This document shows positions 1 to 64,000 of a stretch of 64,000 bases of DNA, one piece after another. How positions within the stretch are numbered: the first letter of the stretch is position 1; each line of letters opens with the position of its first letter. The position numbers and the translations under genes are program-made. This DNA comes from Trichomonas vaginalis G3. Its lineage: Eukaryota; Parabasalia; Trichomonadida; Trichomonadidae. Where the stretch lies: contig NC_067205.1 of the NCBI RefSeq assembly GCF_026262505.1, positions 6,138,001-6,202,000 on the forward strand. The letters are read 5' to 3'. The notes under the pieces are model-generated. The model did not search any database, was not told where the DNA came from, and worked only from the letters and a program-made list of their open reading frames with translations.

Positions 1-31
1 TTTCTATCTTAAGGAAATTCATGAAAATTCA

Positions 32-84
32 AGAGGGTGAAAAAACAGGTGAAAAAAGAGGTGAAATCTCACCTCTTCACCTTA
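32..84 (-). repeat. AGATCT-type nested palindrome, leftmost copy
   Basis: This is a copy of a dyad that recurs through both Mavericks. Read on the minus strand it is GGTGAAGAGGTGA, a core, then three TCACC blocks spaced by T runs. The core here is AGATTT instead of AGATCT, one base off a perfect palindrome. The preceding bases 1-31 match 17371-17405 in Maverick-A, so the same intergenic cassette occurs in two elements. Confidence 0.7.
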
Positions 85-85
85 A

Positions 86-427
86 TTATATTTTTTGGTC
101 CGGGAACAACTTTCTCTCAATTGGAGCTGTAGCATACTCTTTGCGTAAGCGGTTCAGACCTTCTTCGAAGTCTTGATCTCTCTTGGACTGAGATTGGAAT
201 TTGAATTGGGGTGGAGCTTGCTGGAACAACCAAGGATTAGGAAAGTAAGGCATAGGCTGAGGAGGGTAGTTCGGGAAGCCTTGTGGTGGGTAGTAACCTT
301 GAGGTGGAAATTGGTAGTAATTTGGAGGTACTTGCTGGAACTGAGGTTGCTGTGGTTGCTGCTGGAGTTCTGCAGCTTTCGGTTCTTCTGGCTTTGGAAG
401 GCATTCAGGAAGAGGAACGTCAGTCAT
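86..427 (-). CDS. Pro/Gln/Tyr-rich small protein of Maverick-B
   Basis: The product is 113 aa from ATG at 427; an in-frame ATG at 457 would add 10 residues. Residues 20-80 are a low-complexity Gln, Pro, Tyr and Phe tract with repeated PPQGYYPPQGF-like words, followed by a charged Lys/Arg/Glu tail. I do not recognise the family. Such tracts are common in disordered virion or scaffold proteins, but that is only analogy. It diverges from the gene at 609, with a palindrome cluster between them, and its stop abuts the dyad at 32-84. Confidence 0.55.
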   Translation of the reverse strand: MTDVPLPECLPKPEEPKAAELQQQPQQPQFQQVPPNYYQFPPQGYYPPQGFPNYPPQPMPYFPNPWLFQQAPPQFKFQSQSKRDQDFEEGLNRLRKEYATAPIERKLFPDQKI

Positions 428-522
428 CCGTTTGTGTCCTGTCGGAAGGAAAAACATTCTCTGAAGTTCGACCAAAAAGTTCTCAATTTTCGAAAATTTG
501 AATGGTTTACGGACGGACAACT

Positions 523-612
523 GGAAGAGTTCTTCCTGTCGTCGGGAAAAATTTTTCCCTTTGTCCGGAAAATTTTTTCCGGTTGTCGGGAAAATATTTT
601 CCTGTCGGATGG
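523..612. promoter_or_regulatory. Cluster of three AT-core palindromes between divergent genes
   Basis: The segment between two divergent genes holds three successive short inverted repeats: CGGGAAAAATTTTTCCC near 548, CCGGAAAATTTTTTCCGG near 572 and GGGAAAATATTTTCC near 594. They are joined by TTGTC/TGTCG words. The GC ends differ between units but remain self-complementary in each. A bidirectional promoter or protein-binding cluster is possible; the role is inferred only from position. Confidence 0.5.
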
Positions 613-983
613 AAGAACTTGGAATGCAAGAAAGACTTGACGAGGCAATTTACCTCATTGAACTTAACGACTGCGTAAAAGACTACTTGCGCAAGGTCAT
701 GAAGCCCAAGGTCAAGTTTACCACTATTTCTGGAAGGTCTACACTTCAGCTCGAGACTTCGACTGGAATTCCAATTCAAATACCAGACGGGACAGCCTAC
801 GATGGCATAAAGGACGCCAAAAGAGAAGCTCTTGTTAAGTTCCTAAACAAACGTCCTTGGATAAAAATACCAATCAAGGAGAACCCCCTACCCCATATGA
901 AATTGGCAATTCAGTCTCTCCTTCACTTCTATGGTCAACCATTCTTTATAACTACAGAAGGCGACATTCAGCCAGTTCAGTAA
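609..983 (+). CDS. Hypothetical protein, 124 aa (Maverick-B)
   Basis: The first ATG after the palindrome cluster gives 124 aa. There is no signal peptide, membrane segment or motif I recognise. The centre is beta-rich (about residues 35-60) and the C-terminal half is helical and basic, with a KRPWIKIPIK stretch. It is the only plus-strand gene in the left part of Maverick-B and converges on the penton-like gene ending at 1097. Confidence 0.55.
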   Translation: MEELGMQERLDEAIYLIELNDCVKDYLRKVMKPKVKFTTISGRSTLQLETSTGIPIQIPDGTAYDGIKDAKREALVKFLNKRPWIKIPIKENPLPHMKLAIQSLLHFYGQPFFITTEGDIQPVQ

Positions 984-1096
984 ACATCTCATTTTAACTC
1001 ACTTTTTTATGTTTTTTGTGAAAGTGTCAAAAATAAATTGTTTTCATGAGTTTTCTACGATGTGAGAAAAAATGTTATTTTCTAATATCTTCACAT

Positions 1097-1957
1097 TCAA
1101 TACTTTTTCAGCACTTTTCCGTAGTTATATATGAAAGACAATTCGAGATAAAAGTCATAGTACAATGGAATAATATGTTGCACACCATTTGTTGTGAACC
1201 AAACTTGAAAGTCAGAGAAACTTTTACTAGGTGGTTCGTAGAATTTAGAAGCAAAGTCATAAAGGTCCTTACCAATACATAGAAAACTATTGTTGCTTGA
1301 ACTGAAACTTGCATGACACATAACATTTTGAGGGTCAAACACGTTTCTATAAACCATCAAATCTGCTGGTGGAAGTATAAATTTAAATGGACCATCTGGT
1401 GGTAATGGTTCGTTCTGGTTTAGTAACCGAAGAAATTGTGCCCAAGAACGTTTGTCTACTTCCCAAAATAAAAACTCTGTATCTCTTGGAGGGTTAATTT
1501 CAATCTTTTGAAATGAAACGGTGGAGTTCATCTTGTCATATTCTAGTTTCAGATAGTATGTTCCATTTAGTAAAGAGTCGTATTTTTCTTGAAATTCCCA
1601 ATAATATTTGTTCATTTGAGTTTGAAAGTCATCTAGAGTTTTCTCAAGACTTTCGTCTGAACGAACTGTAAAGATTCTCATTTCGTCAAATTTGTCTATT
1701 AGACCATCAGGACCTTCATACTGCCCATGAAAATATACTGCGAACATAAATGCGTTAGTTCTATTTGAAAACAAAACTCTTCTAAATCCTATTGCCTTTG
1801 CATCTGAAGGACTTTGAAGCCAACGAATTGGATAGTCAAACCTGTATGCTCGGGATGAAATTTCTTCATCTGAAATAGTCCTACCAGCATTTGTAAAGAT
1901 ATAATCTAACGGTTTTGTATCTGCTACTTTTGTTCTTTGTTTTTCAACCTGAAGCAT
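1097..1957 (-). CDS. Penton-like minor capsid protein candidate (Maverick-B copy 1)
   Basis: This intact 286-aa ORF starts at ATG 1957. It is clearly homologous to the gene split at 29708/36237: both share an N-terminal YRFDYP..RWL..P..AKAIGFRR block and a C-terminal FYEPPS.S.SDFQVWFTT.G...IIPLY block. The Maverick-A genes at 9099, 21695 and 24610 have the same plan, a YP/FP strand-rich N-terminus and a final strand pair around xxLPxxxK. Polintons encode a jelly-roll penton protein that closes capsid vertices, and size and context suit that role. The assignment rests on architecture and not on a searched domain. Confidence 0.5.
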   Translation of the reverse strand: MLQVEKQRTKVADTKPLDYIFTNAGRTISDEEISSRAYRFDYPIRWLQSPSDAKAIGFRRVLFSNRTNAFMFAVYFHGQYEGPDGLIDKFDEMRIFTVRSDESLEKTLDDFQTQMNKYYWEFQEKYDSLLNGTYYLKLEYDKMNSTVSFQKIEINPPRDTEFLFWEVDKRSWAQFLRLLNQNEPLPPDGPFKFILPPADLMVYRNVFDPQNVMCHASFSSSNNSFLCIGKDLYDFASKFYEPPSKSFSDFQVWFTTNGVQHIIPLYYDFYLELSFIYNYGKVLKKY

Positions 1958-2103
1958 TTAATATATGTAAAAATATATTGTTTTAAAATGGTATGCCATT
2001 TCATATTTCTCATCTAACAAACAAGTTTCCCAACGGTCTTCTCCAACAAACTCAGCGTACATTTCAAATAAAATAAAAAATGTCACTTTTTAAAAAATAA
2101 TTT

Positions 2104-4253
2104 TTATTTCATGCAATGTTTTATTTCTGTGCCGTCTTCAAGTATGCCCCAATATTTCCTTTTCGATATTACATGAACTTCGGAAAATACCTTATCTAGC
2201 TTAAAAACAGCCCATCTTTTCACCGACTAAACCCATTTCAATGAGTTTGTTATAGCCTTCTTCGTTCGTCATGAGTGCGTCAATGTTCTCATAGTAAACC
2301 TTCACTTTGGATTTGACTTCGGAGAAGAATTTGTTGTAGTTGTCAAGTACTGCCTTTGCGAACTGAGGTAAGACCAATGTTCGACAATAGGTTTTAATGT
2401 GGTTACTAAGCCACTTTGACCTTGAGTGAATTCGTACTTCAAAACAAAGGAGAAAACCTTTCAACAAAGTTGTCGACCTTCTCATAATGTTTACTCTTCA
2501 TCTCTTGAGGTTTCTTAATGGAATATCCCCATGTCGAATTCATAAGCAATTTGAGTGTCATTGTAAGTTTGGGGTTTGAAGCTTTCCTAATATCATACAG
2601 TTGTTGTATGACTTTTCCAACTGTATAGTTCCTTCCCGGGAACTCACCATCTTCGTTTGGAATTCCAGTCGGAATATATTGGACAAACCTCATGTATGCA
2701 GCGTTAAGGTCGACATAGTATATCTTTTTGTTTGAGTCGAACTTGTGGCAACCAATTGGTCCAGTTTGTGGAAATTCAAGTGAGTCTCTTATCTTCTGAG
2801 AAACTTCTCCTGTTATCTCATAAACATCGTCGAAGCAACCTGTTTCATATAAAACCTTCTGACCTAACTCAGATGCTCTCCAATACAATTTGACGTCAAT
2901 TGGATGTCTCAATGGAAGTTTATTTATAGCATCTTGAAGTTCTTGCAACCTCATTGGAAGTTCTTCTGGTTCAGGTTGGTATCCGAACATACCACTCCTT
3001 GTGGAACTGTGTACTTCTTTTGTACTAGAACTTTGTCTGGAAAACTTTTGGTCTTGCTAACAATAAAAAGTTTGTTTCGTCTTTTGGTACAAAAGTTTCT
3101 GTCAGCTTGTCATCTGGAATTGGTTCCAACAAACCTTTCTCGAAAAGAATGTTTACAGCTCTGACAATGTTGCACTTACTTTTACCAAAGAATGGGTTTG
3201 TAAGACTTTCGTTCAACATGAAGTGGTTGTGGACAATTACAATCTTCAACCATGGTAAGTCTTTGTCAACAATAGTCGTCATGTGAAGAACCTTTAGCTG
3301 TAGGTATGCTGACTCGGATATTGACATTTGCCAACGGTGCAATTTTTGCCAATTGACCTCTGAGAATGTACCTTGTCTTCACACATGACTCAGGATACTT
3401 CATCTTCTCATCTGTAACAAGACCAGAGTTCCTGAGACATGTAAGAATGCAAGGTACGTTGACAATTGTTTCAATTGAATTGTAAATTCCATACCTTGTC
3501 AAGTCAATGTCAGACTTATTTATAAACGGGAAGTATCCAGCATGTTGTCTGACTGCTTGAGGGTTAGGTTGGTACCATTCGAACTTGACACTTGCAATTC
3601 CTTCAATTGCATTCAAAATGTCTGAGTCGGAGTCAACCATTTGTTCTCTCTTTGTAGTCTTGAAAGCGTCAAGAAGTTTTGCGGCTGTTTGTTCATTGCC
3701 ATGTGCATAGTAAATGTGACCATCCAAATCTGTTATGTCAATCTGAGATTGTGTCCTTTCTTATTTCCGTCTTTGAATTGCAGCAAGTACACCCATGAAG
3801 CCTTCTTTGTTCTTTCCTTCGTCAAAGTTTACTGTAAAGGTTCGACCAGATGTAATTGACTTCTAACTTCACGATACTTTTCATATGCATATCTTGTTCT
3901 TTCCATGGGAGCATGTGCGTCTTCACCTTTTCCTTTTTTCCTTCTCAAAGGATGCAATTGTTCGTCATGTTTCCAGTAGAATCTGGCAAAGCCGTCGTGT
4001 CCTTCAACTTGAGGTTCACTAACATCGAAAGGCATGTCCATAAGACGTTCTTCTTCTAACCTCTCTAGTCTGTTTGGATAATTGGCACGTGCTGTTTCCA
4101 AATCCATTTCGTAGCGAAGACCAGACAATTTGTCATAGACTTTTATGGGTCTTCCCTTCCTATATTATAAAATTCTTCGAAACTCTCCAACCATATCTTT
4201 GTAAACTCTGCTTTTATTCTAGCAGACTTTCTATCCATTCTATATGGGGGCAT
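2104..4253 (-). pseudogene. Diverged family-B DNA polymerase-like gene, broken
   Basis: Five reading-frame pieces run in order on the minus strand from ATG 4253. They show polymerase-B order: a motif-A-like YYVDLNAAYM near 2700, a motif-B LLMNSTWGY near 2530 and a motif-C-like VYYENIDALM near 2300. Motif C normally reads YxDTDS; here the first Asp is Asn. A conserved VHNHFMLNE block near 3225 matches VEDHYMLNE in the Maverick-A polymerase. At least five single-base frameshifts break it. Protein-primed PolB replicates Maverick genomes, but this copy cannot be active as read and is a different lineage from the Maverick-A enzyme. Confidence 0.65.
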
Positions 4254-4284
4254 TTTTATAAAAATAAAAAAATATTTTTTTTCT

Positions 4285-4625
4285 TTACTTTACATAACCG
4301 CCTGCTGCCATAAGTCTTTGACGCCAACCCATACCAGCTAATGAAGGTTGACTTGGTTTAGTTTGGAAACTAAACTTTGGTTTTTGGTTTATCTTCAGTT
4401 TTTGGTTTTTCTTCTTCTATCGGTTTTTCGTCACTTTTCGTTCCTCTGACTTTACTTCACTTGCAGGAACAGTTGTGTCGTCAACATTTCATAAATATCA
4501 TATGCCATTTGTTTTTGTTTTCCTTTCAACTTTTTGTGTTTGTTGTAAAGTTTAGAATATTTCGACTCTAAGTCAATGAGATGTTCTATAATGAACTGTT
4601 GGTCAGTGAAGTAAAACTTTTCCAT
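4285..4625 (-). pseudogene. Small Lys/Glu/Pro-rich protein, frameshifted
   Basis: The piece from ATG 4625 encodes a helical, Lys-rich N-terminus (LYNKHKKLKGKQKQ). Three one-base shifts near 4480, 4425 and 4375 then move the frame. The downstream pieces are VDDTTVPASEVKSEERK, an EEEKPKTEDKPKTK tract and a tail ending MAAGGYVK at 4285. It is probably one gene of about 110 aa with no recognisable family, in the same orientation as the small genes at 4661 and 4888. Confidence 0.45.
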
Positions 4626-4660
4626 CTGTTGTCTCGAAAGCTCCTTCAAACTTCAATATT

Positions 4661-4873
4661 TTATTTGTGAGAGTCTGTTTCTTTTTGAGATACTAGCCGT
4701 TCCATTTCTATGAAAAGTGACTTTATAGTTAGGTTTGTATTTCCAGACCTGGCACTTTCTATTATTGAATTTTTCTCTTCATCTGTAAGTTCTTTGGACA
4801 GGTTTTGACAATGGTTCTGAACTTTTGTTTGTGGTGTCAAATCTACCGTTTCAACTTCTTCGGCCATTTTCAT
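4661..4873 (-). CDS. Hypothetical protein, 70 aa (Maverick-B)
   Basis: An ATG-started ORF encoding an acidic, helix-prone protein with no membrane segment or recognised motif. A second in-frame ATG lies at 4867. It sits in a run of small minus-strand genes (4285-5052) between the split gene and the polymerase-like gene, only 14 bp downstream of the gene ending at 4888. It may be structural or accessory; there is no direct evidence. Confidence 0.5.
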   Translation of the reverse strand: MKMAEEVETVDLTPQTKVQNHCQNLSKELTDEEKNSIIESARSGNTNLTIKSLFIEMERLVSQKETDSHK

Positions 4874-4887
4874 CTCAGTAAAAAATT

Positions 4888-5052
4888 TTAGTTTGGTTTG
4901 TTTTCAACTGGTTGTTGTTGTGGAGGTGGGATGGTTCCTTTAATAATATCATTCAGTTTCACATGCTGAGCCTGACTATATGGTATCGGTTTAAATGCTG
5001 GAAGCCGACAAATCCATCTTGAACTCATTTGTCTCAATGCTGCATTGTTCAT
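4888..5052 (-). CDS. Very small Pro/Gln-tailed protein, 54 aa
   Basis: The frame from ATG 5052 to TAA at 4888 encodes 54 residues: a basic N-terminus with MSSRWICRLPAF, then a GTIPPPQQQP tail. Its start follows the stop of the split gene (5072) by 19 bp. The next gene's ATG lies 14 bp past its stop. Such spacing is the rule in these elements, which supports a real gene despite the size. Confidence 0.45.
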   Translation of the reverse strand: MNNAALRQMSSRWICRLPAFKPIPYSQAQHVKLNDIIKGTIPPPQQQPVENKPN

Positions 5053-5071
5053 TTCATCTCAATAAAAAACT

Positions 5072-5323
5072 TTACATTCCCCACGTTTGAGGTGGTTGAG
5101 GTTGGTTATTGTTTACCCACTGTTGTGCATGGTTATATCCTCTGTTAAAGAATCTTTCACCTTGGTCCATATAGTGTCCTGCTTGGTTATAGTAGTCATT
5201 TGCTTTGTTATAATAGTTTCCTGCTTGTCTTCCTACATTGTCCATCCATCCTTGAACTTTTCCTCTTGTTTCAGGATTTGGAATAAGATTTCTTGCATCT
5301 CGTGCTACATCCCAACCTTTCTG
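5072..5323 (-). pseudogene. 3' part of a Maverick-B gene split by Maverick-A
   Basis: The frame encodes a Tyr/Asn/Gln-rich segment with repeated NKANDYYNQAGHYM-like units, ending QPPQTWGM. Any N-terminus read from inside the terminal repeat is artificial. The missing 5' part is at 26892-27046 on the other side of Maverick-A, in the same frame, and the target duplication TTCTG falls at the joint. The gene was therefore whole before insertion. Confidence 0.75.
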
Positions 5324-5332
5324 AGTTAGTAT

Positions 5333-5381
5333 ACATATCAAGGGTACAGAGGCACTGCGTTCCACCGTACCCATTATATGT
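5333..5381. other. Terminal hairpin with GCACTGCG loop (Maverick-A left)
   Basis: ACATAT (5333-5338) pairs with ATATGT (5376-5381), and GGGTAC (5342-5347) with GTACCC (5367-5372). The loop includes GCACTGCG at 5352-5359. The inverted copy is at 26834-26882, and a sequence-different but equally folded copy is at 44721-44769. It lies 9 bp from the extreme end, where integrase binding or protein-primed replication would act; the role is inferred. Confidence 0.7.
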
Positions 5382-5504
5382 GAATTTGACACTTTACAAA
5401 ACCGTTAACGTATATTTTACAACACAAACGACAACACTAACTTAACCTTAAATATTTACAAAGCCACCAACCACTTCACCTCACTAATGTAAAAATAAAC
5501 GTTC

Positions 5505-5825
5505 TCACTTACAAAAGTATTGCAACTCCTCCCATTGCTGTGCTTCACATAACAGCTCATAATCTTCTGACTCACTTTCTTCTTCATATAGGTCAAAATC
5601 ACTGTCAAAATAAATGTTAGTAAGTTTTGACAAAGCTAATGAAACACGTTTACCGTTTGTATCTATTGCTTTTATATATCTCCCATTATGTTTGTTGTCA
5701 TAAACGCTCAAACTAACTTTACCCTTTCTCCCTCGTATCTGATAGAATGTATTTTCACGAGGAACGAAGAACAAATTCTTGAACTCATGACCGTTGTAGT
5801 TTGTTATCTCAATAGTTTTCGTCAT
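5505..5825 (-). CDS. TIR-borne 106-aa protein, HNH-associated-type domain
   Basis: The ATG at 5825 gives 106 aa. Residues 4-72 align along their length with the C-terminal domain of the HNH endonucleases at 50574 and 60769: both read EIT.Y..H.F, then FY, K..I or KVSLS, then IDT.GKRV.L...K. An acidic tail (EEESESEDYE) follows. It is a stand-alone version of a domain otherwise fused to a nuclease. It is nearly identical to the copy in the right repeat (26390) and related to 44919 in Maverick-C. Partner or DNA-binding function is inference. Confidence 0.7.
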   Translation of the reverse strand: MTKTIEITNYNGHEFKNLFFVPRENTFYQIRGRKGKVSLSVYDNKHNGRYIKAIDTNGKRVSLALSKLTNIYFDSDFDLYEEESESEDYELLCEAQQWEELQYFCK

Positions 5826-5913
5826 TTATATAAAAATAAAATAAAAAATAAACTTAAAAATTAATGATATCACCACCCTCACACGTATGAAAACATAGCA
5901 CAAAAATATATTT

Positions 5914-5961
5914 AGGTGAAGTGGTGAGATCTCACCTCTTTTTTCACCTGTTTTTTCACCC
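5914..5961 (+). repeat. AGATCT-centred nested palindrome
   Basis: The core GGTGAGATCTCACC is a perfect 14-bp palindrome. An upstream GGTGAA pairs with the TTCACC words downstream, of which there are two spaced by T runs. It lies between the stops and starts of two TIR-end genes and is mirrored at 26252-26300. Confidence 0.75.
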
Positions 5962-5977
5962 TGTTGAATTCATTGCT

Positions 5978-6214
5978 TTATAACTCTCTTCCTTTCTCCA
6001 ACTCTTCTAACTTCTTCCTAAGTTTAGCAATGTTGTCCTCATGAAGTTTAATCTTTCTCAAAATTCCTTCTTTATCTAATGGTTGCTTTATCTTTCTAAA
6101 CTGAACTCTACCATCCTTCATAGTATGAATGTAAAAACCTTCTGGAATAGTTCCTGATTTAATGTATTCTACCAAAAACTTTTGTTTCATTGCTTCAGTG
6201 ACTTTAGTCGTCAT
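5978..6214 (-). CDS. Hypothetical basic coiled-coil protein, 78 aa
   Basis: ATG 6214 is preferred because the upstream extension lacks an ATG. The N-terminal half has FYIHTMKDGRVQFRK. The C-terminal half is a predicted coiled coil (about residues 45-75) rich in Lys, Glu and Leu. A near-identical 80-aa copy is at 45292 in Maverick-C, differing mainly at the last codons, where this copy runs into the inverted repeat. Unknown function; conserved next to the 106-aa TIR gene in both elements. Confidence 0.6.
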   Translation of the reverse strand: MTTKVTEAMKQKFLVEYIKSGTIPEGFYIHTMKDGRVQFRKIKQPLDKEGILRKIKLHEDNIAKLRKKLEELEKGREL

Positions 6215-6262
6215 TTCAATCAAATAAAAATTTTAATATTAAATAAAAATAACGTTATTTTT

Positions 6263-6702
6263 TCAGTAAGGAAACGCAGGAGTTTTACGATTTATTTGAG
6301 GAGTAGGTTCTGGTTTAAATGTTGGAGTCGGTTTAGGAGTTGACTTTTGAACAGGAGTTTGTACTTCCATAGGTTCAGGAGTCATTGAAGGTTTTGCTTG
6401 TGAAGGTGTTGGAGTTTGTTTAACTTCAGCTACTTCAGTATTATTTACAACATTTGCTTTATTTCTTTTCAACATCATAACTGCTCCTGCTGTAGCTAGC
6501 AAACCTAGTGGGAGACCATATCTTATATAAGGACTTTACCAAATGCTATTTTGACAGGAGCTGGTGGAACACCTAACCTTGGTGAGACTGCTCTTTGCCA
6601 TTGTGCAGCTCGTAAGAAATATTCAATAGGTGCTCCATAATCGTTTGGTAAAGTTTGTTTCACAGATGGTGAAGGTTCACGAGAGCTTGATGAAGAACTC
6701 AT
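6263..6702 (-). pseudogene. Single-pass membrane protein with Pro/Thr tail, frameshifted
   Basis: The frame from ATG 6702 reads MSSSSSSREPSPS and runs to about 6530, where one base is off. The next frame continues with a hydrophobic segment (YGLPLGLLATAGAVMM, near 6490) and a Pro/Thr/Lys-rich tail with PTP, PKPTPTF and PEPTP words ending at 6263. The layout is a short N-terminal domain, one transmembrane helix and an extended tail. It lies directly downstream of the capsid gene, so a virion membrane or minor structural role is possible. Confidence 0.5.
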
Positions 6703-6732
6703 TTATAAGCTTTAAAAATAAACGTTCATCCT

Positions 6733-8307
6733 TTATTCCTCACCGTCGTCCGTAGCTAAGTTATAGTCATCTAATCTTATTATTGGGATTCCATTAGCAC
6801 GCACCTGAATGGCAAAGCAACAATCCCTCATAAATCCAATAAGTGGCTTTGGTACGTTTTCAGTTGCTAGTTCAATAGGTCCTTTAACAGACAATTTGTA
6901 TGTTATTGGAGCAGTAGATGTTTGACCTTGCTGGAAGCAAAAGTCCACTTCAGTTGGAAAACCACATAAGAAATGTGTGTTGTCATAGCTATCCCATTTA
7001 TGTTCCACACTACCATCATCCACCAATGACCTCATAACATCTTCATTAAATCCTATCATATCATTGTTTGTATTGCAGGCGTTCGCAACCATTTCATAAA
7101 ATACAGGTCCATATGATTTTTCGGGTTCTGCAGGCATATTTCCATAAGCTTCCATGGAAAGCTGAAGATATTTAAACTTAGGGTTCTCAAAATTAACATA
7201 ATAGTTGTCTTTCTTTCTAAATAGTGCCCAAATACTTTTAACATTAATAGGCGTATAAGCTGCTGTAAATGTTGCACTTGAACTATCTGTATTCTTTGAG
7301 AATGAACCGTCCATAGGAATCCAATCCATAACTTTAACAGGAAAACATAAAGCCTCGTTTGTATAATGTTCTACAAGTTCTGTATAAATGTTAGGGTCTA
7401 AAGAGAATGACTTTGGATGAATGAAACATTCATTAAAATACATCTTTGTTCGAAATAGTTGCTGGTTTACAGTTGTAATAGTAACTGTTCCACTAGCTTC
7501 TACTGACTTCGTTATCATAGTGAATGGTTCATTCCATGGAACAAATTTATTTGTCGGTGGATTTGAATCTGAAGCAAATGCAACTTTAAGAGTTGGATTG
7601 AAAGCAATGATATCATTTACAGATATAGATGTGCATTGTAAGGCGTCGCTACTGAACTTTACTTTAAGCTGAATGTTTCCTGCAAAAGCTGGAATAAATC
7701 GAATAGCTTCTAATGGAAGGAATCTTCTAACAGGAATTCTTAAACGAAGCTTAAAATCAAATGATTTTCCTGCTGTAATTGGACCACTAACAATTTGTCC
7801 TGTTCTGCATGTTCCCGAATGACTCCATACATCTTCATGTCGAGTCTTTGAGAAAACATCTACTTTCTTTATTTGTTCGGTAGTTTGTGAGTTTGAAGTT
7901 ATATATGCTTCTTCTCTTGCGTTGTCTTGAGAATATACGATACGACCATTTGCAAGGATTTGATATCCAGCAACTGCATAGAAAGCGTCATCGAAACCAA
8001 TCCAAAATCCTGGTGGGTTTGTTTTATTGGAACCTGAACCAATTTCTTTATCTACAATAAATTGACCTTCCATTTTATACGTAATGAATGTATTGTAAAG
8101 GTCCAACATATTTTCACCAGGAGGTGAGAGATTGAATGTTACCCATGTGTTATCTTTAGCAGTTCCAGGTTGTGATGGAATCTTTGCGTCAGAATATTTT
8201 CTATTAGTGTCACCAATTTGAACTGCATTGTCTATGATATCGAAATATGAGCGAATCTGATGAATATGCTCTGCTGGAGTAAATTCGTTTAACTGTTCGT
8301 TCTGCAT
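6733..8307 (-). CDS. Probable major capsid protein (double jelly-roll type)
   Basis: This intact 524-aa ORF is the largest unbroken gene of Maverick-A. It is strand-rich throughout, without long helices, and carries a PVRRFLPLEAIRFIPAF segment near residue 190 followed by alternating hydrophobic strands (GNIQLKVKF). A second block of similar character fills the C-terminal half. Polinton major capsid proteins are double jelly-rolls of 500-600 aa, and its neighbours are a membrane protein and small basic proteins, as in capsid modules. I infer the identity from size, strand pattern and context; a structure-based search would settle it. Confidence 0.6.
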   Translation of the reverse strand: MQNEQLNEFTPAEHIHQIRSYFDIIDNAVQIGDTNRKYSDAKIPSQPGTAKDNTWVTFNLSPPGENMLDLYNTFITYKMEGQFIVDKEIGSGSNKTNPPGFWIGFDDAFYAVAGYQILANGRIVYSQDNAREEAYITSNSQTTEQIKKVDVFSKTRHEDVWSHSGTCRTGQIVSGPITAGKSFDFKLRLRIPVRRFLPLEAIRFIPAFAGNIQLKVKFSSDALQCTSISVNDIIAFNPTLKVAFASDSNPPTNKFVPWNEPFTMITKSVEASGTVTITTVNQQLFRTKMYFNECFIHPKSFSLDPNIYTELVEHYTNEALCFPVKVMDWIPMDGSFSKNTDSSSATFTAAYTPINVKSIWALFRKKDNYYVNFENPKFKYLQLSMEAYGNMPAEPEKSYGPVFYEMVANACNTNNDMIGFNEDVMRSLVDDGSVEHKWDSYDNTHFLCGFPTEVDFCFQQGQTSTAPITYKLSVKGPIELATENVPKPLIGFMRDCCFAIQVRANGIPIIRLDDYNLATDDGEE

Positions 8308-8334
8308 GTATTTACTTCAGATAAAAATATCTAT

Positions 8335-8769
8335 TTACTTCATTATTCTCACTCTTCTTCTTGGCATTCGTGGTGGAAGTTGTTTCTTGACATTTTCAAT
8401 GAACTGTACATTCTCTTTTGTCTCAACTTCTTTCACTGGTGGGTCAGGATTCTTTGACTCGGTTTGTTTTTCAATGAAATTCACGAACTTTGCAATAAGC
8501 TCTTGGTTCGTTATTGAAAGTACATCTGGCTTCTTTTCTTCTTGTTCTATTGACTTTTCAGTTTGAATAGAAGGTTTTATATGGGCTTCGTGGACTTCAC
8601 CCTTGCCATACACCTTAATGTTGTCGCTCTCTGCATTCGCTAATGGAACCTTTCTTTTTCTTACGTATATTTTACCATCTTTACTCTGACTTACGTAATA
8701 GAAAGGATGTTGTATTCCTCTTGCGTCATTTAATATAATAGACTCTCGCTCTGATTTTGACAAGCTCAT
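8335..8769 (-). CDS. Hypothetical basic protein upstream of capsid gene, 144 aa
   Basis: ATG 8769 gives a protein with an N-terminal FYYVSQSKDGKIYVRKRKV block, an acidic middle and a strongly basic C-terminus (PPRMPRRRVRIMK). The N-terminal pattern resembles the FYIHTMKDGRVQFRKIK stretch of the 78-aa gene at 5978, so the two may share a small domain. It ends 27 bp before the capsid start on the same strand. A core or scaffold role is possible but unproven. Confidence 0.55.
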   Translation of the reverse strand: MSLSKSERESIILNDARGIQHPFYYVSQSKDGKIYVRKRKVPLANAESDNIKVYGKGEVHEAHIKPSIQTEKSIEQEEKKPDVLSITNQELIAKFVNFIEKQTESKNPDPPVKEVETKENVQFIENVKKQLPPRMPRRRVRIMK

Positions 8770-8814
8770 TTTACATCGGTTAAAGTTTTAATTTTGTTTT
8801 TTATCTGCAGTCAA

Positions 8815-9074
8815 ATGACTCAGACAAGCCCTACGGACAAGACCCAAGGGGTCATAGATGTTGAAGCATTGAAGAAAGAAATTCGTGAGCAAATTTTATC
8901 CGAACTGAAGGAACAAAAACAAGAACAAAAGCCAGAGAGACCAAAGAGAAAACTTAGTGAAAAACAACTTGCTGCATTAGCTGCTGGAAGACAAAAGAAC
9001 CACGTTTGCTGGCGAAGAAAGCTAGAGAAGAAGCTGAAGCAAAAGCTAAAGAAGCTGAAGCAAAGAAAGAGTAA
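8815..9074 (+). pseudogene. Lys/Glu/Ala-rich small protein with frameshift
   Basis: The frame from ATG 8815 encodes helical, charged sequence with KRKLSEKQLAALAAGR. Near 8995 one base is off, and the alternate frame continues as an Ala/Lys/Glu coiled-coil-like tail ending at 9074. The frame read without the shift would run through the next gene's start, which argues that the shift is a lesion or sequencing error. It looks like a small nucleic-acid-binding protein, without a known family. Confidence 0.45.
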
Positions 9075-9098
9075 ATGGTTTATTTTTATCCGAATTAA

Positions 9099-9956
9099 AT
9101 GTATAGACAAATACCTTTATCTGTTGCGTTCAGTAGTGAAAACCCTGACGTCAAAATAAAGGGGAACAGAGTAACGTTTAAGTTTCCAACAGACTGGATT
9201 GTGAACATAAATGAAGAGAAGTACATTGGCATAACATCTATGTATATAACACGTGCTTTCAGAAAGGTTGACTTTATACTTCAAGTCGAGATAGAAAATG
9301 ACGAACAGTCTTTAAGCGCCCAAAACATTCACATATACAAATACTTTAAAGACGATACAACATTGTTGCAATGTATGATTTCATTTAATGAGATGTTCGA
9401 GAAAAAGTTCAACATTGAAGTACAAACTTTACAGCCTTTACGTGAGTTTCTTGCACAACTGAAAGAAGAAGGTAGTCAGCCACAACTTATAGACTTTCAT
9501 TATGAATTTAATGAAAATGAAGATGGAACTCATGACTGTCAGTTTGTTGTATTCTCACCATTCAATGAAGTCGCTAAAGAGAAAGAAAAATCCATTACGT
9601 ATAAGATTTCAAATCTCTGAACCAAGTGATGATTTCAAGAATGTTTTCAATTATGATGCAATGCTTCCGAGGAAAAATGAATTTTCAAAGATTGTAACAC
9701 CTGGTATTTGGGATAGAAAGCAAGCTATATTATATTCAAACTTAAGTAAGGAGTTGAAAATGAGTTCATTGGTCATACAAGAACTTCACCACTTCCTAAC
9801 CCTAAATACTATAATTAACTGGCTTCAGTCGTGAGTTTTGGATAGACATGTTTCTCCACTCATGACCATAAAGCACCTGTTTTGCTACCTCCAGACCATA
9901 AGGACTGTCTCTACATTGAAGCACAACTCTTAAACTCTACCATCGCAGTATTGTAA
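9099..9956 (+). pseudogene. Penton-like minor capsid candidate, frameshifted (copy 1)
   Basis: From ATG 9099 the N-terminal block contains VTFKFPTDWIVNINEEKYIG, matching the YRFDYPIRW..AKAIG block of the Maverick-B gene at 1097. At least four single-base shifts (near 9615, 9765, 9830 and 9880) break the rest. The last piece, ending at 9956, carries FWIDMFLHS then VLLPPDHKDCLYIEAQLL, the same closing strand pattern as the other penton-like genes. The start follows the coiled-coil gene by 24 bp. Confidence 0.5.
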
Positions 9957-10076
9957 ATGACCACATGGGCTTATTTTTATCACGAATGACCTCATTGCTG
10001 ACAAAAATAAATGACCTCAGAACTTCAACTTACGAATAAAGCTTGTTTTAGTCGTTATTGAGAAGTTAAACTTTCT

Positions 10077-13000
10077 TCAAAGCAAGGTTGACATGAACTT
10101 ACATAAGTCAAATCCAATCTCTTGACCGTCATAAAGTGCTTTGTAAAGTTTCATTAAACTGAACTCAGAGTCTTTGTCATATGTTCCTTGCGGAACCATT
10201 AAACCTTTATCTTCATCATAGAAACACTGAACAGAGTCAGGAAACATTTCATTAGCGGTTAAAGCAATAACATCTTGCTTCACGCCTTTCATTCTGCAGT
10301 GAAATGCAACTTCATTTAAATCGTTAGTGAGTAAGTCTATGTAGGTCTTCTTTCCACAAAATATTGACTTGTATGCTAAACTTTGTTTTACAGGTGTGAT
10401 TTCTGCAAAGTCGCTATGAAATTGACCAAGGTTTTTACCAATGAGAACTCTTCCATAACGTTTCTCAAACTCTTCAGCTAAACGAGGGATATCTTCATTG
10501 TAGAGATGCATACTGTCCGTATCGCTATAAAAGATGTCCATTCCTAAGTCTCAGCAGTACAGAATACTTCACACATTATTCTCTCGACATAGACAGAATG
10601 TTAACACCAAGTGGACAGAAGTTAAAGTGTCTGCAAATGCTTTTCGTTAGCTTGAAAATAGTTTTATCTGAACCATCCAAACCTTCGAACTTCACTATAT
10701 GGTTGTAGTTTCTGATGGCATATCTTATAGCATCTTTGTCATTACTATGGTTATTTTTGACTCAATAGGAGATAGAATAGTTTTGCCATAAATACTGTTC
10801 AGAATGAGCTTTATATTTTCTTGCAAAGGATTTCCTTCTTTCTTATACTTTAACCTTAACTCAAACAACTTCTTTACTTCATCTCTTATTCTAATATCTC
10901 TGTTTCCATCGTAATAGTATCCTTGCAACACTTCACATTTGACACCTTGATATTTTATGAGGTTTTGTAATGTTATATGGTCAACATACATTAAACAGCA
11001 AGTGTTTGAACTTCTGGGAACGTTAAGTTCTGGATTTAGTTCAGGGTCACAAACTATTAAAGGAAAGTGTCTATGTATTCCAATCTCTGTTATCTTAATG
11101 AGAACAAAGAAGCCAGACATAAACTTTTCACCAATGGGTTCCTTTTGGTCGTCATCGAATAAATGTCTCATGAGATACTCTGTGCTTAACATTTCTTTCT
11201 TCAATACTTTCGGTATACCTTCTAAAGTATAAAGTCTTGCTATAGCTGATGGATATAATGAAACAGCGTCGAAGTCAGCAATGAGTTTCTTTTCGCTCTT
11301 TTGTTTCATGTTATCTGACAGCATACATCTTCCACCTTGAATACAGCGTGAAATAAATTCTCTTGGTTTATTTGAGAGGTCATATAAATTTCCATTCGGG
11401 AAGTACACTCTGTTCTCAAACAATTTGTTAGCAATTGAACAAATACTAACGTAGTCATAAACGTTTAAATCAAATTCTTTCAATATGTCATTGCGGAACT
11501 TAACAAAACCTTCTCTTAAAATTCTTACATCTTGTTTGCAATAAAATGTGCTATACTTTTCTAAGTCGAAGTGGTTCTCATCTATTCTGCAACCTTTGAT
11601 GGAATCTATGTTCTTCATGAATGTTTCAACATCTTTGACAAACTTACATGCTTCAGAAATGACACCAGTTCTGTTGTCATTCATGAGCAAAGTACTGCTG
11701 TAGTAGTTGTAAGGAAATACTTCTTTCGGTCCTGTTTGTAAGTTAAACATAGCAGGAAATAGTTTAAGCTTCTTATTTATAACACTGTAAGAGTCTTTTA
11801 TAATAATAGCCCTTCCTTTATATAAACCAGTTATTTGCATTGTTCGTGAACCTTTAATGATGGGAGTTCCTTTCACTTCTGTCATGTGTCTTAAGATAAA
11901 GTTTATGTCATAGCTGAGGTTGTGAAAATATACTAAACTCTTGTCAGGGAGTCTTTCCAAAAATTCTGTTGCACGATTCTGACCCCAAATGCTTTCACTC
12001 ACTGAACCATCTTCACTGTCGTAACATATGTTAAAAGCTTTATGAAAGCCATCTGTACTGCACTCAAAGTCAGCAAAGAAAACGTGCTCAGGAATGAACT
12101 TGCACTTATTTTTATTTACTTCTTTTGACTCGGCTTTCTTCTTCAGTTGTACACAATACTTTGGAGCATATGTCAAATCTTTAAATGGTGCAAGGTTCTG
12201 TTTATATAAGTCAGTAGTATATGTGAAAAGTTCTCCATAAGAAATAGGTTCGAAATATTTGCACTCCCACAATGTTTTCATAACATCCCATAACGGTGTT
12301 GTTCTATCATAACGAACTACATATTTGTTCTCTCTCTTTGTATAAATCTTCATCTGTTTCTCAATGTTCATTCCACCACACTCCTTCAAGATTTCTATAT
12401 AGTTGCGAATGAAATATGTTTCATTGGTAATCTTTCGTTTAGCATGTAGTGGTCTTCAACAAGAAGTAAGTCAATAGTTCGAACAGTTTCACATTCTTTT
12501 GGTATGTATCTCTTTATTTCATTATGTCTTGAGTCATTGAAGTAACCAATGGTAACATTAAATGCTATACCTGTTGCGTCAGAAATTTCTTGTACTTTAC
12601 TTTGAGGAAAGTCTCTAACACGAATGACTTCTCTCATGTGGTCAATAGTTTCTTCATCTACTCCAGCCTGAATGCAAGCATAAACAAAACAATTGTCTTC
12701 TGTCATAAGTGTTGCAGTTCTTTTGTTCAGTTCATTGAAGATTTGGTAGCGTTCAAGATTTATAGGTAATGTGCAAAGATACTTCCAGAACTGACCGCTT
12801 CTCTTCTTATAAAACTTCTTTTCACCATTATCTTTCCAAAAGCTTTCTATAAGTGCTGGGTTTCCTGTTTGCTTAAGAGCTTCCAAAATGGCTTTCTGGT
12901 CATTTGTCAGTGTGCTTTCATCTCTATATGGTCTCTTTTTTGGTTTGCCTTTCTTTACATCTGACATCGTTAAGCCTTCATATTCTGTTAAATCATACAT

Positions 13001-13789
13001 CTTTATTTCGGTAAGATTCTTTATGTTTGTCAAGAAGAAGTCATAGTGCATTTCAACAATACCTGCAGCATTTGCTTCTATCTCTGATATAAAGTTCTCC
13101 TTCAAGAGCTGATGTAGTAATGTTCCAATATTATTGAGGTTTAACGTAGAACATTCATACTTTCCACCAAGTTTATAACATACCATCCATCTCTGTTGTG
13201 AGTTTATTTTAATTTTCTCTAAGAGTCTCATGAAAACCTTACCGAAATGTTGTGTAAGTAGTCTCTGTTTGGTTCATCTAAAGCTTCGATGTTAAAGTCA
13301 ATGAGTCTATTGCCTGACTTCACATTTCTCTTCCTATTCTCTTCATCTTTCTTTAACCATCTCTCACCTTCTTTTGGTTTGTCGTCAATGGAACGAATGA
13401 CATCGTTAGCTTTGCGAACTTGTTTCTATAGCGCTCTTAAACATCTCTCTTCTCTGTTGTTTCAGTGTGTTCTCTTCTTCTTGTTTCACCAACGTTTGCA
13501 TTTGTTATGTCAAACATTTCTCTTCTTACTTCATCATGAGGTACTGAACGTCTATGATATAAGTCAATAGCAATGTCATTTAAAGGAAATGCTCTTGCAT
13601 GGACTTCGTCCTCGCCGCGTTGCGGCTTTATGAACTCATGAATTCTATCATAAGTTATTTCACCATTATAGTCTTTAATGAAGTCAGCGAGTGTTTTTTT
13701 TGTTGCGTAATGTTTTGCTACTTCTATGTTAGCTTCTGTAAGAAGTTGTTTTATTTCCGAGTGTTCTAACTTAGACAACTTCCGTACAT
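10077..13789 (-). pseudogene. Protein-primed-type DNA polymerase B of Maverick-A, frameshifted
   Basis: All the family-B hallmarks occur in order on the minus strand. Exo I is FADFECSTDG near 12070, Exo II YFHNLSYDINF near 11930 and Exo III YCKQDVRIL near 11525. Motif A is DFDAVSLYPS near 11260, motif B ILNSIYGKT near 10790 and motif C FYSDTDS near 10525. An N-terminal region of about 450 codons begins near ATG 13789. Single-base shifts occur near 13780, 13430, 13235, 12390 and twice in 10540-10620. All catalytic Asp residues are present, so the lesions are recent or are sequence errors. This enzyme would copy the linear element from its ends. Confidence 0.85.
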
Positions 13790-13879
13790 CTTTAGTAGGA
13801 AATAAAAAAAATATTTTTGAAAAAATTAAAATAAAAATATTAAAGTTATTTTTCAAAATAATTTAATATTTTTATTTTA

Positions 13880-14353
13880 ATGAAACACATGCAAGATTGC
13901 AAGTTCTTTTCATACAATGCTCTCGCTACTGCCATCAAGAATGAGTTCAATAATGCTTCAAATGTTAATGTTATCTTTAACAAGAAGTTTGTGAAAGAAT
14001 CTAAGTTTGGTCAGTATGTCAGACCATTAGCTATCGTCATTGACCGCAAACGTTATACTTCACAAGAGTTAGCAGTAGTTTTGAAACAAAAGAGTTTCTT
14101 CGTGAATGTCAAAGATACTCATTATACTGTTATAAAGAACTCTAACATTGACTTCTTCAGTATTGCTTTAAATCTTTCCGAACAGAAAGAATATAAGAAG
14201 GGTGAAACAAATGTGAAATATTATCCTTCATCTCTGAAGACAATAACGAACAAAGATGTTATACAGAAATTCTTACCAAAGGTTGAAGAAGCTTCTATTG
14301 ACATTGACGAAGGAAGTGAAATGGTTGAAGAAATAGACCCTGAAGCTATTTAA
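13880..14353 (+). CDS. Hypothetical protein, 157 aa, divergent to PolB
   Basis: ATG 13880 follows an AT-only stretch shared with the start of the polymerase gene, so the two are divergent. The product has a basic N-terminal two-thirds (FNKKFVKESKFGQYVRPLAIVIDRKRY) and an acidic tail (EEASIDIDEGSEMVEEIDPE). A basic core with an acidic C-terminal tail, placed next to the polymerase, recalls viral single-stranded-DNA-binding proteins, but I see no diagnostic motif. Family unknown. Confidence 0.6.
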   Translation: MKHMQDCKFFSYNALATAIKNEFNNASNVNVIFNKKFVKESKFGQYVRPLAIVIDRKRYTSQELAVVLKQKSFFVNVKDTHYTVIKNSNIDFFSIALNLSEQKEYKKGETNVKYYPSSLKTITNKDVIQKFLPKVEEASIDIDEGSEMVEEIDPEAI

Positions 14354-14685
14354 GCAAAAATATATTTTTGAATAACTGAGTGTCACACGTCACCATGTCA
14401 CCAGGTTAATTAACTTCTTTTAAAAATGATGACAACATGACATTTTGACAACACAGCAGGATTAATGCAAAAATGAATGTTATCGTTAATGTTATCGTTA
14501 ATGTTATCGTTTATGTTATCGTTAATGTTATCAGTGTCGAACATAATTGACGTAGGATTCATGACTTCTTCGTAAATGAGTGTAAATATAGCACAAAAAT
14601 ATATTTTAGGTGAAGAGGTGAGATCTCACCCGTTTTTTCACCTCTTTTTTCACCTCATTCTCTTTTCGTTAATGTTGTCGTGACT
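14354..14685. repeat. Gene-free spacer with 12-bp tandem repeat and dyad
   Basis: Positions 14473-14532 hold five copies of GTTAATGTTATC (one with TTT). Positions 14376-14459 match 51917-51995 of Maverick-C at moderate identity. Positions 14560-14610 read like one unit of the long Maverick-C array (TTCATGACTTCTTCGTAAATGAGTG), directly followed by the AGATCT dyad at 14608-14655. This spacer is probably the ancestor of the Maverick-C array. Confidence 0.7.
14608..14655 (+). repeat. AGATCT-centred nested palindrome
   Basis: GGTGAAGAGGTGAGATCTCACC is followed by two T-run-spaced TTCACCTC words. It lies between the hypothetical gene ending at 14353 and the KilA-N gene ending at 14686, marking the left edge of the accessory block 14.7-17.4 kb. 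Confidence 0.75.
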
Positions 14686-15512
14686 TCATTCTTCCTCTTT
14701 GAAGTTATCGAAATATTCTGTTATTTTTTCCTTCAGTAATGTTAAGTCTTCTTTGAATGTAAGTATTGTGCAACCTTTGATGTCATAGTGTGTTTGAGGA
14801 AGAGTATTTTTGACAATTTCCTTTATTTGCTCATTCGGTGTCATTGAAATCGGTAAGTTTTCACGATAGAACCAGTTTCTGTCAGATTTATATATTTTAG
14901 CTAAGTCATAAAAGCTCTTGTTGTTTCTTCTGACTAAATGCAACATAACCATATCTTTATCTTCTTCTTTCTCCAATTCTTCAGTATATATCATATACTA
15001 TAACTCTTTTCCTTTCCTTTTGGTACTGAACGCGGTATTCTTTTCTGTATGCTTTTGTCTTTGGATTCAATGACTTCATCTTTTGCTTGAAGTTTCTTTT
15101 CCATCTCTCCACGTTCTGCTTTATATAGTTCATCTAACATCATGAAAATATAACAAGCATAACGAGGTGAAGCCCACATTGCTACAGCGTTTACTAAAAG
15201 TCTATGAACATAATAACCTTTCAAACCAGGAGCCAAATTCTTGCGATTTTCATACGGAATCTCTTCTCTCGGTTTTCCGAGGGAAGCAATCATATGAGGA
15301 AATTCTTCTAAAAGTTCTTTTGTCTGTTGGTTTTCAAACCAATGATATGCTTGCTTTGTAGAACGAAGAGCATTCATTATACTTTGCATTTGGTACATGT
15401 CATCTTTGACTGAACGAATGAGACGTAACTGTTTGTTATACTGTATGTACTCGTATTCTTCATTTATGGCTTCATGAACGATAGCAGTTGTTGTGTTCTC
15501 TGATGTTGACAT
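14686..15512 (-). pseudogene. KilA-N protein with DUF3627-like C-terminus, one frameshift
   Basis: The first frame, from ATG 15512 to 14991, carries a KilA-N/MSV199-type DNA-binding domain, with a GYYVHRLLVNAVAMWASPRYA block and then YIFMMLDELY near residues 110-140. A coiled linker and the RIPRSVPKGK motif follow. A one-base shift near 15000 moves to the frame ending at 14686, with MLHLVRRNNKSFYDLA and WFYRENLPISMTPNEQ, the pattern of the DUF3627 tail found after this domain in large DNA viruses. It is probably a DNA-binding accessory protein. A 120-bp piece of this gene is copied into Maverick-C at 51540 and 60388. Confidence 0.7.
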
Positions 15513-15599
15513 TACTGTCTTTACATACAAATAAAAAAATAAATAAAAATAAAACTAACTTTATTTTCTGACTTTCACAAAAGACCAAAAATAAACGCT

Positions 15600-16211
15600 T
15601 TACATGTATTTTTCAGCAACTTCGTCAAATAATTTTATAGCTTTATCTATCTCATCTACTTCAAACGTTTCTTTACCTTTCGTGGGAGCACCATACATTT
15701 TCTCAAAAACTTCAAGCAGTTCTGTTTCAGCAGCTCTCATATCATTAACAAACACAACCTTGACTCTATTGACTGTACTGTCATATCTTTGAGTTATATT
15801 ATATGTCCTTCCTATCTTATATCTTTTTGTGTTGAAGTCCTTCGGTTTCTGAACGATGTAAAGTAAGCCTTCACTGCAACGTTCCGTATCGAATGAACCA
15901 TATGTTATGAAGTTATATCCAACAACTGGGTCTAACCATAACAAAACTATTGGTATAAGACTTTTGTCTATAAGATATGCTCTTGTTCCATGAAATGCTA
16001 CTGATATCATAAGCTCAGGATTTCTTGTCAAAATTTTCTGAGTTGAAGCATTTCTAACCCAGTCGTTTGTTTTCTTTCCAGATGGAGATATAATGTCTGA
16101 CAAAGAATATTTGTTGTATTTCTTTGAGTATCTTACGTTTAAATCACCTATTCTAACCACTTTGGTGTCATTGTCTATCTTTCTAACTGTTTCAAACTCA
16201 ATGTTTGTCAT
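15600..16211 (-). CDS. KilA-N/T5orf172 (GIY-YIG-like) protein
   Basis: ATG 16211 gives about 203 aa. The N-terminal half is KilA-N-like (SKKYNKYSLSDIISPSGKKT..WVRNAST, then IDKSLIPIVLLWLDPVVGYNF). The C-terminal half has LYIVQ (116-121), then YKIGRT (131-136), then a run to ETELLEVFE, the T5orf172 GIY-YIG arrangement. KilA-N plus T5orf172 fusions are known from phages and large DNA viruses. The pre-start sequence TATGTAAAGACAGTAATG is identical to that of the gene starting at 15512, so the two are tandem paralogues with a duplicated leader. Confidence 0.75.
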   Translation of the reverse strand: MTNIEFETVRKIDNDTKVVRIGDLNVRYSKKYNKYSLSDIISPSGKKTNDWVRNASTQKILTRNPELMISVAFHGTRAYLIDKSLIPIVLLWLDPVVGYNFITYGSFDTERCSEGLLYIVQKPKDFNTKRYKIGRTYNITQRYDSTVNRVKVVFVNDMRAAETELLEVFEKMYGAPTKGKETFEVDEIDKAIKLFDEVAEKYM

Positions 16212-16320
16212 TACTGTCTTTACATACAAAATAAAAAAATAAATAAAAATAAAATTAGCGTTATTTTTCTAACTAATGAAATTCATTATTTTTGTGCTGA
16301 ATTCAATAAAAATAATTTTT

Positions 16321-16390
16321 AGGTGAAGAGGTGAGATCTCACCTTTTTTTCACCTAATTTTTCACCTCTTTTTTCACCTCTTTTTTCACA
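16321..16390 (+). repeat. AGATCT-centred nested palindrome, extended copy
   Basis: GGTGAAGAGGTGAGATCTCACC is followed by four TTCACC words spaced by T runs, the most in any single copy. It separates the KilA-N gene start (16211) from the gene ending at 16481. With the inverted copy at 17426-17474 it brackets one gene like a cassette. Confidence 0.75.
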
Positions 16391-16484
16391 AGCGTTTTAC
16401 ATGAATTGTACGATGTATATTTGAAATCCTAAACAATTTCGTAGCTTCAATTTCTTCTTTTAGTACATCGAATGTTTTAATCAT
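16386..16484 (-). CDS. Possible 32-aa ORF or C-terminal extension
   Basis: ATG 16484 overlaps the TGA of the upstream frame as ATGA and opens 32 codons (MIKTFDVLKEEIEATK...) to a TGA inside the dyad. Given the many one-base shifts here, it may instead be the true C-terminus of the gene at 16481-17325. Either way the frame looks coding-like, helical and basic. Confidence 0.3.
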   Translation of the reverse strand: MIKTFDVLKEEIEATKLFRISNIHRTIHVKRL

Positions 16485-17325
16485 GCCGAAAGTTCTTTAT
16501 ATTTCTTCTTGACGTCAGACAGAAGGAAATCTTCTGCAGTTGGATAGTTTTTGTTCAGAAATGTCAACATATCCATTTTATCTTCTGCTGGCTTTTCTGC
16601 TTCTTTCTTTAAGTCTGCATAGTCGTTTCGCATTCTTTCTATCTCTTTGACTGAGTAGTTATATTTTCTTATTGCTGCTTTACATTTTGAACATTGCGGA
16701 TTCATTTTTGCGTTATACATTGAAATAAAACCAGCTAGAACAACTAAGGCGTCAATGGTTTTCTTTAACTCAAAAGCTGCTGGTTTTAACTGTTCATGCC
16801 ATACCTTACCTCTTCTATCTTTATCTCTTATTTCCCAAACACATTTTGCAACTAATGAAACAAAGTTATCGTATGTCTTAAACTCCACCGATTTATATAT
16901 GTCAGAAATTTTTTATAAACCATGTCGCAATCTTTGTCCATAACTTTATGGTTGCAATGATATCCTAGAAACTCATAATTTACTTTACGTATGAATTTCT
17001 TTATTTCTACTGAGTCAGTTGGTTTCACTTCTATTTCGTCGAATTCAGGAATAGTTAGTTTTTGCTGTTGGATTTCAGGCAATTTGGGTAAATGGTCAAT
17101 AATGTCCTGCATTTCATAAAGATACTGTTCATTTGTTTCATCTTTCGCACTACAGTCTAAATTACTTGTTAAAAGTTCTTGCTTTATCTTCTGGATTTCT
17201 GTTTCAAAAGTATATGAAGAAGGAATAAAGCTTTTCATCTCTACCAACATTGACGTAGGATTCATGACTAGCGAGTTTGGTGCTGTAGTTGTTTGAATTG
17301 TTGTTGTGCCGATTGTTGAAATCAT
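16481..17325 (-). pseudogene. Hypothetical protein with CxxC motif, one frameshift
   Basis: From ATG 17325 the first frame has a Thr-rich N-terminus (TTTIQTTTAP) and a helical region with a His/Cys pair (YHCNHK). A one-base shift near 16885 moves to a frame with CSKCKAAIRKY near 16680 and ending at 16481. CxxC plus HxxxH-like residues suggest a possible zinc site. The family is unknown. It is bracketed by inverted dyads at 16321 and 17426. Confidence 0.5.
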
Positions 17326-17425
17326 ATCTTTTATACAAAATAAAAAAATAAATAAAAATAAAACTAACTTTATTTTTCTATCTTAAGGAAATTCATGAAA
17401 ATTCATCTAAAATTGCTAAGCGGTG

Positions 17426-17474
17426 AGGGTGAAAAAAGAGGTGAAAAAACGGGTGAGATCTCACCTCTTCACCT
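17426..17474 (-). repeat. AGATCT-centred nested palindrome, inverted copy
   Basis: This is the reverse orientation of the copies at 5914, 14608 and 16321, with core GGTGAGATCTCACC and two T-run-spaced TTCACC words. From here to the right end of Maverick-A the dyads are inverted relative to the left part. The upstream 17371-17405 matches the window start (1-31). Confidence 0.75.
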
Positions 17475-17575
17475 AAAATATATTTTTGGTGTAAATTTAT
17501 GACAAAAATAAATGGTACCATTAATGATATCATGACTGTTCTCATTCATGTCTGATTTACATCTAATGAAAAAGT

Positions 17576-18661
17576 TTAGAAGAATTTTCTTATTCTTTCT
17601 GGCTTATTTTTGTCTTTCCAGTACTCCCGCTCTAATGGTCCCAGATGTGTTGGCTTTGACTCTCTCAAGTTCTTAGATGGTATAACATCTTCAACGCCTC
17701 CTTCATATCTTACTTTATAAGTGTCATCGTTTATGTTGTAGCCAAGTATTTCAATAACCACTCCTCGCTTTGCTTCGTCAATGGTTTCAGCAAGTTTGCC
17801 ATTACTACTTTCGACTAATTTATGACGAGGGTAAAACGCAATAGAGTCGTCAGCAGCTTTTATAAGATATCCATTACCTTGCGTAGAGTCTACGATATAA
17901 TAGTTTCTACTTAACCTTAAACGTTTCTTTGTCAACGGTTTGTCGTCAAGAACTACACGAACTTTTGTACCAGGAATGAGGGTAAATTGTGTTGAATTTC
18001 TGATATTTTGTGTTTGGCTTCGTTTCTTTTGTATATACTTTTCTTCTTGTTGTTGTGTCATTGAATTTGGTGTATGTCCTGTTGTAGAATGTGTTGAGGA
18101 ATTATATACTTCGAGAAAATGTTTCATTGTTTCTTCGGTAAAGTCTCGCTCTTGGTTTAAATCTCTGAGCGTTCTTATGAAGCGGTTTATGATGCCGAGT
18201 ATGTTATGGTTATGGTCTTCAGTAGTGTAGTGAGTTATGTTATGCTTAATGAGAAAATCTGTGATTTCATTGCTGAGGTATGCACTGTCTTGGTCTGATG
18301 TTAAAGTACTTGGGCTATGTTCTGCTACAAACTTTTGTAAAACTCTTAACACTTCACGAGTTCCTTTATTTTTCATTGGATATGCATATGCTTTACGAGT
18401 GTTAACATTAATGAAGATGAGGAATGGTTTATGTCCTCCTTTTCTGCTTTGAATGAGAGTGTCAAATTGGTATGCGTCAGGAGTGTTGGAGTAAATTGGT
18501 AAAAAGTAGTCGTAAGGGTTTATTTTTGTTTGATGTACAACATTTTTGTCAAAGAACCTTTTCACTTCAGCTCTGTTAGTAAATCCCCAACTCTTTGCAG
18601 CTTCATTGAACTTCTTAAATGACCTCCATGGATGTTGTTCGAATACTTCTTTCAAGCTCAT
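17576..18661 (-). CDS. Maverick rve integrase with DD35N triad
   Basis: This 361-aa ORF with an ATG start has a retroviral-type integrase core: Asp67 (YQFDTLIQ), Asp123 (LTSDQDSAY) and, exactly 35 residues on, Asn159 (GIINRFIRTLRD) where families carry Glu. A C-terminal SH3/chromo-like region follows (residues 240-330, with GYLIKAADDSIAFYPRH). Maverick integrase inserts the linear DNA with 5-6-bp target duplications. Asn at the third metal ligand would be expected to impair catalysis, yet the frame is open. The integrase at 27064 has Asp at the same place, so this may be a trichomonad trait. Confidence 0.85.
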   Translation of the reverse strand: MSLKEVFEQHPWRSFKKFNEAAKSWGFTNRAEVKRFFDKNVVHQTKINPYDYFLPIYSNTPDAYQFDTLIQSRKGGHKPFLIFINVNTRKAYAYPMKNKGTREVLRVLQKFVAEHSPSTLTSDQDSAYLSNEITDFLIKHNITHYTTEDHNHNILGIINRFIRTLRDLNQERDFTEETMKHFLEVYNSSTHSTTGHTPNSMTQQQEEKYIQKKRSQTQNIRNSTQFTLIPGTKVRVVLDDKPLTKKRLRLSRNYYIVDSTQGNGYLIKAADDSIAFYPRHKLVESSNGKLAETIDEAKRGVVIEILGYNINDDTYKVRYEGGVEDVIPSKNLRESKPTHLGPLEREYWKDKNKPERIRKFF

Positions 18662-18691
18662 TTATGTAAAGTTAAAGATTTTATTCTAGGC

Positions 18692-21677
18692 TCAAGCGCG
18701 TTCATTGAACCTATACCATGCGAATACAGTCACAAATGGTGGCATATATCTGCACCCGAGCCTGTTGGATTTGTTGTGAAAGTGTGGAATGATTTCCTCC
18801 TGGTTCAGTTGGTCGAAAAATCTTTTTTGCTGCATTGTTATAAGATGGAGATAAAACGTCATGGCCAGCTTCATACTCTGAGTTGTATAATGGGTGGTCT
18901 CTTAATGAGTGGCTATGGTCGCCAGAAAAATTTGTAGTTCCTGTATGAGTGTGTGGTGGAAGGTTTGCTTCAGTAATTTTCTTCGAACCTCCTGTTTGCT
19001 TTGAAGAGTTAGCACAGTATAAGAATTTATCTACAATCTGTTCCCACGTACCAAAACCTAAAACTGTTCTGGATTTGTTGATTCATTGACGTATAAATAG
19101 AGCCAATAGGATATATGTTTGAAGAATCTGAGCCTTCATTGTTTGAAGTTCATGTTTAACATTTATAAATCCTTTTGCCATCTACAATATTTATATTGTT
19201 TGTTATTAAACCATTAGGAAAAGTAGGAGGATAAATTCTTTGTTCTTGTACAGTTTCACCGTTTCTTCCTGTTTTTGTTACTATTTCGATGCATGCTTTA
19301 ATTTCTTTAATCTTGATTGTTTGAAATTCTTCATGTGTATGGTTCTTGTCGGCTTTTCCATTAAGCGCAGCATTTACTTCCGACTTCTTTGCATAATTTT
19401 CATCTACATAAGTTTTATCTGCTTTCTTATCTAACATTGCTGGTAGTTCGTATGCTTCAAAGTTTCTGGCATGACCTTCAATGTTCATACATCTGTTATC
19501 TAAATTGTTTAGTGTATCTTTTACGCTTGTACTTGGATTCTCTAAAGGTGCACTTGAACCAAGGGTATAGTTCAATATTATGTCGTCTGCTCTAACAGTA
19601 GTGAAGGATTCATGTGTATGGTTCTTGTCAGCTTTATCTAATGTAGCTTGAAGTTCATTTATATCGGAGATATTGTGTTTATGAGATTTCAAAACTTTGT
19701 TCATTGCTTCGAGTTCAACTTTGTCAGCTTTACTTTTAATAGCATCTTCAAACGTTATTTTTGCCTTAACTCTCAAAGTAAATCTTGGTTCAACTAATAC
19801 ACCGTTAACATTGAAACTAGAAGCATAAATTTCATCGGTATGACCAAATGCTTCTGGTGCTTTAGCTGTCATACTGTACAGTACAGCTTATGTCATAACC
19901 TTTAGCACGAATGTATTTATATCTTCTTTCATTAACATTTTTTGTCTTCGCTTCATCACTTCGTGTTAAATATCCATGGTAGTTCGTTATAATCTGTTCG
20001 TCTGAAGTTATATAATGAACGTGGTTCTTGACTTTATCACTCAGAGCTAGAAGCTCGTTTTTGTCTGCTTTTTCGGCTAATTTCTCATTCACTTCTAATT
20101 CAACTCTTCCGCCAGAACTCTTATTATCATTAATCTTTTTCATTAATTCGGTAATTACGTCATAAAGACTATATTCTGTTTTCGGTTTTGTAAATAATGA
20201 GTCAAAATTTCTTTTCATCATTACATCGCTGACATTAATGATATCACCAATTCCTTTTTCATTTATTCTCTTCATTAATTCTGCAATAATGACGAATATA
20301 TAATCTGTTAATTTATTCTCTTCATCGAGGGTTATAGAATGTTTTGAAATTGAATCATTAACTCCTCTAAATAAATCAATAACTTCAGGATACACGTTTT
20401 TAATGTCTCGAATAACCCGGCCAGTATCCTGTTGTTCATGTTCTTCGTTCCCGTCGTTACGTGGTTTTATATCTCTAACCATCATCAACGCAGCCATAAC
20501 CGGAGGGTTTGTTGCTATCTGTTCGAAAATCCGTCCGTTATGTACGGTATATCTAAATAATTTCTTTGTGTTTGTTAAAACATTTGAAACAAGTCTTTTA
20601 AAACCATCTACAAAATTTCCTGTTTCACCTAATGTTCTTGCAGCATTTACAAGCTCACCCATTCCCGCTTTTGACCCCAAAAACGTCCATATTGCATTTA
20701 TTTCACTCTGTATAGTTGTCCATTCAGCGAAACTAACACCCGCATTCGCTAAGCTGAAAATGAAATTCAGTGGATCGAACTTAATTCCACCTTCTTTTTC
20801 AATTTCAACGAACTCACTAACATGAGATTTTAAGTATTCTTTCGTTAAAATTGTTTTCCCCGATGTTATGTCATTAACGAAACTATCACCGTCAAAAGTT
20901 AACGAATTCAATTTCGTCGTTGATGCTTTTATTTCATACACCGCTTTATCGATAGTTTTTGGCTCACCTTCTTTAGAAGCATATGAAACATTAATGAATG
21001 AATTATATGTATTCGTGAATGAGTTAAAATCAATGATTTTCATTAATGACGCCTTTAATGATTCATTTACTGTCGAATCCCTTAAAGCAATTAATGAACT
21101 GTCATTTATGAAAGGTACACTGCAAACCGTCGAGTTTGGATCAAATGCTGTAGTTGGTGCAGGAATATTAATGATATAAGTCATTAAATCATTAAGTGAC
21201 GTAAATAATGTTGTCGTTTTTGATTTAATTTCTTTAGCATCTGTTATATATGGTAATTTTATTTCTGTAGTTTCTGAATTAAAGATATTCGCTAAAATGT
21301 TTTGTAAACTGTTTTGAACAGCTGTGTAAACCGTTGAATCCGGAACTCTTACGATTTCACCGTCCTTAATAAAAGGCATTGCACATGGTGTAGTGCTTGG
21401 GTCAAATCTTTTTGGGTTATGATTCAACATATATTCTAATGCTTCATAAACAGACCTATATACGGTTGTATTATCTTTTTCAATAATTTCACCGTCCTTT
21501 ATAAACGGCATAGTACATGGAGTTAAAATAGGGTCAAACTTTTCATAGTCCTTCCATGTTATGTATTTCAGTATTTCCATCAGTGATAACAATATATTTG
21601 TCAGTAAGTGTGAGATATTGACCAAAATATAAACGTTTAGCTCTGTCAGCTTCATACGCATATGCAGCTATACTCAT
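18692..21677 (-). pseudogene. Long fibre protein with phage tail-collar-like tip, frameshifted
   Basis: The likely ATG is 21677; a shift near 21560 leads into the long frame (to 19862), then another (19872-19156) and several short ones to 18692. The shaft has repeats of PFIKDGEI/TPCTMPFI near the N-terminus and of KADKNHTHE-type units (near 19330 and 19620), typical of trimeric phage fibres. The C-terminus has IGSIYTS near 19100 and ends MPPFVTVFAWYRF at 18692, matching the intact Maverick-B fibre. Fibres bind host receptors; here the tip is broken by at least three shifts. The gene overlaps the 5' side of the divergent penton-like gene region. Confidence 0.7.
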
Positions 21678-21694
21678 ATTTTAATGAGAATAAA
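21678..21694. promoter_or_regulatory. 17-bp divergent start region (fibre / penton-like)
   Basis: Only ATTTTAATGAGAATAAA separates the fibre ATG (21677, minus) from the penton-like ATG (21695, plus). Read on the minus strand, the region resembles 24594-24609: T-rich, then TCTC or TCTCC, then ATTAAAA. Trichomonad mRNAs are known for very short 5' leaders and a TCA-type initiator. TCTCATT here is 6-8 bases before the minus-strand start, consistent with overlapping initiators. Confidence 0.5.
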
Positions 21695-22463
21695 ATGTTG
21701 TTCTATTTGCAAAGTACAGACCCAAACGAATACGGGACAGTAAAGCTACAAACAAACTCAGGTCTACAGAATGAGGCGCTTGCATTCAGAATGGTTGACT
21801 TCAATGCTATCGCTTCATTCGTTATAACAGATGAAACAGATTTCATGGAGATTGAAATAGATGGAAAGAAGCACGAAATAAGATTTCACAATAATGTAGA
21901 ATATAAGATGGAAACATTAGCTGGAGTGTTAAATGCTCTCATAAATACTACAATAAACAAGGATAACGAAGAAAACTTAATGAATGTTAAACTTATTGCA
22001 GGAGTTTTGAAGTTCAGTTATGCGAAGGAGTTTAAGATAACACGAATGAGTCATAGAGTACAACTTCTTTTTGGGTGCATACCATATGACATTTCCTTTG
22101 AAAAGTGTTGACAAAACGATTGAGATGAAATCTGTTCCATACGTATGTTATGGTAATTGTTTATACATTGAGTCTAAAATAGCTAATGTCACAGGCATTT
22201 CAGGAGTTAATAGTAAAGGTTCAGTAGAATATAAATCCTTCTGTTATGCAGTCAATTCAATGTTCATTCCAAATGTTCCTGTCATAGCAACTCATTTAGG
22301 TAAATGGGTTCGCATTAGTCCTCATAATTTGAAAGACATGCAATTCAGACTTGTTGACTTTCAAGGAGAGCCTGTAGAACTGAAGGCACCAGTGCGAATG
22401 ACTGTTGAAGTTGACTTTTTAGAAAATATTAAATGCAACAGCTTACAAGAAACTCAGAGCTAA
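21695..22463 (+). pseudogene. Penton-like minor capsid candidate, one frameshift (copy 2)
   Basis: ATG 21695 is preferred over 21662 because the latter lies within the fibre's 5' end. The frame is open to about 22105, shifts by one base and continues to 22463. The mid-part has a strand pair (LKFSYAKEFKITRMSHRVQLLFG) seen in penton-like proteins before the capsid insertion loop. The C-terminus has MQFRLVDFQGEPVELKAPV, the family's closing strands. It is the least damaged of the three Maverick-A copies. Confidence 0.55.
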
Positions 22464-22671
22464 AAATATAAAGTATGAATGTTATGTATTAGGTCATGAA
22501 CTTTGGTTGTTGCTGTTTGATGAAACAAATGAGTTAGTTATGTCAGTCAAGAGAACAGAAAAATATTGTGTTAGTGAAAACTGCACCAAGTCAATAAGAT
22601 TAGGTTTGCATTATGAAGATGAGTTCGATACTGTTGAAGAAGTTTTGGATAGATATTACAAATTGCTTTAA
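22433..22671 (+). pseudogene. Small hypothetical protein, about 79 aa, shift at codon 2
   Basis: The ATG at 22433 is out of phase by one base with a long coding-like frame that runs to TAA at 22671. That frame encodes YECYVLGHELWLLLFDE, then an acidic C-terminus (YEDEFDTVEEVLDRYY). It overlaps the penton-like gene's end by 31 bp and its stop overlaps the convergent gene's stop by 4 bp, like other genes here. Family unknown. Confidence 0.4.
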
Positions 22672-23282
22672 TTTACTAAAACATATTTCAAACAAAGTTT
22701 ATATTCTGTTGAAAGTTTTGTATATTCATTCGAATATTTATACTTAAACTCAACTCCTGTAGTTCCTGGTATTTCAATAATGCGGATGTTACCTATTTTC
22801 ATGAATGGTGGCGTTTGACCACAGCATTCGATTTCAGGGTCGAGATAGTCAATGACACATTGTTTCCCTGTTATTCGTGATATAACATTTTCAAGGTCCT
22901 CCTTTGTTAGAATTATTTGGTTCTTGCTTATAAGATTTACCCAAAGCTTCTTATCGTCTTTGAGTAAAATTGTTTGGTATAACTGAAGAAGGTAATGGTC
23001 TACGTTATCTGAAGGATTTGTTTGAACATTTGTGTAAGGGTTGTCGTTGGCTTCTCTTGAAAGAATTTGGTCCAGTGGTGGATACTCTAACTTAACATCT
23101 GATGTAGCGTTAGCGTTTGAAGCTGAGTTTAAATTCACCGACTTAAGTTCTGGTTCTTTTTCTTTCAAACACTCCGAACTATAGTTCTTTATGACAATAT
23201 TGTTTGTCGTTCGTGAGTCAACATTTGATGTTGGTTCAATTGGAACATTAACGGCACCAGCTAAGATGGATTTGCTTCTCAT
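22668..23282 (-). CDS. Hypothetical protein, 204 aa (Maverick-A)
   Basis: This intact ATG-started ORF has a polar, Asn/Ser-rich first half (SASNANATSD) and a folded-looking second half with CVIDYLDPEIECCGQTPP and a strand-rich end. I do not recognise it. Position beside the ATPase-fibre block suggests a virion component. It is not an obvious adenain-type maturation protease, as I see no His-Asp-Cys arrangement. It converges with 22433 and diverges from 23308. Confidence 0.55.
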   Translation of the reverse strand: MRSKSILAGAVNVPIEPTSNVDSRTTNNIVIKNYSSECLKEKEPELKSVNLNSASNANATSDVKLEYPPLDQILSREANDNPYTNVQTNPSDNVDHYLLQLYQTILLKDDKKLWVNLISKNQIILTKEDLENVISRITGKQCVIDYLDPEIECCGQTPPFMKIGNIRIIEIPGTTGVEFKYKYSNEYTKLSTEYKLCLKYVLVN

Positions 23283-23307
23283 TTCATATAGAATAAAAAC
23301 CTTTTAT

Positions 23308-23709
23308 ATGTATGAAATGAACAATATACTCGACAAGGGTTTGAATGTAAAGCTAACGAATGAAAATATTGTTGAATTCACTGAGACAGGAGCTGTGTAT
23401 AAAGATTTAGAACTACTGAACAAAAGAGCTAAGGGAAGAAGCAGGAACATGAACAAAGGGTGGAAGCCTATAAAAATTTATGTCAATGATGGCTCAGGAG
23501 GTTCAAACATAAAGTATGCAGAAAGTTATAGAGTTTATGCTCTCAAAGGTGAAAAGCCTTCATTTAAGAACAGCTATTCTAACGCATATCCTCAAAAGTT
23601 AACGGATGGAGAAGTGGATGATATGAATGACAGCAAAAATATTAACAGAAATGGCGACAGAGATGCATGGAATTTGTTTACCATCAGTCAATTGAAGGTT
23701 AAACTTTAA
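23308..23709 (+). CDS. Hypothetical basic protein, 133 aa
   Basis: ATG 23308 is 25 bp from the divergent start at 23282. The centre is very basic (LLNKRAKGRSRNMNKGW) and is followed by polar Asn/Asp-rich sequence. It could bind nucleic acid; family unknown. Its TAA forms a TTAA palindrome with the stop of the convergent ATPase gene, overlapping by 4 bp. Confidence 0.55.
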   Translation: MYEMNNILDKGLNVKLTNENIVEFTETGAVYKDLELLNKRAKGRSRNMNKGWKPIKIYVNDGSGGSNIKYAESYRVYALKGEKPSFKNSYSNAYPQKLTDGEVDDMNDSKNINRNGDRDAWNLFTISQLKVKL

Positions 23710-24593
23710 AACAATGTTGGTCGTTCCCATGGAATATTTTTGACTTTAATGGTATTAGTCATGATATGAATCTCAAGGTATGAACGAGGAGAGATGAGAG
23801 ACTTATATGCTTCCCAAATTTCTTCAAAAGGTAATGTTATACCTGACTGTTTCCAAATGAGTTCAATATCATAACGTGAGAAACCTTGAAAGATAACGAA
23901 GTCAGTTATGAGACGTTTTATGTTTAAAGCTAAAAACCTCCATGTTTGCATAAGTATTGCTACAGTTAAATGGTAATGTCTGACTTTAGTAATGATGTTA
24001 GCTAATGGTGAGTCTGGTTTTGAAACTAAACCTTTTCCGGCGAAGTCGTCGCAAACGAGCAGAGTGTTTGAAGGATATTTTTTGAAGGGGTATTTTGAAA
24101 GTTTTGATAGAATGTAGTTTGTCAGTCGTTTCATATCGTAAACTCCTGAGTACTGACGTAAGTGGTGTTTGTCAATAATTCTTTCCATCTCCTCAGAAGT
24201 CTTTTGCATTCCTGACTGTATAAATTCAACGATGGCATAATATTTTCTCTTACGTCGAATGTAACGTTGAAGAAATTCAATGAGTTCACTGTCTGGAACT
24301 TTAACGACAGAGGCTTGAACTTTTGACATAAATGTTTTCGCTGTTGAGTCCATAGAGTCTGAAGTTGCTGATATAATGATTTGGTCATAATATGAGTCAT
24401 TTCCTAAACGTTCTGTTATGAGTATATGACGAATGAGGTTAAATGTCTTACCTGAACCCATCTTTCCACAATAGAAATACACACCATTTGAACAGAACTC
24501 ATAATCTTTGCTGAAAGGAAGAATAAGAGAAGAGTTAAGTTTGTCTGTAGTTTCATTCATGTCTTCATCTACGTCATGTATTAAATGCTTCAT
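23706..24593 (-). CDS. Genome-packaging ATPase (FtsK/A32-like)
   Basis: The product is 295 aa from ATG 24593. The Walker A motif GKMGSGKT is at residues 43-50, Walker B (TLLVCDDFAG) lies about residue 185, and a sensor-like VAILMQTWRF follows. Size and motif spacing fit the Polinton/A32-type ATPase that pumps DNA into preformed capsids. The frame is intact. It is divergent from the penton-like gene at 24610, 16 bp apart. Confidence 0.85.
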   Translation of the reverse strand: MKHLIHDVDEDMNETTDKLNSSLILPFSKDYEFCSNGVYFYCGKMGSGKTFNLIRHILITERLGNDSYYDQIIISATSDSMDSTAKTFMSKVQASVVKVPDSELIEFLQRYIRRKRKYYAIVEFIQSGMQKTSEEMERIIDKHHLRQYSGVYDMKRLTNYILSKLSKYPFKKYPSNTLLVCDDFAGKGLVSKPDSPLANIITKVRHYHLTVAILMQTWRFLALNIKRLITDFVIFQGFSRYDIELIWKQSGITLPFEEIWEAYKSLISPRSYLEIHIMTNTIKVKNIPWERPTLF

Positions 24594-24609
24594 TTTATCT
24601 CCATTAAAA
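24594..24609. promoter_or_regulatory. 16-bp divergent start region (ATPase / penton-like)
   Basis: TTTATCTCCATTAAAA is all that lies between the two ATGs. It resembles the regions at 21678 and 29690. TTTTATCT also precedes the starts at 8307, 8815 and 37482, and TTTTATCC the start at 9099. Promoter function is inferred from position and repetition. Confidence 0.5.
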
Positions 24610-25491
24610 ATGCAAGTCAGAAATATTCAGAACATAGCACCGAGTCTAACTGACAAGAGTATAAAGATATACTATGAACATGTTATGATGAAACCAACCA
24701 AAATTCAAGAAAGTCAGTATACTTATGAATATCCAAGACACTGGGTAGAGTATGTAGGAGGTGAGAAAGCTATTGAAATCAGACAGGTTCGAAGTATTCC
24801 AGCAGGAAGAACAATATTATTGAAGAACTTTAATGTTTTTGAGGTATAATGATGAAACAAAGAAGCAAGATAGTTTTCCTGTTGCTGTGTATGTGAACTT
24901 AGATACAGGAGATGACATGAAAGTTTTTAACACAAAGCTTCAAATGGTATTGAAAGAACAACTTATAGCAGAAGGACACCCATTACCTTCAGAAGTTACC
25001 ATAGCATATAATTTTGAAACAAATGCAATAGATTTTAAAGTCATCTCTGCAAAGAAGTCAGGTTTTACATTTAATGAAGCAGATGTATATTCGAATGAAA
25101 ACTTCAAAGCTATTGCATGGTTAGATAATGACGATTGCTTTAAGAAAATATTTAAATACAGTGACTCAACGATGTCAATAGATGACTTCGTGGAATGTTA
25201 CCATCGACGTTTACAGTAGAAGGTTCAGCAGGATTGCTTACAAGATTGTCAATTGGTGGTATTTGGTCTCGTGAGAACATTGTTATAAAATCCAGTATAA
25301 GTGAATTTGCTGAAGAATCTATATTATGTCTTTCAAACTACATGTATTCGCCGCCGAAGCATTATAGTATAACAAACTTTGTCAGTAAGTTTAACATAAG
25401 ACTTGTCGAACCTTCTTCAATGAAAGATGTTGTGCTACCTAAAGATGGAAAGGATGGACTCATTATTGAAATGATTTTAATAGCATATTAA
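24610..25491 (+). pseudogene. Penton-like minor capsid candidate, two frameshifts (copy 3)
   Basis: From ATG 24610 the N-terminal block YTYEYPRHWVEYVGGEKAIEI matches the block of the Maverick-B penton-like genes. One-base shifts near 24840 and 25195 split the gene into three frames. The last carries STFTVEGSAGLLTRLSIGG, aligning with the HASFS..NSFLC segment of the gene at 1097, and the closing FNIRLVEPSS...VVLPKDGKDG. Full length would be about 293 aa. Confidence 0.55.
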
Positions 25492-25716
25492 ATGAGTTTG
25501 TTTTTGAAGGTCATTCATGATGAAATAACTGTTGTAGAAGATGTTAGCAATTGTTCAGACATTTTGAAGCGTATAGATGAGATAAGAAAGAAGTTAGATA
25601 GACCGCAAAGCGGTGAGGGCGAAGCCCGTGAGAACGCTTATGTTTCATTGACTTTCTCCAGTAACGAGAACTTTTATGAGATAATATTGAAGAGAGATGA
25701 TTTTAATATGGTGTAA
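25492..25716 (+). CDS. Hypothetical protein, 74 aa, with GC-rich insert
   Basis: This is an ATG-started frame right after the stop at 25491. Residues 38-48 (RPQSGEGEARE) are encoded by a GC-rich stretch at 25601-25635 holding two short inverted repeats, CCGCAAAGCGG and GGGCGAAGCCC, unlike the AT-rich surroundings. This looks like a small palindromic insertion that kept the frame. Family unknown. Confidence 0.5.
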   Translation: MSLFLKVIHDEITVVEDVSNCSDILKRIDEIRKKLDRPQSGEGEARENAYVSLTFSSNENFYEIILKRDDFNMV

Positions 25717-26244
25717 ATGGTAGCTTGGGCAGCTTTAGGCGCAATGGGAACAAAAGCATTAGCATTTGGAGCAAAAGCACTTGGAGCTTATGACGCAGTA
25801 AATAAAATGAGTGGAGGTAGGGTTTCGAAGACATTAGATGCAAATAAAGGGAAGATTGGAGGCTGGGTTGCAAAGAAATTAAGATTAAATAAAATAGGGC
25901 TCATAAATAAAGCATCCAATTTGGTTGCGACTGAGTCAGAAAATGCTTTAGGAAAGGACGATGAGTTTGCAAAACACGCAAAAGACTTTAATGACCAGAT
26001 GAAAGGTGAAACAATGCATTTAAATAGATTCGATGGAACTAAAGAAAATGTTTCTTCTCCACCAGTGGTTTATCCATACGGACCTTATGGAATGTATGGA
26101 AACCCTTATGAACGACCATTTGACCCATTGACTGGTGGAAGTAACTGGTATCATTATGGACGAAGAAGAAAGACAGTCAAGTTGGAGACGGACGTAAAGA
26201 AAGCAACTAAAAAGAAACCAAGGAAGAGAGTTATAAAGCAATGA
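25717..26244 (+). CDS. Minor capsid-like protein with hydrophobic N-terminus, 175 aa
   Basis: The ATG directly follows the previous TAA. Residues 1-25 form a glycine/alanine-rich hydrophobic or amphipathic helix (AWAALGAMGTKALAFGAKAL). The middle is Pro/Tyr/Gly-rich (YPYGPYGMYGNPY) and the tail is strongly basic (KKKPRKRVIKQ). The plan recalls adenovirus pVI/pX-type internal proteins with a membrane-active N-terminus and DNA-binding tail; that is analogy. The last codons lie in the inverted repeat and are shared in DNA with the end of the 5978 gene. Confidence 0.5.
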   Translation: MVAWAALGAMGTKALAFGAKALGAYDAVNKMSGGRVSKTLDANKGKIGGWVAKKLRLNKIGLINKASNLVATESENALGKDDEFAKHAKDFNDQMKGETMHLNRFDGTKENVSSPPVVYPYGPYGMYGNPYERPFDPLTGGSNWYHYGRRRKTVKLETDVKKATKKKPRKRVIKQ

Positions 26245-26251
26245 ATTCAAC

Positions 26252-26300
26252 AGGGTAAAAAAAGAGGTGAAAAAAGAGGTGAGATCTCACCACTTCACCT
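26252..26300 (-). repeat. AGATCT-centred nested palindrome (right TIR)
   Basis: Mirror of the copy at 5914-5961. The core GGTGAGATCTCACC is unchanged. One outer word reads GGGTAAA where the left copy has GGGTGAA. Confidence 0.75.
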
Positions 26301-26389
26301 AAATATATTTTTGTGCTATGTTTTCATACGTGTGGGAGTGGTGATATCATTAATTTTTAAGTTTATTTTTTTATTTTATTTTTATATAA

Positions 26390-26710
26390 ATGATGAAAAC
26401 TATTGAGATAACAAACTACAACGGTCATGAGTTCAAGAATTTGTTCTTCGTTCCTCGTGAAAATACATTCTATCAGATACGAGGGAGAAAGGGTAAAGTT
26501 AGTTTGAGCGTTTATGACAACAAACATAATGGGAGATATATAAAAGCAATAGATACAAACGGTAAGCGTGTTTCATTAGCTTTGTCAAAACTTACATACA
26601 TTTATTTTGACAGTGACTTTGACCTATATGAAGAAGAAAGTGAGTCAGAAGATTATGAGCTGTTATGTGAAGCACAGCAATGGGAGGAGTTGCAATACTT
26701 TTGTAAGTGA
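26390..26710 (+). CDS. TIR-borne 106-aa protein, right copy
   Basis: It is nearly identical to the gene at 5505-5825; residue 2 is Met instead of Thr and one Asn is Tyr near residue 70. Both copies are open, so both may be expressed, each reading outward toward the nearest end. It carries the same HNH-associated-type domain and acidic tail. Confidence 0.7.
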   Translation: MMKTIEITNYNGHEFKNLFFVPRENTFYQIRGRKGKVSLSVYDNKHNGRYIKAIDTNGKRVSLALSKLTYIYFDSDFDLYEEESESEDYELLCEAQQWEELQYFCK

Positions 26711-26891
26711 GAACGTTTATTTTTTCATTAGTGAGGTGAAGTGGTTGACGGCTTTGTAAATATTTAAGGTTAAGTTAGTGTTGTCGTTTGTGTTGTAAAA
26801 TATACGTTAACGGTTTTGTAAAGTGTCAAATTCACATATAATGGGTACGGTGGAACGCAGTGCCTCTGTACCCTTGATATGTATACTAACT

Positions 26892-27046
26892 TTCTGTACA
26901 GTTTGTATAATAGGTTGTGCTTTCTCTTTAAGTATACCTAATGTACTCAAAATCTTCCTTCCAACTCCAAATACACCTCTGGCTATTGTTCCCACTGCGG
27001 GTAAAAATCTAGATGCGACTCCTGCTAATGCGCCAAATAAACCCAT
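26892..27046 (-). pseudogene. 5' part of the Maverick-B gene split by Maverick-A
   Basis: ATG 27046 opens a hydrophobic/amphipathic N-terminus (MGLFGALAGVASRFLPAVG) then KILSTLGILKEKAQ, and is cut at the target duplication TTCTG. The rest is at 5072-5323. The N-terminus is similar in character to the genes at 25717 and 36867, so the intact product was probably an internal virion protein with a membrane-active helix. Confidence 0.7.
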
Positions 27047-27063
27047 TTCTTATGGGTTAAAAA

Positions 27064-28022
27064 ATGACGAATCCAAACAAGGACCCCTATGTTTCTAAAG
27101 CGACAAAGAAAGCACTCATGATAAAAATCTTTAGTTCAACACCAAATGCTTGGTTTATGGATATCTTGGAAAACATTCCGAGAGTTAGAACAGATGGACC
27201 TCCATACTGGTTAATATTTGTTGGTCAAAACACAAGATACTGTGAAGCCATACCATTATGGTCCAAAAATATTTTAGATGTGAAAACTGCTTTGACAATA
27301 TTCGTTGACAAATACCATCCAACAAAACTAACATCTGACTGTGAAAGTTCTTTCAAATCAGATGATATTAAAAACTATCTGCGTTCAAAAAATGTAAACC
27401 AATATTTCATTGTCGACCAAAACCATTCTGCTCTTGGTGTCATTGACGGATGTATAAAAATGTTAAGAGACTTAAACCAACCACAAGGTGGTGAAGCAAA
27501 TGAAATGTCATATGACGACAAGTATAGACACTTCTCCCAGGCAAAGATGAGACAAGTTTTAAATATTTACAATAACCGTAAACAAAAAGGTTTGGGAAAC
27601 CACTCCCCGAAGAAATGAAAAACAACCCTGACTTAGAGAAAGACTATATATTTAATAATTTAGTCAAAAGAGACAAACAAGAAAGAATGCCGGGCTTCAA
27701 ACTTCAGAAAGGTGACAAAGTAAAAATAGAAATACCTAAACGCGATCCATATGAAAATACTATTGACTATGACAACAATGGGAACTCGACAGGTACTCAC
27801 ATTCGTGTTCGTAAAAATAGAAGAAAGTATACAAGAGAATATTATGAAGTTTTAGGCAAACATGGCAAAATGTACACACTGCAAGCAGAAGATAAAACTA
27901 CTATTGTCAGACCTTGTTTCAAACTTGTCAAAGTTCAAGGTGGTATACTTTCAAAGACAGTTCCTAACAAATATAAGACAACTCCTGACGAATATGCTAA
28001 AGAAGTTGAAAATGACGACTAA
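27064..28022 (+). pseudogene. Maverick-B rve integrase with DD35D triad, one frameshift
   Basis: From ATG 27064 the integrase core shows Asp33 (WFMDILEN), Asp92 (LTSDCESSF) and Asp128 (GVIDGCIKMLRDLN), the last exactly 35 residues after the second and in place of Glu. A one-base shift near 27605 separates the C-terminal frame (to 28022), which holds a basic chromo/SH3-like domain (GFKLQKGDKVKIEI, then TREYYEVLGKHGKMYTL). It is homologous to the gene at 17576 but divergent, showing that Maverick-A and B are different families. Its stop overlaps the fibre stop by 4 bp. Confidence 0.8.
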
Positions 28023-29689
28023 GCAATTCTATACCATGCGTAAACTGTCATGTAAGGTGGCATGTATTCTTTACTTTGTCCCGTTGTTTGCGTATATCCT
28101 GAAACGAAATGTGTATGGTTTCCTTCTCCCTGAGTGTCATCCCAGTAACAATTTATAGCAAACTTAACGTCGTCTTTAACATCATATCCTTTACCTTTTG
28201 TCATTCCTGACCAATCCCAATATCTATGCTTATGCCAACCTGCTTGAGATGTACTTAAATCTATGTAGTGACTGTGTGCAGGTAAATTTTCACCTGAAAT
28301 CGTTTTACTTCCACCTGTTTCCTTTGAAGAGTTTGCACAATACAAAAACCTGTCGACTATTTGTTCCCATGCACCAACACCAAACATTACTTGAGGACCT
28401 CTTGCTTCCATAGATGTATAAATAGAACCTACTGGGTTCATTAAATCAAACATATGAGACATTATAGGATTGTCTCTTTTGAACTTAAAATATAGTGCAA
28501 CTATTTCAGGTTTCTTCTGGTTTGTGTCAGAATATTTTTTATAATATAATCTTATGTTTTCAGGGTAGGTACAGTCTTGACTATAATATTTATTTCTGTC
28601 ATCTGTATAATAATATACTATTCTCGTTTTTTCTATTGCATTATATCTTTTATATCTATAATAATCTAAATATAATGTTAGCTTTTGTTCATCTACATGT
28701 GGTGTTCTGTCGTCATCTCCATAGTCATAATAATGTGGTGCCGGAGCTGGGTCAGGTAATATCATATCCACCATTTCATAAACTCTTAAATATTTCTTTT
28801 GTTCGTCTCCATATAAGTTTAGGTAGCAGTTGTTGTCTAATGGAACTTTAACTTCTGTACCATCATTCTTTTTATAGCTTACATACATTTCATTGTTATT
28901 TTTCGGAATGAGTTTATACCGTGTACCATTTTCTAAGGACTGTACCAACTGCCATCTAAAATATTTATTTTCTTCATTGACAGAAAAGTCACCAACAATA
29001 GTTTCAATATTTTTTGTTCCTATCAAACTTTGGTATATTTCATTGACATATGTTTTATCTGCTTTATTTTCAAGGCTAACGTTTAAGTCTGTTATTTCAG
29101 AAGATGTATGTGTATGTCCAACGTCACTTTTCCTGTTTAAGGTTTCTTGTAAGTTTGTAATATTTGCAATGGTATGTGTATGAGTCTTATTTGCTTTTGT
29201 CTCTAATGTTTCCTTAAGACTTGGTATTTGGTTAATATAATGTATATGAGTCTTTTTAGAATATTCGTTTTCAGCTCTTGTCACTTCACTTGACATTTTA
29301 TTGTCAACATATGTTTTGTCTGCTAGTTCAGGATGAGTATGTTCTTTTGTTGCATAAGCATTGTTAGCTCTTTCTTCTTCTTTTGCTATTGCATCGTCTA
29401 CATATTCTTTGTCAGCTTTGTTGTCAACATCTGTTTTCAAAAGAAGTTCATTTATAGGTTTCTCGTTTAAAGTTCCTTTTGTTGGATTTATACAGACAGT
29501 ATGGTTCTTATTGTCTTGAAACAGAAACTCATCTGTCATTGGGTTTATTGTCAGTTTTAAGTTTCCTTCTTTCAATGACTCAGATATCTTAGAATAGTTT
29601 GAAAAGTTTGTTGTGTTCTTATTTAGAGCTTGCATAATGAGTTGTCGGTTGTGTTGTATTTCTCTCATAGACGCTGTTTCATTTGACAT
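28019..29689 (-). CDS. Intact fibre protein with phage tail-collar-like C-terminus
   Basis: This is an unbroken 556-aa ORF. Residues 75-200 contain several NKADK.YVD and KTHTHT-type repeats (a trimeric fibre shaft). The tip has NPVGSIYTSMEARGPQ, then FGVGAWEQIVDRFLYCANSS, GENLPAHSHYI, and it ends KEYMPPYMTVYAWYR. That series of motifs is typical of phage tail-collar/baseplate tips that fold with many His residues and may bind metal. A receptor-binding fibre implies an extracellular particle stage. Its presence in a Maverick suggests acquisition from a phage or phage-like source; direction of transfer is inference. Confidence 0.8.
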   Translation of the reverse strand: MSNETASMREIQHNRQLIMQALNKNTTNFSNYSKISESLKEGNLKLTINPMTDEFLFQDNKNHTVCINPTKGTLNEKPINELLLKTDVDNKADKEYVDDAIAKEEERANNAYATKEHTHPELADKTYVDNKMSSEVTRAENEYSKKTHIHYINQIPSLKETLETKANKTHTHTIANITNLQETLNRKSDVGHTHTSSEITDLNVSLENKADKTYVNEIYQSLIGTKNIETIVGDFSVNEENKYFRWQLVQSLENGTRYKLIPKNNNEMYVSYKKNDGTEVKVPLDNNCYLNLYGDEQKKYLRVYEMVDMILPDPAPAPHYYDYGDDDRTPHVDEQKLTLYLDYYRYKRYNAIEKTRIVYYYTDDRNKYYSQDCTYPENIRLYYKKYSDTNQKKPEIVALYFKFKRDNPIMSHMFDLMNPVGSIYTSMEARGPQVMFGVGAWEQIVDRFLYCANSSKETGGSKTISGENLPAHSHYIDLSTSQAGWHKHRYWDWSGMTKGKGYDVKDDVKFAINCYWDDTQGEGNHTHFVSGYTQTTGQSKEYMPPYMTVYAWYRIA

Positions 29690-29707
29690 TTTTATTATAG
29701 ATAAAAT
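29690..29707. promoter_or_regulatory. 18-bp divergent start region (fibre / penton-like, Maverick-B)
   Basis: TTTTATTATAGATAAAAT separates ATG 29689 (minus) from ATG 29708 (plus). It is nearly self-complementary, with TTTTATTAT facing ATAGATAAAA. The pairing of a fibre gene with a penton-like gene across such a spacer is the same as at 21678 in Maverick-A, so this arrangement is conserved between the two families. Confidence 0.55.
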
Positions 29708-29945
29708 ATGCTTCCAATAGAAAAAGAAAATTCTAGAGTTGCTACAACTAAACCATTAGATGAACTTTTTACTAATGTCGGTCAAAAGTTTGACTTAGAT
29801 ACCGTAAAGCATGAAGGCTATCGTTTTGACTACCCATTAAGATGGTTAAGAGACCCATCTGTCACAAAAGCTATTGGCTTTCGAAGAATAAAGTTCATTT
29901 CAGAAGCCATACATGGTTTCCCATTTACGGTCGGTTTTGAAGTTC
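29708..29945 (+). pseudogene. 5' part of penton-like gene split by IS481-like element
   Basis: ATG 29708 opens the same N-terminal block as the gene at 1097 (VATTKPLDELFTN, YRFDYPLRWL.DPS..KAIGFRR). It is cut after GFEV by the transposon. The 15-bp target duplication TCGGTTTTGAAGTTC is at 29931-29945 and 36237-36251. The remainder is at 36237-36862. Confidence 0.85.
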
Positions 29946-29982
29946 TGTAATGCATGAAAAATAGCGTGACTTCATTTTTGAC
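29946..29982 (+). repeat. Left TIR of IS481-like element
   Basis: About 35 bp match the inverse of 36200-36236 with a few substitutions: TGCATGAAAAATAGCG, then GACTTCA.TTTTGACA. The right end adds a nested GTCACTTTTTGTCAAAAGTGA inverted repeat. Confidence 0.85.
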
Positions 29983-30650
29983 AGTTTACAAATGTAAAGT
30001 GTTGCATCCTTAAAAACTTGGAAATATATACATTCATGAATTATCTTGTATATTAATTGAAAATCCATAAAACCCTAACAATATTTTTTCTTAAAAAAAA
30101 TATAAAAATATAAATAAAATTAATCGTTAAATAAAAATATTTGATATTAGAATTTTATTGGAAAAATAAAAAACTTAATATTTTAAAGAAATACTTAAAT
30201 ACTTGAATGTTTTAACTTTTACATTATCATATAGACTCTCAAATTATTGATTGGAAACAGTTTGAGGGTTATCAATTTAAAAAAATTGTGAGTTTTTTAG
30301 ATTTTTGGCAATGTGTTTTAAAAATTTGTGAGTGAAAATGTGTGTTGATGCTTGGCACTTTGAAGGGAAGATGTTCTGGGTTCAAAATTATTAATGAAAT
30401 AAATAAAATGATTATAAATATAATATATTAGAAAATAATTTGCAAAATCTCTCCATTTTTATAAATTTAATAATAGAAGTTGATCTATATAGAAAGAGCG
30501 TTTTATCTATTAAGTTTTTGGCTTTTGCCTTCAAATCATTAATATAATTTTTTCAAAAAAAATTGTTTTATTTAAAATAAACAAATTTTATCAAATAACT
30601 AGTATTTTTAAATTATCTTTTGAAAAATTGAAAAATTTACAAATTAAAAA
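29983..30650. other. Gene-free 5' region of the IS481-like element
   Basis: This AT-rich stretch of about 670 bp between the terminal repeat and the transposase start has many A and T runs and no ORF I can support. TTGAAAAATTTACAAATTAAAAA before the ATG is the only candidate leader, and it is not distinctive. Confidence 0.5.
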
Positions 30651-31622
30651 ATGGAAGACATCTTGGTTCGTCTCGAAAACCCAGAAGATCTTAAAACTTT
30701 TCAACTCCCAACCGTTCCCGCCGATCAGGTTCTCAACGTAATTGAAGAAAAATATCAAGAATACATTAATAATCCAAATGTAACTCTCGAAGATACGGCA
30801 AAAACACTTTCAATAGGAAAAGAACGTTTGAAAAAAATTTTCGTACTACTCGGCTATCCAATAAAAGAAAGAGGAAGACCAAAGAAAAAAATTTTTGAGG
30901 AAGATGTATACAAAATTTTGGAAATTAAAGCACAATATGACATTGGATACAAAAGGATCAAAGAATCATATTTCGAAAAAGTCGAAAGATTTACATTCAA
31001 CGATGCTTTCAAAATTTTCAATCAACAACATTTGTTTACATTTCACAGGCATCAGAAAATCGACGAACATCCACATGAATACGTTGCTCAATATGTTAAT
31101 CAATTGTGGCATACTGATTTGAAATTTCTGAAGGACGATAACGGTAACCTTCAATATTTAATTTCATTTCTTGATGACAGAAGCAGATACATTATTTGCT
31201 GGGATGTTTTCGATACAAAAGAAATGAAAAATACTGCCAGAGTATTTCGTCACGCAATTGATTTAGTCAAATTAGTTCCACATGGAATTCTCACAGATAA
31301 TGGAACAGAATTCATTGGAAAAGATTTTGAAGCGGTTTGCCAAGAATTCAATATAAAACATTTCAAAACTCATCCGTACTCTCCAGAGGAAAATGGAAAA
31401 ATTGAAAGGAGTTGGGAGACTCTTTTCAAGACAAACCCTGGAGTGAACGTCTTTGAGTTCATCCCCAATGTTGTTTCCCAGTATAATAGGGTATGGAAAC
31501 ACTCCGCATTATTCAAACTCTTTGGGGAGAAATTGACTCCATTTGAGGCCTGGGAAAGAGGCCCCAAATGGACAAAAGATCTCTGCGCTGAACCAGGCTT
31601 CGAAAAAAATCTTAGAGATTAA
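30651..31622 (+). CDS. IS481-like DD35E transposase, intact
   Basis: The product is 323 aa. An N-terminal helix-turn-helix region (residues 45-70) is followed by an AT-hook-like ERGRPKKK (73-80) and a second helical domain. The rve core has Asp156 (WHTDLKF), Asp216 (LTDNGTEF) and Glu252 (ENGKIERSW), spacing DD35E. A WERGPKWTKDL C-terminus follows. All catalytic residues are present and the frame is clean, unlike the surrounding Maverick genes, so the element may be recent or active. A related C-terminus survives in the element at 40997. Confidence 0.88.
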   Translation: MEDILVRLENPEDLKTFQLPTVPADQVLNVIEEKYQEYINNPNVTLEDTAKTLSIGKERLKKIFVLLGYPIKERGRPKKKIFEEDVYKILEIKAQYDIGYKRIKESYFEKVERFTFNDAFKIFNQQHLFTFHRHQKIDEHPHEYVAQYVNQLWHTDLKFLKDDNGNLQYLISFLDDRSRYIICWDVFDTKEMKNTARVFRHAIDLVKLVPHGILTDNGTEFIGKDFEAVCQEFNIKHFKTHPYSPEENGKIERSWETLFKTNPGVNVFEFIPNVVSQYNRVWKHSALFKLFGEKLTPFEAWERGPKWTKDLCAEPGFEKNLRD

Positions 31623-31795
31623 CAAATAATTTCAAAAACAAGAAAATTCAAAAAATCACAAAAAGGAAGTTAAGGAATAAACACTTACATTTATTACATT
31701 TGGATTTTTTTAAATTCAGTATTATTTTTAGAAATAAGATAATATAGTTCTAAATAAAACAAAGAATGTTAAGAATGAAGAAGGAATTAGCGGAT

Positions 31796-34700
31796 GCAGC
31801 CGAAGCACGCTCACAAATTACTCTCAATATCCACTCAAATCATACAAAGTTTTGTCGAATAGTTTGATATAAAGACAAAAAATTTACAATTTTTAATTAA
31901 ATCCGAACAATCTTACATATGCAGCTGAAGCACACTCACAAATTACTCTCAATATCCACTCAAATCATACAAAGTTTTGTCGAATAGTTTGATATAAAGA
32001 CAAAAAATTTACAATTTTTAATTAAATCCGAACAATCTTACATATGCAGCTGAAGCACACTCACAAATTACTCTCAATATCCACTCAAATCATACAAAGT
32101 TTTGTCGAATAGTTTGATATAAAGACAAAAAATTTACAATTTTTAATTAAATCCGAACAATCTTACATATGCAGCTGAAGCACACTCACAAATTACTCTC
32201 AATATCCACTCAAATCATACAAAGTTTTGTCGAATAGTTTGATATAAAGACAAAAAATTTACAATTTTTAATTAAATCCGAACAATCTTACATATGCAGC
32301 TGAAGCACACTCACAAATTACTCTCAATATCCACTCAAATCATACAAAGTTTTGTCGAATAGTTTGATATAAAGACAAAAAATTTACAATTTTTAATTAA
32401 ATCCGAACAATCTTACATATGCAGCTGAAGCACACTCACAAATTACTCTCAATATCCACTCAAATCATACAAAGTTTTGTCGAATAGTTTGATATAAAGA
32501 CAAAAAATTTACAATTTTTAATTAAATCCGAACAATCTTACATATGCAGCTGAAGCACACTCACAAATTACTCTCAATATCCACTCAAATCATACAAAGT
32601 TTTGTCGAATAGTTTGATATAAAGACAAAAAATTTACAATTTTTAATTAAATCCGAACAATCTTACATATGCAGCTGAAGCACACTCACAAATTACTCTC
32701 AATATCCACTCAAATCATACAAAGTTTTGTCGAATAGTTTGATATAAAGACAAAAAATTTACAATTTTTAATTAAATCCGAACAATCTTACATATGCAGC
32801 TGAAGCACACTCACAAATTACTCTCAATATCCACTCAAATCATACAAAGTTTTGTCGAATAGTTTGATATAAAGACAAAAAATTTACAATTTTTAATTAA
32901 ATCCGAACAATCTTACATATGCAGCTGAAGCACACTCACAAATTACTCTCAATATCCACTCAAATCATACAAAGTTTTGTCGAATAGTTTGATATAAAGA
33001 CAAAAAATTTACAATTTTTAATTAAATCCGAACAATCTTACATATGCAGCTGAAGCACACTCACAAATTACTCTCAATATCCACTCAAATCATACAAAGT
33101 TTTGTCGAATAGTTTGATATAAAGACAAAAAATTTACAATTTTTAATTAAATCCGAACAATCTTACATATGCAGCTGAAGCACACTCACAAATTACTCTC
33201 AATATCCACTCAAATCATACAAAGTTTTGTCGAATAGTTTGATATAAAGACAAAAAATTTACAATTTTTAATTAAATCCGAACAATCTTACATATGCAGC
33301 TGAAGCACACTCACAAATTACTCTCAATATCCACTCAAATCATACAAAGTTTTGTCGAATAGTTTGATATAAAGACAAAAAATTTACAATTTTTAATTAA
33401 ATCCGAACAATCTTACATATGCAGCTGAAGCACACTCACAAATTACTCTCAATATCCACTCAAATCATACAAAGTTTTGTCGAATAGTTTGATATAAAGA
33501 CAAAAAATTTACAATTTTTAATTAAATCCGAACAATCTTACATATGCAGCTGAAGCACACTCACAAATTACTCTCAATATCCACTCAAATCATACAAAGT
33601 TTTGTCGAATAGTTTGATATAAAGACAAAAAATTTACAATTTTTAATTAAATCCGAACAATCTTACATATGCAGCTGAAGCACACTCACAAATTACTCTC
33701 AATATCCACTCAAATCATACAAAGTTTTGTCGAATAGTTTGATATAAAGACAAAAAATTTACAATTTTTAATTAAATCCGAACAATCTTACATATGCAGC
33801 TGAAGCACACTCACAAATTACTCTCAATATCCACTCAAATCATACAAAGTTTTGTCGAATAGTTTGATATAAAGACAAAAAATTTACAATTTTTAATTAA
33901 ATCCGAACAATCTTACATATGCAGCTGAAGCACACTCACAAATTACTCTCAATATCCACTCAAATCATACAAAGTTTTGTCGAATAGTTTGATATAAAGA
34001 CAAAAAATTTACAATTTTTAATTAAATCCGAACAATCTTACATATGCAGCTGAAGCACACTCACAAATTACTCTCAATATCCACTCAAATCATACAAAGT
34101 TTTGTCGAATAGTTTGATATAAAGACAAAAAATTTACAATTTTTAATTAAATCCGAACAATCTTACATATGCAGCTGAAGCACACTCACAAATTACTCTC
34201 AATATCCACTCAAATCATACAAAGTTTTGTCGAATAGTTTGATATAAAGACAAAAAATTTACAATTTTTAATTAAATCCGAACAATCTTACATATGCAGC
34301 TGAAGCACACTCACAAATTACTCTCAATATCCACTCAAATCATACAAAGTTTTGTCGAATAGTTTGATATAAAGACAAAAAATTTACAATTTTTAATTAA
34401 ATCCGAACAATCTTACATATGCAGCTGAAGCACACTCACAAATTACTCTCAATATCCACTCAAATCATACAAAGTTTTGTCGAATAGTTTGATATAAAGA
34501 CAAAAAATTTACAATTTTTAATTAAATCCGAACAATCTTACATATGCAGCTGAAGCACACTCACAAATTACTCTCAATATCCACTCAAATCATACAAAGT
34601 TTTGTCGAATAGTTTGATATAAAGACAAAAAATTTACAATTTTTAATTAAATCCGAACAATCTTACATATGCAGCTGAAGCACACTCACAAATTACTCTC

Positions 34701-35226
34701 AATATCCACTCAAATCATACAAAGTTTTGTCGAATAGTTTGATATAAAGACAAAAAATTTACAATTTTTAATTAAATCCGAACAATCTTACATATGCAGC
34801 TGAAGCACACTCACAAATTACTCTCAATATCCACTCAAATCATACAAAGTTTTGTCGAATAGTTTGATATAAAGACAAAAAATTTACAATTTTTAATTAA
34901 ATCCGAACAATCTTACATATGCAGCTGAAGCACACTCACAAATTACTCTCAATATCCACTCAAATCATACAAAGTTTTGTCGAATAGTTTGATATAAAGA
35001 CAAAAAATTTACAATTTTTAATTAAATCCGAACAATCTTACATATGCAGCTGAAGCACACTCACAAATTACTCTCAATATCCACTCAAATCATACAAAGT
35101 TTTGTCGAATAGTTTGATATAAAGACAAAAAATTTACAATTTTTAATTAAATCCGAACAATCTTACATATGCAGCTGAAGCACACTCACAAATTACTCTC
35201 AATATCCACTCAAATCATACAAAGTT
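31796..35226 (+). repeat. 125-bp tandem satellite, about 27.4 copies
   Basis: The word GCAGCTGAAGCACACTCACA recurs every 125 bp from 31921 to 35171; the first unit at 31796 has GCAGCCGAAGCACGC. Units 2-27 appear identical by eye, implying recent amplification or gene-conversion-like homogenisation. The array has no ORF and ends mid-unit. It lies inside the transposon downstream of the transposase. Confidence 0.95.
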
Positions 35227-36200
35227 ATATATTTTCATTTTATTGTTTCTTAATAAAGAATTTACTTTAATATTCTTTTTTGTTTTTTTTTTCTTTTTTA
35301 TATTTAATTTTTGATATATATTTTAAAAAACTTATACAAATTCGAGTCAGCTAATAATTTAATTGAAAAAATAAAAAGAAAACATATAATTTTTAATCCG
35401 TCTAATTGAATAAGCAATATTATAAATATTATGTTAAACGGTTAATTTTTTCTCAAAAAAAATTATTTCGAATTTCCGAAATTTTTGACATTTTGGCTGG
35501 GAACTATGGTTTGCGAGGTACATAGATAGAATCAGTACCTCGCAGACTATAGTTCTCTATATAGCGCCGAAAAATTTTTGGTGAAATGCGACGACATTTC
35601 ACCAAAAATTTTTCGGCGCCATAGGAAGAATTGGAGGGTGTGAGATACTATTACATGCTATAGTACTCACACCCTCCAACTCCCAATCAAAATCGCATAA
35701 AATTTGCTACTTATCTTCAGATTACCTCCCATTATAAAATATATCATTGCTATCTCATCGTACTATATTTCCACCCTATTGTATTTAAAAATTTAAAATT
35801 TTTTGATAATATATTTTTATATCTTGAATTTTCAAACAATATATTCACAGATAATATAATGGGAAATCTATCTCAACCTAGCCTTAAAGTACCAAACTCC
35901 TGCTTGCATTCTCACTCACAAATATTAAACATCCATCTCCAAAAAACTAAATTCTTCACAATTTTTTTAAAATTGAGAACATAAAAAACGTATGCATTCA
36001 ATAATTTAAGATACTAACAAATATTAAAAACTTCAAAATATCAGATATTAACGTTTTTCAATTAAAAAAATATCATTTTGCTTTTCAATTTGAACATAAA
36101 TCTTAAATATTTTTAATTAATATCTGATTTACAGCATTATTATCCATTTATAAATCTGACAAATAAATGACAAAACCATCATAAATACTGTCACTTTTTG
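35227..36200. other. Gene-free 3' region of the IS481-like element with three hairpins
   Basis: This is AT-rich sequence with no ORF. Three long inverted repeats stand in a row: 35499-35557 (arms from GGGAACTAT), 35564-35619 (arms from GCGCCGAAAAATTTTTGG) and 35631-35679 (arms from TTGGAGGGTGTGAG). They are much more GC-rich than the surroundings. The same serial-hairpin design occurs in the elements at 40997 and 46944. Confidence 0.75.
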
Positions 36201-36236
36201 TCAAAAGTGAAGTCGCGCTATTTTTCATGCACAACA

Positions 36237-36862
36237 TCGGTTTTGAAGTTCGATACTATAACAAAGAAAAACGTATGTATGAGAAATTTGAACAAGGAAA
36301 ACTTTTACAAGTTAATTTGCTTATAAACTTAGAAACAACTCTTCAAGCTTTTCAAGAAAAAATAAACGATATCTATATTGAATATGCAAACCAGTATAAC
36401 ATTGACGAAGGAGAATACCATCTCGATATTATTTATGACAGGAAAAATGCAACTGTTAAAATCAATAAAATAGAAGACCTTGGAGAAAACGTTTATATTT
36501 CTACAAAATATAACAACTTGGCATGGTATAGATTTATGAGGATGTTAAATCAGCCTGCAGCATATCCAGTACACCCGGACTATTATGAAGTCGAAAACCC
36601 TAATGGAACATATGAAAATGTTTTCGACCAAGATGCTATTATTGTTCATGCTTCATTTTCTGGCGCCCAAAACTCTTTCTTATGCTTGGCAAATGACTTT
36701 TACGAAAAACCTACAAAGTTATACGAACCACCAAGTGGAAGTATTTCAGACTTTCAAGTATGGTTTACTACAGATGGAAGAAAAAGAATAATTCCATTAT
36801 ACCATGCGTTTTACTTAGAACTTAGTTTCATATACAACTACTATCGAACGATAAAAATATAA
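36237..36862 (+). pseudogene. 3' part of the split penton-like gene
   Basis: The frame resumes at the second copy of the target duplication with GFEV and continues to 36862, without further lesions. It carries ASFSGAQNSFLC and LYEPPSGSISDFQVWFTTDG, aligned with the gene at 1097. Joined in register, the gene would be of similar length to that paralogue, so transposon insertion is its only visible defect. Confidence 0.85.
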
Positions 36863-36866
36863 CTTT

Positions 36867-37100
36867 TTAATATACCGGTTGTGGTTGCCAACTTGACTGT
36901 GGTGCAGGTTCAGGCTGTTGTATTACAGGAGCTTGTTCTTCTGGTTCAGGGTCTTTAGGTATAATACCAACAAACTGACCTACTCTTTTACCAATATTTT
37001 TGACACCGTTCCATACTCCTCTTCCGACAGATTTTATTCCATTCCATATACCTCTTCCAACATTTCGAAAGAAGTTTCCTATCTTACTGAAGAAACCCAT
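36867..37100 (-). CDS. Amphipathic Gly/Trp/Lys-repeat protein, 77 aa (Maverick-B)
   Basis: Residues 1-45 are a repeated amphipathic helix with units like GRGIWNGIKSV and GRGVWNGVKNI, basic on one face. A Pro/Glu/Gln-rich tail follows (PEPEEQAPVIQQPEPAPQ). Such helices can disrupt membranes or bind DNA, as adenovirus internal proteins do; this is analogy. Its stop is 4 bp from the penton-like gene's stop. Confidence 0.6.
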   Translation of the reverse strand: MGFFSKIGNFFRNVGRGIWNGIKSVGRGVWNGVKNIGKRVGQFVGIIPKDPEPEEQAPVIQQPEPAPQSSWQPQPVY

Positions 37101-37119
37101 TTTACTATATGTAAAAAAT

Positions 37120-37482
37120 CTAATGTCCGCCTAGTCTCTTACGTTTCCTGTTGAGTTCCATAGCATTCTTTAACTGGAGCTCATACATTCTGTTTCTCCT
37201 CTGGTAGAAAACATATTCTGGGTCAACTCCTGTGTTCGCGTCATCTGCATAAAGTTGTTTATATCCCACTTCAGGGTTTGTATAAAACTCTTTCCATCTC
37301 ATATTTGCATACCATGGTGGCAAACCTAACGCAGCGTCATTTGACATAGCAGTTTGCATTTGTACATCTGTTGGCACTTGACCATAGTTTGCCATTGCAG
37401 TTTGTATTCTAACTTCATTTGGAATATTCTCTGGGTTTGGTTGTCCAGGTTGCTGTGCATTCGCTAAGTTCTGTGCGTCCAT
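37120..37482 (-). CDS. Hypothetical protein, 120 aa (Maverick-B)
   Basis: ATG 37482 is preceded by TATTTTTATCTAATATTAA, the recurrent pre-start motif. The product has two near-repeats (VRIQTAMANYGQVP and VQMQTAMSNDAALG) in the first half and a basic C-terminus (NRKRKRLGGH). Family unknown; it lies in a minus-strand run with the methyltransferase. Confidence 0.55.
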   Translation of the reverse strand: MDAQNLANAQQPGQPNPENIPNEVRIQTAMANYGQVPTDVQMQTAMSNDAALGLPPWYANMRWKEFYTNPEVGYKQLYADDANTGVDPEYVFYQRRNRMYELQLKNAMELNRKRKRLGGH

Positions 37483-37505
37483 TTAATATTAGATAAAAAT
37501 ATCTC

Positions 37506-37637
37506 TTACGAGTACATATGCTGAACATTTGCAGGCATTGGTTCATCTTCATATTCTCTGTACTTTTCTGCCACGTCAAATAAATAAATGACACAATGGA
37601 AAAAACCTAAAACAAGTAGTCCTATTTCAAACCACAT
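37506..37637 (-). CDS. Small single-pass membrane protein, 43 aa
   Basis: The frame from ATG 37637 to TAA at 37506 gives 43 residues: a hydrophobic helix (EIGLLVLGFFHCVIYLF, residues 4-20) followed by an acidic tail. The ATG overlaps the methyltransferase stop by 16 bp and the stop is 23 bp from the next start. Overlap and order fit the compact gene style, so I consider it real. Confidence 0.5.
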   Translation of the reverse strand: MWFEIGLLVLGFFHCVIYLFDVAEKYREYEDEPMPANVQHMYS

Positions 37638-38440
37638 TTACTTACTAATAAAATTTCTTTATTGTGACACTTTCTCCAGTTTATAGGACCTCTCTCATAT
37701 TCTATCTTGTCATATATAAACTCATAGTCATGTATGTCCTCTAACCATCTCATAACGGTTTCCAAACCACTTTTATCGGATGTAAAGTAAAAGCATGGAT
37801 GGTTATGTATAACGTCTAAAGTTTCTAAAGAGTCTCTCAAAGTCCAGTCTACTTGGTATTGAAAATCCCATGTGTTATAGAACGGCGGGTCCACTATAAA
37901 GAAAACATTTTCCTTGTCTTTATATTTTTCATACAACTCTATCCAATGACATCTCACAAACTCTATACCCTCAATATATTTTTCTATGTCCTCTTTGAAA
38001 ACATTTGTATAGTTAAGATATAAAACTTTTGACATAAGTGTTTCAATGTCATGAACTCTTATAGCACCACTATATAATAGTCTAGCAGATATACTATCCC
38101 AGTCTATATATTCTGCTTTTTTCAAAACCTCTCTCACAATATTTTTCTTATCTAATGGTATACGTTCCATCTTACCTATAGGTATCTTTTCTTTTAACTC
38201 TTTCAATATATTGTTTGTGTCTGGAATATGTTTGAGACGGTCCATATAGTTGTCGAAGTCATTGCATATAATCTTTGAGTCAGGAAATACGGTATGGCAC
38301 AAATGGGATATATAGAAACTTCCACCGAACAAATCTACAAATGTTAGACCATTCGGTAGTTTCTTAAGTTCTCTCAATATAATATCTTTACATTTACTCT
38401 TATTTCCAAAGAACGGTAACGGCGGTTTTGTAAAATTCAT
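37622..38440 (-). CDS. D12-class (Dam-like) DNA adenine methyltransferase
   Basis: This is an intact 272-aa ORF. PFFGNKSK at residues 9-16 stands for the AdoMet-binding FxGxK motif, FVDLFGGS at 34-41 for motif I, and DPPF at 184-187 for the catalytic DPPY/F motif. Order and length fit the D12 family, which methylates adenine N6 in DNA. Methylation could protect element DNA or mark it; the target is unknown. It is the last recognisable Maverick-B gene on the right. Confidence 0.85.
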   Translation of the reverse strand: MNFTKPPLPFFGNKSKCKDIILRELKKLPNGLTFVDLFGGSFYISHLCHTVFPDSKIICNDFDNYMDRLKHIPDTNNILKELKEKIPIGKMERIPLDKKNIVREVLKKAEYIDWDSISARLLYSGAIRVHDIETLMSKVLYLNYTNVFKEDIEKYIEGIEFVRCHWIELYEKYKDKENVFFIVDPPFYNTWDFQYQVDWTLRDSLETLDVIHNHPCFYFTSDKSGLETVMRWLEDIHDYEFIYDKIEYERGPINWRKCHNKEILLVSKCGLK

Positions 38441-39513
38441 TTATATATAATAATAAAAATGTTTTTACCTGAAAAGTGACAGAAAAGTGACAAAACATGA
38501 AAACATATATAATTTGTGAAAAGTGACACACAAAGTGATATTTAAAAAAGTGACACCATTAATATGATGTAAATAACAACGGTTTTGGTTTTGTCACCGG
38601 CTGGTCGGCTGGAGTTCGGTCCTCCTCTTGGGTCTTGGGCAAAATTTCTTATGGGCTAGAGGGCGCAACGCGCCTGGAAGCCCTCCGAATAAAAACTTCA
38701 TTTATACTAAACATCTTCGGGGCTAGAGGGCGCAACGCGCCTGGAAGCCCTCCGAATAAAAACTTCATTTATACTAAACATCTTCGGGGCTAGAGGGCGC
38801 AACGCGCCTGGAAGCCCCACTACCTTTTTTTTTCCTAAGTCATGATTAAAGAGTTATCCATTTATCAGACACAATAATAAATTATCTTCATACATTTATA
38901 TTTTTTGACACTTTACAAATCATTTTTGACGCTTTACATGTTCCCCAGGGTTCGAAAATTATTTGGTCGAGTCCCCAAATGTCCCCCAAGCGACATCCTT
39001 ACATATCCATAAAAATCATAGAAAGATATATCGAAACCAAGGTGAAAAGTGCGAGTATCAAACAGCTTACAGTGCGCCCTTTATATGAATTTTGAATGAG
39101 TTAGCTAATTCATGATAATAATTTTCCCGCAAAAAATGTCATGAATTTGATATAATTGGTCATGAATATTTGAGATTGAAATCAAATACGATTATATTTT
39201 TTGAATAATCGTAATAGAATTTTAATAATATATTTAAAGAGTTATGTGTTTAAGGGTGTAATTATTATTTTATGATATTCTTTCACATTTCCTGACAACA
39301 GTTTTATTTTATGTGTCTCTTCAGATCTGTATTGGACATTTTGAGTGAATGTCAGAAAGTGGTAAGTAATCCTTTAAAATTAGCTTATACCATAAACAAT
39401 ATTTTGAAAGTTGCCGGATATTCTTTGTTCAGACAAAAAAGATGAAATGAAGAATATTTGGTAAATTCTGATTTGGTGATGATAAATTATATGAGGAATA
39501 TAACAATATTTCT
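38441..39513. other. Gene-free junction between Maverick-B and host DNA
   Basis: 38460-38570 contains several AAGTGACA words. 38653-38818 is a 67-bp tandem repeat (listed separately). 38900-38945 has two TTTTTGAC.CTTTACA words like those of the transposon ends. The right end of Maverick-B must lie here, but I cannot fix it because its left end is outside the window. Confidence 0.5.
38653..38818. repeat. 67-bp tandem repeat with GC-rich hairpin, 2.5 copies
   Basis: Copies start at 38653, 38720 and 38787. Each begins with GGGCTAGAGGGCGCAACG followed by CGCCTGGAAGCCC, which folds as GGGCT/AGCCC outside and GGCGC/GCGCC inside. The AT-rich spacer (AACTTCATTTATACTAAACA) is identical between copies. 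The base composition is unlike the surroundings. Confidence 0.85.
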
Positions 39514-40494
39514 TCAAACTGTAAAAGAAATGTTTATTAAATTACAAGATAAAAGAGAAAAATTAATATATTTTGGTTTTTCATCAATATCTGAAATATG
39601 ATTTTCTTTTCCAATGATGAAGTACTTACAATAATCATTGTTAGATAATGATTTTATTAAGTTTATGATTTCAACTGATCCTGTTGTTGTTGGATTTTCT
39701 ACATCAATGAAACAATTATCAACTATGATTTCGCCTTCATTCATTGCATAGAAATACTGCTCAAAAATCTTGTTATTTGATAAACAACAATATTTTAAAA
39801 ATAGTGGTACATTGTTTGTATGAATTAAAATGTAATCAGTAATATTTTGGAAATTTGTTGATTCATAACTAATTGTTGATGTTGATGATGAACGAAGATA
39901 AGCAGAGAGACCATAAGTTGAAGAATCATCTTTATTATCAAAAAATATTGAAAATAAAACTTTTGATTCTGATTTAAAACCTAGAAATCCAAAAATACTA
40001 AGTGCATGAACTTTTGCATGAGAAATATTTGAATTTGAAAAATTAATTTTTCCGTTATTTAGGTAAATATTATACCATCCGATGAAACTTTCTCTTCCAC
40101 TTTTAGTGATTGAAGATGAAAGAATTTTGTTTTGGAATGAATCTTTGTCTGAAACATATGATAAACAATAAACTCCAGAATAATTTAATGTTAATTTGGA
40201 AGAGTCACTTATTATTCGATCTTGGACACATTCACCTTCACTGGAGAAGAATAAACATCCTCCATTTCCTGAATTACTACAATTTGTGAATTTGGTGGTG
40301 TCAACTAAGAGTTTGGTTGTTTCTTGAGATGTTTGAAAACATATGGCACCACTTGTAATATGGTCATCAAATATGCAGTGGCTGACGTAGTAATTTTGAT
40401 CACGTTCAGAAAGTTTTTCTTCTTTTTCTTCCCAATTTGCTTTGGGAGGGTTTTCTAAATAATAATCAGTCCAGCCGCAATGTAAATTGATTGT
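39514..40494 (-). pseudogene. Beta-helix-like host surface-protein fragment, no start codon
   Basis: One frame is open for 326 codons on the minus strand, down to TAA at 39514, but has no ATG in its first 250 codons; the next stop upstream is at 40495. The product is Ser/Asn/Cys-rich with repeated short strands (TKFTNCSNSGNGGCLFF, KINFSNSNIS, TISYESTNFQNI), the rhythm of right-handed beta-helix surface proteins of trichomonad multigene families. The 5' end has probably decayed or lost its start. Family assignment is by rhythm only. Confidence 0.5.
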
Positions 40495-40996
40495 TTATAA
40501 CAAGCATTTGGCACTAAAATATTATTTTTGATTATTTATCGTTCCGATCAAAACGATAAATTAAAAATTGAATAATGTCAAATTTTTTGGTATTTTTTTG
40601 ATAAAAATTCCTAAATAAATCAATCTTCGGTCATTTATCATTTTTGATGACTGATTGATGTGATGACCATCAATAAGGCAATATATTGTCGCCTTCATTA
40701 CAAGTAAATTTGATGATTCCTTTCATAAATTATTTTGATTTATCGAATTTGAGTTACAAAGTGTAAAGCATTGTCTATTCAATGTATATAGCATCTTTTA
40801 TAACTATGTGAAGAACAATCATGTCTTATTTGTCATTTTTCCTTCTTAAATTAAATACTTCAAGTTAACATGAGCAAATTTCATCATTAATGACAATCAA
40901 ATATTCATATTTTGTTTATATTTATTTGTTGTCAATGTGCAATATCTCATAATATCTGTTATTATCTCTCATTTTATCTTTATTTTTATAAAAATA
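40495..40996. other. Gene-free AT-rich host spacer
   Basis: About 500 bp upstream of the beta-helix-like frame with no supported ORF or repeat. The last 15 bp (40982-40996, ATTTTTATAAAAATA) are the target duplication of the next element. Confidence 0.5.
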
Positions 40997-41319
40997 TGTT
41001 GTGCATGAAAATTCGGTTCACTTCACTTCTGACAAAAGTGACAAGTTTACATGGCAAAAATAGTTTACATGGTAAAAATATATAGGGTATTTTTTAAAAA
41101 AGTAGTTATCTTTATATATAAAAATAAAACTTTTGATATATTTGAGTAAATGATTTATTAATTTATTTATTTATTTTTTTTAAATCAAATCATATAAATA
41201 TATATATATATAATAGTGAAATAGAACAAGAGATAATTATTGATGATTAAATTGTAGACGAGGATAAAAGTTTAGATAAATTAATAAAATTAGTGTGGAA
41301 TCAGACAAATTTCGGGTTG

Positions 41320-41970
41320 TTTGCGAAGGAATTGTTGGCTATGATGTACTGATTCATGATCAGTACATCATAGCCAACAATTCCTTATACAAAGTTCAAA
41401 AACTTGGGTGCAATCAGAACTGATTGCACCCAAGTTTTTGAACTTTCTCGAGGGAATGGAAGGGTAAGAGGTATACATTATGAATATATGCCTCTTACCC
41501 TTCCATTCCCTCTCTGACAGCGGGAAACTTTGTCTGAATGTTAAACTATTCAGACAAAGTTTCCCGCTGTTTGCGAAGGAATTGTTGGCTATGATGTACT
41601 GATTCATGATCAGTACATCATAGCCAACAATTCCTTATACAAAGTTCAAAAAACTTGGGTGCAATCAGTTCTGATTGCACCCAAGTTTTTGAACTTTCTC
41701 GAGGGAATGAAAGGGTAAGAGGTATACATTATGAATATATACCTCTTACCCTTCCATTCCCTCTCTGACAGCGGGAAACTTTGTCTGAATGTTAAACTAT
41801 TCAGACAAAGTTTCCCGCTGTTTGCGAAGGAATTGTTGGCTATGATGTACTGATTCATGATCAGTACATCATAGCCAACAATTCCTTATACAAAGTTCAA
41901 AAACTTGGGTGCAATCAGTTCTGATTGCACCCAAGTTTTTGAACTTTCTCGAGGGAATGAAAGGGTAAGA
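41320..41970. repeat. About 250-bp higher-order repeat of four perfect hairpins
   Basis: Units start near 41322, 41572 and 41823. Each unit holds four near-perfect palindromes of 50-63 bp in fixed order, with arms starting AAGGAATTGTTGGC, AAGTTCAAAAACTTGGG, GAGGGAATG.AAGGG and AGCGGGAAACTTTG. In copy 1 the second hairpin's loop reads CAGAACTG and in copies 2 and 3 CAGTTCTG, an inversion of the loop relative to the arms. Confidence 0.9.
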
Positions 41971-42307
41971 ATTATACATTAGACACAATCACTGGCTCAT
42001 ATGCTCCTATTCTGAATCTAACACTATGCAAATTTATACAATTTCTCCACAAATCTTACATTTATTTTAATTTCAACGACCATTATTACCACAAAGAATC
42101 TTACCTTCCCCTACAAAATCTAACTATCTATCAATTTAAAAAATGTTACAAAATATTAAATGAATTTTTTTCTATACGTAATTTAAAGTTCTTAAACTCT
42201 CAGCATCAGAATATCCTTACATAGCTTAGCTATATATCGTATTACTTTATGAATAAAAAAATTATTTAAATTATAATAAAATGTTTATTCGTATTTTTAC
42301 TTTATTT

Positions 42308-42463
42308 TTAGTTACGAGGCTGTATTTCGAACTCAGGATTTGGGTTTAAGTCCTTTGTCCATTTAGGACCCTGGTCCCAAATTGATTTTGGAGTAGGTTT
42401 TCCACCGAAAAGATCTTTAAGAGCTGTATGAACCCATACTGTGTTGTATTCTTCTATTGCGTT
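42308..42463 (-). pseudogene. C-terminal remnant of an IS481-like transposase
   Basis: About 51 codons on the minus strand read EEYNTVWVHTALKDLFG, then WDQGPKWTKDLN, ending in a stop at 42308. They align with the last 50 residues of the transposase at 30651 (YNRVWKHSALFKLFG, WERGPKWTKDLC). The rest of the gene is gone. Confidence 0.8.
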
Positions 42464-42869
42464 TTATACGAACTTTTATAATATAATTCTTAGATAATAC
42501 ATCCGATATGTAAAGTGTCAAAAATGAAGTGAACCGAATTTTCATGCATTACAATTTTTATAAAAATATATGTTTCGATTGTAAAAATCTAAATTATTAC
42601 AACATTTGAGTTTCATTAAAAGATTGATCGATTATGATACTTTGAATATATTATAAGTTCATAATTAATCTATCTTTAATAAAATATTCATAAAATAATG
42701 AGAAAAATAACTCATTGAAAGAGAGATTGCATAACATATATAAAGAGATATTGTGTAGTGACTTAGAATAAAACTTAAGTAGAATATGAATAAATGTAAT
42801 AATAATAAAAAAATAATATTTTTATATAAGAAACAAACAAATGAGTAAAATTTATTAATATATAAATAG

Positions 42870-44210
42870 TTAAACATAGAGAGATAATCCAGTGCAAAAA
42901 AGACATGTGCCGTTAATGCAGCAGCGCTTGCAGCAATGACGTGAACATGATTGACATTGTTCGGATGAAATAGAGCCGCAGATAGGACATCGTGTTAATA
43001 GTTCGTGACGAAAATGTGGTGAAAGAACACCAATAGATGTCCATAATGTAACATTAAGATCGGAGTCACTAGATGTAAAACATGTGTTGCTGCCGTGGAT
43101 TTGAAGAGAAATGATTTTATGTTGGTGAGGACTTTCTAATTCTTTAATTTCGATGAATGAATAATCGGCGCGATATGATGTTAAAATAATATTGCCATTA
43201 ACAAAACCAACTAATGAATAGCGAATAGATTCGGAATTAGATAATCGAAAAACACTAAGTGATGATGTCTTAGATTTATTGAATTCACGATGGGCGAGAT
43301 GACTGCCATTGATACTATACAAATAAAGTGAAATCTCGGTCAAAACCCAGAGAAGACCACTAGATTCATCAAATTTGGATGTAACAATGTTTTCAGAAAG
43401 ATCAACTTTACAGTGGATTGTTCCTGAAAATGCATCCCAAATAACAAATGTAGATGAATATGATGTAACAACAATACAATCATATCCACATATGTCTGAA
43501 ATAGGTTTAGATGGTAATGAAATGGCGGACAATGATGAAATCTCGGTAGGAATACCAAATTCGTATTTGATTCGGAATGAACGTGATAAACAAAATGCAT
43601 AATCAACAACTAACAACAGGCCGTTCTCAGAAAGTGAAAAACTGGTGCTGTAAACAAATGTTGGTGATGTACGTCGGAAAACAACATTACCACTGCGAAT
43701 AGATGTAACAATGATAGACATGGATGAAATGTCAAGTTGGAAAATCAAATCACGTGAACATTGAAGACGATGACTCATTAATGGTGATGATCGGATACTT
43801 TCACCATCAAAGATGACGTGCTTAGCTTTAAGAGACATGACTTGTGGAGTGATGATGTTGTGGATATTACAAATTGACTTCTTGTGCGAACTTGTTACTT
43901 TAAGTTTAGCACTAAATGAAACAAATTCTGAATTTTGGAATTTCTTCAATGAATTACAAAATTAAAAAATATGTTTAGAGTTCTTCTCGGATTCGAGTTT
44001 CTCGTTGATATGTGATGATGTCCTCATACCAGATTTGAGAAGTTCCGGAATAGACATGAACAATGGACTGATACATTCTTTAGAAATAGTAGGAATTTTA
44101 TCGATGTCATAAAATGTTGGATGCTTGATTTTCTTCTTTAAAAAAAATCGAATTGCAGATCCTAAAAATATTAAATCTTTTGTAGCTGCACAAAATCGAC
44201 AAAATGTCAA
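42870..44210 (-). pseudogene. BEACH-WD40-like host gene fragment with zinc-binding tail
   Basis: A single frame, interrupted by one in-frame TAA at 43962-43964, encodes KHPTFYDIDKIP near the 5' side, then WD40-like repeats (IVVTSYSSTFVIWDAFSG and TSSDSDLNVTLWTS are clear ones). The C-terminus is CPICGSISSEQCQSCSRHCC...CLFC. BEACH proteins end with WD40 repeats, some with a zinc-binding tail, and act in membrane traffic. No start codon is present and the 5' end is missing, so this is a decayed host copy. Confidence 0.55.
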
Positions 44211-44355
44211 ATTAGATCTCTTAGCCTTTAAATGGAATGTGAAAACAACTCAAGTTACACTCAATGCCAATGATGAACTCTAATTTTGCGTTTTTTGAAC
44301 AATATCTAATTAGAATAAAGCATTTGCTCTCTTAATCTCATTCTGTTGATCATGT

Positions 44356-44711
44356 TTATGATTCATTTATTAAATTGAATAAAAATAAAGATGAGAAAGG
44401 TAATGCAAAGTAATGATATTTGTAACTAGGACAATCAAGGAGATAGATTTGGGTGATTCGAATGAAACCATCGCCTGAATGGCCCGTTTCGTTACCACCA
44501 AGAGGATTTGGCATATTACTTGTGCCATCAATCATGACGGTGTGATAAAATTGGATTCCACTGTAATGAATTGATGGATCAAATGATTCTGAAAACTTCA
44601 GATTTTCTTCTGATTCTGATGATTCTAAAACGGAAATACAACCTTTATGGCCACTGATGAAGGAACTCCCTCCGCCTGAACCACAATTTCCTGGTAAATA
44701 TGAGTTTCCAC
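44356..44711 (-). pseudogene. 3' part of a host glycine-rich protein cut by Maverick-C
   Basis: The frame ends at 44356 and runs into the Maverick-C end at 44712. It carries NCGSGGGSSFISGHKGC and GNETGHSGDGFIRIT, the glycine-rich signature of ALK/LTK-type extracellular domains found in large protist families. Any N-terminus continuing into Maverick sequence is artificial. The 5' half should lie beyond the right end of Maverick-C, outside this window. Confidence 0.6.
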
Positions 44712-44720
44712 AGTTAGTAT

Positions 44721-44769
44721 ACATATCATGTGTACGGAGGCACTGCGCGCCTCCTTACCCATGATATGT
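44721..44769. other. Terminal hairpin with GCACTGCG loop (Maverick-C)
   Basis: The outer arms ACATATCATG (44721-44730) and CATGATATGT (44760-44769) pair perfectly. The inner arms GGAGG (44736-44740) and CCTCC (44750-44754) enclose CACTGCGCG. Arms differ from the Maverick-A hairpin on both sides, yet pairing and loop are kept. Confidence 0.7.
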
Positions 44770-44918
44770 GAATTTGACACTTTACGAAACCGTTAACGTA
44801 TATTTTTACAACACAAACGACAACACTAACTTAACCTTAAATATTTACAAAGCCACCAACCACTTCACCTCACTAACGTTTTCACAAACGACTTCACTAC
44901 TGTAAAAAATAAACGTTC

Positions 44919-45245
44919 TCACTTACAAAAGTATTGCAACTCCTCCCATTGCTGTGCTTCACACAATACTTCATATTCTTCAGTATCGCTGCTGTCGCTC
45001 CAATCGTCAGAGTCAAAATCACTGTCAAAATAAATGTTAGTAAGTTTTGACAAAGCTAATGAAACACGCTTACCGTTTGTATCGTATGCTTGTATAAACT
45101 TTCCATTCTTCATTCCTTCATAAACGCTCAAACTAACTTTACCCTTTCTCCCTCGTATCTGATAGAATGTATTTTCACGAGGAACGAAGAACAAATTCTT
45201 GAACTCATGACCGTTGTAGTTTGTTATCTCAATAGTTTTCGTCAT
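44919..45245 (-). CDS. TIR-type 108-aa protein, Maverick-C version
   Basis: ATG 45245. It is identical to the Maverick-A protein over residues 1-41, then diverges in a central stretch (EGMKNGKFIQAYDTNGKRV against DNKHNGRYIKAIDTNGKRV) and the acidic tail (DDWSDSSDTEEYEV). Coding-preserving divergence supports a functional gene. It carries the same domain as the C-terminus of the HNH proteins at 50574 and 60769. Confidence 0.7.
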   Translation of the reverse strand: MTKTIEITNYNGHEFKNLFFVPRENTFYQIRGRKGKVSLSVYEGMKNGKFIQAYDTNGKRVSLALSKLTNIYFDSDFDSDDWSDSSDTEEYEVLCEAQQWEELQYFCK

Positions 45246-45291
45246 TACATCCAAATAAAATTTTCAGTAAAAATAAAACTAATGAAATATT

Positions 45292-45534
45292 TTATTCCTC
45301 ACTGTCGTCTGCTTTCTCCAACTCTTCTAGCTTCTTCCTAAGTTCAGCAATGTTGTCCTCATGAAGTTTAATCTTTCTCAAAATTCCTTCTTTATCTAAT
45401 GGTTGCTTTATCTTTCTAAACTGAACTCTACCATCCTTCATAGTATGAATGTAAAAACCTTCTGGAATAGTTCCTGATTTAATGTATTCTACCAAAAACT
45501 TTTGTTTCATTGCTTCAGTGACTTTAGTCGTCAT
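45292..45534 (-). CDS. Basic coiled-coil protein, 80 aa (Maverick-C copy)
   Basis: ATG 45534. The first 65 residues are identical to the gene at 5978 except Ala/Glu at one site. The C-terminus is ELEKADDSEE here, presumably the native end, because in Maverick-A the end has been replaced by inverted-repeat sequence. Unknown function. Confidence 0.65.
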   Translation of the reverse strand: MTTKVTEAMKQKFLVEYIKSGTIPEGFYIHTMKDGRVQFRKIKQPLDKEGILRKIKLHEDNIAELRKKLEELEKADDSEE

Positions 45535-46052
45535 TTTACTCTAAGGTGAAGCTAGCACAGCGATAATGGATTTCATGACTTTTAGTATTTCATGCAATCT
45601 TAACAGATAGCCTTACAAGTACTTCCAGTGTCCCTAGCTGTCCCTCCTTTTTATATAACTCCATGACATTTATAATCTCGCGAAACTTAACAGGTAGCAT
45701 AACAGATTAAAATCAGATGAGGTTTTGAACCAAAATTTCTAAGCAACGTTGTCAAGGATTTTGAGGAACTAGGGACAGAGTGTGGCAAAGTCCAAGATTT
45801 AATTTATCTTCATCTGTTTCATCAGCTATCTCATCTAATATGCCAATATTTTATTCATAACTCGTGGCAAACTCACTAACTTTCATTATGTTCATCTGCA
45901 TGCTTCATCTGATAGAAAGTATGACTTTCATTAACTCTGTGAGATAATGAAAACTACTAGGGACAGAGACCATGGCAAAGTTCATGATTTAATTTATTCT
46001 CTCACTAACAACAAATACAAAACTCCAACACTAACGACAAAAATAAATGTCC
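45535..46052. other. Gene-free region with a diverged direct repeat
   Basis: ACTAGGGACAGAG....GGCAAAGTYCA.GATTTAATTTAT occurs near 45770 and 45956, about 187 bp apart. Another CTAGCTGTCCCT-like word in inverse orientation lies near 45640. There is no ORF or dyad. Confidence 0.5.
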
Positions 46053-46922
46053 TCACTTCTTAACAAAGTAATATGTGCTTCTTACACCACCATAGCTCAA
46101 ACGTTTCTTTTCAAACATCGATTGAAACTTATTTTGAGCCATTGGCTTTAGTCTCTTTTTCTTCAAATACGCCAAGAAATCTTCTTCACATCTTTTCACT
46201 TCATAGCCTTCTTTAAACTCCTCCTTGTTAAGTTCTATGAAATCCTTTATCTCATTCTTTGTTGCAATGGCTTCTTCACGAACGACATCGTGAACTATTT
46301 CATCATTGCATTCATGTATGACCTCCTTACTGTTCTCATGAACTATTTCAACACTGTTCTCATGTATGACCTCCTCACTGTTCTCATGAACTATTTCATC
46401 ATTGCATTCATGTATGACCTCCTCACTGTTCTCATGAACTATTTCATCATTGCATTCATGTATGACCTCCTCACTGTTCTCATGAACTATTTCATCATTG
46501 CATTCATGTATGACCTCCTCACTGTTCTCATGAACTATTTCATCATTGCATTCATGTATGACCTCCTCACTGTTCTCATGAACTATTTCATCATTGCATT
46601 CATGTATGACCTCCTCACTGTTCTCATGAACTATTTCATTATTGCATTCATGAACGACCTCCTTACTGTCTTTCATAAGCGTTTCAAAGTCTCCTTTACT
46701 CATTACTTCAATCTCATGCTGTTCACAGTAGTACTTAAACTCACTGTATATGTCTTTGTTGTATGTTATATTGCTTCCCATGTACTCCATGAATTTTTCA
46801 AGCACTTCCTCATAATTCACTGTTTCTTTCTTTCCACGACCTTCTAATATCATACTTGCTTCGTAAATATAACTTCTTGCAGAACCGTCTCGCTTTCTAC
46901 TTCTCTTCACAAATTCTCTCAT
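46053..46922 (-). CDS. 16-residue-repeat protein (VHENSEEVIHECNDEI), left-arm copy
   Basis: The true ATG is 46922 (MREFVKRSRKRDG), because sequence upstream of 46944 belongs to an insertion. The product is 289 aa: a basic N-terminal domain of about 90 residues, then about seven 16-residue units rich in Glu, His and Asn, then a basic C-terminal domain (DFLAYLKKKRLKPMAQNKF). Terminal domains of this type recall DNA-binding or helicase-linked viral proteins, but I do not recognise it. In the right arm its ATG overlaps the helicase stop as ATGA. Confidence 0.7.
   Translation of the reverse strand: MREFVKRSRKRDGSARSYIYEASMILEGRGKKETVNYEEVLEKFMEYMGSNITYNKDIYSEFKYYCEQHEIEVMSKGDFETLMKDSKEVVHECNNEIVHENSEEVIHECNDEIVHENSEEVIHECNDEIVHENSEEVIHECNDEIVHENSEEVIHECNDEIVHENSEEVIHECNDEIVHENSEEVIHENSVEIVHENSKEVIHECNDEIVHDVVREEAIATKNEIKDFIELNKEEFKEGYEVKRCEEDFLAYLKKKRLKPMAQNKFQSMFEKKRLSYGGVRSTYYFVKK
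46290..46672 (-). repeat. 48-bp coding minisatellite
   Basis: The 48-bp unit encodes 16 residues and is repeated about eight times, several copies being identical. One unit near 46335-46350 differs (an ACACTG in place of the CATTG word). The right-arm copy (63790-64000) has small deletions in two units, so the array is unstable. Confidence 0.9.
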
Positions 46923-46943
46923 CTTGCCGCCAAATACATTTGA

Positions 46944-48540
46944 ATATAGATCCGTATTTTTCCCAAGTGAGCGGGGTATCTCCAATCCCAGCCCTATCGT
47001 CCTCCCAGTGTCAGTTTTCAATATAAAATCCAAATTTTTTTTGAAAATAAAAATTTCGAGAAATTTTTCTGATTTTTTTTCTTTGATTTCAATAATTCAA
47101 AATAAATTTGGGAGTAAAAAGACACTATTTAATGAAATTCATATGAGTGAATGTGGATAAATACTCTCAAAACATACAATTTATCTATTTTTCTTTTATA
47201 TTATCAACTAATTAGTGATAATTTTTTTTGAATCAGATTTTTTTTCATTAAAAACATAATATATAACACAACAATGATGCACACATACGTATCTACACAT
47301 CAAAATATAAAGCTTGTTTTGGTCTGGGCATCCCAACCCAAAATTCTTTAAAAATTGAATAAAATTGAATACTTGGGGCTGGGATGCCCATCCCAAAACC
47401 GAATTGAATTTTTTGAATTAAAGAATATATTTATGTATTTATAATATACATGTGATGTCTATAAAAAATACTAAATTCTAAAAAAAATTCAATTTATTCA
47501 AAACGTATACTAAGTGATCACTTCATTAGTAGGATCAGCAATCCTACTAAATGGTGAGAACGCCACTAACTAAAAAAGGAGTCCTTGGAGCTCTTGATCT
47601 CTTGTCAGTAGAGTTCATAATGAGGCATGGCATCTACTGATTAGAGATCAGAGCAATCCTACCTTACCTTCAGGAGCTACAAAGCTCCTAATCGTTACGA
47701 GAGGGAGTCTTGGAGCTCCTGAAGCTCATCAGCAGAGGCTATTTACCATTTGGGCCTCTTCTGATGAAAGATGCGAAACACGTCTACGAACCAGGAGCTT
47801 CAAAGCTTCTAATCCTTACTAAAGGGAGCTTTGGAGCTCCTGAGTCTCCATCAACAGAGTCCCAGATGGTAAATGTCCTTTGCTGATGAAAGATGCGAAA
47901 CACATCTACGAACCAGGAGCTCCAAAGCTCCTAATCCTTACGAAAGGGAGCTTTGGAGCTCCTGAAACTCCTTTTACTATAAAATATGACAGTTTTCTTC
48001 TGAGGTTCTCATCAAATCTAAGACTTCAGAAGAAAGCTGTCCTATCAATGTATACTTACACTCTCATGGACTACAAGTGTACAATTTTAAGGCAGAGATT
48101 ATCCGAGGCCTCTCATCAAATGAGGGACCTCGGATAATCTCTACCTTAAGTAGTCAAATAACTTTTCTCACTATTTAGGAACAAAAGAACAAGAGTTGGA
48201 GTACTTTAAGGCAAGATTCTTCCGAAATCTCTCATCGAATGAGAGACTTCGGAAGGACCTTGCCAAATCCTTGAACGCCAATATCCTTGGAACTGAGCTA
48301 GAACCAGGGAGAAGTAGCATACTATAGAGCACGATGGTAATCTCGGAAATACTTATATCGCCCCAAGCACAATATTTAAGAAGTCTAACTCATATATACA
48401 AGAAGTCAGGCTGAATAGATATTGTGCATATGGTTTGCAGAACTCTCATGATATTTAAAATTCATGTTATCCCAAAAAAGGTGACACTTTGGGTGTATCG
48501 TCCATCCCAGGGATGCAAAAATCACATCACCTTGGATCTA
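46944..48540. mobile_element. Hairpin-rich non-autonomous insertion with 9-bp target duplication
   Basis: The right arm reads straight from helicase to repeat gene (63480-63535), but here 1597 bp intervene, bounded by TACATTTGA at 46935-46943 and 48541-48549. A short TAGATCC lies near each end in inverse orientation. A 9-bp duplication is typical of Mutator-like elements. No transposase is present. The interior has a GGGATGCCCATCCC-type inverted repeat (47320-47395), about 130-bp tandem units with GGAGCTCCAAAGCTCC hairpins (47640-47970) and three long hairpins (47990-48255) with related loops (CTCATC.AAT). Confidence 0.8.
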
Positions 48541-50473
48541 TACATTTGAACTACATGCAAAGAATTCATTCTCCTTCGCAAATTCTTTATATCTTCTGTA
48601 GCACTCTGTACAATTCCATCCGGATACAAACTTTTCATAGAACTCCTCGTAAAACATTTGGTAAGGTGTTTTGTTCATTTCGATGAGTTCTTGTTTAGCC
48701 CTGGTGAATGGTATCTTCCTTACATCAAATTCACTTAAATCTTTCTTCATGAAGTACGTCAGTAAGTTTGAATAAAACTCTTCATTAAAGCTTTCAATGA
48801 GATTTGAGAAATATTCGTAATTTCCTTTGTATCTGCTGCTTACGTCAATGACAACAAATCTTCTGTCGTCTTTGTCAATCTTTACTGAGTTGAAGTTGTT
48901 AGATATCATGATGATATTACAAACATTCTCTATCTTTCTTACTGGCTGACACTTCTGATTTAAGTCCAACTGAGTCTCTGTTACTATTGACTTTAGTGCG
49001 TCGTGGTTCATGACCTTAGACGTATCGCATGAGCTTAGTTCATTGCATACGATGAGCTTCATGTTCTCAATAGCAGCATTGAATCTACCAACCACATTCT
49101 CTATTGCCGTTATATTATTGTTGGCGTACTTGCTAATGAGCTCGCATAGAACATTACTAAGTACATTCTTACCAGTTCCTTGCTTTCCTATTAACAAAAG
49201 TACTGTTCCAGTCTTTCCACAAGGATTTTGAACGATGTAGGCGAACCAGTTCAAAACATACTCATAAAGCTCTTCATCCTCATTACATATGACATCGTGA
49301 ACATGTTTCAAATATCCTTCAATAACGTTCTCATCTACTTCATTCAGTACCTCATACTCATATCCTCTGAAATAGCTGTAAATGTCATCTCTTTCGTCAA
49401 AGAATCTCATGCCTGACTTCATAAGATAGTTCTTGTTCTGACCCGCTTCATAAATCATCAGTGCGTTCACATCCTTCTCCTCAATACGTCCTACATAAAT
49501 ACTCTTCATGAGCTTATTGAATTCCTTGCTATCTACTGACACAAGTGTTGTTGTGTCTCGTATTCCATCATAATCTTTCACTAGATATGTCATACGTGCT
49601 CCGTCAATAACGACAACACATCTTCTTAAGTCATTTATAACACTAGCTATGTCAATACCGTCCTCACTCATGTACTTATTTTTCCTCAAGTCCTTTAGTG
49701 TGAAAGTGTCTCTAAGTTCTATTTCAAGCAATTCATTTACACATCCTTTGCAATACTTCTCTATAAAATATTTCTGTCGTTCTTTACTAAGTTTCTTAAC
49801 AGCTCTGAAGAACCATGTGTTTTGACTCAAACATCCTTCACAACTTCTCTCATTCATTCCTAGTTCTTTCATGTCATTATCTTCAACCTCTATGGTCTCA
49901 TTGACTAAGGTCAAAGGGTTCTTAGTCATTGCTGGTCTTATCTGAAACAATGTTTGTGCAACAGGTTTAACTATTCAGCAACGTCCTTCCTTAATATGAA
50001 TAGCTGTTTCCACTCATCTTTGCTAACAGTTCTTTCATAACCACTGACAGTAATGATTTCATTTGCTGACCTTAGACACTTATGTTCTATCATTTGTATT
50101 GCTTTTGTGTAAGGCTTTCGTGAGCATAGGTTGTATATGTCATTCCTGCAATGTTCATTCATGCCAATAGTACTAAATCCTTTCTTTGCTGTTGAGTGCA
50201 TAATATCCATTAGTTCCTGTGTTCGTATTGCTGTCTCATAAAATACAACAAGACCTTTGTCATCTATGACGTACTTACCGAAAACATTGCTTATATTCTT
50301 TAACCATGAAATAACATCCTCATTCATGCTGTCAAACATGAAGTAAGGTCTTACATACTCTTCACTTATAAGATACTCCACAAATACTTGTTAAGCTCTA
50401 TGTCCTCGTGAGCGATTTCATTAGGTTTGATATTAGTTCCTTTTGTCATTGCTGTCATGTACTTCACTCTCAT
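48541..50473 (-). pseudogene. SF3 helicase, left-arm copy, two frameshifts and 3' disruption
   Basis: It is the same gene as 61573-63522. Relative to that copy one base is missing near 50389 and one near 49975, and the 3' end is cut by the insertion at 48541, removing the last codons. Walker A (GKQGTGKN) and downstream motifs remain. The start would be ATG 50473. Confidence 0.85.
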
Positions 50474-50573
50474 AGTTCCTTTCAATAGCGTAAAAATACT
50501 TCATTGTTTCATAACTGCTCTAAATTCTGTTCAAAATTCGTACAACATAACTTTTTAACATTAGTGAAAGAAC

Positions 50574-51277
50574 ATGAGCGAAACAACAACATCTAACATT
50601 ACAGAAGAAGTCAATGACAATGCCGATGAAAACATTACAGAAGGAGCTAGTGAAAATATTGACGAGTTCAGTGAGGAAGAAGATATTGAGGACGTCAATG
50701 AGAACGTTAGTGGGGAACAAACTCAATGGGAAACATTGAGAAATCATGAAGATTATGAGATTTGTACGACATATCCTTTTACTATTCGTCGAAAAAAAAC
50801 AAACATATTAAGAGTGAATGCTTAAATAATCATGGTTATATTGAGCTTAGTTTAAACAACAAAACACATTTAAAGCATAGAATTATTGCAGAACAGTGGA
50901 TTGAAAATCCAAACAATTTGAAAGAAATAGACCATATAAATCATGATAGAACGGACAACAGAATCTCAAACCTTCGTTGGTGTTCTAAATCTGAAAACAA
51001 TAGAAATAAAAGCAAGTATGGCGATATAGTTTATGAGTTCGTTGATGAAATATCTGACGAAGCTGTTGAAATAACAGATTATGGTAAGCATTCGTTTGAG
51101 TTCTACTACTATGTTGAGAATGAGGACGCATTCTATTATTATACAGGTCTTAACTATCGAAAACTTCATATAAACTTTACAAAAACAGGTGCTGCTTATG
51201 TTTGTATGATAGATACAGAAAACAAGAGAGTAATCTTATGCATAAACAAATTCAAACGCTTGTACGGCTTCATGTAG
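50574..51277 (+). pseudogene. HNH endonuclease, left-arm copy, one frameshift
   Basis: From ATG 50574 there is an acidic N-terminus (residues 1-60, Glu/Asp/Asn), then, after a one-base loss near 50800, an HNH_3-type domain with EIDHINHDRTDNRISNLRW (near 50930). The C-terminal domain is shared with the 106-aa TIR proteins. This copy keeps the full C-terminus (ending RLYGFM), which the right-arm copy has lost. Such nucleases resemble free-standing homing endonucleases of phages and large viruses. It is divergent from the helicase. Confidence 0.75.
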
Positions 51278-51539
51278 GACAAACATTATTTTTCAACACT
51301 AACGCCAACACGTAGGACAAACATTCATGACTAACATTACTGTATAACATAAATGTTTTGTCATGATTTCATCGTAAATGTTTTGTCATGATTTCATCGT
51401 AAATGATTTGTCAAACATGAACGTATATGTTTTGTCATGATTTCATCGTAATGAGTGTAAATGACCCAAAAATAATGTTTATGTTAGAATGTTAGATCTA
51501 ACCTCATTTCTACCCTCTTTTCTACCCTCTTGAATTTTC
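51278..51539. repeat. Start of repeat region with variant dyad
   Basis: Several CATGATTTCATCGTAAATG-type units lead to the dyad at 51488-51535. That dyad has GTTAGATCTAACC as its core and CTACCCTC words in place of CACCTC. No gene is seen. Confidence 0.65.
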
Positions 51540-51662
51540 ATACGGAATCTCTTCTCTCGGTTTTCCGAGGGAAGCAATCATATGAGGAAATTCTTCTAAA
51601 AGTTCTTTTGTCTGTTGGTTTTCAAACCAATGATATGCTTGCTTTGTAGAACGAAGAGTATT
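51540..51662 (-). pseudogene. Captured 120-bp fragment of the KilA-N gene (left arm)
   Basis: This stretch is essentially identical to 15251-15370 in Maverick-A (encoding STKQAYHWFENQQTK). It is too short to function. Its left end, TTTTCATACGGAATCTCTTC, recurs inside the array at about 53665, 53878, 54486, 54820 and 55453, so this edge was amplified with the repeats. Confidence 0.85.
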
Positions 51663-51903
51663 ATAAGGCATTTTGTGAAGAATATAACAACCGCCTGAAT
51701 TCAGACGGTTGGTTTTTATACAAAATTCACGCAGGAAAATTCTTGAGTTTTGGTTGAAAGAATACGGTGGAGCCAAAAGTGGCTCGACCTCAAAACAAAC
51801 ATTTTATGAGCTTACTAAGGCATTTATGAATGAATTCAAAGGTATTTGCATACATCCTGACCTCGTTCATTTTGTTGTTGAATTCAGCAAAAATAATGTT
51901 TAG
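51650..51903 (+). pseudogene. Decayed small gene ending FVVEFSKNNV (left arm)
   Basis: Two overlapping frames (one with EEYNNRLNSDGWFLYKIH, the other with FWLKEYGGAKSGSTSKQTFYELTKAFM) appear to be one gene with a one-base shift near 51745. No ATG start is convincing. TTCAGACGGTTG forms a short hairpin with CAACCGCCTGAA nearby. Mirrored at 60143-60395. Family unknown. Confidence 0.4.
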
Positions 51904-51979
51904 GGTAGATGGTTTTTAGGTGTCACTACGTCACCATGTGTCACTCGGTTAATGAACTTCTCTTAAAATTACTGACAAC

Positions 51980-54900
51980 ATGACATTTAGACAACAGTCC
52001 AGGAAATAAACTTCTTCGTACATGTTTTGTCGAAACTAAACGTATATGTTTTGTCGAAACTAAACGTATATGTTTTGTCATGATTTCTTCATCGTACATG
52101 TTTTGTCGAAACTTCTTCTTCGTAATGAGCGTACATGTTTTGTCATGATTTCTTCATCGTAATGAGCGTACATGTTTTGTCAAGGTTTCATCGTACATGT
52201 TTTGTCGAAACTTCTTCTTCGTAAATGTTTTGTCAAGACTTCTTCGTACATGTTTTGTCATGATTTCTTCATCGTAATGAGCGTACATGTTTTGTCAAGG
52301 TTTCATCGTACATGTTTTGTCGAAACTTCTTCATCGTATATGTTTTGTCATGATTTCTTCGTAAATGATTTGTCGAAACTAAACGTATATGTTTTGTCAT
52401 GATTTCTTCGTTTATGTTTTGTCATGATTTCTTCATCGTAATGAGTGTAAATGTTTTGTCAAGACTTCTTCATCGTAATGAGCGTAAATGACCCAAAAAT
52501 AATGTTTATGTTAGAATGTTAGATCTAACACCTTTTCTAACATGTTTTCTCACCTCATGAATTTTCATGACTTCTTCATCGTAATGAGCGTACATGATTT
52601 GTCGAAACTTCTTCATCGTAATGAGCGTACATGTTTTGTCGAAACTAAACGTATATGTTTTGTCGAAACTTCATCGTACATGATTTGTCGAAACTTCTTC
52701 TTCGTACATGTTTTGTCATGATTTCTTCATCGTAATGAGTGTAAATGTTTTGCAATATGTACCAAATGCAAAGTATTTTGACAGCATGTTTTGTCGAAAC
52801 TTCATCGTACATGATTTGTCGAAACTTCTTCATCGTAATGAGCGTACATGATTTGTCGAAACTTCTTCATCGTAAATGTTTTGTCATGATTTAATCGTAA
52901 ATGTTTTGTCATGATTTCATCGTTTATGTTTTGTCAAGGTTTCTTCGTATATGTTTTGTCATGATTTAATCGTATATGTTTTTGTCAAACATGAACGTAA
53001 ATGTTTTGTCATGATTTAATCGTAATGAGTGTAAATGACCCAAAAATAATGTTTAGGTGAAGAGATGAGATCTCACCTCTTTTCTCACCTCTTTTCTCAC
53101 CTCATGAATTTTCATGATTTCTTCGTAAATGATTTGTCAAACATGAACGTAAATGTTTTGTCATGATTTCTTCATCGTAATGAGTGTAAATGTTTTGGCA
53201 AACATGAACGTAAATGTTTTGTCATGATTTCATCGTTTATGTTTTGTCATGATTTAATCGTAATGAGTGTAAATGACCCAAAAATAATGTTTAGGTGAAG
53301 AGATGAGATCTCACCTCTTTTCTCACCTCTTTTCTCACCTCATGAATTTTCATGATTTCTTCATCGTAATGAGCGTATATGTTTTGTCATGATTTCTTCA
53401 TCGTATATGTTTTGTCATGATTTAATCGTATATGTTTTGTCATGATTTCTTCGTAAATGATTTGTCGAAACTAAACGTATATGTTTTGTCAAACATGAAC
53501 GTATATGTTTTGTCAAACATGAGTGTAAATGATTTGTCATGATTTCTTCGTAAATGTTTTGTCATGATTTCTTCATCGTAATGAGCGTAAATGACCCAAA
53601 AATAATGTTTAGGTGAAGAGATGAGATCTCACCTCTTTTCTCACCTCTTTTCTCACCTCATGAATTTTCATACGGAATCTCTTCGTAAATGTTTTGTCAT
53701 GATTTCTTCATCGTAATGAGCGTAAATGTTTTGTCATGATTTCTTCATCGTACATGTTTTGTCGAAACTAAACGTATATGTTTTGTCGAAACTAAACGTA
53801 TATGTTTTGTCATGATTTCTTCGTTTATGTTTTGTCGAAACTAAACGTATATGTTTTGTCGAAACTTCATCGTACATGAATTTTCATACGGAATCTCTTC
53901 GTAAATGATTTGTCGAAACTAAACGTATATGTTTTGTCATGATTTCTTCGTTTATGTTTTGTCAAGGTTTCATCGTAAATGATTTGTCGAAACTTCTTCA
54001 TCGTAATGAGCGTATATTGCTTTGTCGAAATTTCTTCATCGTAATGAGCGTAAATGTTTTGTCATGATTTCTTCATCGTACATGTTTTGTCGAAACTTCT
54101 TCATCGTAATGAGCGTAAATGATCCAAAAATAATGTTTAGGGTAGATGGTTAGATCTAACCTCTTTTCTCACCTCTTTTCTACCCTCATTGAATTTTCAT
54201 GATTTCTTCATCGTACATGTTTTGTCGAAACTAAACGTAAATGATTTGTCGAAACTAAACGTATATGTTTTGTCATGATTTCTTCATCGTAAATGATTTG
54301 TCATGATTTCTTCATCGTAATGAGCGTAAATGTTTTGTCATGATTTCTTCATCGTACATGTTTTGTCGAAACTAAACGTATATGTTTTGTCGAAACTAAA
54401 CGTATATGTTTTGTCATGATTTCTTCGTTTATGTTTTGTCGAAACTAAACGTATATGTTTTGTCGAAACTTCATCGTACATGAATTTTCATACGGAATCT
54501 CTTCGTAAATGATTTGTCGAAACTAAACGTATATGTTTTGTCATGATTTCTTCGTTTATGTTTTGTCAAGGTTTCATCGTAAATGATTTGTCGAAACTTC
54601 TTCATCGTAATGAGCGTATATTGCTTTGTCGAAACTTCTTCATCGTAATGAGCGTAAATGTTTTGTCATGATTTCTTCATCGTACATGTTTTGTCGAAAC
54701 TAAACGTATATGTTTTGTCGAAACTAAACGTATATGTTTTGTCATGATTTCTTCGTTTATGTTTTGTCGAAACTAAACGTATATGTTTTGTCGAAACTTC
54801 ATCGTACATGAATTTTCATACGGAATCTCTTCGTAAATGATTTGTCGAAACTAAACGTATATGTTTTGTCATGATTTCTTCGTTTATGTTTTGTCAAGGT

Positions 54901-56625
54901 TTCATCGTAAATGATTTGTCGAAACTTCTTCATCGTAATGAGCGTATATTGCTTTGTCGAAACTTCTTCATCGTAATGAGCGTAAATGTTTTGTCATGAT
55001 TTCTTCATCGTACATGTTTTGTCGAAACTTCTTCATCGTAATGAGCGTAAATGATCCAAAAATAATGTTTAGGGTAGATGGTTAGATCTAACCTCTTTTC
55101 TCACCTCTTTTCTACCCTCATTGAATTTTCATGATTTCTTCATCGTACATGTTTTGTCGAAACTAAACGTATATGTTTTGTCGAAACTTCTTCGTACATG
55201 TTTTGTCATGATTTCTTCGTAAATGATTTGTCGAAACTTCTTCATCGTAATGAGCGTATATTGCTTTATCGAAACTTCTTCATCGTAATGAGCGTAAATG
55301 TTTTGTCATGATTTCTTCATCGTACATGTTTTGTCGAAACTAAACGTATATGTTTTGTCGAAACTAAACGTATATGTTTTGTCATGATTTCTTTGTTTAT
55401 GTTTTGTCGAAACTAAACGTATATGTTTTGTCGAAACTTCATCGTACATGAATTTTCATACGGAATCTCTTCGTAAATGATTTGTCGAAACTAAACGTAT
55501 ATGTTTTGTCATGATTTCTTCGTTTATGTTTTGTCAAGGTTTCATCGTAAATGATTTGTCGAAACTTCTTCATCGTAATGAGCGTATATTGCTTTGTCGA
55601 AACTTCTTCATCGTAATGAGCGTAAATGTTTTGTCATGATTTCTTCATCGTAAATGATTTGTCATGATTTCTTCATCGTAATGAGCGTAAATGATCCAAA
55701 AATAATGTTTAGGGTAGATGGTTAGATCTAACCTCTTTTCTCACCTCTTTTCTACCCTCATTGAATTTTCATGATTTCTTCATCGTACATGTTTTGTCGA
55801 AACTAAACGTAAATGATTTGTCGAAACTAAACGTATATGTTTTGTCATGATTTCTTCGTAAATGATTTGTCGAAACTTCTTCATCGTAATGAGCGTATAT
55901 TGCTTTATCGAAACTTCTTCATCGTAATGAGCGTAAATGTTTTGTCATGATTTCTTCATCGTACATGTTTTGTCGAAACTTCTTCATCGTAATGAGCGTA
56001 AATGACCCAAAAATAATGTTTATGTTAGAATGTTAGATCTAACACCTTTTCTACCCTCATTTCTACCCTCATTGAATTTTCATGATTTCTTCTTCGTACA
56101 TGTTTTGTCATGATTTCTTCATCGTAAATGTTTTGTCATGATTTCTTCATCGTAATGAGTGTAAATGTTTTGTCAAGACTTCTTCATCGTACATGTTTTG
56201 TCGAAACTTCATCGTAAATGTTTTTGTCATGATTTCTTCATCGTAATGAGTGTAAATGTTTTGTCAAGACTTCTTCGTACATGTTTTGTCATGATTTCTT
56301 CATCGTAAATGATTTGTCATGATTTCTTCATCGTAATGAGCGTAAATGTTTTGTCATGATTTCTTCATCGTACATGTTTTGTCGAAACTTCTTCATCGTA
56401 ATGAGCGTAAATGACCCAAAAATAATGTTTATGTTAGAATGTTAGATCTAACACCTTTTCTAACATGTTTTCTCACCTCATGAATTTTCATGACTTCTTC
56501 ATCGTAATGAGCGTACATGATTTGTCGAAACTTCTTCATCGTAATGAGCGTAAATGACCCAAAAATAATGTTTATGTTAGAATGTTAGATCTAACACCTT
56601 TTCTAACATGTTTTCTAACATGGAG
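51980..56625 (+). repeat. Array of about 25-bp repeats with interspersed AGATCT dyads (left arm)
   Basis: The basic unit is ATGTTTTGTC followed by GAAACTAAACGTAT, GAAACTTCTTCATCGTA or ATGATTTCTTCATCGTA, about 24-28 bp. Larger blocks (for example 54200-54650, 54650-55050 and 55300-55700) repeat as units. About ten dyads lie within, each preceded by AATGACCCAAAAATAATGTTTA or a GATCC variant and followed by GAATTTTCATGA. ORFs inside are chance openings. Confidence 0.9.
52507..56625 (+). repeat. Dyad family inside the left array (three sequence types)
   Basis: Type 1 (near 53053, 53291, 53609) has GGTGA/TCACC words around AGATCT. Type 2 (54138, 55072, 55710) has GGTAGA/TCTACC outside and GGTTAGATCTAACC inside. 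Type 3 (52510, 56010, 56428, 56573) has TGTTAGA/TCTAACA. Words on both sides change together, so folding is kept in every type. Confidence 0.75.
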
Positions 56626-56640
56626 GATTTCATTAGATAT

Positions 56641-56888
56641 AAATATTATTTGGTGAAAGTATCCTAAAAATATTTGATGGACTTTAACTAAAATAATGTT
56701 TAGGGAAGAATGTTTATATCAGATGAAACAGTAAAGTATTATATCTATTAAATCGTCTATGATGTAAATTGTGTATAGAATGAAATGAAGGAAGAATGTG
56801 TATATCTAATGAAACAGTAAAGTATTATATCTATTAAATCGTCTATGATGTAAATTGTGTATAGAATGAAATGAAGGAAGAATATTTA
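56641..56888. repeat. Spacer at the palindrome centre with an 86-bp tandem repeat
   Basis: About 250 bp that are not mirrored. GTAAAGTATTATATCTATTA occurs at 56731 and again at 56817, giving an 86-bp unit present about twice. Another TAATGTTTAGGGAAGAATG word near 56693 resembles the array's dyad leader. No gene. Confidence 0.8.
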
Positions 56889-56910
56889 TATCTAATGAAA
56901 TCCTCCATGT

Positions 56911-59900
56911 TAGAAAACATGTTAGAAAAGGTGTTAGATCTAACATTCTAACATAAACATTATTTTTGGGTCATTTACGCTCATTACGATGAAGAAGTTT
57001 CGACAAAACATGTACGATGAAGAAATCATGACAAAACATTTACGCTCATTACGATGAAGAAATCATGACAAATCATTTACGATGAAGAAATCATGACAAA
57101 ACATGTACGAAGAAGTCTTGACAAAACATTTACACTCATTACGATGAAGAAATCATGACAAAAACATTTACGATGAAGAAATCATGACAAAACATGTACG
57201 AAGAAGTCTTGACAAAACATTTACACTCATTACGATGAAGAAATCATGACAAAAACATTTACGATGAAGTTTCGACAAAACATGTACGATGAAGAAGTCT
57301 TGACAAAACATTTACACTCATTACGATGAAGAAATCATGACAAAACATTTACGATGAAGAAATCATGACAAAACATGTACGAAGAAGAAATCATGACAAA
57401 ACATTTACGCTCATTACGATGAAGAAATCATGACAAAACATTTACGATGAAGAAATCATGACAAAACATGTACGATGAAGAAATCATGACAAAACATTTA
57501 CGCTCATTACGATGAAGAAATCATGACAAATCATTTACGATGAAGAAATCATGACAAAACATGTACGAAGAAGTCTTGACAAAACATTTACACTCATTAC
57601 GATGAAGAAATCATGACAAAAACATTTACGATGAAGTTTCGACAAAACATGTACGATGAAGAAGTCTTGACAAAACATTTACACTCATTACGATGAAGAA
57701 ATCATGACAAAACATTTACGATGAAGAAATCATGACAAAACATGTACGAAGAAGAAATCATGAAAATTCAATGAGGGTAGAAATGAGGGTAGAAAAGGTG
57801 TTAGATCTAACATTCTAACATAAACATTATTTTTGGGTCATTTACGCTCATTACGATGAAGAAGTTTCGACAAAACATGTACGATGAAGAAATCATGACA
57901 AAACATTTACGCTCATTACGATGAAGAAGTTTCGATAAAGCAATATACGCTCATTACGATGAAGAAGTTTCGACAAATCATTTACGAAGAAATCATGACA
58001 AAACATATACGTTTAGTTTCGACAAATCATTTACGTTTAGTTTCGACAAAACATGTACGATGAAGAAATCATGAAAATTCAATGAGGGTAGAAAAGAGGT
58101 GAGAAAAGAGGTTAGATCTAACCATCTACCCTAAACATTATTTTTGGATCATTTACGCTCATTACGATGAAGAAGTTTCGACAAATCATTTACGAAGAAA
58201 TCATGACAAAACATATACGTTTAGTTTCGACAAATCATTTACGTTTAGTTTCGACAAAACATGTACGATGAAGAAATCATGAAAATTCAATGAGGGTAGA
58301 AAAGAGGTGAGAAAGAGGTTAGATCTAACCATCTACCCTAAACATTATTTTTGGATCATTTACGCTCATTACGATGAAGAAATCATGACAAATCATTTAC
58401 GATGAAGAAATCATGACAAAACATATACGTTTAGTTTCGACAAATCATTTACGTTTAGTTTCGACAAAACTGTGTACGATGAAGAAATCATGAAAATTCA
58501 ATGAGGGTAGAAAAGAGGTGAGAAAAGAGGTTAGATCTAACCATCTACCCTAAACATTATTTTTGGATCATTTACGCTCATTACGATGAAGAAGTTTCGA
58601 CAAAACATGTACGATGAAGAAATCATGACAAAACATTTACGCTCATTACGATGAAGAAGTTTCGACAAAGCAATATACGCTCATTACGATGAAGAAGTTT
58701 CGACAAATCATTTACGATGAAACCTTGACAAAACATAAACGAAGAAATCATGACAAAACATATACGTTTAGTTTCGACAAATCATTTACGAAGAGATTCC
58801 GTATGAAAATTCATGTACGATGAAGTTTCGACAAAACATATACGTTTAGTTTCGACAAAACATAAACGAAGAAATCATGACAAAACATATACGTTTAGTT
58901 TCGACAAAACATATACGTTTAGTTTCGACAAAACATGTACGATGAAGAAATCATGACAAAACATTTACGCTCATTACGATGAAGAAATCATGACAAAACA
59001 TTTACGAAGAGATTCCGTATGAAAATTCATGAGGTGAGAAAAGAGGTGAGAAAAGAGGTGAGATCTCATCTCTTCACCTAAACATTATTTTTGGGTCATT
59101 TACACTCATTACGATTAAATCATGACAAAACATTTACGTTCATGTTTGACAAAACATTTACGTTCATGTTTGACAAAAACATATACGATTAAATCATGAC
59201 AAAACATTTACGATGAAGAAGTTTCGACAAATCATGTACGATGAAGTTTCGACAAAACATGCTGTCAAAATACTTTGCATTTGGTACATATTGCAAAACA
59301 TTTACACTCATTACGATGAAGAAATCATGACAAAACATGTACGAAGAAGAAGTTTCGACAAATCATGTACGATGAAGTTTCGACAAAACATATACGTTTA
59401 GTTTCGACAAAACATGTACGCTCATTACGATGAAGAAGTTTCGACAAATCATGTACGCTCATTACGATGAAGAAGTCATGAAAATTCATGAGGTGAGAAA
59501 ACATGTTAGAAAAGGTGTTAGATCTAACATTCTAACATAAACATTATTTTTGGGTCATTTACGCTCATTACGATGAAGAAGTCTTGACAAAACATTTACA
59601 CTCATTACGATGAAGAAATCATGACAAAACATAAACGAAGAAATCATGACAAAACATATACGTTTAGTTTCGACAAATCATTTACGAAGAAATCATGACA
59701 AAACATATACGATGAAGAAGTTTCGACAAAACATGTACGATGAAACCTTGACAAAACATGTACGCTCATTACGATGAAGAAATCATGACAAAACATGTAC
59801 GAAGAAGTCTTGACAAAACATTTACGAAGAAGAAGTTTCGACAAAACATGTACGATGAAACCTTGACAAAACATGTACGCTCATTACGATGAAGAAATCA

Positions 59901-60040
59901 TGACAAAACATGTACGCTCATTACGAAGAAGAAGTTTCGACAAAACATGTACGATGAAGAAATCATGACAAAACATATACGTTTAGTTTCGACAAAACAT
60001 ATACGTTTAGTTTCGACAAAACATGTACGAAGAAGTTTAT
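56911..60040 (-). repeat. Array of about 25-bp repeats with dyads (right arm)
   Basis: It has the same units as the left array in inverse orientation, about 3.1 kb against 4.6 kb. Dyads of all three types occur (near 56925, 57800, 58105, 58315, 58525, 59050 and 59510). Block order differs from the left arm in 57000-58600, so the arms have been rearranged since duplication. Confidence 0.9.
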
Positions 60041-60142
60041 TTCCTGGACTGTTGTCTAAATGTCATGTTGTCAGTAATTTTAAGAGAAGTTCATTAACCG
60101 AGTGACACATGGTGACGTAGTGACACCTAAAAACCATCTACC

Positions 60143-60395
60143 CTAAACATTATTTTTGCTGAATTCAACAACAAAATGAACGAGGTCAGGATGTATGCAA
60201 ATACCTTTGAATTCATTCATAAATGCCTTAGTAAGCTCATAAAATGTTTGTTTTGAGGTCGAGCCACTTTTGGCTCCACCGTATTCTTTCAACCAAAACT
60301 CAAGAATTTTCCTGCGTGAATTTTGTATAAAAACCAACCGTCTGAATTCAGGCGGTTGTTATATTCTTCACAAAATGCCTTATAATACTCTTCGT
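60143..60395 (-). pseudogene. Decayed small gene ending FVVEFSKNNV (right arm)
   Basis: Inverse copy of 51650-51903 with the same apparent frame break, so the damage predates the duplication. No convincing start. Confidence 0.4.
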
Positions 60396-60508
60396 TCTAC
60401 AAAGCAAGCATATCATTGGTTTGAAAACCAACAGACAAAAGAACTTTTAGAAGAATTTCCTCATATGATTGCTTCCCTCGGAAAACCGAGAGAAGAGATT
60501 CCGTATGA
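60388..60508 (+). pseudogene. Captured KilA-N fragment (right arm)
   Basis: Inverse copy of 51540-51662, near-identical to 15251-15370 of Maverick-A. It is followed by a variant dyad at 60515-60565. Confidence 0.85.
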
Positions 60509-60768
60509 AAATTCAAGAGGGTAGAAAAGAGGGTAGAAATGAGGTTAGATCTAACATTCTAACATAAACATTATTTTTGGGTCATTTACACTCATTACGA
60601 TGAAATCATGACAAAACATATACGTTCATGTTTGACAAATCATTTACGATGAAATCATGACAAAACATTTACGATGAAATCATGACAAAACATTTATGTT
60701 ATACAGTAATGTTAGTCATGAATGTTTGTCCTACGTGTTGGCGTTAGTGTTGAAAAATAATGTTTGTC

Positions 60769-61472
60769 CTACATGAAGCCGTACAAGCGTTTGAATTTGT
60801 TTATGCATAAGATTACTCTCTTTTTTCTGTATCTATCATACAAACATAAGCAGCACCTGTTTTTGTAAAGTTTATATGAAGTTTTCGATAGTTAAGACCT
60901 GTATAATAATAGAATGCGTCCTCATTCTCAACATAGTAGTAGAACTCAAACGAATGCTTACCATAATCTGTTATTTCAACAGCTTCGTCAGATATTTCAT
61001 CAACGAACTCATAAACTATATCGCCATACTTGCTTTTATTTCTATTGTTTTCAGATTTAGAACACCAACGAAGGTTTGAGATTCTGTTGTCCGTTCTATC
61101 ATGATTTATATGGTCTATTTCTTTCAAATTGTTTGGATTTTCAATCCACTGTTCTGCAATAATTCTATGCTTTAAATGTGTTTTGTTGTTTAAACTAAGC
61201 TCAATATAACCATGATTATTTAAGCATTCACTCTTAATATGTTTGTTTTTCTTTCGACGAATAGTAAAAGGATATGTCGTACAAATCTCATAATCTTCAT
61301 GATTTCTCAATGTTTCCCATTGAGTTTGTTCCCCACTAACGTTCTCATTGACGTCCTCAATATCTTCTTCCTCACTGAACTCGTCAATATTTTCACTAGC
61401 TCCTTCTGTAATGTTTTCATCGGCATTGTCATTGACTTCTTCTGTAATGTTAGATGTTGTTGTTTCGCTCAT
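60769..61472 (-). pseudogene. HNH endonuclease, right-arm copy, C-terminal frameshift
   Basis: From ATG 61472 the frame is open through the acidic N-terminus and the HNH domain (EIDHINHDRTDNRISNLRW) to residue 219. A one-base loss near 60832 then brings an early stop at 60813. The left-arm copy keeps that end but is broken earlier. The lost part belongs to the domain shared with the TIR proteins, so the nuclease domain itself is intact here. Confidence 0.75.
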
Positions 61473-61572
61473 GTTCTTTCACTAATGTTAAAAAGTTATG
61501 TTGTACGAATTTTGAACAGAATTTAGAGCAGTTATGAAACAATGAAGTATTTTTACGCTATTGAAAGGAACT

Positions 61573-63522
61573 ATGAGAGTGAAGTACATGACAGCAATGA
61601 CAAAAGGAACTAATATCAAACCTAATGAAATCGCTCACGAGGACATAGAGCTTAACAAGTACTTTGTGGAGTATCTTATAAGTGAAGAGTATGTAAGACC
61701 TTACTTCATGTTTGACAGCATGAATGAGGATGTTATTTCATGGTTAAAGAATATAAGCAATGTTTTCGGTAAGTACGTCATAGATGACAAAGGTCTTGTT
61801 GTATTTTATGAGACAGCAATACGAACACAGGAACTAATGGATATTATGCACTCAACAGCAAAGAAAGGATTTAGTACTATTGGCATGAATGAACATTGCA
61901 GGAATGACATATACAACCTATGCTCACGAAAGCCTTACACAAAAGCAATACAAATGATAGAACATAAGTGTCTAAGGTCAGCAAATGAAATCATTACTGT
62001 CAGTGGTTATGAAAGAACTGTTAGCAAAGATGAGTGGAAACAGCTATTCATATTAAGGAAGGACGTTGCTGAACTAGTTAAACCTGTTGCACAAACATTG
62101 TTTCAGATAAGACCAGCAATGACTAAGAACCCTTTGACCTTAGTCAATGAGACCATAGAGGTTGAAGATAATGACATGAAAGAACTAGGAATGAATGAGA
62201 GAAGTTGTGAAGGATGTTTGAGTCAAAACACATGGTTCTTCAGAGCTGTTAAGAAACTTAGTAAAGAACGACAGAAATATTTTATAGAGAAGTATTGCAA
62301 AGGATGTGTAAATGAATTGCTTGAAATAGAACTTAGAGACACTTTCACACTAAAGGACTTGAGGAAAAATAAGTACATGAGTGAGGACGGTATTGACATA
62401 GCTAGTGTTATAAATGACTTAAGAAGATGTGTTGTTGTTATTGACGGAGCACGTATGACATATCTAGTGAAAGATTATGATGGAATACGAGACACAACAA
62501 CACTTGTGTCAGTAGATAGCAAGGAATTCAATAAGCTCATGAAGAGTATTTATGTAGGACGTATTGAGGAGAAGGATGTGAACGCACTGATGATTTATGA
62601 AGCGGGTCAGAACAAGAACTATCTTATGAAGTCAGGCATGAGATTCTTTGACGAAAGAGATGACATTTACAGCTATTTCAGAGGATATGAGTATGAGGTA
62701 CTGAATGAAGTAGATGAGAACGTTATTGAAGGATATTTGAAACATGTTCACGATGTCATATGTAATGAGGATGAAGAGCTTTATGAGTATGTTTTGAACT
62801 GGTTCGCCTACATCGTTCAAAATCCTTGTGGAAAGACTGGAACAGTACTTTTGTTAATAGGAAAGCAAGGAACTGGTAAGAATGTACTTAGTAATGTTCT
62901 ATGCGAGCTCATTAGCAAGTACGCCAACAATAATATAACGGCAATAGAGAATGTGGTTGGTAGATTCAATGCTGCTATTGAGAACATGAAGCTCATCGTA
63001 TGCAATGAACTAAGCTCATGCGATACGTCTAAGGTCATGAACCACGACGCACTAAAGTCAATAGTAACAGAGACTCAGTTGGACTTAAATCAGAAGTGTC
63101 AGCCAGTAAGAAAGATAGAGAATGTTTGTAATATCATCATGATATCTAACAACTTCAACTCAGTAAAGATTGACAAAGACGACAGAAGATTTGTTGTCAT
63201 TGACGTAAGCAGCAGATACAAAGGAAATTACGAATATTTCTCAAATCTCATTGAAAGCTTTAATGAAGAGTTTTATTCAAACTTACTGACGTACTTCATG
63301 AAGAAAGATTTAAGTGAATTTGATGTAAGGAAGATACCATTCACCAGGGCTAAACAAGAACTCATCGAAATGAACAAAACACCTTACCAAATGTTTTACG
63401 AGGAGTTCTATGAAAAGTTTGTATCCGGATGGAATTGTACAGAGTGCTACAGAAGATATAAAGAATTTGCGAAGGAGAATGAATTCTTTGCATGTAGTTC
63501 AAATGTATTTGTGGCAAGATGA
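61573..63522 (+). CDS. SF3 (D5-like) helicase, intact
   Basis: The product is 649 aa from ATG 61573 (MRVKYMTAM); later ATGs nearby are possible. Walker A GKQGTGKN is at residues 430-437, Walker B-like KLIVCNELSS about 35 residues on, motif C NIIMISNN near 520, then DDRRFVVIDVS with the arginine finger. SF3 helicases initiate replication in many DNA viruses and plasmids, and Maverick-A and B show none in this window. The upstream region (residues 1-400) has two CxxC sites (SCEGCL, YCKGC). Its stop overlaps the next ATG as ATGA. It is the best-preserved copy in the palindrome. Confidence 0.88.
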   Translation: MRVKYMTAMTKGTNIKPNEIAHEDIELNKYFVEYLISEEYVRPYFMFDSMNEDVISWLKNISNVFGKYVIDDKGLVVFYETAIRTQELMDIMHSTAKKGFSTIGMNEHCRNDIYNLCSRKPYTKAIQMIEHKCLRSANEIITVSGYERTVSKDEWKQLFILRKDVAELVKPVAQTLFQIRPAMTKNPLTLVNETIEVEDNDMKELGMNERSCEGCLSQNTWFFRAVKKLSKERQKYFIEKYCKGCVNELLEIELRDTFTLKDLRKNKYMSEDGIDIASVINDLRRCVVVIDGARMTYLVKDYDGIRDTTTLVSVDSKEFNKLMKSIYVGRIEEKDVNALMIYEAGQNKNYLMKSGMRFFDERDDIYSYFRGYEYEVLNEVDENVIEGYLKHVHDVICNEDEELYEYVLNWFAYIVQNPCGKTGTVLLLIGKQGTGKNVLSNVLCELISKYANNNITAIENVVGRFNAAIENMKLIVCNELSSCDTSKVMNHDALKSIVTETQLDLNQKCQPVRKIENVCNIIMISNNFNSVKIDKDDRRFVVIDVSSRYKGNYEYFSNLIESFNEEFYSNLLTYFMKKDLSEFDVRKIPFTRAKQELIEMNKTPYQMFYEEFYEKFVSGWNCTECYRRYKEFAKENEFFACSSNVFVAR

Positions 63523-64000
63523 GAGAATTTGTGAAGAGAAGTAGAAAGCGAGACGGTTCTGCAAGAAGTTATATTTACGAAGCAAGTATGATATTAGAAG
63601 GTCGTGGAAAGAAAGAAACAGTGAATTATGAGGAAGTGCTTGAAAAATTCATGGAGTACATGGGAAGCAATATAACATACAACAAAGACATATACAGTGA
63701 GTTTAAGTACTACTGTGAACAGCATGAGATTGAAGTAATGAGTAAAGGAGACTTTGAAACGCTTATGAAAGACAGTAAGGAGGTCGTTCATGAATGCAAT
63801 ATGAAATAGTTCATGAGAACAGTGAGGAGGTCATACATGAATGCAATGATGAAATAGTTCATGAGAACAGTGGAGTCATACATGAATGCAATAATGAAAT
63901 AGTTCATGAGAACAGTGAGGAGGTCATACATGAATGCAATGATGAAATAGTTCATGAGAACAGTGAGGAGGTCATACATGAATGCAATGATGAAATAGTT
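63519..64000 (+). pseudogene. 16-residue-repeat gene, right-arm copy, frameshifted and cut by window
   Basis: ATG 63519 overlaps the helicase TGA. The N-terminal domain is identical to that of 46053-46922, but one base is missing near 63800, giving an early stop, and a few bases are missing from a repeat near 63870. The 3' end is outside the window. Confidence 0.8.

What the first reader, a model, noticed from the sequence alone, without database searches (positions are those of the whole stretch)
5914..60565. AGATCT-centred nested palindromes whose words change together
The same design occurs at gene borders in Maverick-A (5914, 14608, 16321, 17426, 26252), at the window start (32) and many times in Maverick-C: a palindromic AGATCT core, inner arms, and the same 5-7-base word repeated outside in direct and inverse orientation. 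Three sequence versions exist (TCACC, CTACC/TAACC and TAACA words). Within one copy nearly all words switch together, so pairing is kept while sequence changes. This is covariation, which suggests a fold (RNA 3' end or DNA cruciform) or a multi-site binder. In Maverick-A left-half copies face one way and right-half copies the other, and they bracket accessory genes like cassette boundaries. I know of no named element matching this.
Basis: partly seen in the sequence, partly recalled or inferred. Interest (0 to 1): 0.9.

Follow-up and report, generated by a model that had tools for sequence, protein, structure and literature searches.

The report
Hairpin gene-end modules of Maverick transposons
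Short, strictly patterned palindromes, present in more than ten thousand copies in this genome, sit just behind certain genes of giant virus-like transposons and look like RNA hairpins that mark where a message ends, a role known from giant viruses but not described for these transposons in the papers found here.

Summary
The window holds 25 copies of a ~76-base module: three direct words with a 12-base period, an abutting inverted word (which creates AGATCT), a second inverted word, then TAAA and TATTTTT. Genome-wide the core exists as three perfect palindromes (4103, 3504, 2989 copies); two kinds of mixed core are rarer (507, 528). RNAalifold returns a two-part nested hairpin, 6 of 12 pairs changing on both sides. 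But 19 of 67 distinct copies are mosaics, so 'all words switch together' is only partly true.

Best-supported role: a 3'-end module. In three gene families it follows the stop codon in sense orientation (23 of 26 distinct ends); five other families never have it (0 of 23) and mostly carry a bare T-rich signal like the module's tail (19 of 23). Reversed copies lie upstream of some accessory genes, facing outward; they do not fit a promoter and might stop divergent transcripts.

Against an RNA role: no strand bias of G-U over A-C in the inner stem, and many copies sit in ORF-poor arrays. A multi-site DNA binder is not excluded. No transcript data were available. New variant of a known kind (hairpin-marked 3' ends).

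The parts
28..103 (+). module copy at window start, core GGTGAAATCTCACC (AGATCT lost)
5893..5968 (-). module, version A, behind the 78-aa gene (48 nt from stop to AGATCT)
14587..14662 (-). module, version A, downstream of ORF 14686-14994; next ORF to the left is convergent
16300..16374 (-). module, version A, at the 3' end of the (broken) DUF3839 gene
17420..17495 (+). module, version A, upstream of the DUF3839 gene and facing away from it
26246..26321 (+). module, version A, behind the 175-aa gene (40 nt from stop to AGATCT)
51460..51535 (-). module, left words B, right words C; stop of a short KilA-N fragment lies in word 1
52487..52562 (-). module in array, word 1 version A, rest C
53034..53109 (-). 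module in array, version A with TCATC (G-U in sense)
53272..53347 (-). module in array, as 53034
53590..53665 (-). module in array, as 53034
54118..54193 (-). module in array, version B with word 2 of version A
55050..55125 (-). module in array, as 54118
55690..55765 (-). module in array, as 54118
56001..56076 (-). module in array, left words B, core and right words C
56410..56485 (-). module in array, as 52487
56553..56628 (-). module in array, version C
56900..56975 (+). module in array, version C (other arm of the large palindrome)
57767..57842 (+). module in array, as 56001
58078..58153 (+). module in array, as 54118
58286..58360 (+). module in array, as 54118 but one base shorter
58497..58572 (+). 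module in array, as 54118
59025..59100 (+). module in array, as 53034
59484..59559 (+). module in array, as 52487
60511..60586 (+). module, as 51460
16398..17337 (-). DUF3839 gene, broken (tblastn in three pieces), between the modules at 16300 and 17420, whose tails both point outward
5491..5499 (-). bare gene-end signal TTTATTTTT just behind the 106-aa gene, which has no module
15587..15595 (-). bare gene-end signal behind the T5orf172 gene
17504..17512 (-). bare gene-end signal behind the rve (integrase) gene, before the reversed module at 17420
26716..26724 (+). bare gene-end signal behind the right-end 106-aa gene

Best explanation
The module is an mRNA 3'-end element of these Mavericks. 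A transcript running through it would fold word 1 (or 2) against the outer inverted word and word 3 against the inner one, giving a nested hairpin with a GAUC loop, directly followed by UAAA, the poly(A) signal reported for Trichomonas vaginalis, and a U-rich stretch. Shown: anatomy, nested complementarity in three versions, the oriented tail, the sense position behind three gene families, and the bare T-rich signal behind most ends of families that lack the module. Inferred: that transcripts end there, that the hairpin acts in 3'-end formation or stability, and that reversed copies upstream of some accessory genes stop divergent transcripts from their promoters.
For: Sense module behind 8 of 8 DUF3839, 7 of 8 '175-aa' and 8 of 10 '78-aa' distinct gene ends; 0 of 23 ends of T5orf172, KilA-N type b, HNH, rve and 106-aa genes, of which 19 have a bare T-rich signal (a first, stricter count with less merging gave 25 of 30 and 0 of 29). 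One of the two '78-aa' misses (L035) has a module that the covariance model finds at 8110-8185. Of 24 copies with an open frame of 60 codons or more ending within 90 nt on the word side, 20 have the stop 36-48 nt before AGATCT. [CG][GA]TTTATTTTT follows 10 of 64 Maverick-rich ORFs without module, against 1 of 64 antisense. TAAA-N1-5-TATTTTT is kept in 3477 of 3854 version-A copies. UAAA as T. vaginalis poly(A) signal: passages of PMC6413133. RNAalifold picks the nested hairpin; 88.7% of cells paired, 75.4% in shuffles. Single-copy folding lies below shuffles on average (mean z -2.5 to -2.7 for versions A, B, C). All 13 copies with a sense ORF next on the tail side also have a sense ORF on the word side; 0 of 53 show the divergent layout a promoter would allow.
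Against: No strand signature of RNA pairing in the inner stem: G-U-keeping against A-C-making transitions 54 against 37 in version A, and 21 fewer on the G-U side in version B. The inner stem is in only 24 of 67 single-sequence MFE folds; mixed copies have z -1.2. Half of the sample was chosen by its core, which inflates inner pairing. A looser signal, T[AT]TTTTTG, is as frequent antisense as sense behind ORFs (9 and 10 of 64). The rve gene has the bare signal at only 1 of 3 distinct ends, and 4 of 49 ends outside the KilA-N type a and polB pieces have neither signal. Three direct words are more than one hairpin needs. Reversed copies and ORF-poor arrays (51460-60586) mostly have no sense gene in front. 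Few independent changes. No RNA data; 25 of 38,656 TE ORFs passed the expression threshold in published RNA-Seq (passages of PMC7845603).
Confidence: 0.5

Rival explanations
1. A multi-site DNA binding element: a Maverick or host protein binds the word as repeated half-sites (three direct at 12-bp period, two inverted), giving a regulatory or insulating node between genes. Versions reflect different binding specificities.
For: Five related words per copy, including those not needed for pairing; 12-bp phasing; copies in both orientations beside genes; no RNA strand signature in the inner stem. Maverick-A encodes a KilA-N protein, a domain I recall as DNA-binding.
Against: Does not explain the oriented TAAA-TATTTTT tail, its likeness to the bare gene-end signal, or the fixed sense position behind three gene families. 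Mosaic copies mix versions within one site.
Confidence: 0.23
2. A recombination or exchange site at which accessory-gene cassettes are swapped, with the palindromic core as crossover point.
For: DUF3839 gene lies between outward-facing copies; gene order differs between loci with module junctions (window against L014); L068, L069 and 51460 switch version exactly at AGATCT.
Against: Version switches are not concentrated at the core: W1|W2 11 of 59, W2|W3 10 of 66, W3|IR 7 of 66 (3 of these fetched as mixed), IR|OR 2 of 65. Most other accessory genes have no pair of modules. No recombinase was linked to it; target-site duplications and empty sites were not sought.
Confidence: 0.12
3. Passive repeats: palindromes kept alike by template switching, slippage and gene conversion, spread with Mavericks, without function of their own.
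For: Mosaics, tandem arrays and a 15-kb palindrome show heavy local copying; few transitions in the inner stem (91 beside 3854 exact version-A copies) fit recent copies.
Against: Does not explain gene-family-specific sense placement or the gene-end tail.
Confidence: 0.1
4. A promoter or upstream element of the following gene.
For: In tandem pairs the module also precedes the next start (78-203 nt before the 106-aa gene).
Against: 14621 lies between convergent ORFs; distance to the next start varies while distance to the stop is narrow; a shared T-rich stretch next to the ATG looks like the promoter region instead.
Confidence: 0.05

Closest known systems
Hairpin rule of giant-virus mRNA 3' ends (Mimivirus, Marseilleviridae) and the same signals in the virophage Sputnik
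   Same: Palindromes behind stop codons that can fold in the mRNA, pairing kept while letters change. Passages of PMC4402537, PMC5413956 and PMC6723459 seen.
   Different: Here a defined word system in three versions, repeated direct words, a UAAA and U-rich tail, and only some genes carry it; poly(A) sites not mapped; viral RNase III or poly(A) polymerase not looked for.
Trichomonas vaginalis poly(A) signal UAAA (Espinosa 2002; Fuentes 2012, as cited)
   Same: TAAA directly behind the hairpin with a T-rich stretch.
   Different: No hairpin is mentioned in the passages I saw of PMC6413133. The primary paper PMC3370463 is not held.
Bacterial intrinsic terminator (recalled)
   Same: Hairpin followed by a T-run.
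   Different: Eukaryotic setting, TAAA and spacer between hairpin and T-run, extra direct words.
Integron attC sites (recalled)
   Same: Imperfect palindromes with variable letters at cassette borders.
   Different: No recombinase linked; version switches not concentrated at the core.

Membership tests
Giant-virus hairpin-rule 3' ends | Palindrome just behind the stop codon | tested here: met
   Met for three gene families, 23 of 26 distinct ends; not met for five others, 0 of 23.
Giant-virus hairpin-rule 3' ends | Pairing kept while sequence varies | tested here: met
   Six two-sided pairs and few mixed cores genome-wide, but only three versions plus mosaics, and 37 of 500 shuffles reach six such pairs.
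Giant-virus hairpin-rule 3' ends | Poly(A) tail added at the hairpin | not testable with these tools
   No transcript data.
Giant-virus hairpin-rule 3' ends | Viral RNase III-like enzyme and poly(A) polymerase | not tested
   18 distinct ORFs were scanned with Pfam; none matched these, which is no test of the whole element.
Trichomonas UAAA poly(A) signal | UAAA near the mRNA end | tested here: inconclusive
   TAAA present in the tail; mRNA end unknown.
Integron attC-like exchange site | Crossover concentrated at one point of the palindrome | tested here: not met
   Switches 11 of 59, 10 of 66, 7 of 66 and 2 of 65 at the four word boundaries.
Known Rfam RNA family | Match at the gathering score | tested here: not met
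   0 matches in the window.
MITE or transposon terminal repeats | Target-site duplication and empty sites | not tested
   No empty site was sought.

The most novel reading that the evidence does not exclude
Some Maverick genes carry a dedicated hairpin 3'-end code that is not the host's normal one, as virophage genes carry the hairpin signals of their giant-virus helper. The modules would then mark genes expressed by, or with, a helper giant virus of trichomonads that has not been seen, and the version differences would be the record of changing helpers.
Probability: 0.07. Interest if true: 0.9.

Novelty: new variant of a known kind. Interest (0 to 1): 0.6.

Why it matters
Mavericks make up a large part of this parasite's genome, yet how their genes start and end is not known to me. 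A gene-end code with two classes (hairpin module or bare T-rich signal) gives concrete, testable transcript borders, would help annotate thousands of elements, and connects Polinton/Maverick expression with the hairpin 3' ends of giant viruses and virophages. Not seen in print: of the papers listed by the searches (12 of 12; 12 of 33; 6 of 6; 12 of 16), no title or shown start of abstract describes it; the library lacks most subscription papers and no listed paper was read whole.

Tried and rejected
Promoter reading: disfavoured for the reasons given among the rivals. GATC methylation as the meaning of AGATCT: in the Trichomonas data of PMC12695648 (passages) 6mA prefers WATW and TAT contexts and the term GATC has 0 occurrences; AGATCT follows from the abutting words. 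Relatives in IMG/VR: 49 and 73 stretches with the 14-base cores A and B; 122 loci checked, none with two or more further marks (words, inverted words, tail) beside the core; version C was not scanned there; no DUF3839 relative there. G-U against A-C asymmetry as proof of an RNA role: no signal. Gene-end signal: three spellings were tried; two show a sense bias (13 against 2, and 10 against 1, of 64), one does not (10 against 9). The CRISPR claim for T. vaginalis (PMC10696477, passages) shows no repeat letters in what I saw, so it could not be compared. In the group totals KilA-N type a (4 ends) and polB (3, merged to 2) are left out, because these ORFs are pieces whose ends need not be gene ends; all have neither signal. 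My orientation script misread L011:1505 (degenerate tail); by its words it is in sense behind DUF3839.
Full report
WHAT THE WINDOW IS. The window is G000:C3:6138001-6202000 of a 180.85-Mb genome in 86 contigs. Genome size, Maverick-type genes (family B DNA polymerase, rve integrase, KilA-N, T5orf172) and DUF3839 make Trichomonas vaginalis the likely source; that is inference. PMC7845603 (passages) lists 4,808 Maverick elements there and 38,656 annotated TE ORFs, of which 25 exceed its expression threshold.

THE OBSERVATION. Written so that the tail is on the right, a copy reads: three direct words with a 12-base period, the third abutting its own reverse complement (which makes AGATCT), about 8 bases on a second inverted word, then TAAA, a few bases, and TATTTTT, usually with G. 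Words are GGTGA(A/G)A in version A; GGTTAGA inside and GGGTAGA outside in version B; TGTTAGA in version C. The covariance model finds 25 such copies in the window and 6 in 20 systematic 10-kb pieces of one contig; the three pieces that hold them (L034, L035, L050) also carry Maverick genes.

GENOME-WIDE COUNTS. Exact cores: GGTGAGATCTCACC 4103, GGTTAGATCTAACC 3504, TGTTAGATCTAACA 2989. Mixed cores: A with B 270+237=507, B with C 235+293=528; A with C was not counted. The hybrid palindrome TGTGAGATCTCACA: 0. The reversed-pattern control was 0 in each of these searches. So the two halves of the core are strongly coupled. These are copies, not events.

COVARIATION. On 50 of the 67 distinct copies (alignment A1; 17 were not put in) RNAalifold chose a nested hairpin, columns 8-14 with 50-56 and 34-38 with 43-47, without being told; 6 of 12 pairs change on both sides. 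With a near-identical structure given by me, 88.7% of cells pair, against 75.4% in shuffles and at most 50.8% when slid; the covariation score (0.365) is reached by 0 of 500 shuffles, but the number of two-sided pairs by 37 and the number of pair types by 417 of 500. Bias: 34 of the 67 copies were fetched by their own core pattern, which inflates inner pairing; in the 33 others the four inner pairs are all Watson-Crick in 28. The outer helix was not selected for. In version B the outer words have the GGGTAGA form on both sides (W1 14 of 17, OR 15 of 15 B words) and the inner words the GGTTAGA form (W3 18 of 18, IR 17 of 17). W1 agrees with the far outer word in 52 of 60 copies and with its neighbour W2 in 48 of 59, which favours pairing over mere neighbourhood only weakly. 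Against a simple reading: 19 of 67 copies are mosaics (10 of the 33 unselected), with switches at all four word boundaries (11, 10, 7 and 2), and coupling is strongest between neighbours IR and OR (97%).

GENE CONTEXT. After merging near-identical ends, 55 distinct ends of ten Maverick gene families are in hand: 23 have a sense module, 22 a bare T-rich signal, 10 neither (the first, stricter count was 25, 26 and 15 of 66). The split is by family: DUF3839 8 of 8, '175-aa' 7 of 8 and '78-aa' 8 of 10 with module; T5orf172, KilA-N type b, HNH, rve and the 106-aa end gene 0 of 23, of which 19 have the bare signal (3 of 4, 5 of 5, 2 of 3, 1 of 3, 8 of 8). KilA-N type a (4) and polB (2) have neither, but these are pieces. 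Copies of one family are related and are not independent tests, so the comparison rests on about eight families. The bare signal [CG][GA]TTTATTTTT follows 10 of 64 Maverick-rich ORFs without module, against 1 of 64 antisense and 2 upstream; in the systematic sample 2 of 92, 2 and 3. TTTATTTTT gives 13, 2 and 10 of 64; the looser T[AT]TTTTTG gives 10, 9 and 2, that is no sense bias. The module tail is the same kind of signal, kept in 3477 of 3854 version-A copies. Hence the module looks like a gene-end signal with a hairpin block set between stop codon and signal.

REVERSED COPIES AND ARRAYS. In front of DUF3839 a copy faces outward at 41-119 nt (4 of 5 distinct aligned starts; L011 lacks it; L013, whose start tblastn did not align, also has one). 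Such copies also precede T5orf172 in L014 and L060 (2 of 10 starts; in 5 others the module in front is a sense one) and KilA-N type b in L023 and L030 (2 of 5 starts). In several of these loci the previous gene has its own bare signal (window rve, T5orf172 in L015, KilA-N type b in L021 and L052), in others not (rve in L015 and L019). A reversed copy is in sense for transcripts running divergently from the next gene's promoter, which is my inferred reason for it. Copies at 51460-60586 lie in satellite-like repeats with few ORFs, within a 15-kb palindrome; what they do there is unexplained.

RNA OR DNA. Mean z of single-copy folding is -2.67, -2.51 and -2.74 for versions A, B, C and -1.16 for mixed copies, but the inner stem is in the best fold of only 24 of 67. 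Genome-wide, single-sided transitions in the inner stem that would keep a G-U pair in the sense RNA are not clearly more common than mirror changes that make A-C: 54 against 37 in version A, and 21 fewer in version B (3234 against 3255). In the sample, G-U cells outnumber A-C cells in the predicted stems (37 against 5; counted), but 36 of the 37 sit at two columns tied to version. The RNA role is therefore favoured by position and tail, not proved by substitution pattern.

CONCLUSION. Best reading: a 3'-end module with a nested hairpin in front of a UAAA and U-rich signal. It works like the hairpin 3' ends of giant viruses and virophages (PMC4402537, PMC5413956, PMC6723459; passages only), but membership is not shown, because no poly(A) site or processing enzyme was tested. 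The strongest rival is a multi-site DNA binder. I rate interest 0.6: the pattern is abundant and precise and no listed paper describes it in title or shown abstract, but its function rests on position.

Noticed in passing
window 48540-63508: Near-perfect palindrome of about 15 kb (arms of 1619, 1434 and more bases, 98-100% complementary in the longest pairs); outer arms centre near 56.0 kb, inner pairs nearer 56.7-56.9 kb. Two Maverick-C halves head to head, or an assembly fold-back. PMC7845603 mentions end-to-end fusions (passages).
   Followed up: partly
window 31794-35226: Tandem array of a 125-bp unit, 27.5 copies, 99% matches.
   Followed up: no
L003 and L027, behind the rve gene: The bare gene-end signal and the tail of the reversed module meet through a short palindrome centred on GAATTC (in L003 a perfect 26-bp one, TATTTTTGGTGAATTCACCAAAAATA), as if two ends were joined tail to tail.
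   Followed up: partly
L053, L054 (left of the core at 223): Between word 1 and word 2 lies an insert with two small GC-rich inverted repeats (GACCC..GGGTC and GCCGCTTAGCGGC); related letters flank word 1 in L002:2659 and L026:2649.
   Followed up: no
window 51500-51700, minus strand: A short KilA-N fragment ends with its stop codon inside word 1 of the module at 51460; its last bases resemble the flank of many array copies (ATGAAAATTCA), so the array may descend from it.
   Followed up: partly
window 56984-57763 and neighbourhood: Minisatellite of about 28 and 93 bases (TTACGATGAAGAAATCATGACAAAACAT) between module copies.
   Followed up: no
window 17320-17390 and 16200-16260, minus strand: Shared T-rich stretch (TTTTATTTTTATTTATTTTTTTATTTTGTAT) just upstream of Maverick start codons, probably the promoter region.
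   Followed up: no
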